From a virus, in IMG/VR virus record IMGVR_UViG_3300036766_000103, positions 1 to 23,636 of that record: a stretch of DNA of 23,636 nucleotides. The stretch is one strand, 5' to 3'. Positions 1-23,636 of the stretch are shown here, one piece after another; positions within the stretch are counted from its first letter, which is position 1, and every line of letters starts with the position of its first letter. The notes below the pieces were generated by a model, which saw nothing but the letters and a program-made list of their open reading frames with translations, was not told where the DNA came from and made no database searches. Position numbers and translations under genes: made by a program.

Positions 1-905
1 ACATTATCATTAGTAATAACCTCACAACCGGACAATATTGCCTCGAAAACAACCCGTTCGCCTGCCCACTTTATATCCGGTTGGTGATAAACGACCTGGT
101 ATTTTTTGTAAACGTCAGGCATCTTGGTGTAGTCAGTCTGTGGGATACGTACCACGTTTTTTCCGACAGGTATCGGACTACCGATGACATAATAAGTATA
201 CTGCGGACAATTTTTCATGAAGGTCGCGAGATTCTTCGGGCACTTTCGATACGTCGGGACGAGCACCGACTCAGGGATCCTTTTTACTTCCTCAGCGTTC
301 CACTGAGAGACATCGATTGCAAGTGGAAGACAAATCGATTTCCAACGTATCTTCTCACCGACTTTCGATATATAATATTCCATCTGCATCGGTGAAATAA
401 ATACATTTAGTGTCGAGCGTTCAAAAATTTCAAGCTCCTCCTCCTGCATATCATGCTCATATTTTATCCACGGTTTTTTCAGATCATAAAGTTTTTTGAG
501 CAGTGCTTCCTTGCCGGATGCGTGCAGATTATTGACTATTACGATATCAGCAAATTTGATTGCATCGAAAGAATCTTCGACATCGATTGCATAACCAATG
601 ATATCGAATCCGAGGTTTCTTCCGATACGTATCGCATTGAAGTTTGAAATCTCCGCTCCACCGTTCTTACTATAGTTCTGTATCCATGCAACCCTAGTCA
701 TCCGTCGTGGTTGAAATTTACATCTGTATAAATAATCGGAATCATTCAAGAAATGGGGATTTACTTTCTCGTCGATGATCTCAACATTCCCCATAGCCTC
801 CATGATCCGTGCTTTGGCAAGCGGCAGGTTGATAACATCCCCGTAAGGAGCAGAACTATTCCTGCACTTATTTATACACTTGATAAATGTCAGTTGATCT
901 TCCAT
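1..905 (-). CDS. Glycosyltransferase, GT-B/GT4-like, 3' end outside the window
   Basis: This frame is open from ATG at 905 to the left edge (301 codons, no stop), so the gene is cut by the window. Residues 82-85 are GGAE, the glycine-rich N-terminal motif of many GT4 enzymes. Near the visible end, residues 287-298 (FEAILSGCEVIT) match the EA-x-x-x-G-x-x-V-I donor-binding motif of GT-B enzymes. The first Glu of the classical EX7E pair is not in its usual place (Trp is there). Family knowledge implies transfer of a sugar from a nucleotide-sugar donor. Its place directly after the capsid gene suggests virion or cell-surface glycosylation, which is inference. A hairpin lies 10 bases upstream of the ATG and no clear Shine-Dalgarno is seen. 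Confidence 0.8.
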   Translation of the reverse strand, partial: MEDQLTFIKCINKCRNSSAPYGDVINLPLAKARIMEAMGNVEIIDEKVNPHFLNDSDYLYRCKFQPRRMTRVAWIQNYSKNGGAEISNFNAIRIGRNLGFDIIGYAIDVEDSFDAIKFADIVIVNNLHASGKEALLKKLYDLKKPWIKYEHDMQEEELEIFERSTLNVFISPMQMEYYISKVGEKIRWKSICLPLAIDVSQWNAEEVKRIPESVLVPTYRKCPKNLATFMKNCPQYTYYVIGSPIPVGKNVVRIPQTDYTKMPDVYKKYQVVYHQPDIKWAGERVVFEAILSGCEVITNDN

Positions 906-914
906 AGTGTTTTA

Positions 915-944
915 TAAGGTAACAGCATTGCTGCCGTTACCTTA
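915..944. other. Hairpin between capsid and glycosyltransferase genes
   Basis: TAAGGTAAC at 915-923 is perfectly complementary to GTTACCTTA at 936-944. Three more pairs form inside after one mismatch, leaving a 4-base loop. On the transcribed strand the stem is followed by TAAAACACT, not a T run, so it is not a good intrinsic terminator. It may protect the 3' end of capsid mRNA or lower translation of the glycosyltransferase. Confidence 0.6.
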
Positions 945-965
945 TCCCCATCATCACCACCCCGA

Positions 966-2363
966 CTACGAAGTCGGTCCTTTGAGCATCTTGAACGCGA
1001 AGGCCGTTCCCGGTTTGCCGTCTACACGAGCCTTGAACCTGACGTTCGTCTCGTCGTATTCAAAACGTGGCGCGTCTGATATGTCAATTCTCATATCCGA
1101 GCGCATACCGAGGATGTAAAAGCCCATGTTCCCGATGACCACGTCACCGGTACTTCCGAGCGCCGGTACGTTCTTTGTAACATGATACGGGTGATTGAGA
1201 ATCGTCGGCGTAAGTGTCGGCGTCCCCATTCTCTCGCCCCAGGTCTCCTTGACGATCGGCTGTCCGACTGTATCTTTTTTGAGACGCAGATCGGAGAGCG
1301 TCTTTTTCCGCATGAGCCAGAACTCAGTACCGGAGAAAATCTCGTCCAGTTCGCCATCGACCTTCACGAGATCCTCATAGTTCAGCTCATTGACCTTTTT
1401 ACGAGGGATCGCACTGTCAATAATTGACTGATCCCTGGTGATCCCCAGTGGCTGTCCGTAATCTTTACCACGGCCTTGAATAACATAGTACTCAAGGCGA
1501 TATTTCCACGCCCGAACCAGGAGTCCGGTCATGTAGTTAACGATATTGATCACGGAATCCTGGATGATCTCGTCCGTGAGAATCACGCCAGCGGTAATCT
1601 TCTGCGCGGTCAGATAAATGCGTTCGATCGCCGCACGTTTCGGATCGATCTTGACACCTTCTGCCGAGTTCGTGATGACGCCGTCCTCATACTTCACTCC
1701 GCCAGCTTCCTGGAAGGTAACGCCACCGAAGTACGAGCCGTCGGCCTGCGTCAGTTTCGGCAGGGAAACGATCGGAGCATTCATCGGCATACGCCATACC
1801 TGAGACAGAACCGGAGAGTCATTCACCGCTGCCTCGATAATCAGGGACGGGAACTCGATCGGTACGAGATACGATCCATGCCCGCCCTCATTCTCGGCCA
1901 TCGCGTCGCTGGTCGTCTTGATCCCGTACGCTTTTGCTTCCTGCTCAAACAGGGTCTTCAGCTCGTCGTACGGAAAGCGGACAAGAGCCATGCGATTTCC
2001 GGTACACTTCAAAAGCTCGCCCCACTTCTGCATCGTCGGGCTGAGTTTCTTGAACGGTCCGCCGAAAGAAGCGAGACTCGCCGCGTATTCGTTGTCGGAC
2101 AATTCGCGTCCGAAAGCGTTATACGTTTTTCTGAATACCGACGGATCAATCACGCTGCCGGTACGGCTTTTCAGTTCACCGCCCGTCATGTCCCCGTCTT
2201 TGCCGAAGTTCGGGTATATCCGCTTCATCTCCTGCTCAAAGCCGGTCTTCTTGAAGGCTTCAAGTTCGTCCTTGACAATCTTGATACCCTTTTCCTCGAT
2301 CTGCTTTCCGATGATCTCGGTAAGCTGGTCAATGGTCAGTTCCTTCTGATTTTCACCTGGCAT
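966..2363 (-). CDS. Major capsid protein, HK97 fold
   Basis: The product has 465 residues. An N-terminal region of about 160 residues, rich in charged helices, looks like a delta/scaffold segment that the protease would remove. The shell domain follows, from GGHGSYLVP near residue 160. The pattern of a Gly-rich junction, a VP-x-E/P stretch, an ITAGVILTDEII segment and a late QPLGI loop is typical of HK97-type capsid proteins. The ATG is preceded by AAGGAG (2371-2376), which overlaps the stop codon of the protease gene, so translation is coupled and strong. Order protease then capsid is the usual one. No separate scaffold gene is visible, in keeping with a fused delta domain. Where cleavage occurs is not visible. 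Confidence 0.9.
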   Translation of the reverse strand: MPGENQKELTIDQLTEIIGKQIEEKGIKIVKDELEAFKKTGFEQEMKRIYPNFGKDGDMTGGELKSRTGSVIDPSVFRKTYNAFGRELSDNEYAASLASFGGPFKKLSPTMQKWGELLKCTGNRMALVRFPYDELKTLFEQEAKAYGIKTTSDAMAENEGGHGSYLVPIEFPSLIIEAAVNDSPVLSQVWRMPMNAPIVSLPKLTQADGSYFGGVTFQEAGGVKYEDGVITNSAEGVKIDPKRAAIERIYLTAQKITAGVILTDEIIQDSVINIVNYMTGLLVRAWKYRLEYYVIQGRGKDYGQPLGITRDQSIIDSAIPRKKVNELNYEDLVKVDGELDEIFSGTEFWLMRKKTLSDLRLKKDTVGQPIVKETWGERMGTPTLTPTILNHPYHVTKNVPALGSTGDVVIGNMGFYILGMRSDMRIDISDAPRFEYDETNVRFKARVDGKPGTAFAFKMLKGPTS

Positions 2364-2375
2364 AGTAAAACTCCT

Positions 2376-4247
2376 TTAGTCCACGATTTTTCCGGTTGCG
2401 CGATCAATCTCTCGTCGTGTTATCGTACGAAATTTCTCCATCGCCTTATCGACGATGTTGCTGACTTGTTCAGCAGACATGCTGACATGAAGAGAGTTTT
2501 TCTCCGACTCCCGGATTTTTAATACCTGTTGCGGAGATTGAATAATCGTAAGAACCTTCTCACCCGTATCCTCTCCTGCCGCGTCAGGATTGGAGGGCTT
2601 CGGTTCCGGTTTTTCTTTACTCTTTTTATACCACTCTTTTATATACTCGGTAGCGTGAGGGGTAGCCGCTTTTTCATGATCCGCAACGACCTTCTCCGAT
2701 TCCTCTTCCGGCTTGACATCGGTTTTCCCCTTATATGACCTGATTGCCTCAACCATCATGCCAAACTCTTTCTTGAGTGCGTTTGCAAAGGCGAGATGTC
2801 CTTTTATCTCGATCTCGTACTCGGCTTTGGTATCGAAATCTTCCGCAGGAGCCATCTCGGTAACTGCCTTGATATACTTCTCAACGTGACCTTTCGCATT
2901 ATCGCTGAAATCCTCCAGCGCAGCCTTTGCAAGTTTTTCGGCTCCGTGATGGACAAAGTTCTCATCCTCTGCTGCCGCTTTCAAATCGGAAATCAGTTCC
3001 TTATGTAAAGCCGTAAGTGCCTTATGAGCACGTTTGTGACTGATCTTTTCAATCGGTTTGGAAGGATCAGATTCCAATGCCTTTGCCGCCTCGAAACTCC
3101 CCTCGTGACTCTTGCAATGAGCACGGGCTTCATCTGCTGTCCATGATCCTTTCGGATACCGATATGCCTGCTCCTCCCACTTGTCCTCGCCCTTCACCTT
3201 GCCGTATATCACGTCATACTTTTTACCTTCATGATCACGCGCATTGGCTTTCCTGCGGAACTTTTCATACTTCCCCGGCTCATTGATCCTGCAAGCATGT
3301 TCATTGGGATAAGGTTTCATTCCTTTGGAGAAAATACAGACACCGTCCTTGCATGTAAACTCATCGACCTCATCAAGCGGGATCTCGACTGATCCATCAG
3401 GGGTGTCATCTACCTTGAGTATAAACTTCAACTCAGGCGCTTGCGCTGAGGAGGTTGCTTCCAGATTACAGCCGACAGCGACCTTACTGTACTCGTGTAG
3501 TTCCCACTCATCCACGACGCGTCCACCTGTTGTCGGATGTTCCTTTGTCGAGTTGAACCCGATCGACCAGTTTGGCATGACCCCAGTTTTGTCCTTCTCG
3601 TAAAGACGTTTTCCGGTGAAATCACTGGGGTCAACCTTTGTGGTATCGAAATATTGAGTCCGTGCGATAATACCTTTGTTCCCTTTCTTATTCATGCCAA
3701 CACGAAGACCGAGACATTTTGCTATCGGTTCATTACCGTACTTCATGTCCATCCCATGCTGGAAGAGTACGACAATGTTACCTCGTATCTTCATACCATC
3801 GGCACTCATAATATCGCCGACCGAATCCTGTAACTCGGTCGAGATGAAGTGCTCAATAATGAGATTCTTATCGTCATAACTCAGAACTTCTCCAACAAAC
3901 TCCTTGTACTCAACGCCATTCTTTACTACGCGTTTATGTTCCATAGATGCTCCTTTGTTTTCTTTGTATATGTAAACAAACGCTTTTTCTCCTTCTTTAA
4001 GTTCGACTTCCTTTCGTTCGTATTTTTCTTCCAACTTATCAACCTTCCGAAGTTCCGCACTGGTTACTGTCAATATCTTTCCAACTACCTTCGCCCCCTT
4101 CTCAGGAATAATACTATGATAGTCCTTTCCCTCATCGACTTCTTTATAATCAAGTAATACACCGTCACGTGATGGTACGGCGCGCCCAAGAACTTCCTTC
4201 TGCACCTTCGCTTCTTTCAGTGATCTATATACAAAAATCTTTGACAT
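2376..4247 (-). CDS. AIG2-like domain fused to prohead protease with C-terminal helical region
   Basis: The product has 623 residues. Residues 1-97 resemble the AIG2/gamma-glutamylcyclotransferase fold (FVYRSL start, LLDYKEV, a VDKLEEKY segment, AFVYIY end), with Arg where FVYGSL normally has Gly. Residues 105-265 are an HK97-type prohead protease: H164 in LFQHG, S228 in NWSIGF, and acidic residues at 249-252 in WELHEYSKVAVG as candidates for the third catalytic residue. Residues 313-320 (YPNEHACR) begin a Cys/His-containing segment, followed by a long charged helical tail that could act as scaffold. Residue M102 (3944) is preceded by AAAGGAG at ideal spacing (3950-3956), so the protease can also start internally. 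The gene sits just upstream of the capsid gene. It cleaves capsid delta domains during head maturation; the role of the AIG2 domain is unknown. Confidence 0.85.
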   Translation of the reverse strand: MSKIFVYRSLKEAKVQKEVLGRAVPSRDGVLLDYKEVDEGKDYHSIIPEKGAKVVGKILTVTSAELRKVDKLEEKYERKEVELKEGEKAFVYIYKENKGASMEHKRVVKNGVEYKEFVGEVLSYDDKNLIIEHFISTELQDSVGDIMSADGMKIRGNIVVLFQHGMDMKYGNEPIAKCLGLRVGMNKKGNKGIIARTQYFDTTKVDPSDFTGKRLYEKDKTGVMPNWSIGFNSTKEHPTTGGRVVDEWELHEYSKVAVGCNLEATSSAQAPELKFILKVDDTPDGSVEIPLDEVDEFTCKDGVCIFSKGMKPYPNEHACRINEPGKYEKFRRKANARDHEGKKYDVIYGKVKGEDKWEEQAYRYPKGSWTADEARAHCKSHEGSFEAAKALESDPSKPIEKISHKRAHKALTALHKELISDLKAAAEDENFVHHGAEKLAKAALEDFSDNAKGHVEKYIKAVTEMAPAEDFDTKAEYEIEIKGHLAFANALKKEFGMMVEAIRSYKGKTDVKPEEESEKVVADHEKAATPHATEYIKEWYKKSKEKPEPKPSNPDAAGEDTGEKVLTIIQSPQQVLKIRESEKNSLHVSMSAEQVSNIVDKAMEKFRTITRREIDRATGKIVD

Positions 4248-4248
4248 A

Positions 4249-4755
4249 TTACGCCTTTCTTACTATCCAACTCGAATCAATATACCACCTGTCAGGCTCC
4301 CCAAATTTTTCGTTAATCGCCTGCACAACTCCAGGGAAAGCAGACAACTTATAATCATGCCCACCAATGACTCCACCCTTTCGGATCTTTGGAAAATAAA
4401 GCAATAGCTCAAGGGCGACCTGATCGTATGTATGCTTCCCATCAATATAAACAAATGCGAGATCATCAGGTATCAGCTTATAACTGGTTTCGCTATATCC
4501 GGTAATCGGTTTAATGTTCGACAGGTGGTTGGTTTTTTCCTTGAACTTATCGTAAATCTTTACCGTAAATGGATCGATCGTATACACAGGAGAAAAGAAC
4601 ATACTAAAAATCTCGGTCGAGTCTCCGATATGAGCGCCGATCTCCAACATCGGCTGGCCACGTAACTCATGCGGCATATCGATCAACATATCGATCAGCC
4701 CACGTAGCGAACCATATTCCTTACGATAGAAATGTTCTTTTTTAATCGTGATCAT
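4249..4755 (-). CDS. Class I SAM-dependent methyltransferase (Methyltransf_24-like)
   Basis: The protein has 168 residues. LEIGAHIGDST is the SAM-binding glycine-rich motif I. Motif II-like TIDPF, then FVYIDGKHTYDQV and a KGGVIGGHDY strand follow, as in small Methyltransf_24/FkbM-like enzymes. Start: ATG at 4755 overlaps the stop of the 38-codon ORF as ATGA. A GTG five codons earlier (4770) also fits the frame but has no close ribosome site. The gene ends one base before the ATG of the protease gene. The substrate is unknown. With a glycosyltransferase in the same operon, modification of a glycan or virion protein is possible (inference). It lacks the DPPY-type motif of DNA methyltransferases. 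Confidence 0.8.
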   Translation of the reverse strand: MITIKKEHFYRKEYGSLRGLIDMLIDMPHELRGQPMLEIGAHIGDSTEIFSMFFSPVYTIDPFTVKIYDKFKEKTNHLSNIKPITGYSETSYKLIPDDLAFVYIDGKHTYDQVALELLLYFPKIRKGGVIGGHDYKLSAFPGVVQAINEKFGEPDRWYIDSSWIVRKA

Positions 4756-4868
4756 TTTTTTGGTTGCCACGCCGAATCACTGGGAACGGTGTCCTTTGTT
4801 TCGTACTGCCCGGATTTACGCTTTTTGTTCCGGGGAGTCAGTACTTTTTTGTAATAGTCTTTTTTCAC
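4752..4868 (-). CDS. Small basic ORF, 38 codons, coupled to methyltransferase
   Basis: The frame begins at GTG 4868, seven bases after GGAG (4876-4879), and ends in TGA that overlaps the ATG of the methyltransferase (ATGA). The peptide is rich in Lys and Tyr (starts VKKDYYKK) and has no recognisable domain. Good ribosome site and coupling argue that it is translated, possibly only as a leader that delivers ribosomes to the next gene. Confidence 0.5.
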   Translation of the reverse strand: MKKDYYKKVLTPRNKKRKSGQYETKDTVPSDSAWQPKK

Positions 4869-4983
4869 CCTTCCACTCCCTTCGTAATTTTTTTAGTTTC
4901 TTCCTTAGTGCGTTCCCTGTCTTACATCCTTGCGCTTCCATCGCAAGGTGTTTCTGTTGACGAATAGGGTTGCAGGCTTGCAT
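4816..4983 (-). CDS. Possible small basic ORF, 55 codons
   Basis: ATG at 4983 opens a frame of 55 residues, starting MQACNPIRQQ and very rich in Lys and Arg in its second half. It overlaps the 38-codon ORF in another frame and has no clear Shine-Dalgarno. Nothing else is seen in the roughly 50 bases between it and the ferritin-like gene. Low confidence: the Lys/Arg bias could simply reflect A/G-rich sequence. Confidence 0.25.
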   Translation of the reverse strand: MQACNPIRQQKHLAMEAQGCKTGNALRKKLKKLRREWKGEKRLLQKSTDSPEQKA

Positions 4984-5034
4984 GTTATTTATCATAACCC
5001 ATTAAAGTAACCTTATTCGCTGTCGTACCTGATT

Positions 5035-5445
5035 TCAGGATACGAATAATATCGACTCAAGGTCATTTGCGTGATGTTCCTCATCCTTCAGTATCCCCAA
5101 TAATACCGCAACTGCGCCAAAGTTCCCTGTATCGAGAGCCTGTTTAATACGCTCCTTGTACCGTGTAATTGCCTCATTCTCACCCTCAAGATCTTGACGA
5201 AACATATCTGGTGCAAGCGTTGCGGTGAATATTATTGAGACCGTAACACTGGGGATGCCTCTGTTAAACACGATCAGGTCATTCAACAGATCAGCGTGAT
5301 GTAATTCGTCATTCGCATGATCGAGCAACTCCTTTGCAAACGCGAAGTCACTCCCTTCCAGTACCGAAGCGTGCTGTTTATACTGTATCGCCGCCGCATA
5401 CTCCCGGGAAAGATCACCCTGTAAGCCTTCCATGAAAGCATCCAT
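5035..5445 (-). CDS. Ferritin-like di-iron four-helix-bundle protein
   Basis: The protein has 136 residues and a bacterioferritin/rubrerythrin-like pattern. E15 (SREYAAAIQY), E47 with H50 (DELHHAD), E89 (GENEAITRY) and E122 with H125 (DEEHHAND) form the expected E, E-x-x-H, E, E-x-x-H ligand set for a di-iron centre, so it looks catalytically intact. Helix spacing is also right for a four-helix bundle. The gene starts shortly after the lipoprotein stop within the head operon. Known relatives oxidise or store iron or handle oxygen species. Why a phage expresses it with its head proteins is unknown; a virion component or protection of the host during late infection are both guesses. It has no Dps-type N-terminal tail. 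Confidence 0.8.
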   Translation of the reverse strand: MDAFMEGLQGDLSREYAAAIQYKQHASVLEGSDFAFAKELLDHANDELHHADLLNDLIVFNRGIPSVTVSIIFTATLAPDMFRQDLEGENEAITRYKERIKQALDTGNFGAVAVLLGILKDEEHHANDLESILFVS

Positions 5446-5447
5446 AA

Positions 5448-5762
5448 TCAGTACCCTACCTCCATTCGTAATTCAGGAACGACGGTCGCGGTATCTTTCT
5501 CGACTTCAAGTATCCGCATATTAACGAACTCCGCGCTGATCTTCGCTCCATCAACGAGCTGCATTGTATCATACGTCGTACCGAGTCTCGCGAGCATTAC
5601 GGATTTTAGATCACCATCTACATAAACATAACAGTCGCCATTATTGGTACTGTTTGTATATGTAAAGTAAACCGTATCGAGCTTTGGCGGTTCGTCTTTT
5701 TTACAGGTTGGACATTGACACGATATGAACAAAAATAACCAAATGAGTACAAATTTGTTCAT
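5448..5762 (-). CDS. Small lipoprotein
   Basis: The protein has 104 residues. The N-terminus is a lipoprotein signal: a Lys at position 3, a hydrophobic stretch VLIWLFLFI, then S-C as a lipobox, with two further Cys close by (CQCPTC). The mature part is a short beta-rich domain with no family I recognise. The start codon overlaps the portal stop as ATGA, so it is translationally coupled to the portal gene. Some phages and prophages use small lipoproteins to block superinfection or protect receptors; that role is only inferred here. In a diderm host it would be anchored to a membrane. Confidence 0.7.
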   Translation of the reverse strand: MNKFVLIWLFLFISCQCPTCKKDEPPKLDTVYFTYTNSTNNGDCYVYVDGDLKSVMLARLGTTYDTMQLVDGAKISAEFVNMRILEVEKDTATVVPELRMEVGY

Positions 5763-8110
5763 TTTTCAATCACCTCATAAAGAATGGTACACCGACAATT
5801 GCAATTTTCTTCCGCTTCGGATCCATCACCAGGGGTAAGCATACTGTCGTTACCGACAATAAACTCCTTATCGAGACTCATCACCTCTCTTGTCTCACTA
5901 TCGTATCCATCGCTATATCGCTCTCCAGCGGCACGATGCGTATCTCTCGTCCAGTCATCCTGCTCAGGGAGCCAGACCTTCCCGACGTTATCCTCCAAGC
6001 CCATCTGCATTACACCCTCAAGATCACCTCGGTTTGCAACGGCAGTACTCGTCGTCCGTGCGATCGTATCAGCGCGAGCGACTTCCATGTCCTCGAACTC
6101 CTGACGGATATGCGTTGACATATTAGATAAGGTCTCTGCGTTCTCATAGTCCTTTCGCAGTATCTCCTTGATTGATTTATACGTCGTATCTGAAATCTCC
6201 TCAGATATATCGTCCGCGTATTCATCAACCCATTCAAGAACACGGGGATCCTTTGGATCGAAAGTAACCGTCACTTCAACAGGTAACTTTGCTTTCTGAT
6301 TTTTGAATACGTCCATCCGATACTCTGCCGAATGCGTCAGCACTGAGAGGATAACAGGACGCAGGTCTTTTACAAGGTTACTGACTGTTTCCTTTTTGTC
6401 AGGGAGCATCTCATCGAGCCTATTCTTATGCTCTGCGATCCATTGCTGCTTATTATTTAGATTCATTGCGGCAATATTGGACTTGATCTTGACCCCATGC
6501 CGTTCGAGTAGGTCGATCACCTTAACCGATAGCTTTTTGAAGTGACCGATTATTACCTTACGAAAAAGACGCTCATATTTTGTCGCACGTTGATCAAACT
6601 CTTTCCATGCGAGAATCTTTTTATCGGCAGTCCATAATGCCTTCTCTTCGGGCTGCGGTGTGACCGGTGGCTCACCTTCCTTTGGTGGAATCATCGGCGG
6701 AACAGAAGGTTCTTTCTCAGTACCGAGTTCAACAAGCATTGCGGAAATTCTCGGTGTATCTCCGCCTTCAATTGGATCCTTACCTTCTTCTTCCCGTTCC
6801 TCATTGATCGAGGTATAACCATGTTCAAGATTACCGTAACGTTCCCTCATATCAAGTTCACGGTCATTGAAGTGCGGTGTGTCAAACTCAAAGTCAAGAC
6901 GATCATCAAACTCAGGTACGAGAAATTGATCAATGTATTCAGTGATTAGCATAACCCTTGGCTTAATCGCCTCATTGAAAAAACCCATGTCAACTACTTC
7001 AAGATTGGACCGATTCTGGTTTGCCTCAAGCCCGATCTTTCCGGCAGATAGGTCACTGGCTGAAAGTAACTTATCACGAACAAGGTCGGACAACTCATGC
7101 ACCATCGCGTCCCGTGCGGTGGTATTCATTGCCTTTGCCGGTTCAATTCCTGAGTGTGCGATGAAATTCTGGAACGCATTACGTGGACCTTCATACTGCG
7201 TAAATTGGCTCTGTATCTCTTCCCACTGCGTCTGCGTCAATCGTTGCTCGGTCTTGAACAGGTTTGAAAACATCGCGCCGTTTTTATAGAAACTCATCAT
7301 TTGCTGCATGAGATATTGGTCAAGATTAAAGGCATATAGCTGTGCCTTGATAGCTGACATCCCTTCGTAGGGGTTCCTCAGCGATGAATACTTAATCCAG
7401 ATAATTTCTTCTTTTGAAAAATCCTGGTGTAGATCCTGGTCGATGAGTTTGTACCCCTTAATCAAATGGACACCATCGTTTGCAGGTATCGGCTTAAACT
7501 GTCCTGTCCACGTAGTCGGAAGAATATGTAACTCGGTCGGAACCTTACCCATGAAATATTTTGTTTTGTAAATTCCTACCGCGCCATTTAATTCAAGATG
7601 AATAGAAAGTAGACGCCAAAAGTCACTGCGTACCATGTCCTGATTCGGACGGTTAATAAGATCGAGCAATGGGTGCTCATCGATCTCAACTCTTTTTATT
7701 CCAGATTCACGTAACGCTTTTATGACATTGTTCTTTTGTGTTGATAATCCATAATTACTATATAGCATCGACTTGACAAGATACGGCTTAATCGTCTTCC
7801 CACTTCCCTGCTTTTCGTACCTGTAGAGTTTAACTGGTAGTGATGATACGGTCCTCGCAATTTTCTCAATCGCAGTATATGTCCAGCTCGTGTACATGTT
7901 CGCAAGCTGATACCACGTCATGCTTGGCAGATATCCGTATGCTCCCCATGCTTGATACATCGCAGGAACAATCTGCTGCATGTCACCTTCTCTCCCACTG
8001 AGAAGACCGGCGATAGGCATAGCAGCCTTGTCTATTAATGGATGCGGCATAACTCTATCTATTTTAGCACCATCATCAAAGATTGATCGAAACATATTAA
8101 TCAAGTTCAT
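5759..8110 (-). CDS. Portal protein fused to MuF/SPP1 gp7-like head morphogenesis domain
   Basis: The protein has 783 residues, much longer than a usual portal of 400-500. Residues about 50-450 fit an HK97-family portal (WTYTAIEKIARTVSSLPVKLY near 75-95, NPYEGMSAI near 246, KIGLEANQNRSNLE near 358). A Pro/Glu-rich linker spans about 464-492. Residues 500-783 form a MuF/SPP1 gp7-type domain, ending in the hallmark ARTTSTAVANRG, W-x-x-x-x-D-x-x-T-R-x-x-H, PGDGSEAEENCNCRC pattern. Portals form the ring through which DNA enters; MuF proteins sit inside the head in a few copies. Start: ATG 8110 follows GGAAG at good spacing. The gene lies between TerL and the lipoprotein. Confidence 0.9.
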   Translation of the reverse strand: MNLINMFRSIFDDGAKIDRVMPHPLIDKAAMPIAGLLSGREGDMQQIVPAMYQAWGAYGYLPSMTWYQLANMYTSWTYTAIEKIARTVSSLPVKLYRYEKQGSGKTIKPYLVKSMLYSNYGLSTQKNNVIKALRESGIKRVEIDEHPLLDLINRPNQDMVRSDFWRLLSIHLELNGAVGIYKTKYFMGKVPTELHILPTTWTGQFKPIPANDGVHLIKGYKLIDQDLHQDFSKEEIIWIKYSSLRNPYEGMSAIKAQLYAFNLDQYLMQQMMSFYKNGAMFSNLFKTEQRLTQTQWEEIQSQFTQYEGPRNAFQNFIAHSGIEPAKAMNTTARDAMVHELSDLVRDKLLSASDLSAGKIGLEANQNRSNLEVVDMGFFNEAIKPRVMLITEYIDQFLVPEFDDRLDFEFDTPHFNDRELDMRERYGNLEHGYTSINEEREEEGKDPIEGGDTPRISAMLVELGTEKEPSVPPMIPPKEGEPPVTPQPEEKALWTADKKILAWKEFDQRATKYERLFRKVIIGHFKKLSVKVIDLLERHGVKIKSNIAAMNLNNKQQWIAEHKNRLDEMLPDKKETVSNLVKDLRPVILSVLTHSAEYRMDVFKNQKAKLPVEVTVTFDPKDPRVLEWVDEYADDISEEISDTTYKSIKEILRKDYENAETLSNMSTHIRQEFEDMEVARADTIARTTSTAVANRGDLEGVMQMGLEDNVGKVWLPEQDDWTRDTHRAAGERYSDGYDSETREVMSLDKEFIVGNDSMLTPGDGSEAEENCNCRCTILYEVIEK

Positions 8111-8186
8111 GTTCTTCCTTTTTTACGAGTAAAAATACATTAATTTTCCTTCCCTCCTTGATCCACTGGTATATCAGAAAGGCCAT
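8097..8186 (-). CDS. Possible tiny ORF between terminase and portal, 29 codons
   Basis: ATG 8186 is preceded by GAGG nine bases upstream, directly after the TerL stop. The frame overlaps the portal start by 14 bases. The peptide (starts MAFLIYQWIKEG) has a short hydrophobic start and a Lys/Glu end. It fills an otherwise empty 87-base gap. It may only couple translation of the portal; no homology can be claimed. Confidence 0.3.
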   Translation of the reverse strand: MAFLIYQWIKEGRKINVFLLVKKEEHELD

Positions 8187-8197
8187 TGCTTCAACCT

Positions 8198-9379
8198 CTA
8201 TCTGCGTTGGCATACAATAAGTCCCGGCAACGGAGCTTCATCCTGTTTTCCTACTACCCCATATCGTCTCGCATCCATGCAATGGTTGTAATCATCCATC
8301 GGCTTGTTCGTTGGCTTTCCAAATTTGTCAATTACGTAAGAATAATTGCGCTGCTCCTTGTGAGCATTGAGGCTTCGTTTCGTCCAGAACTGTTTATAAT
8401 TATTTATCATCTGTATACCATGGAGAACTGAATCGGCTCCCTTCGGTGCCGCCTTGATATTGAAACCAGCCTGATAAATTTCCTCTATTGACTTTGGTTC
8501 GGCAGCATCAGCAAAAATTTCGTCATACCCTTTTTTCACTCCGAGCGATTCCATGCGGTGTGCAATCTGTTGATTAGTCAGTCCAGTCTCGCAAATCAGT
8601 TCATCGCAATACAAATTATCATCATGTAGTACACATTTAATCAGCACCGTGGGGTCGTTCGTGAACCCGAAATCCATGCCATAGAAAATGCTTCCAGCAT
8701 CAGGCAACTCATCGACCATAGTGAACTCAGGATGCACTAACCCCTCCAGCCTGCCGATAAGTCCAAGGCCATACACGCGCCACCCGTTCGGGTCACGGTC
8801 TTTCTTGGCTTCAATCTTCTTGATAACATCGGGAGTCAATACATTCAGCGCGTCTTTATATGTGCTATGTATCCATGCTACTTCCGGCAGGTCTTTCATC
8901 TCATGCGCCCAGAACTCGCTTGTCGGATTGAAATCATAGAACGTAAAACGCCGTGTCCGCAAGTCGAGCTGGTCTACAATCGGCTTAGGAATATGATTGA
9001 CTTCATTGCAATAAAGGATGTCGCGGCGCGGCCCAGACGCCTTACCGGTATGATCAGCCGAAAAGAACTCCATAAGGACGTTCTGCGAAAACTGATAAAT
9101 ATTATCCGTGGCATTCCATTTTCTTTCATCAAAACTTTCACCCATTATATTTTTGAAATCCCTTATACATCCGGCTTTCAGGTGAGGCATACTTTCGCTG
9201 ACGACGGAAACTACCAACGGGTTAGTTCTATTTTCGCAGACTTCAATTAATAGCTGGAGAATCGAGTAGGTTTTTGACGAAGCAGTTCCACCCTCATTGA
9301 TAGCGATACTCTTGCCAGGAGTGAATAATGCTTCCTGGTTACGGAAGAAAACATTGGTCAAGCTAAATATTGTTAGCAT
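8198..9379 (-). CDS. Terminase large subunit
   Basis: The protein has 393 residues. The ATPase domain shows Walker A GGTASSKT (residues 30-37) and Walker B DILYCNE (120-126). The RNase H-like nuclease domain shows YGMDFGF with D236, FADAAEP with D291 and a C-terminal MDDYNHCMDA segment (361-370) as acidic metal-site candidates. This pattern fits the Terminase_3/PBSX-type family. Start: ATG 9379 overlaps the end of the small subunit gene by 17 bases. A GTG 25 codons earlier is in frame but lies deep inside TerS and would add a tail unlike the family, so I reject it. The enzyme pumps and cuts phage DNA at the portal. Confidence 0.9.
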   Translation of the reverse strand: MLTIFSLTNVFFRNQEALFTPGKSIAINEGGTASSKTYSILQLLIEVCENRTNPLVVSVVSESMPHLKAGCIRDFKNIMGESFDERKWNATDNIYQFSQNVLMEFFSADHTGKASGPRRDILYCNEVNHIPKPIVDQLDLRTRRFTFYDFNPTSEFWAHEMKDLPEVAWIHSTYKDALNVLTPDVIKKIEAKKDRDPNGWRVYGLGLIGRLEGLVHPEFTMVDELPDAGSIFYGMDFGFTNDPTVLIKCVLHDDNLYCDELICETGLTNQQIAHRMESLGVKKGYDEIFADAAEPKSIEEIYQAGFNIKAAPKGADSVLHGIQMINNYKQFWTKRSLNAHKEQRNYSYVIDKFGKPTNKPMDDYNHCMDARRYGVVGKQDEAPLPGLIVCQRR

Positions 9380-9812
9380 CGTTATGAAGCTGTTCAAGTT
9401 TTTCTTTCTGTGGTTGCTCAGTAATGTTATAAACACGCTGGGTAATTTTATCACCCGCAGTTGTTATGTCCGTATGCTGCGGTGCCTTGCCATACCCGCG
9501 GTCGAATACCTCACGTATTGCCGCGATGTCACCATCCATACCCTGCTTGATGAGCTGGAAAATCATCAGGTCGTTGAGCGGACGGTCGCACTCAAGATAC
9601 ATCCGTTGCTTTATCATCACCCCGTTTTTAGGAAAAGAGTATTCAACCTTGATCTCTTTCGATTCAAGCAGCTTGCGGGTCAGTTCCGATATTGCAACCT
9701 CATTTTTGATGCGCCCGCGTGGGTTGCCACTCTTGCCCTTTTGAAATTGCCACGGCTTGGCAGGTGGCTTGGTGACAGGCAGGACAGGTGTTGTGGTTAT
9801 GGGATCTGACAT
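9363..9812 (-). CDS. Terminase small subunit candidate (DUF5681-like)
   Basis: The protein has 149 residues. After a Pro/Thr-rich start comes WQFQKGKSGNPRGR (residues 21-34), the DUF5681 signature found in phage proteins encoded next to TerL. A helical middle and a segment DIAAIREVFDRGYGKAP resemble helix-turn-helix parts of small terminases. It overlaps TerL by 17 bases. It would recognise the packaging site. Assignment rests on motif plus position. It is the first gene of the late operon, and the upstream AT-rich gap should hold its promoter. Confidence 0.75.
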   Translation of the reverse strand: MSDPITTTPVLPVTKPPAKPWQFQKGKSGNPRGRIKNEVAISELTRKLLESKEIKVEYSFPKNGVMIKQRMYLECDRPLNDLMIFQLIKQGMDGDIAAIREVFDRGYGKAPQHTDITTAGDKITQRVYNITEQPQKEKLEQLHNDANNI

Positions 9813-9954
9813 AAGGTTTTTCTCATCTGCAATTTAACTGCATTGCAAAGTCCCGTATAATATAATAATATATTACTTTTTATCCATCTTCCCGGTGCTA
9901 ATAACCCATTGAAAATTGTCTTTGGCTATAGAACTTATTTATAATATAATATAT
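9813..9954 (-). promoter_or_regulatory. AT-rich gap, probable late promoter region
   Basis: No ORF is supported here. The stretch holds dense TATAAT/TATTAT-like runs (about 9857-9878 and 9940-9955) on both strands, and lies between an intrinsic terminator and the first late gene. I could not find a good paired -35 for the minus strand, so the promoter may depend on a phage activator. Position argues for a late promoter; the boxes do not prove it. Confidence 0.4.
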
Positions 9955-9993
9955 AAAACAAAAAGGAGAGTAACTTTTTTTTAGTCACCCCCC
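9955..9993 (-). terminator. Intrinsic terminator ending the accessory/early transcript
   Basis: On the minus strand GGGGGGTGACT (9993-9983) pairs with AGTTACTCTCC (9975-9965) over 11 positions when G-U pairs are allowed. The loop is seven A residues, and the 3' tail reads TTTTTGTTTT. This is a good factor-independent terminator for leftward transcription, closing the cassette transcript before the late operon. Confidence 0.75.
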
Positions 9994-10018
9994 TTTACCA
10001 GTACCCAGAAAGATTAAT

Positions 10019-10225
10019 TCAAAAATCGCTATCGTGCATCCCAGCCGCTATTTCAAGACCGAACTTAACTCCTACCCAACGGGCTTCTTCGGTAGTATTT
10101 TTCTTACTCTTCCGGCTTTGCTCTGGCGGCTTTCCGAATTTTTGGCCGCCGATTCCAATTGTACGCGGCAGACTCTTTATTTCCAAAAAGATGTTCATCA
10201 ATTCCATCCAGATCATATTGCTCAC
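10019..10225 (-). CDS. Alternative-frame ORF or frameshifted tail of the Lar-like gene
   Basis: This frame overlaps the end of the Lar-like gene and continues 85 bases beyond it, ending 26 bases before the terminator. The tail (TTEEARWVGVKFGLEIAAG) looks like ordinary protein, while the first half is shadow-like. If one base of the A5 run near 10142 were lost, the Lar protein would read straight into it. So it may be a sequencing or natural frameshift, or an independent small gene. Confidence 0.35.
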   Translation of the reverse strand: MSNMIWMELMNIFLEIKSLPRTIGIGGQKFGKPPEQSRKSKKNTTEEARWVGVKFGLEIAAGMHDSDF

Positions 10226-10346
10226 CTAAGCTGCACAAACAATCTGGCCGCGTACATGCTGCGTAATAATGTCCATCGCTTCCAAATATTCCAGCGTCTC
10301 CATTACAAAATGGGCACGGCAATAGTTTTTGTTTTTCGGCGGCCAT
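10104..10346 (-). CDS. Lar-like restriction alleviation / zinc-ribbon protein
   Basis: The protein has 80 residues. LLPCPFCNGDAG (residues 8-19), then C31 and C36, then AYNWNRRP (61-68) match the Lar family pattern of a zinc ribbon followed by a WNRR end. Family knowledge: Lar of the Rac prophage lowers type I restriction; many relatives are untested. Start: ATG 10346 is preceded by GGAAAGAG, while the in-frame ATG at 10370 has no ribosome site. It follows attC-like site F and has no site after it, so it is either the last cassette with its site lost or a resident gene. See the overlapping frame for a possible frameshift. Confidence 0.7.
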   Translation of the reverse strand: MAAEKQKLLPCPFCNGDAGIFGSDGHYYAACTRPDCLCSLGEQYDLDGIDEHLFGNKESAAYNWNRRPKIRKAARAKPEE

Positions 10347-10373
10347 ATTAACACTCTTTCCAGGCGGCATTTA

Positions 10374-10461
10374 CCACAACGTTCGCCGCACGGTTGATGA
10401 TGCGGCCTATAAAAACATAATCCTACGGTGCTGCCGCATTTTCAACCTGCGGCTGTTCTTT
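10374..10461 (-). repeat. attC-like site F
   Basis: On the + strand AAC (10378-10380) and GTT (10455-10457) flank arms 10385-10407 and 10433-10453. The arms are GCCGCA-c-GGTTGA..ATGCGGC against its complement, with one unpaired c. Spacers are GTTC on one side and T on the other. The site encodes the last codons (ending NAAAP) of the nuclease-like gene. Confidence 0.8.
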
Positions 10462-10929
10462 GGCACAGGACGTGCCATCTTCGATTATCTCTGGTATTTT
10501 GACATTCAGTGCATTGATGGCGGCGCTATCCTCAGAACTCAACACCGCTTTTCTCAATAAATGCAATGATCGTACAAATCGTTGTTCTGTAAGCCAGATG
10601 CCTTTGCAGTGTGCATAATGCTTGTGTGCCGTATCATTGAGCGGAATCACACGAAACGCCCATACGTCGGGGTTATAGATCGCAATAAAGCATGGTAGTG
10701 GGCCATCGACATATCCGTTTGCCAGTGCGACCAGTGCGCGATACGTTGCGTGATTCGTGTTTGGTTGGGCTGCGTTCTGGTGTTTGTATTCGACTAATGA
10801 GCACGGCCTTCCGTGGTTGTATTCCATCATCACGAAGTCAAGGTCAACAGCCGGGCAATTAAATCCCCAATGCCTATGCCGTTCACTAATGGAAGCATCA
10901 CGCCAACCAGTCCGCTCATAACTGCTCAT
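10423..10929 (-). CDS. PD-(D/E)XK nuclease-like protein
   Basis: The protein has 168 residues. HWGFNCPAVDLDFVMMEYN (residues 20-38) followed by SLVEYKHQ (44-51) gives D29/D31 and an E47-x-K49 pair, the spacing of a PD-(D/E)XK active site on two beta strands. The rest is unfamiliar. Start: ATG 10929 overlaps the stop of the ParB-methyltransferase gene as ATGA; the longer frame from 10980 lies inside that gene. Pairing with a methyltransferase in one cassette suggests a restriction-modification-like or DNA-processing pair, which is inference. The C-terminal tail (after about residue 145) is encoded by a small hairpin and attC-like site F and is probably not part of the fold. Confidence 0.55.
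   Translation of the reverse strand: MSSYERTGWRDASISERHRHWGFNCPAVDLDFVMMEYNHGRPCSLVEYKHQNAAQPNTNHATYRALVALANGYVDGPLPCFIAIYNPDVWAFRVIPLNDTAHKHYAHCKGIWLTEQRFVRSLHLLRKAVLSSEDSAAINALNVKIPEIIEDGTSCAKEQPQVENAAAP
10462..10476. repeat. AGGAC-loop hairpin, copy 1
   Basis: GGCAC and GTGCC flank a five-base AGGAC loop on the + strand. Copies with the same loop but different stems occur at 12416-12430 and 13952-13966. All three sit just upstream, in transcript sense, of an attC-like site. Confidence 0.5.
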
Positions 10930-12101
10930 AGCATCGCCCGCGCTTTTGCCTGCTTGACGTGTGCTGCGTCGATGTCGCATCCGACAAATCTTCGCCCAAG
11001 TGCTAATGAGACAACAGCCGTCGTTCCTGCGCCCAAAAACGGATCACAAATCAATTGTCCAGGTTTAGTCAATCGCTCCACGAGGTCGGCCATGCCACTT
11101 TCCGATTGTCCCCAATCATGGAACCGCTTGTCATTATCGTTCGGTTTCGACACAGCCACATCTCCAAACCATTCCACTGCATCACCAAAAAGGATGACGG
11201 GCTTCCACGATGTATTTACCTTCGCTTGCCACTGCTGAACCGCCTGCCCCCCTGGAGTCATGTACGCTAGCGTCCACCGATACCGTAGATGTTCGCATAG
11301 CCGGCGCATTACTTCCGGAAGATACGACTGCCCGCTCATCACGGCCACCAGTGGCACACCCGCCACCTTGCAGCCTTTGGCCAGTTCCGTGAACACCGGC
11401 AGGAATTTTTCTGGATACGGCGGGTCGGTTATTACAGCATCGGGCTTTATACCACTGGCGAACAGTTCCATGCATGAGCACACGCGCAAGTCACAGACGG
11501 ATTCGACACTTTCGCGTTTCGCTGCGGTGACGGTCTTCTGTGCGGCTGATAGATCGCGCTTGTCCTGCTCCGCCTTAATTTCTTTTTTGGCTTTGGCAAC
11601 AGACAGCTTACCCTGCTTTACTTTCTCGAACCTTTCAGGATCGGCGGCCTTGATTGCCTTTGCCGCTGAAACCAGTTTGCCGGAAATACCAACGGACTTG
11701 GCGGCCTGGTCGCGGGAACGCGCCTGCTCCCGTTGTGGGACATTTTCCACATCGGGCTTCGCGCCCTGTTTCAGAGTGGACAACTGCCTCTTCTTCGCCT
11801 CTTCCGCGAAGTGCGGCTCGATCTCAATTGCGAGTGCGATCTTCTGGCCCTTTTCCAGATGCCGCCGGGCAAGGTTTGCGCCGATGATAAAAGCGACTGG
11901 ACTATCGCCAGTGTATTCGGTGTAATGCGGTTCGACTCCGGCCAGTTTGCATGCAGCTATTCGATTGCGGCCATCAAGCAGCGTGTCATTTTGCCGAACG
12001 CAAGGATTAAGCAAACCTTCTTTTTTAATGCTGTCTGCCATCTCTTGCAATTCAGAGCTTGACAGCATCGGGAATAGTTGCGCGACGGGATGAGTTTTCA
12101 T
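10926..12101 (-). CDS. ParB-like domain fused to beta-class DNA methyltransferase
   Basis: The protein has 391 residues. Residues 1-115 form a ParB/Srx-like domain (LLDGRNRIAACKLAG near 41-55, ANLARRHLEKGQ near 75-86). A helix-turn-helix-like and Lys/Ala-rich linker follows to about 195. The methyltransferase domain has motif IV DPPYPE (226-231) and, later, SAM motif I CDPFLGAGTTAV (353-364); this order marks the beta class of N4-cytosine or N6-adenine methyltransferases. Such fusions are common in phages and modify phage DNA, often against host restriction. The start has an AAAGAGAAG ribosome site. It leads a two-gene cassette with the nuclease-like gene. Its 5' leader (12102-12240) holds a hairpin but no ORF. 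Confidence 0.85.
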   Translation of the reverse strand: MKTHPVAQLFPMLSSSELQEMADSIKKEGLLNPCVRQNDTLLDGRNRIAACKLAGVEPHYTEYTGDSPVAFIIGANLARRHLEKGQKIALAIEIEPHFAEEAKKRQLSTLKQGAKPDVENVPQREQARSRDQAAKSVGISGKLVSAAKAIKAADPERFEKVKQGKLSVAKAKKEIKAEQDKRDLSAAQKTVTAAKRESVESVCDLRVCSCMELFASGIKPDAVITDPPYPEKFLPVFTELAKGCKVAGVPLVAVMSGQSYLPEVMRRLCEHLRYRWTLAYMTPGGQAVQQWQAKVNTSWKPVILFGDAVEWFGDVAVSKPNDNDKRFHDWGQSESGMADLVERLTKPGQLICDPFLGAGTTAVVSLALGRRFVGCDIDAAHVKQAKARAML

Positions 12102-12171
12102 TTCTTCTCTTTCTTTTTATTCCAGTACGGCGTTTTGCACCATCTAAGTAAGATTGTCAATGTTTTTTCTT

Positions 12172-12190
12172 GCCCGGCACGATGCCGGGC
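12172..12190. repeat. GCATCGTGC-apex hairpin, copy 1
   Basis: GCCCGGCA and TGCCGGGC form an 8-bp perfect stem around a three-base loop in the leader of the ParB-methyltransferase cassette. The same apex with other stems occurs at 13385-13401 and 14557-14573. A-rich rather than T-rich sequence follows on the transcribed strand, so it is not a terminator. Confidence 0.6.
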
Positions 12191-12233
12191 TGCCTTGCCG
12201 CCGCCCTATGATTTCCAGAACGGCCAGCATTGC

Positions 12234-12367
12234 ATACAACGTCCCGGCTACGCTTGCAGTGCCGACTTAAAATCATCACACTGTAATACACCAGGACGAG
12301 CACACGATAATAGATAACGGTTACAATCTGGACAAATGCCAGGCATTGCAAGCTGGCCGTGTTGTGG
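12234..12367 (-). repeat. attC-like site A
   Basis: AAC (12238-12240) and GTT (12361-12363) on the + strand flank arms that read CGGC..GCTTGCA.TGCC on one side and its complement on the other (to 12360), with one extra base in the left arm. The loop is long. The site contains the last 37 or so codons of the radical SAM gene. Confidence 0.7.
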
Positions 12368-13438
12368 GATGTGCTGCGCTGATTCCTTAGTGTTCTGCGC
12401 GGGGCTCTTCGCCTTCGCACAGGACGTGCGTGTATTTGCCTTGTTATTAAAATCAATACATACATCGAGACAGTTTTTACTACAGATAGAATCGGAAAAG
12501 CAATCGTGACTTTCTGACCATGCCTTTCTCTCTTCTCTCATGCTCGGCCCTACTTTCCCTATCGCGTTACCTTGCTCCCGCATATAGATAATACACGGGA
12601 AATGATACCCTGCTGCTACGGCCATGTCATCCAAAACCAATCGGCAACGACTACAGTCTTTTTCTGTTAAACCCCGAACATGACGACCATTTCTTATGTT
12701 TGACACTCGATAGTTCAAGATTGGGTACTTCGACAAAAACGAATCCGAAAGACCTTCGAGTATAGAAAGCATTTTGTTAAACTGTGCCGAAGGAATAACT
12801 CGAATATCTGAAACTCCCAACGTATCAGCAAAAAGTATAGTGTCAAGGCATTTTTCAATATTGTCATCATTTACAACGATCCCGACAGTGGTATAAGTTT
12901 GGCTCGAAAGCCACTTGATATTTTCTGTTACCTTAAACCACGCACCATTTATTCCTCCGCTCATTCTGTCGGCAACTGAAGAGCAACACGCATCAAGTGA
13001 TACAGAAAAATCGTTTACCCCGGCCTTGATTAATTCCATATATACCGATTGTGATGCACTGCCGTTTGTTGATACTGCAATGCGTTTCACACCTGCGTTT
13101 TTGCATTCTGAAACAAGGGCTGTTGATCCCTTGTACAATGTAGGTTCCCCGCCTGAAAACCGAATGTTTTGTAATCCTTCTTTAGTCCATTGCCGCACTA
13201 TCGACAGTGCAACCTCGTAAGTCATTTCTCCTGAAATATCATTCCTTAATCCCCGGCAATACGGGCACTTGAAATTGCATCTATCTGTCAAGATTAATTC
13301 GCATCGCCAAAGCGGAGAGTGCTCGCTTGACTGCAATGCGCGAGAATCAGACAGGGTATAGAATCCGATGTCTTCTAATTTTCCCGGCGCACGATGCGCC
13401 GTATCTTGCCCCGCGCCTATAATTTCAGAATTTGCCAT
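12248..13438 (-). CDS. Radical SAM protein with SPASM-like C-terminal cysteines
   Basis: The protein has 396 residues. C54-x3-C58-x2-C61 (TDRCNFKCPYC) is the radical SAM 4Fe-4S motif, SGGEP (95-99) binds SAM, and STNGS and SLDAC strands follow. Later Cys pairs (CSRC, then CFSDSICSKNCLDVC) fit a SPASM/twitch auxiliary cluster domain, as in peptide-modifying or MoaA-like enzymes. The last 60 residues, including CPDC, overlap a hairpin and attC-like site A and are probably tail. Start ATG 13438 uses AGGAG supplied by the GTT core of site B. It is alone in its cassette. No clear precursor peptide gene is beside it, so the substrate is unknown. Confidence 0.85.
   Translation of the reverse strand: MANSEIIGAGQDTAHRAPGKLEDIGFYTLSDSRALQSSEHSPLWRCELILTDRCNFKCPYCRGLRNDISGEMTYEVALSIVRQWTKEGLQNIRFSGGEPTLYKGSTALVSECKNAGVKRIAVSTNGSASQSVYMELIKAGVNDFSVSLDACCSSVADRMSGGINGAWFKVTENIKWLSSQTYTTVGIVVNDDNIEKCLDTILFADTLGVSDIRVIPSAQFNKMLSILEGLSDSFLSKYPILNYRVSNIRNGRHVRGLTEKDCSRCRLVLDDMAVAAGYHFPCIIYMREQGNAIGKVGPSMREERKAWSESHDCFSDSICSKNCLDVCIDFNNKANTRTSCAKAKSPAQNTKESAQHIPQHGQLAMPGICPDCNRYLLSCARPGVLQCDDFKSALQA
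12416..12430. repeat. AGGAC-loop hairpin, copy 2
   Basis: CGCAC and GTGCG flank AGGAC on the + strand. Both outer pairs differ from copy 1 while pairing is kept, which points to selection on structure. It lies inside the 3' part of the radical SAM gene. Confidence 0.5.
13385..13401. repeat. GCATCGTGC-apex hairpin, copy 2
   Basis: CGGCGCA and TGCGCCG pair around CGA on the + strand. It lies in the first codons of the radical SAM gene, so residues of its N-terminal extension are encoded by this repeated leader element. Confidence 0.55.
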
Positions 13439-13443
13439 ATTGC

Positions 13444-13583
13444 TCCTAACGTTTCGTAAATGGGTGAAGTAAATGGCGTGGGTTACTCGATACGAACAGG
13501 TGATTGCACTTCACCCACGCTTGACAATGCAAATACTCTTCGTACCATAATAGCCATTTATTTCATCCCTTTGCGAGTTGTGC
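13444..13583 (-). repeat. attC-like site B
   Basis: AAC (13448-13450) and GTT (13577-13579) flank arms CGTAAA-t-GGGTGAAGTAAATGGC and a complement ending at 13575, with one extra t in the left arm. The loop holds an inner stem GCGTGGGT/ACCCACGC. The final codons (LAKG, stop) of the 66-residue gene lie inside it, and its GTTAGGAG core gives the radical SAM gene its ribosome site. Confidence 0.85.
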
Positions 13584-13763
13584 GTCTGTACCGGCTCCGC
13601 TCAACGGTTTTCCTGCGGCACGATCTTCGAGCGTTTGTGAGATAGCGTCAATATCTACCTCTGCAATACCGCTTCCAAAAGCACGGCCTTCCATAATATC
13701 ACTTGCCATACGAAATGTAATAGTGTGTTCCTCAAAATCAACCGCGAATACTTGTAATTTCAT
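13563..13763 (-). CDS. Hypothetical cassette protein, 66 residues
   Basis: I do not recognise it. It begins MKLQVFAVDFEEHTITFRMA, a beta-strand-like start, then an acidic helix (DIDAISQTLEDRAA) and a Gly-rich end. The ribosome site is GAAAGG with reasonable spacing to ATG 13763. It is the only gene between sites C and B. Whether it could serve as a peptide substrate for the radical SAM enzyme encoded next is untested; it has no Cys and no obvious leader/core layout. Confidence 0.6.
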   Translation of the reverse strand: MKLQVFAVDFEEHTITFRMASDIMEGRAFGSGIAEVDIDAISQTLEDRAAGKPLSGAGTDAQLAKG

Positions 13764-13799
13764 TCGTGCCGCCTTTCAATGGCCGGAGCCGGTATTGCG

Positions 13800-13907
13800 T
13801 CACAACGTTTCGCAAACGGGTGCAGTAGCTTTATAATAATATTCCGCGTGCCTGCTTTTAGGGACACGCGGCTACCACAAGCTATTGCATCCCTTTGCGT
13901 GTTAGGT
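13800..13907 (-). repeat. attC-like site C
   Basis: AAC (13804-13806) and GTTAGGT (13901-13907, an exact GTTRRRY box) flank arms CGCAAA-c-GGGTGCAGTAGCTT and its near complement, with one extra c in the left arm. The inner loop folds as CCGCGTG/CACGCGG. It is the clearest site of array 1 and lies wholly between genes. Confidence 0.85.
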
Positions 13908-13944
13908 GTCTGTTTGCCGCCATTTCCATAGTGTCTTGTCGCCG

Positions 13945-14190
13945 CTATTCCAGCGCAGGACGCGCTCTTTCTGTTCCTCTTTTTTCTCTGTCGTATTTAA
14001 TCATAGCCATAGCACTTCTTGACTGTATTTTTCTTGCGAATACGGCGCAAGCTGAGGTTTCTTGTCTCATTTTAATTCCATCGACAGTTCCATTGATATA
14101 TCCAAGTACGTCTTTTTCAAATTTACTAAAAACAGCGCGTTCCCCTTCTGTTGACAACTCTAATTCCATTGGGTCAAATATAGGCTTCAT
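13945..14190 (-). CDS. Hypothetical cassette protein, 81 residues
   Basis: I do not recognise it. ATG 14190 is preceded by AAAGGAG (14197-14203); the in-frame ATG at 14217 lacks one. The sequence is helical and charged (FEKDVLGYINGTVDGIKMRQETS) and has a MIKYDREKRG end. The last codons (RARPALE) are encoded by the AGGAC-loop hairpin. It overlaps the upstream zinc-finger gene by 17 bases, so the two form one cassette. Confidence 0.65.
   Translation of the reverse strand: MKPIFDPMELELSTEGERAVFSKFEKDVLGYINGTVDGIKMRQETSACAVFARKIQSRSAMAMIKYDREKRGTERARPALE
13952..13966. repeat. AGGAC-loop hairpin, copy 3
   Basis: AGCGC and GCGCT flank AGGAC on the + strand. Third member of the family, again just upstream of an attC-like site (C) and inside the 3' end of a gene. 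Confidence 0.5.
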
Positions 14191-14611
14191 AAGTTTCTCC
14201 TTTAATAATTTTATCAAAAACGTCTCTATTAAAATTTCTTTTTTTAACGAGTCTACTTAGTGCCAATACTCGCTTTATCATTTTTAATGGTTCCCCATTT
14301 ATACAATATTTGCGTAACGATAGATATTCTTTTCTTTTTGGATTTTCATACTCTTTCGCAGCATATCTTCTTTGTTTTTCTGGATTGTTCTTACTCCATT
14401 CATTTCTATACTGCTTTAAATGCTGGATATTTTTTAACCTCCACTTAGAATACGAGGACTTTGCATGATATTTTTTTTTGCATTTTTTACAACAAAATAT
14501 TGCAGATATACGTTTATGCGAAATGTCAGAGTTACATCTTTTGCATTTTCTTTCTTGGCCGCACGATGCGGCCTTCTTGTCTTGCGGCGATCTATCAATA
14601 TATGTTTTCAT
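14174..14611 (-). CDS. Zinc-finger protein, possible HNH/homing-type nuclease relative
   Basis: The protein has 145 residues. C-x2-C in RKCKRCNSDI (residues about 22-31) and a further C-C-x2-C in FCCKKCKKKY (about 39-48) form a small zinc finger like those at the start of HNH and related phage proteins. A strongly basic region (WRLKNIQHLKQYRNEW, QRRYAAKEY) follows. I see no clear HNH catalytic triad, so nuclease activity is not claimed. Start: ATG 14611 is chosen over GTG 14626, which is inside site D. The N-terminal 18 residues are encoded by a repeated leader and hairpin (14557-14573). Confidence 0.6.
   Translation of the reverse strand: MKTYIDRSPQDKKAASCGQERKCKRCNSDISHKRISAIFCCKKCKKKYHAKSSYSKWRLKNIQHLKQYRNEWSKNNPEKQRRYAAKEYENPKRKEYLSLRKYCINGEPLKMIKRVLALSRLVKKRNFNRDVFDKIIKGETYEAYI
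14557..14573. repeat. GCATCGTGC-apex hairpin, copy 3
   Basis: GGCCGCA and TGCGGCC pair around CGA on the + strand. Compared with copies 1 and 2 the outer pairs change together while the apex is constant. It lies in the first codons of the zinc-finger gene. Confidence 0.55.
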
Positions 14612-14624
14612 GGCGGCAAATTGC

Positions 14625-14696
14625 ACCTAACGTTTCAGCAATGGCCGCTGGCCGCGTCTTTTTCTTCTGCGGCTTGCGTGCCTTGCTGTGTTGCAT
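14625..14696 (-). repeat. attC-like site D
   Basis: ACCTAAC (14625-14631, exact RYYYAAC box) and GTT (14690-14692) flank arms CAGCAA-t-GGCCGC and a near complement ending CTTGCTG-T. About 60 bases from 14634 are almost identical to site E. The last codons of the upstream membrane protein gene, including its stop, lie in it. Confidence 0.85.
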
Positions 14697-14952
14697 GATG
14701 TGTTTTTACACCTTCAATAATGTATTGCCGCGCTTCTTCGCTCTGTAAATACTCAACGGCTGATTTTACGGTAAACCGTTTTGATCGTCCGAGCGCAAAA
14801 AGTATTACTAAAATGGTAACACAAAGATCAATAAGCCAAGACCCGTTGCAATACTTGTGATTAAGAAACCAAAGTGCAAACAAAATCCCGAACGTGTAAC
14901 TATCGGTTACTATGCTCTGAAAAACGGTTTCGTAAATTCGGATCACCTTCAT
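14635..14952 (-). CDS. Small membrane protein with attC-encoded tail
   Basis: The protein has 105 residues and two predicted membrane helices (about 21-35, FGILFALWFL, and 41-55, LIDLCVTILVILFALG). The rest is a charged cytoplasmic-type helix. The last 18 or so residues (ending AAEEKDAASGHC) are encoded by site D and match the tail of the next cassette's protein. GGAGG six bases before ATG 14952 gives strong translation. Function is unknown; small membrane proteins in phage accessory regions are sometimes holin-like or exclusion proteins, without evidence here. Confidence 0.7.
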   Translation of the reverse strand: MKVIRIYETVFQSIVTDSYTFGILFALWFLNHKYCNGSWLIDLCVTILVILFALGRSKRFTVKSAVEYLQSEEARQYIIEGVKTHHATQQGTQAAEEKDAASGHC

Positions 14953-15002
14953 TTTATTCCTCCTGCGCGGCTATAAATTTGCCTTACGTGTAAAAACATT
15001 TC

Positions 15003-15074
15003 ATGCAACGGTTCAGCAATGGCCGCTGGCCGCGTCTTTTTCTTTTGCGGCTTGCGTGCCTTGCTGTGTTGTTT
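15003..15074 (-). repeat. attC-like site E
   Basis: AAC (15007-15009) and GTT (15068-15070) flank the same arms as site D, with one or two base differences over about 60 bases. Such identity suggests recent duplication, or spread of one cassette type. The GTTGCAT core begins the leader of the downstream membrane protein gene. Confidence 0.85.
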
Positions 15075-15267
15075 GCTGTGGCGCAGATTCAATAGTGTCT
15101 TGCCGCGCCGGTTGATTAACAACACCATTGATAATTAACTTTTCAATATTTCCTGGATAATTGCTGGTGTGATTAATAACGGTATGTTTGGTGCCAACAT
15201 GATACCCTGCAAAAAATGCAACAGCAATACACATCAAAACAGAAACTAATTGAACATCGAATGACAT
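15013..15267 (-). CDS. Small membrane-anchored protein with attC-encoded tail
   Basis: The protein has 84 residues, with one N-terminal membrane helix (about 5-22, VQLVSVLMCIAVAFFAGY) and a polar outer or inner region with Asn/Gln-rich sequence. The final 18 residues (ending AAKEKDAASGHC) come from site E and differ by one residue from those of the neighbouring cassette. AGGAGG precedes ATG 15267 with good spacing. The body is not similar to the neighbour, so the shared tail comes from the shared attC and not from common descent of the proteins. Confidence 0.7.
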   Translation of the reverse strand: MSFDVQLVSVLMCIAVAFFAGYHVGTKHTVINHTSNYPGNIEKLIINGVVNQPARQDTIESAPQQTTQQGTQAAKEKDAASGHC

Positions 15268-15312
15268 TTAACCCTCCTGCGCGGCATTATAAATAAGACT
15301 CTGCGCCATTGC

Positions 15313-15375
15313 AAACAACGTTTTGCGGTATGCCTGACGTGCTGCTTTGAGCATGTTAGGCTACCGCTGTTGTAA
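15313..15375 (-). repeat. attC-like site G
   Basis: AAC (15317-15319) and GTT (15369-15371) flank GCGGTA-t-GCC and GGC-TACCGC, again with one extra base in the left arm. The inner loop folds as TGCT/AGCA. It is short (55 bases core to core). The last codons of the zinc-ribbon gene are inside it. Confidence 0.75.
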
Positions 15376-15592
15376 GCTGTTCGGCCTCTTCCATAGCTTT
15401 CTGCCGCGCCTCTTCACTTGCATTTTCAAGGCACCGCTCACAAGGCTCAACTGTAACTTGCGGATATTTACGATTGCGAGAGGCACGAGTATCCGATTGA
15501 TTACATAACCCCGCACCGCAACGGGCACAGAACACTTCAAAATCAACGTCAACTTCCACATCCATATTCACAGTAGTTTGAAACGATGGCAT
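15356..15592 (-). CDS. Zinc-ribbon protein of the first cassette
   Basis: The protein has 78 residues. CARCGAGLC and PCERC give four or five Cys placed as a zinc ribbon, followed by an acidic helix (ENASEEARQKAMEEAEQL). Start ATG 15592 has AAAGGA at good spacing; the longer TTG frame from 15628 reads through the leader. It is the first cassette behind the promoter at 15929-15957. Cassette ends carry inverted copies of GTTGTAAGC. Function unknown; a nucleic-acid or protein adaptor role would be typical for such ribbons. Confidence 0.65.
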   Translation of the reverse strand: MPSFQTTVNMDVEVDVDFEVFCARCGAGLCNQSDTRASRNRKYPQVTVEPCERCLENASEEARQKAMEEAEQLTTAVA

Positions 15593-15643
15593 TTTATTTC
15601 CTTTCTTGGCGCGGCCTATAATTTCCAAAAGAGGCCGAATTGC

Positions 15644-15650
15644 TTACAAC
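15644..15650 (-). other. Lone GTT core site at head of array 1 (attI-like?)
   Basis: On the minus strand GTTGTAA opens the first cassette leader, as GTT cores do at the other sites. No partner arm can be found upstream (15651-15720), and the usual AACGTTT is missing (AACTACC instead). A core site without an attC fold is what an attI site has; this is inference only. Confidence 0.4.
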
Positions 15651-15675
15651 TACCTATTATATGTACCGGCACAAT

Positions 15676-15921
15676 CTAAAGCCCTGATTCTATTATCTTT
15701 TTTGTATTCACTTTTTTCGACTCAAGATATTGCAAAATAGCCTTGTATCCTTCTTTGCTTGCCGATCCACCAATTTTACGGATACTATCATTGGCTTTTT
15801 GCGATTGTGTTACTAGTGCCCGTATAATTCCAACAGGTACATTTCTGATAACAATTTTACCTGTTTTTGTCAGGACGTTATTGACTGCGTTTTTGTTATT
15901 GTAGTTAGTGCTCATGTTCAT
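15676..15921 (-). CDS. Small protein ahead of cassette array, unknown function
   Basis: The protein has 81 residues and no firm family. KIVIRNVPVGIIRALVTQSQ looks like a beta strand plus helix such as opens ribbon-helix-helix regulators, and a Lys-rich C-terminal helix follows. ATG codons at 15921 and 15915 both fit. The promoter at 15929-15957 would start RNA only a base or so before 15921, so the message may be leaderless. It could regulate its own promoter; that is a guess. Confidence 0.6.
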   Translation of the reverse strand: MNMSTNYNNKNAVNNVLTKTGKIVIRNVPVGIIRALVTQSQKANDSIRKIGGSASKEGYKAILQYLESKKVNTKKIIESGL

Positions 15922-15928
15922 ATATACT

Positions 15929-15957
15929 AATATACTCTATTCCGGTTATGCTGTCAA
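15929..15957 (-). promoter_or_regulatory. Consensus sigma70-type promoter heading array 1
   Basis: On the minus strand TTGACA (15957-15952), exactly 17 bases, then TATATT (15934-15929). It overlaps the last codons of the NinG-like gene. It would transcribe the 81-residue gene and the whole cassette array to the terminator at 9955. Confidence 0.8.
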
Positions 15958-16407
15958 TACTTTTCTTTTTAATTCTTTATTTTTTTTTCTGTATTCTTCA
16001 ATCTGATATTCGATCCACGGAATAGAGACGTTCGACCGTATCGAGCCAAGTCTTTTCAGTGTCTCAGCGGTTCCCTTGCCGTACTTCCGATCTATCGCCA
16101 GCCCGTGCTCGTACTGCTCGCCTGACCGAAATCGGTTACACCTCAGACATTGTGCATTTACGTTCTTTTCATCCCAGCGGGTTGCTTTTCTATCCCGTGG
16201 GATAAAATGACCTGCATCACATTCCTTCCACGGGAACGACCTACCGCACGTAATACACCTGCACATTCCGTTTTTATCAGCGTCACGCAGCCGGATATAC
16301 ACTGAAAAAATACGATCCAAAGAAGCTATCAGCTTGGGCAAAGACTTCTTCGGTATCTTCGGGAAAGCTAAGTATTGATCTACGGTCATTTCGTTTTTAA
16401 ATTTCAT
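15946..16407 (-). CDS. NinG/Rap-like recombination protein
   Basis: The protein has 153 residues. SLDRIFSVYIRLRDA (29-43), CRCITCG (49-55), CDAGHFIPRDRKATRWDEKNV (from 63) and QCLRCNRFRSGEQ (86-98) match NinG: zinc Cys pairs at C51/C54 and C87/C90, with H67 in the AGHF motif as in HNH-type folds. Lambda NinG (Rap) is a Holliday junction and branched-DNA nuclease that aids recombination. Length is in range though shorter than lambda's. The start overlaps the upstream gene as ATGA. It ends the replication operon, and its last codons contain the array promoter. Confidence 0.85.
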   Translation of the reverse strand: MKFKNEMTVDQYLAFPKIPKKSLPKLIASLDRIFSVYIRLRDADKNGMCRCITCGRSFPWKECDAGHFIPRDRKATRWDEKNVNAQCLRCNRFRSGEQYEHGLAIDRKYGKGTAETLKRLGSIRSNVSIPWIEYQIEEYRKKNKELKRKVLTA

Positions 16408-16616
16408 CCGATTATACTCTCCTCAATCGCTCGTTTACGATCTGTAATAATAAACTCATCCTTGATGTATACCGTGATGTCAGTAATGTCCTCGAAACTG
16501 TCAAGCATCACCTGGGATACTTCTCTGTCACGCCTCGGCATGATCTCATTGATGAATTGAGATCGCTTCGGGTATTTGTTAACGTAATAATGACCAGCAA
16601 GTAACGTAGCCATCAT
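16404..16616 (-). CDS. Hypothetical phage protein, 70 residues
   Basis: I do not recognise it. It begins MMATLLAGHYYVNKYPKRSQFINEIMPRRDRE and has a beta-rich second half (ITDITVYIKDEFIITD). ATGA overlaps link it to both neighbours, so it is a true member of the replication operon. Confidence 0.65.
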   Translation of the reverse strand: MMATLLAGHYYVNKYPKRSQFINEIMPRRDREVSQVMLDSFEDITDITVYIKDEFIITDRKRAIEESIIG

Positions 16617-16795
16617 TTACCTTTCATCTGTAAATATATTTCATCGCGCATAAGTTTTTCCTTTATTATCCGCAACTCCCCGCGTACCTCGTCCCTGAAA
16701 TCATCCGGTAGCTCAGGATCATTTGCAATAGATACCAGCTCAGATAATTTCGGCTGCGCTGGTAGCTTTTGCAGGTGACGAAGGTATTTATCCAT
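16613..16795 (-). CDS. Hypothetical phage protein, 60 residues
   Basis: The supported start is ATG 16795, which overlaps the end of the Cys-rich gene by 8 bases; the longer frame to 16993 is a shadow of that gene. The product is helical and charged (starts MDKYLRHLQKLPAQPKLSEL). Function is unknown. ATGA coupling to the next gene supports expression. Confidence 0.6.
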   Translation of the reverse strand: MDKYLRHLQKLPAQPKLSELVSIANDPELPDDFRDEVRGELRIIKEKLMRDEIYLQMKGK

Positions 16796-17024
16796 TAGGT
16801 TTATCAACCGAAAAACATTCAAGAGCCTTGTTTTCGCTGCCTCTGTTTTCACAATCAACCGTACACTTTTCACAACCTCCGATAATTCTATACGCTGGCT
16901 CACACTCGTCCGGACAAGAGTCGCATAAGAACAAATCATCTTTCGAGCACCCACAGCTTTCTCCGCATAAACCATCAAAACCGTTGATCTCAAGATACTT
17001 TTTAACTATTTCTTTTACGGTCAT
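16788..17024 (-). CDS. Cys-rich phage protein, 78 residues
   Basis: It starts MTVKEIVKKYLEINGFDGLCGESCGC and carries about ten Cys, including C-x2-C pairs (CDSC, CEKC). This layout (VKKYLE-x-NGFDGL then Cys pairs) recurs in hypothetical proteins of phage genomes and implies metal binding. GGAGGT precedes the ATG, which overlaps the helicase stop as ATGA. Role unknown. Confidence 0.65.
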   Translation of the reverse strand: MTVKEIVKKYLEINGFDGLCGESCGCSKDDLFLCDSCPDECEPAYRIIGGCEKCTVDCENRGSENKALECFSVDKPNG

Positions 17025-18319
17025 TTTATACCTCCATACGGGTCATTGTGATTATAAAATTTACTCATTCGTAAATCTGCCAGAATTTTAAACCGTGCTC
17101 CAGAGAGTCCATATCGCTGCTCGACCAAAAGACTTATTTCCGGTAATTGATACGATCCATCCGCTGCATAGGGTAATTCGCTACGATGAGGATTGTGCAT
17201 AGTAATAATACAATCGGCATTTTCTGGGATTCCCTGAGACTCTTTGAAATAACTCATATTCGGCATTTCGCCATCAGTAAGTTTTTCTGCCTCTCCCCTT
17301 AACTGGCTCAGAACAATCATAGCTACGTTTAATTCTCTACTCATATCCGCCAGTGATTTTGATAAAGCCTCGACCTCTCGCACCCTGTCTTTTCTTAAAT
17401 CAATATCGTGCATTCTTTGAATGTAATCAACTATCACCACATCCACGGGCTTTCTATTTTGCAGTTCTACCAGCCTTGCACGTAACTCAGGTGCGGACTT
17501 CTCTCTGATAATCGTCCAGTCCAAATCATTCAGCTTACCCAGCGATCCTTGCACCTTTGCCATATTCTCAGGTGATAATTTCCGGCCAAGTAAGTGACTG
17601 TCGATCTCTGCATAATTAGATAACGCACAAATATTCAACTGCGTCTGGTTCATTTCTAAAGAGTTCCAGACTACACCGGCACCCTGTTCCTTGAGCTGAA
17701 TTGAAAGCCAGACAGAAAATAAACTTTTTCCGGTCTTTTTTAACGCTCCCACGGCGTACATCTTACCCTTTTCGATTCCGCTTGTGTATCGGTCGAACTC
17801 TTGTAATCCAGTTTTATATCCAAGCGTCTCACGGCCTGTCTCATTGCCCTTTATGATTAAATTACTCAACGTCAGAACAGCCTCGTGATGATCGTATTTT
17901 GTATCTTGATTCTTCAGGAGTATCTTACTCGCTCCCTCTTGTACACGCCTGACAATCTGCTCCGGTGTTAAATCCTCATCCTCATAGGTCGTGGCTGCTG
18001 AAAAAACAGTCTTTGCAATTTCTCTTTGCTGCCAAAGAGTATGAAGCTCTGCAATTACCTTTGGGTTGCTACTCCCTGCCTCTTTTAGTGCGTCATGGAT
18101 CTCGTTCTCGAAGCCAGTAGACTGTAAATAAACCGGATCGACTTCACCTGTTTTATTCCAACAATCAATCATCGAGATAAAAAGATTCTTCCGGTTTCCT
18201 GTGAAGTAATCCGGTAGTAGATCGGGTAGAAACCTTCTCGATACCAGCATCTTTGAAAGAATAATATTTTCAAGCTGGATGTTCCCAGCTTCAAGAAATT
18301 TATTTAGCCAGGTGCTCAT
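17021..18319 (-). CDS. Replicative DNA helicase, DnaB-like
   Basis: The protein has 432 residues. An N-terminal helical domain (to about 130) resembles the DnaB N-domain. The RecA-like C-domain has YKTGLQEFDRYTSGIEKG, Walker A GALKKTGKSL (191-200; canonical DnaB has Pro/Gly at 194-195, here Lys/Lys), an E-containing WNSLEM motif (218-223), Walker B VVIVDY (294-299) and SQLRGEAE (H3-like). It unwinds DNA at the fork. It overlaps its neighbours by ATGA and follows a loader and initiator, the classical phage replication order. Confidence 0.88.
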   Translation of the reverse strand: MSTWLNKFLEAGNIQLENIILSKMLVSRRFLPDLLPDYFTGNRKNLFISMIDCWNKTGEVDPVYLQSTGFENEIHDALKEAGSSNPKVIAELHTLWQQREIAKTVFSAATTYEDEDLTPEQIVRRVQEGASKILLKNQDTKYDHHEAVLTLSNLIIKGNETGRETLGYKTGLQEFDRYTSGIEKGKMYAVGALKKTGKSLFSVWLSIQLKEQGAGVVWNSLEMNQTQLNICALSNYAEIDSHLLGRKLSPENMAKVQGSLGKLNDLDWTIIREKSAPELRARLVELQNRKPVDVVIVDYIQRMHDIDLRKDRVREVEALSKSLADMSRELNVAMIVLSQLRGEAEKLTDGEMPNMSYFKESQGIPENADCIITMHNPHRSELPYAADGSYQLPEISLLVEQRYGLSGARFKILADLRMSKFYNHNDPYGGIK

Positions 18320-18588
18320 TCAATCCCCTGACGATATGGGTTGCTTTTTATAATTCTATACTCGTAAGCATCAGAATTTCTTTTAATGTGCTGCGAAAAA
18401 TATGTTGTGTTATTTCTTTTCATCGGTGGACAATTTTTGTGAGCATCACCCATTGCGTTATTCTTCAATCTCTGGCCGCATTTTATACAGTGCCGTGGCA
18501 TAAAATGAAAGTCGTCGGCTCTTTCGACTTCTTTCTTCCCATGCTCAACAAGGGTAGTTATTTTTTTTAATACGGTTTTGTCTATCAT
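18316..18588 (-). CDS. Small protein with C-x2-C motif between loader and helicase
   Basis: The protein has 90 residues. RHCIKCGQRL gives one C-x2-C, with a later NCPPM Cys as possible third ligand; a basic C-terminal part follows. Start ATG 18588 follows GGAAG; a TTG two codons earlier overlaps the previous stop. Its place in the replication operon suggests a DNA-binding accessory role, not shown by the sequence. Confidence 0.55.
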   Translation of the reverse strand: MIDKTVLKKITTLVEHGKKEVERADDFHFMPRHCIKCGQRLKNNAMGDAHKNCPPMKRNNTTYFSQHIKRNSDAYEYRIIKSNPYRQGIE

Positions 18589-18590
18589 AC

Positions 18591-18824
18591 TCAATATACT
18601 TCCGGTGGATGAGGTAGTATTTTAGGAATTACCTTTATCGCTGCCGGCGCTGGGAAAAACTTATCTTCAGAGTTCTTAATGTGCCTGTTCAAAGCAGAAT
18701 TAAATTCTTCTGCGGTATGTTTTTTGAATAACTCGTACCATACTTTCGACTGAGTTTTATTAAACTTCTTTTCGTAGAACTCAAGGAACCACCGTATCTC
18801 TTTAAGAAATTCTTCTTGTGTCAT
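18591..18824 (-). CDS. Probable helicase loader/inhibitor, G39P-like
   Basis: The protein has 77 residues. It has the look of the N-terminal domain of SPP1 G39P and related loaders: an all-helical start (FLEFYEKKFNKTQSKVWYEL), then ALNRHIKNSEDKFFPAPAAI, where the FFP-x-x-A motif is typical. Position between initiator and DnaB-like helicase supports it. The ATGA overlap with the initiator indicates coupled translation. Distant similarity, so moderate confidence. Confidence 0.55.
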   Translation of the reverse strand: MTQEEFLKEIRWFLEFYEKKFNKTQSKVWYELFKKHTAEEFNSALNRHIKNSEDKFFPAPAAIKVIPKILPHPPEVY

Positions 18825-19573
18825 AGAGAAGCTCTTTCTTCAGGTGATATTTTATTCATTCCTACTCCTATTTTTCCTTCATTCCACCGGAGTCTTAGCG
18901 TACTCATAGAAAGAATATTAGTTTTCCAAGTGAACCCTGATTTTGTCGGTAGCATATCGTGACATTCATTTATCAGGGTTTTTATATCTTCAAGTGATCT
19001 ATTGTCCCGTTCTACCATTAAACGAACTTCTTTATCCCACTCAAGTTTTTTCTTTTCATCAACCTTTATTTGCCGGATTTCAAGAACTCTTTTTAAAAGC
19101 AAGTCGGTAAGCTCACGATGCTCTTGTATTATTTCCTTCCCCTTCTTATCCCCTTCTTTAAGAGAAGAATTATTATTATCAATTACAATTTCATTTTCAT
19201 TTTCAGGCGGTAATACCACGGTATTACCACGGTTATTCCACCGTAAAGCTATTTTTTCTCTTTGTTTTTGACAGAAGGATTCTCTGCAATCTATTGATTT
19301 TTTTAACCAAGAGATATAATAACAACCATTATTTTCAATCATTATTAGCTTCAAAGACGGCCAACATTCATCAAAATCCTTACCTAAAATCTGTTTTATC
19401 GTATCAACTGGTATACCATCCGGTAATACCGTGGTATTATTCTCGTTTTTGGAACAAAACTTTCTCTGGGCTTGAATGAAATCAAAGTAAGCACCTCTTT
19501 GAAGTCTATTCATGTGTGATACATCCCTTGATGCGTCACCATCATAGAAAAGAAATGCGGGGTCTTTGCTCAT
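18821..19573 (-). CDS. Phage replication initiator, DUF1376-like N-terminus
   Basis: The protein has 250 residues. The start MSKDPAFLFYDGDASRDVSHM and NRLQRGAYFDFIQAQ (about 22-36) match YdaU/DUF1376-type replication proteins, with a winged-helix-like region to about 105. An Asn/Ser/Glu-rich linker follows, then a helical C-domain ending FTWKTNILSMSTLRLRW, as in DnaD/replisome organiser proteins. Start ATG 19573 is chosen because the 19 codons before it read through a palindrome. Two palindromes within the gene (19209, 19422) may be origin sites, as lambda carries ori inside O. Confidence 0.75.
   Translation of the reverse strand: MSKDPAFLFYDGDASRDVSHMNRLQRGAYFDFIQAQRKFCSKNENNTTVLPDGIPVDTIKQILGKDFDECWPSLKLIMIENNGCYYISWLKKSIDCRESFCQKQREKIALRWNNRGNTVVLPPENENEIVIDNNNSSLKEGDKKGKEIIQEHRELTDLLLKRVLEIRQIKVDEKKKLEWDKEVRLMVERDNRSLEDIKTLINECHDMLPTKSGFTWKTNILSMSTLRLRWNEGKIGVGMNKISPEERASL
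19209..19228. repeat. Palindrome in replication initiator gene, copy 1
   Basis: GGTAATACC and GGTATTACC are 9-base inverted arms two bases apart. A further CCACGGT-type repeat follows directly (to about 19243), giving three near copies at 11-base steps. Possible initiator binding site. Confidence 0.55.
19422..19440. repeat. Palindrome in replication initiator gene, copy 2
   Basis: GGTAATACC, two bases, then GGTATTAT repeats copy 1 about 213 bases away. Finding the same palindrome twice in one gene is unlikely by chance and suits a binding site for the encoded initiator or a repressor. Confidence 0.5.
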
Positions 19574-19663
19574 AGTGACACCGCAAGGCTGCTCCCGTGG
19601 AGAATCTGGCGAAACGTCACGGGAGCACACGGGGTTGCCGTGCTGCCTGCGGATTAGTTAAAT
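19574..19663. repeat. Imperfect palindrome before initiator gene, possible decayed attC
   Basis: TGCTCCCGTG and CACGGGAGCA form a perfect 10-bp stem, and outer CCGCA..GGC..GC arms also pair. At 19657 the + strand has GTTAAAT, an exact GTTRRRY box. The opposite box is absent (GACAC where AAC is expected). It forms the 5' leader of the initiator mRNA, so it could also be a regulatory structure. Confidence 0.45.
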
Positions 19664-19683
19664 GTCGTTATGGAATGCCAGTT

Positions 19684-19932
19684 TCATTTGCTACCAATAT
19701 ACTTCGTTTTATTATCCTTGTCAATAACTTTCTGTTTTCTTTTTACGCTCGGGCGAATTGTAGGCCGCACTTTTTCAATATACGACGCGACATCAGACCA
19801 TTTACGCCATTTTTTTTCCGCCTTGAAATAGAGTTCCCCATTTTTGTCAACGGCAAAGGGGAGTTGTATTATTCGCGCCATATTAACCGTTCTGTTGCCC
19901 CATTTCCATTGGGAGGCGTAACTGTCGAGCAC
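19684..19932 (-). CDS. Hypothetical small basic protein
   Basis: The longest frame is 82 residues from GTG 19932. An inner ATG at 19881 gives MARIIQLPFAVDKNGELYF and 65 residues, which looks like a natural start; I cannot decide. The C-terminal half is very basic (IRPSVKRKQKV), suggesting nucleic-acid binding. A consensus promoter lies in its last codons and drives the next gene. Confidence 0.55.
   Translation of the reverse strand: MLDSYASQWKWGNRTVNMARIIQLPFAVDKNGELYFKAEKKWRKWSDVASYIEKVRPTIRPSVKRKQKVIDKDNKTKYIGSK
19696..19724 (-). promoter_or_regulatory. Consensus sigma70-type promoter for replication operon
   Basis: On the minus strand TTGACA (19724-19719), 17 bases, TATATT (19701-19696). 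RNA would start near 19689 and carry the palindrome at 19574-19663 as its leader, then the initiator, loader and helicase genes. The boxes are identical to those at 15929-15957. Confidence 0.8.
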
Positions 19933-19937
19933 GATGT

Positions 19938-20099
19938 TTACTCATACTCACCTACCTTAATATTTCCCCACTGGTCAATGATACGATAACTCTTACACGA
20001 TGTATCCATTATTACAATTTCTTTGCGCTTGCATCCATTACCATGGTCATTATAGTAGCATTTTGTTTTGGTACATATTACTTCAGGGCTTTTGGTCAT
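19938..20099 (-). CDS. DUF1540-like Cys-rich small protein
   Basis: The protein has 53 residues. ICTKTKCYYNDHGNGCKRKEI then TSCKSY places four Cys as C-x4-C-x8-C-x10/11-C with the YN after the second Cys and an I-x-I strand, as in DUF1540 proteins. Start ATG 20099 overlaps the stop of the nucleotidyltransferase gene as ATGA, strong evidence that it is real. It likely binds a metal; role unknown. Confidence 0.65.
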   Translation of the reverse strand: MTKSPEVICTKTKCYYNDHGNGCKRKEIVIMDTSCKSYRIIDQWGNIKVGEYE

Positions 20100-20557
20100 A
20101 TTCTATTCTCCAGCTTGATAAGTTTGAAAAGGTCGATCTCCTCACGTACTTCTACTGGTCTACCTCGAAAGGTAATCATACCGTCTACACTCTTATATCC
20201 ATGCTTCACCCAGCCGCAAGCAAGGTATTTGTGGCTGAAGTCTGCGCTTCCAGTTCTGATAGCAAGGATTAATCCGTAGTTCTCTTGACGTGCGATAAAC
20301 AAGTCAAGGCTGATACCTTCCAGCAAGACTATTTGTGCGTACCGACCTCCAGGATCACCTTTAACCTTTTCCCCCAAGGATTCGGCTGTTTGGATGAAAG
20401 AAAGTATCTCAGAAGGCTTGGGAACACATACAATCTCAATATCGCCTACCTCTGACTTCTTCCGTCGAATACTTCCGGCGATCTCTATACGGTCACAGAA
20501 AGGAGCCAGTTGAGCCTTAACAGCTTCAGCGATTATCAGAGCTTTGAAGAGTTCCAT
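20096..20557 (-). CDS. Pol beta-like nucleotidyltransferase
   Basis: The protein has 153 residues. AGSIRRKKSEVGDIEIV (27-43) is the palm-domain signature of PolX-like enzymes: GS-x-R followed by D39-x-E41, and D85 in SLDLFIA as the third acidic residue. It lacks the 8-kDa and fingers domains of DNA polymerase beta, so it is a minimal transferase, like those in other phage genomes whose substrate is not known. Start ATG 20557 shares one base with the NinB-like stop (TAATG); the longer frame is rejected. Confidence 0.75.
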   Translation of the reverse strand: MELFKALIIAEAVKAQLAPFCDRIEIAGSIRRKKSEVGDIEIVCVPKPSEILSFIQTAESLGEKVKGDPGGRYAQIVLLEGISLDLFIARQENYGLILAIRTGSADFSHKYLACGWVKHGYKSVDGMITFRGRPVEVREEIDLFKLIKLENRI

Positions 20558-20970
20558 TATTCTATCCCGTATCGAGTGTAAAAGTCCTGCCATCCTTGAT
20601 CTTCTGGACTTGGTAAATAAATACCTTGCTCGTGCATCATATCCTGTTTGATCTTATCTAAATACTCAGTAAACTGCTTTGTGTCAAGTGATCGTGTTCT
20701 CGGAGTAATGCTTACCTCTTGGCCGAATATTTCCTTGTGCTGCCATGCAAGATATTTCCCTTTGAAGTATTCATGTAGGTCCTGTTCGGCTTGTCCTGTT
20801 TCGTCATGGATGCACCTGAGCCAAAGCCAATACAATCTGTTGGCTGCAAGACTCCTCTGCTGCCGATAAATCTTAAAGTCACCGATGAATTTCTTTTTAT
20901 CAACATCGACCTGTTGTATTCTCCGGATAAACTCATCACGGGATTTATTGTCGGTTATGAGCATTCGCAT
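20557..20970 (-). CDS. NinB-like recombination protein
   Basis: The protein has 137 residues. RQQRSLAANRLYWLWLRCI (36-54) and a C-terminal TEYLDKIKQDMMHEQGIYLPSPEDQGWQDFY pattern recall NinB/YbcN-type phage proteins, which in lambda (Orf) load recombinase by acting with SSB. Similarity is in general layout, so moderate confidence. It starts 26 bases inside the upstream gene. A second ATG two codons later is possible. Together with the NinG-like gene it completes a lambda-like recombination accessory set. Confidence 0.6.
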   Translation of the reverse strand: MRMLITDNKSRDEFIRRIQQVDVDKKKFIGDFKIYRQQRSLAANRLYWLWLRCIHDETGQAEQDLHEYFKGKYLAWQHKEIFGQEVSITPRTRSLDTKQFTEYLDKIKQDMMHEQGIYLPSPEDQGWQDFYTRYGIE

Positions 20971-21157
20971 GAGTTGTTTCCTTGGCTATGGTCTGTTGCA
21001 CCCATTCATCCTGCGCTCTGTAGCTGTACTGGTCAATGACAGGTTCTACCAGCTTCGGTGGCTCAGGTTTCTCTTGGAATCCACAATACCCAAGGATAGA
21101 AGCGCCACAGGAGCCGTCTTTGCGAACCTCACAAGGTTTTGTATAGGTACATTTCAT
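20945..21157 (-). CDS. Small Cys-containing phage protein
   Basis: The protein has 70 residues. The first 25 contain CTYTKPC and SCGASILGYCGF, four Cys placed for one metal site. The rest is a Pro/Glu linker and a Gln-rich end. ATG 21157 overlaps the YopX-like stop as ATGA. No family recognised. Confidence 0.55.
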   Translation of the reverse strand: MKCTYTKPCEVRKDGSCGASILGYCGFQEKPEPPKLVEPVIDQYSYRAQDEWVQQTIAKETTHANAHNRQ

Positions 21158-21336
21158 ATTCCAATATCACTTACTAAATAAAATTCGTTTTTAATTTTCA
21201 TAATTACGTCTATCATTTCCGTATATCCTGAATCTTTTGTCCCGTATCCATAATTCTCATCGAAATAAAAACGAACAATATCTCCGACAAATAGTTCATT
21301 GCCATCCCGATCTTTGTATCCAGTAGATTCTTTCAT
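21154..21336 (-). CDS. YopX-like protein
   Basis: The protein has 60 residues. TGYKDRDGNELFVGDIVRF (5-23) is the YopX signature (TG-x-x-D-x-x-G-x-x-x-x-x-GDIV), found in many phage accessory genes of unknown role. The family is usually longer, so this is a short form. Its ribosome site AGGAG is part of the GTT core of attC-like site J, eight bases before the ATG. Confidence 0.75.
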   Translation of the reverse strand: MKESTGYKDRDGNELFVGDIVRFYFDENYGYGTKDSGYTEMIDVIMKIKNEFYLVSDIGI

Positions 21337-21345
21337 TTGTTTTTC

Positions 21346-21402
21346 TCCTAACGTTCGCTGTTATGCGTCGTGCCGCTCATCGGCATGAAGGCGCTGTTTG
21401 CA
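21346..21402 (-). repeat. attC-like site J
   Basis: AAC (21350-21352) and GTT (21396-21398) flank CGC..TTATGC and GCATGAAGGCG arms (8 of 11 paired) with an inner TGCCG/CGGCA stem. Short, 49 bases core to core. It contains the end of the 86-residue gene. Confidence 0.65.
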
Positions 21403-21621
21403 CCACACATCAAAATCTGGCATCTCGTGATGTGGCGTAGCGTCGCTCGCCCAATCGTGATATACTGCCAGCGCCGTCGCATAGCGGCTGTTGGTGGGCT
21501 GTGTTTGCACACCTTCCAAGCTCTTGATGGCGGCTTCCCATGCGTATTTGTAAAGATACGCATCATCATTTATACACGGGAGCCTGTCACTCCACCACTC
21601 ATCGAATGTTTTTGCCGTCAT
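21361..21621 (-). CDS. Hypothetical cassette protein, 86 residues
   Basis: I do not recognise a family. It begins MTAKTFDEWWSDRLP and contains many Trp, Tyr and His (AYLYKYAWEAAIKSLEG, YHDWAS, DVWCKQRL). The FDEWW start followed by a WEAA helix is a pattern I associate with small phage proteins of unknown role. Its last codons (about ADERHDA) lie in site J. It is the only gene between sites K and J. Ribosome site AAAGG precedes the start at a somewhat long distance. Confidence 0.6.
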   Translation of the reverse strand: MTAKTFDEWWSDRLPCINDDAYLYKYAWEAAIKSLEGVQTQPTNSRYATALAVYHDWASDATPHHEMPDFDVWCKQRLHADERHDA

Positions 21622-21653
21622 ATATTAACCTGCCTTTCGTGTGGCGTTATTGC

Positions 21654-21741
21654 CTGCAACGTTTGCGCAACGCCCGAAGGCTGCGCCTATAATCCCAATT
21701 CCATAGTGACCTGCGCAGCTTTTGGGCTTGCGCTGTTGTTT
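21654..21741 (-). repeat. attC-like site K
   Basis: AAC (21658-21660) and GTT (21735-21737) flank GCGCAA-c-GCCC-g-AAGGCTGCGC and a nearly perfect complement (21711-21733), with an extra c in the left arm. Spacers GTTT and T. One of the two best-paired sites. It encodes the last 17 or so codons of the methyltransferase. Confidence 0.88.
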
Positions 21742-22421
21742 GCTGTACCACGGCCTTCCGAAGTGTTCTGCGCGCCGTCTTGGTTTTGTCCGAATAAATC
21801 CTGCTGCGCGATTAAGTTAGCATATCTTTGCTGCGCGATCTTGATGTATTCTTCGTCTTTGTCAATACACAAGAACCGCCGCCCTGTTTTGTGACACGCC
21901 AGCGCGGTGGTGCCGGAACCACAAAACGGGTCGATAATTAAATCGCCGGGCTTTGAATAATTCATCAGGCACCAAACAAAAAGAGCGACCGGCTTTTGCG
22001 TTGGGTGGCACCTGCCATCGGTTGTCACGTTTACAATATTCATACTAAAAATACGAGAGACATCATCAAAACTTGTCCACGCATATTCACAATCTGCGTA
22101 GCTGTTCCCGTGTATTGTCTTGTCCCAAACAAGAAAACATCTGCACGGAGAAACGTTGAAATAATTACCACCCCATACGATACTATTTTTTGCTTTTGAA
22201 ATGCACAAGGAAAGATGTTCATCCGAAACCGGCTTTGTGTCCCAACAATCCGCACGATAATATTTTTTTTCTGTTTTTGATGTGCCGTTTATAAATTTTA
22301 CAGAACTTGCCCCAATACCATACGGTGGATCGGTAAGGCAAAGATCGAATGCCTTGTCTTGTATTTCGCGCAGCACTTCGATTGAATCCGCGCAGATAAA
22401 TGTATTTGGTTCTATTTGCAT
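21687..22421 (-). CDS. Beta-class DNA methyltransferase (N4/N6)
   Basis: The protein has 244 residues. Motif IV DPPYGIG (31-37) precedes HPTQKP (139-144) and SAM motif I DPFCGSGTT (164-172), the beta-class order. HPTQKP plus the DPPYGIG form point to adenine-N6 or cytosine-N4 transfer on DNA. No target-recognition domain is obvious; the middle is short. Start ATG 22421; the 31 codons before it read through a cassette leader and a palindrome. It has a cassette to itself with no nuclease, as phage antirestriction methylases do. The tail after about residue 205 is Gln/Asn-rich and partly attC-encoded. Confidence 0.85.
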   Translation of the reverse strand: MQIEPNTFICADSIEVLREIQDKAFDLCLTDPPYGIGASSVKFINGTSKTEKKYYRADCWDTKPVSDEHLSLCISKAKNSIVWGGNYFNVSPCRCFLVWDKTIHGNSYADCEYAWTSFDDVSRIFSMNIVNVTTDGRCHPTQKPVALFVWCLMNYSKPGDLIIDPFCGSGTTALACHKTGRRFLCIDKDEEYIKIAQQRYANLIAQQDLFGQNQDGAQNTSEGRGTANNSASPKAAQVTMELGL

Positions 22422-22471
22422 TTTCTTTTGTCTTTCGGCGCGCCTATGAATTTCAAAGGCCGTGGTATTGC

Positions 22472-22549
22472 GTACAACGTTTGCGCTATGCTGACGTGCC
22501 GGTTCCTCCGGCATGTGGCTTTAGCCCTTGCAGCATGGCGCTGTTGGCG
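22472..22549 (-). repeat. attC-like site L
   Basis: AAC (22476-22478) and GTT (22543-22545) flank GCGCTATGCTG and CAGCATGGCGC, with an inner TGCCGG/CCGGCA stem. Spacers GTTT and T. One mismatch replaces the usual extra base. It encodes the end of the 63-residue gene. Confidence 0.8.
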
Positions 22550-22712
22550 GTACGTTTGCCGCCGCTCCGCTGTTTGCAGCGCGTTTCTTTGTAAACGTAA
22601 GTTCTATTTTTACCGATTCATACTCCCCGCTTGAAAATAATCCCGCTATTCCGTTGGCTATAAACTGCGGAGAAAATTCTTTTATTAATTTTTCATTCTG
22701 TTCTTTATCCAC
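22521..22712 (-). CDS. Hypothetical cassette protein, 63 residues
   Basis: No family recognised. The body (MDKEQNEKLIKEFSPQF start, then ESVKIELTFTKKR) is about 44 residues; the remaining tail (ending PPTAPCCKG) is encoded by site L and its border. PPTAP recurs in the tail of the 62-residue protein at 23253. It shares a cassette with the 112-residue gene upstream. Confidence 0.55.
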   Translation of the reverse strand: MDKEQNEKLIKEFSPQFIANGIAGLFSSGEYESVKIELTFTKKRAANSGAAANVPPTAPCCKG

Positions 22713-22755
22713 GCGCTGCCTCCTTAAATGGTCGACGGCTAATTACCAATTTTCA

Positions 22756-23094
22756 TTAGCAGTAAAACTCCATATAGTGAGAATCTCTATCTTCCTCTGT
22801 TGACCAAATAGCCGCGAGCAAATCTCCCCATGCACGATAAGAAAAAGTTGCCGAAGTTCCGTCGCTAAATACAGGTGCACCTTCGGGATCTTTTTGGTGC
22901 CAAGGGCCACACTCCTTGATGCCACGTTTGATTATATCTGCACGCAACGCCTCGATATACGGATAAGCGCTTTCTTTCCAGGCACCAAGATATTCGCCCC
23001 ACCGCATACCTTCCTTGAAAAAACCACCAAGGCCGCCGAATGCAATAGGCAACTTATCAGCCTCGGTATAACTAACCCACTTGACAACATCCAT
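22756..23094 (-). CDS. Hypothetical cassette protein, 112 residues
   Basis: No family recognised. The sequence is rich in Trp, Gly and Tyr (FGGLGGFFKEGMRWGEYLGAW, ECGPWHQKDPEG) and ends with DRDSHYMEFYC, unlike the other tails because no attC-like site follows directly. GGAGG precedes ATG 23094. A WGDLLAAIW helix suggests a compact folded domain. First gene of a two-gene cassette. Confidence 0.6.
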   Translation of the reverse strand: MDVVKWVSYTEADKLPIAFGGLGGFFKEGMRWGEYLGAWKESAYPYIEALRADIIKRGIKECGPWHQKDPEGAPVFSDGTSATFSYRAWGDLLAAIWSTEEDRDSHYMEFYC

Positions 23095-23143
23095 ACTACC
23101 TCCATGAAAATTGGCCTACAAACTCGCTCTCGCAGGCCATTTT

Positions 23144-23305
23144 GTGCAACGTTTGCGCTAAGCAAGATGTTTCCGCTCTAAATAAGCCCACAATGTTCCG
23201 ATAACGTGACGGTCATTCTCAGTTAGACGATGCCCCGAAAAACTGTCACGAATTACCTTTTCACATTCCGACAGTGGCGGAAATTTCTTGCTGGCGCTGT
23301 TGGTG
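23144..23305 (-). repeat. attC-like site M
   Basis: AAC (23148-23150) and GTT (23299-23301) flank GCGC..AGCAAGA..TTTCCGC and its complement ending at 23297, with one extra base in the left arm. At 154 bases core to core it is the longest; the loop holds no ORF that I can support, only a CTGTC/GACAG stem. The gene upstream ends inside it. Confidence 0.85.
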
Positions 23306-23441
23306 GGAGTGCCGCTTGCGCTTCAATAATTTTCAGCGCCGCCTTCGCTACGCTGACTGCATTTGGATGGAACCCACCATATTTTTTTGCCGGCGAATCT
23401 GCGATATATTTCAAACCATCTATTATTTCTTGGCGGCGCAT
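23253..23441 (-). CDS. Hypothetical cassette protein, 62 residues
   Basis: No family recognised. It begins MRRQEIIDGLKYIADSPAK, helical, with a VAKAALKIIEAQ helix. The tail (PPTAPARNFRHC) is read from the arm of site M. GAAAGG precedes the start. The body of about 45 residues may be a small helical DNA- or protein-binding module. Confidence 0.55.
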   Translation of the reverse strand: MRRQEIIDGLKYIADSPAKKYGGFHPNAVSVAKAALKIIEAQAALPPTAPARNFRHCRNVKR

Positions 23442-23469
23442 ATAATAATCCTTTCAAGCAAGCGGTTTA

Positions 23470-23545
23470 CACCAACGTTTGCCAAACGGTTGCAGTAGCG
23501 ATACTATACTGGTTCCTCGCTATTGTCAACATTTGGCTGTTGTAC
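23470..23545 (-). repeat. attC-like site N
   Basis: AAC (23474-23476) and GTTGTAC (23539-23545) flank GCCAAA-c-GGTTGCAGTAGCGA and its near complement, with the extra base at the usual place. Spacers GTTT and T. The left arm resembles sites B and C of array 1. Encodes the end of the partial gene at the right edge. Confidence 0.85.
23501..23529 (-). promoter_or_regulatory. Possible promoter inside attC-like site N
   Basis: TTGACA (23529-23524) is followed by TAGTAT at 17 bases or TATAGT at 15. Neither pair is ideal. If active it would transcribe array 2 from within the site. Confidence 0.3.
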
Positions 23546-23635
23546 GTCTGTTTGCGACGACACAACCAATTGTCTTTCAAGAGGGAGATTTTCCTTTAGT
23601 TCTGGCAATAAACCATTTAACTGCGCAGCGAAGGC
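23504..23635 (-). CDS. 3' end of a cassette gene cut by the right edge
   Basis: An open frame enters from the right edge and stops with TAG at 23504, leaving 43 codons. The visible part has a helix (QLNGLLPELKENLPLERQLV) and a polar tail (ending DNSEEPV) encoded in site N, like the tails of other cassette genes. No start is visible and the family is unknown. Confidence 0.55.
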   Translation of the reverse strand, partial: AFAAQLNGLLPELKENLPLERQLVVSSQTDVQQPNVDNSEEPV

Positions 23636-23636
23636 G

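Follow-up and report, generated by a model that had tools for sequence, protein, structure and literature searches.

In integrons, the integrase IntI cuts the R box of an attC site between G and TT. The structure of attC sites, their strand choice and the taxon-specific types among them have been described (PMC6393395; PMC8352920; PMC9668308). Recently, integrase-less attC clusters carrying methyltransferase cassettes were published for virulent phages and found to work in an IntI1 assay (Qi et al., 2023; PMC9892861). The phages concerned are TJE1, P12002L, PH101 and MW202573, and the examples given have clusters of about two to four sites. The original prediction, which knew of no described phage with built-in arrays, is outdated on this point. 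The stretch of DNA analyzed here (23,636 bases, referred to as the window) resembles the CALINs of these phages in that hairpin arrays stand at gene ends, intI is lacking, methyltransferases are among the cassettes and the carrier is a tailed phage. Nevertheless, the attCs of TJE1 fit the canonical attC model whereas the sites of the window do not, and the hairpin family to which the latter belong forms clusters of up to about 20 sites.

The window is a linear IMG/VR contig of a tailed phage. Genes for the major capsid protein, head protease, portal and large terminase, by which it belongs to the Caudoviricetes, are located at 966-9454 (PHROG matches, best E 1e-75), and the replication genes at 15946-19630 encode NinG, a DnaB-like helicase and a DnaD/O-like initiation protein. 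This replication module separates array 1 (seven sites, 10378-15371) from array 2 (five sites, 21350-23541), and the latter may extend past the window because the contig is a linear fragment. Between the hairpins lie genes for two DNA methyltransferases, for a radical SAM protein, for a protein with weak similarity to Lar and for small proteins of unknown kind. Both arrays have the layout of a CALIN, which requires two or more sites within about 4 kb and same-strand genes between them. All twelve predicted imperfect palindromes running from AAC to GTT are present, oriented with the genes, and their placement at gene 3' ends was confirmed by the stop codon of a same-strand open reading frame (ORF) lying inside 10 of the 12. 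The exceptions are the hairpin at 13804-13903, for which the stop lies 42 bases upstream at 13945, and that at 23474-23541, where no complete ORF precedes the contig end. The asymmetric spacer was likewise seen as predicted, a GTTT-like stretch against one base on the plus strand, which reads A against AAAC in gene orientation.

All hairpins and ORFs of the two arrays are on the minus strand. The first gene past array 1 is that of Lar (restriction alleviation; 10104-10370), and the 3' end of the array is marked by an 80-nt hairpin at 10378-10457, matched by a covariance model of the family built from other phages (R2, described below) at 24.4 bits (E 0.001). Inside this hairpin lies the stop codon of a 185-aa ORF without Pfam match (10423-10980), which forms one two-ORF module with a ParB-like/N6_N4 DNA methyltransferase of 391 aa (10926-12101). 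The 126-nt hairpin at 12238-12363 (R2 E 0.0015) overlaps the gene of the radical SAM protein (396 aa, 12248-13438), and the 132-nt hairpin at 13448-13579, which R2 missed, has the 1/4 spacer and five of the six stem pairs. Next come an unknown ORF of 66 aa (13563-13763), the 100-nt hairpin at 13804-13903 (R2 E 0.004; DNA fold z -4.9 on the plus strand) and two overlapping unknown ORFs of 90 and 150 aa (13945-14626). Two 64-nt hairpins are near-copies of each other: that at 14629-14692 has about 97% identity both to the one at 15007-15070, itself an R2 match, and to positions 7373-7436 of the carrier genome G001. An ORF of 105 aa (14635-14952) ends in the hairpin-encoded C-terminal tail ATQQGTQAAEEKDAASGHC, and one of 84 aa (15013-15267) in the tail TTQQGTQAAKEKDAASGHC. 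The last hairpin of the array (55 nt, 15317-15371) scores 43.2 bits (E 6.9e-9) and is accompanied by a 90-aa ORF whose similarity to Lar is weak and under the Pfam cut-off (15356-15628).

Array 2 ends at its 3' side with a 143-nt hairpin at 21350-21492 (R2 E 0.028) and an 86-aa ORF (DEWW...AAIKSLEGVQTQPTN, 21361-21621), the gene body of which recurs in G001 and, in two copies, in contig G007, each time joined to a different hairpin. The 80-nt hairpin at 21658-21737 (R2 E 2.7e-7) is 93% identical to positions 15103-15182 of contig G009 and overlaps the gene of an N6_N4 DNA methyltransferase of 275 aa (21687-22514). The 70-nt hairpin at 22476-22545 (R2 E 4.6e-9) has about 93% identity to positions 12518-12587 of contig G017, with unrelated flanks, and overlaps a single module of two ORFs of 63 and 112 aa (22521-23094). 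A 154-nt hairpin at 23148-23301 (R2 E 1.7), an ORF of 62 aa (23253-23441) and a 68-nt hairpin close to the contig end (23474-23541; R2 E 4e-7) complete the array. These palindromes exceed chance: in an anchored-palindrome scan, a simple scoring scheme devised for this analysis, seven window sites reached a score of at least 12 and four a score of at least 14, against 0.5 and 0.05 expected from dinucleotide shuffles. For AACGTTTSNSMWA, the motif of the left end, 11 copies were counted in the window against 2.0 expected, and no shuffle gave as many as 11.

The model R2 was built from 28 sites of other phages, none of them from the window. It recovered 11 of the 12 window sites, all on the minus strand (E 4.6e-9 to 1.7), and nothing else in the window. 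No other match was found when 336 kb from other loci were scanned, among them class 1 and Vibrio arrays and TJE1, and R2 matched neither P12002L nor the examined part of MW202573. Carrier contigs were reached by exact-pattern scans of IMG/VR, and on a set of the array-bearing contigs R2 gave 88 matches at E <=0.1, clustered and nearly all on the same strand. Besides the window, at least 11 contigs have two or more matches and two more have one. The largest array noted is that of G001, a 213-kb myovirus-like genome whose roughly 20 sites lie at 4040-12144, in a region of higher G+C content than the remainder; this genome was the genuine outcome of the left-arm pattern scan, of which the matches L218, L219, L221 and L222 proved to be chance. 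Searches for sister phages with DnaB and with G001 genes revealed no additional ones. The carriers are tailed phages of several unrelated types, and since their terminases and portals are unrelated, the arrays must have moved between phage groups. The hairpins are a family separate from canonical attC, and the unrelated phages that carry it number at least a dozen.

The sites share an AAC/GTT box, an unpaired spacer of one against four bases, a 6-bp stem, a further bulged stem and a variable loop. AAC and GTT are invariant in the 28 training sites and in the 12 window sites, and the common box GTTGTAC differs at one base from the GTTRRRY of the RYYYAAC/GTTRRRY pair. With the chromosomal attCs of Vibrio and Shewanella (VCR) the family shares a long variable loop and a stem that is paired from the inner edge of the R box onwards; however, the Shewanella sites inspected have a spacer of three against three bases and intI nearby. 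The class 1 attCs (59-base elements) also have AAC/GTT ends, a better-folding bottom strand and a stop codon within the site or close to it, but differ in having about eight unpaired bases per side between the boxes and an L box of the TCRAGCCGAC type.

Comparison of the carriers indicated where modules are joined. The AAIKSLEGVQTQPTN gene body is present in four copies with four different hairpins; over the 45 nt immediately preceding AAC they are 92-100% identical, and beyond it the identity drops to 43% and then 23%, since every copy bears another hairpin. Conversely, in six pairs of hairpins the ends are 96-100% identical and the sequences beyond AAC and GTT are little more alike than random ones, and the hairpins at 14629 and 15007 recur in G001 behind a different gene. 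Gene bodies that diverge at AAC, together with unrelated hairpin flanks, place the module joints at GTT and also at AAC. The comparison of sisters at the GTT cores that the original prediction proposed thus gave joints there, as integrons predict; the joints at AAC are not predicted by classical cassettes. Many genes read across AAC into the hairpin, and hairpin swaps therefore also replace protein tails, some of which are zinc-ribbon-like. A constant reading frame over AAC was considered and rejected, as the phases are distributed 35/20/24 and the frame is not generally fixed. In most pairs hairpins and genes travel separately, in contrast to classical cassettes, which move gene and attC together. 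As the breakpoints lie exactly at the hairpin ends, the hairpins probably mark points at which phages trade genes.

The original prediction also proposed a look for intI, but no match to TIGR02249 exists on the contig of the window, which is accordingly not a complete integron. No IntI was found in the sister carrier contigs either; their single integrase-family match is a Xer-like tyrosine recombinase in contig G010, and this protein was rejected as the missing integrase since its TIGR02249 score is 22 bits, far below the cut-off of 265. In 80 bacterial loci with intI, R2 detected no member of the family, and 80 intI-bearing viral contigs gave one marginal R2 match and nothing convincing.

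On these observations, the palindromes are probably attC-like recombination sites of an undescribed type, arranged in arrays of integrase-less tailed phages and recombined in trans. The bottom strand would become single-stranded during phage replication or entry and would then fold into the hairpin, the GTT box of which would be cut by a tyrosine recombinase of integron-integrase type that the host or some co-infecting element provides. In this way cassettes for methyltransferases, Lar-like and radical SAM proteins and small proteins could be gained, lost and shuffled between phages, perhaps also with a host integron. A trans-acting integron-type integrase working on folded bottom strands seems the most economical reading of the sequences. 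Points against it are the lack of IntI on the carrier contigs and of family members beside intI in the loci scanned, the failure of the canonical attC model to match the sites, the one deviating base of the common box and the mostly separate travel of hairpins and genes. The joints at AAC suggest that this second box is also usable or that hairpins are replaced independently, so that one gene body would receive varied hairpins and C-terminal tails. A further reading, which we put forward tentatively, is a non-classical system whose separate modules might be gene bodies, running from GTT to AAC, and hairpins, running from AAC to GTT; both boxes might be cut, with genes being reshuffled and tails swapped.

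A rather unlikely alternative is that each hairpin is a small mobile element in its own right, which a nuclease copies or transfers in single-stranded form and which is inserted after genes, the arrays being accumulations of such elements. REP and IS200/IS605-type hairpins are imperfect hairpins of single-stranded DNA that are mobile as DNA strands. Near-identical hairpins with unrelated flanks on both sides would be expected of such an element, and so would the lone family hairpins that in two bacterial genomes stand right behind a single same-strand gene and that imply that family sites exist outside phages. These were the two genomes with matches when R2 was run over about 1,000 bacterial genomes of three phyla, a survey in which few candidates were scored per genome, so that its negatives weigh little. 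No integrase was found in them; a tyrosine recombinase in one bacterial genome, G987, reached 100.7 bits over half of the TIGR02249 model and was rejected because the IntI insert motif was absent on reading. Against a mobile hairpin, gene bodies too are shared as precise units between different hairpins, the arrays are dense with nearly all matches of a contig on one strand, and many modules begin after the hairpin with the conserved start GTTGTACGCAAT. Moreover, the family differs from REP and IS200/IS605 hairpins in its AAC/GTT bounds and ordered gene arrays, no cognate HUH nuclease was seen, and no nuclease gene common to the carrier phages was found.

Compared with trans recombination of a new type of site, it is quite improbable that the arrays consist of ordinary cassettes with canonical attCs captured from a bacterial chromosomal integron. 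The overall plan, methyltransferase cassettes included, is that of the published phage clusters, and attCs diverge strongly between taxa (PMC8352920). The sites were compared with a canonical attC covariance model (R1). It was built from 24 proteobacterial sites adjoining intI and used as a surrogate for the IntegronFinder model; sites with short loops were chosen for both R1 and R2 because MAFFT misaligned the arms when loops had their natural lengths. R1 gave E 1e-12 to 1e-6 on known class 1 and chromosomal arrays and 3e-4 on the published attCs of TJE1, and Vibrio and Shewanella attCs were matched weakly (E 0.02-0.1). Yet with filters off it recognized 0 of the 12 window sites (best E 3.3, off-site) and nothing in 710 kb of sister phages, including the 88 R2 sites. 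The window sites are missed because, in gene orientation, AAC is followed by one unpaired base and GTT is preceded by four, with a 6-bp stem beginning right after this spacer; among 83 canonical sites 70 lack such a stem and none has the 1/4 layout. Rfam gave no matches at gathering thresholds. The hairpins are integron-like in action and, by the R1 test, outside the canonical attC family. What stood of the integron-like interpretation is the same-strand arrays of genes and hairpins, the AAC/GTT ends, the unpaired spacer, bottom-strand folding and exchange at the cores; the assignment to a known type of attC did not survive the R1 test.

The folding data concern the level at which the hairpins act. 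The sites fold with z-scores of -2.9 to -5.5 and form the imperfect hairpins with unpaired spacers typical of attC, although the canonical spacers have symmetric forms and that of the family is 1/4. Of 91 family sites, 67 fold better as the bottom strand (p 7e-6), and so do 74 of 83 canonical attCs. Stem bases vary freely while Watson-Crick pairing is kept; the stem covariation score is 0.578 against 0.177 after shuffling and 0.08-0.13 after sliding, a count that leans towards structure because the sites were preselected for pairing. In sites anchored on the right end and accepted with Watson-Crick or G.T pairs alike, the stems contain 290 Watson-Crick and four G.T pairs (1.4%) against 30% G.T in chance control stems, and this near-absence of G.T points to DNA and not RNA. 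RNA-level elements (terminators or processing hairpins) spread and homogenized by homologous recombination between phages are thus highly improbable, as G.T pairs are lacking, the consensus has no T run and the breakpoints are abrupt at a three-base core, even though the hairpins lie at gene 3' ends and a short conserved sequence could seed recombination.

No description of this hairpin family, or of breakpoints at both boxes, was found in the literature searched. One gene body with four hairpins, and one hairpin with unrelated genes, are joined exactly at AAC, so that the joining step has left readable traces. If the separate-module system proves true, it would be a natural route for genes to acquire attC-like sites. 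Since the sites lie outside a canonical attC model, searches based on such models would probably undercount the cassette arrays of phages and bacteria. The DNA methyltransferases borne by cassettes may counter host restriction, and if an integrase is found, phages would be large carriers of mobile cassettes, with about 20 in one 213-kb genome.

Downstream of most of the attC-like hairpins lies a conserved module start, GTTGTACGCAAT, as seen for instance at 22475-22440 (-) of the window, which often precedes TATAGGAGCGC and an ATG and is possibly a promoter or ribosome-binding leader that every module brings along. The window cassette gene at 22748-23111 is 63% identical to a gene at 15991-16355 of G001, a 213-kb myovirus-like phage genome. 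This G001 copy is located outside the main hairpin array of that phage and perhaps represents the gene before or after its capture as a cassette. Three long hairpins of G001 (4330-4442, 5010-5129 and 7046-7162) encode similar zinc-ribbon-like protein tails, which are joined to three different upstream genes. Among the phage head genes of the window, the small protein encoded at 5035-5445 (-) appeared ferritin-like by eye and had no PHROG match.

Single hairpins of the same R2 family were also detected in two bacterial genomes, each directly after a same-strand gene, at G044 C14:103635-103713 (L291) and on contig C158 of G987 (L304:136-223); these loci were found via two different centre genomes.

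An integron integrase gene was observed in Virus Rctr41k (KX853513, L036), a phage from a methane-oxidising enrichment, where the existing annotation reads merely integrase-like. The encoded protein shares 45% identity with IntI1. Beyond its gene, the region (4680-10097) continues with a minimum of four attC-like sites as well as two genes for methyltransferases. Moreover, relatives of integron integrases are encoded by 270 viral contigs in IMG/VR, with 46-61% identity to IntI1 for most of the 80 listed among them (L041-L120). Judged from these sequences, intI genes appear to be common in phage contigs.
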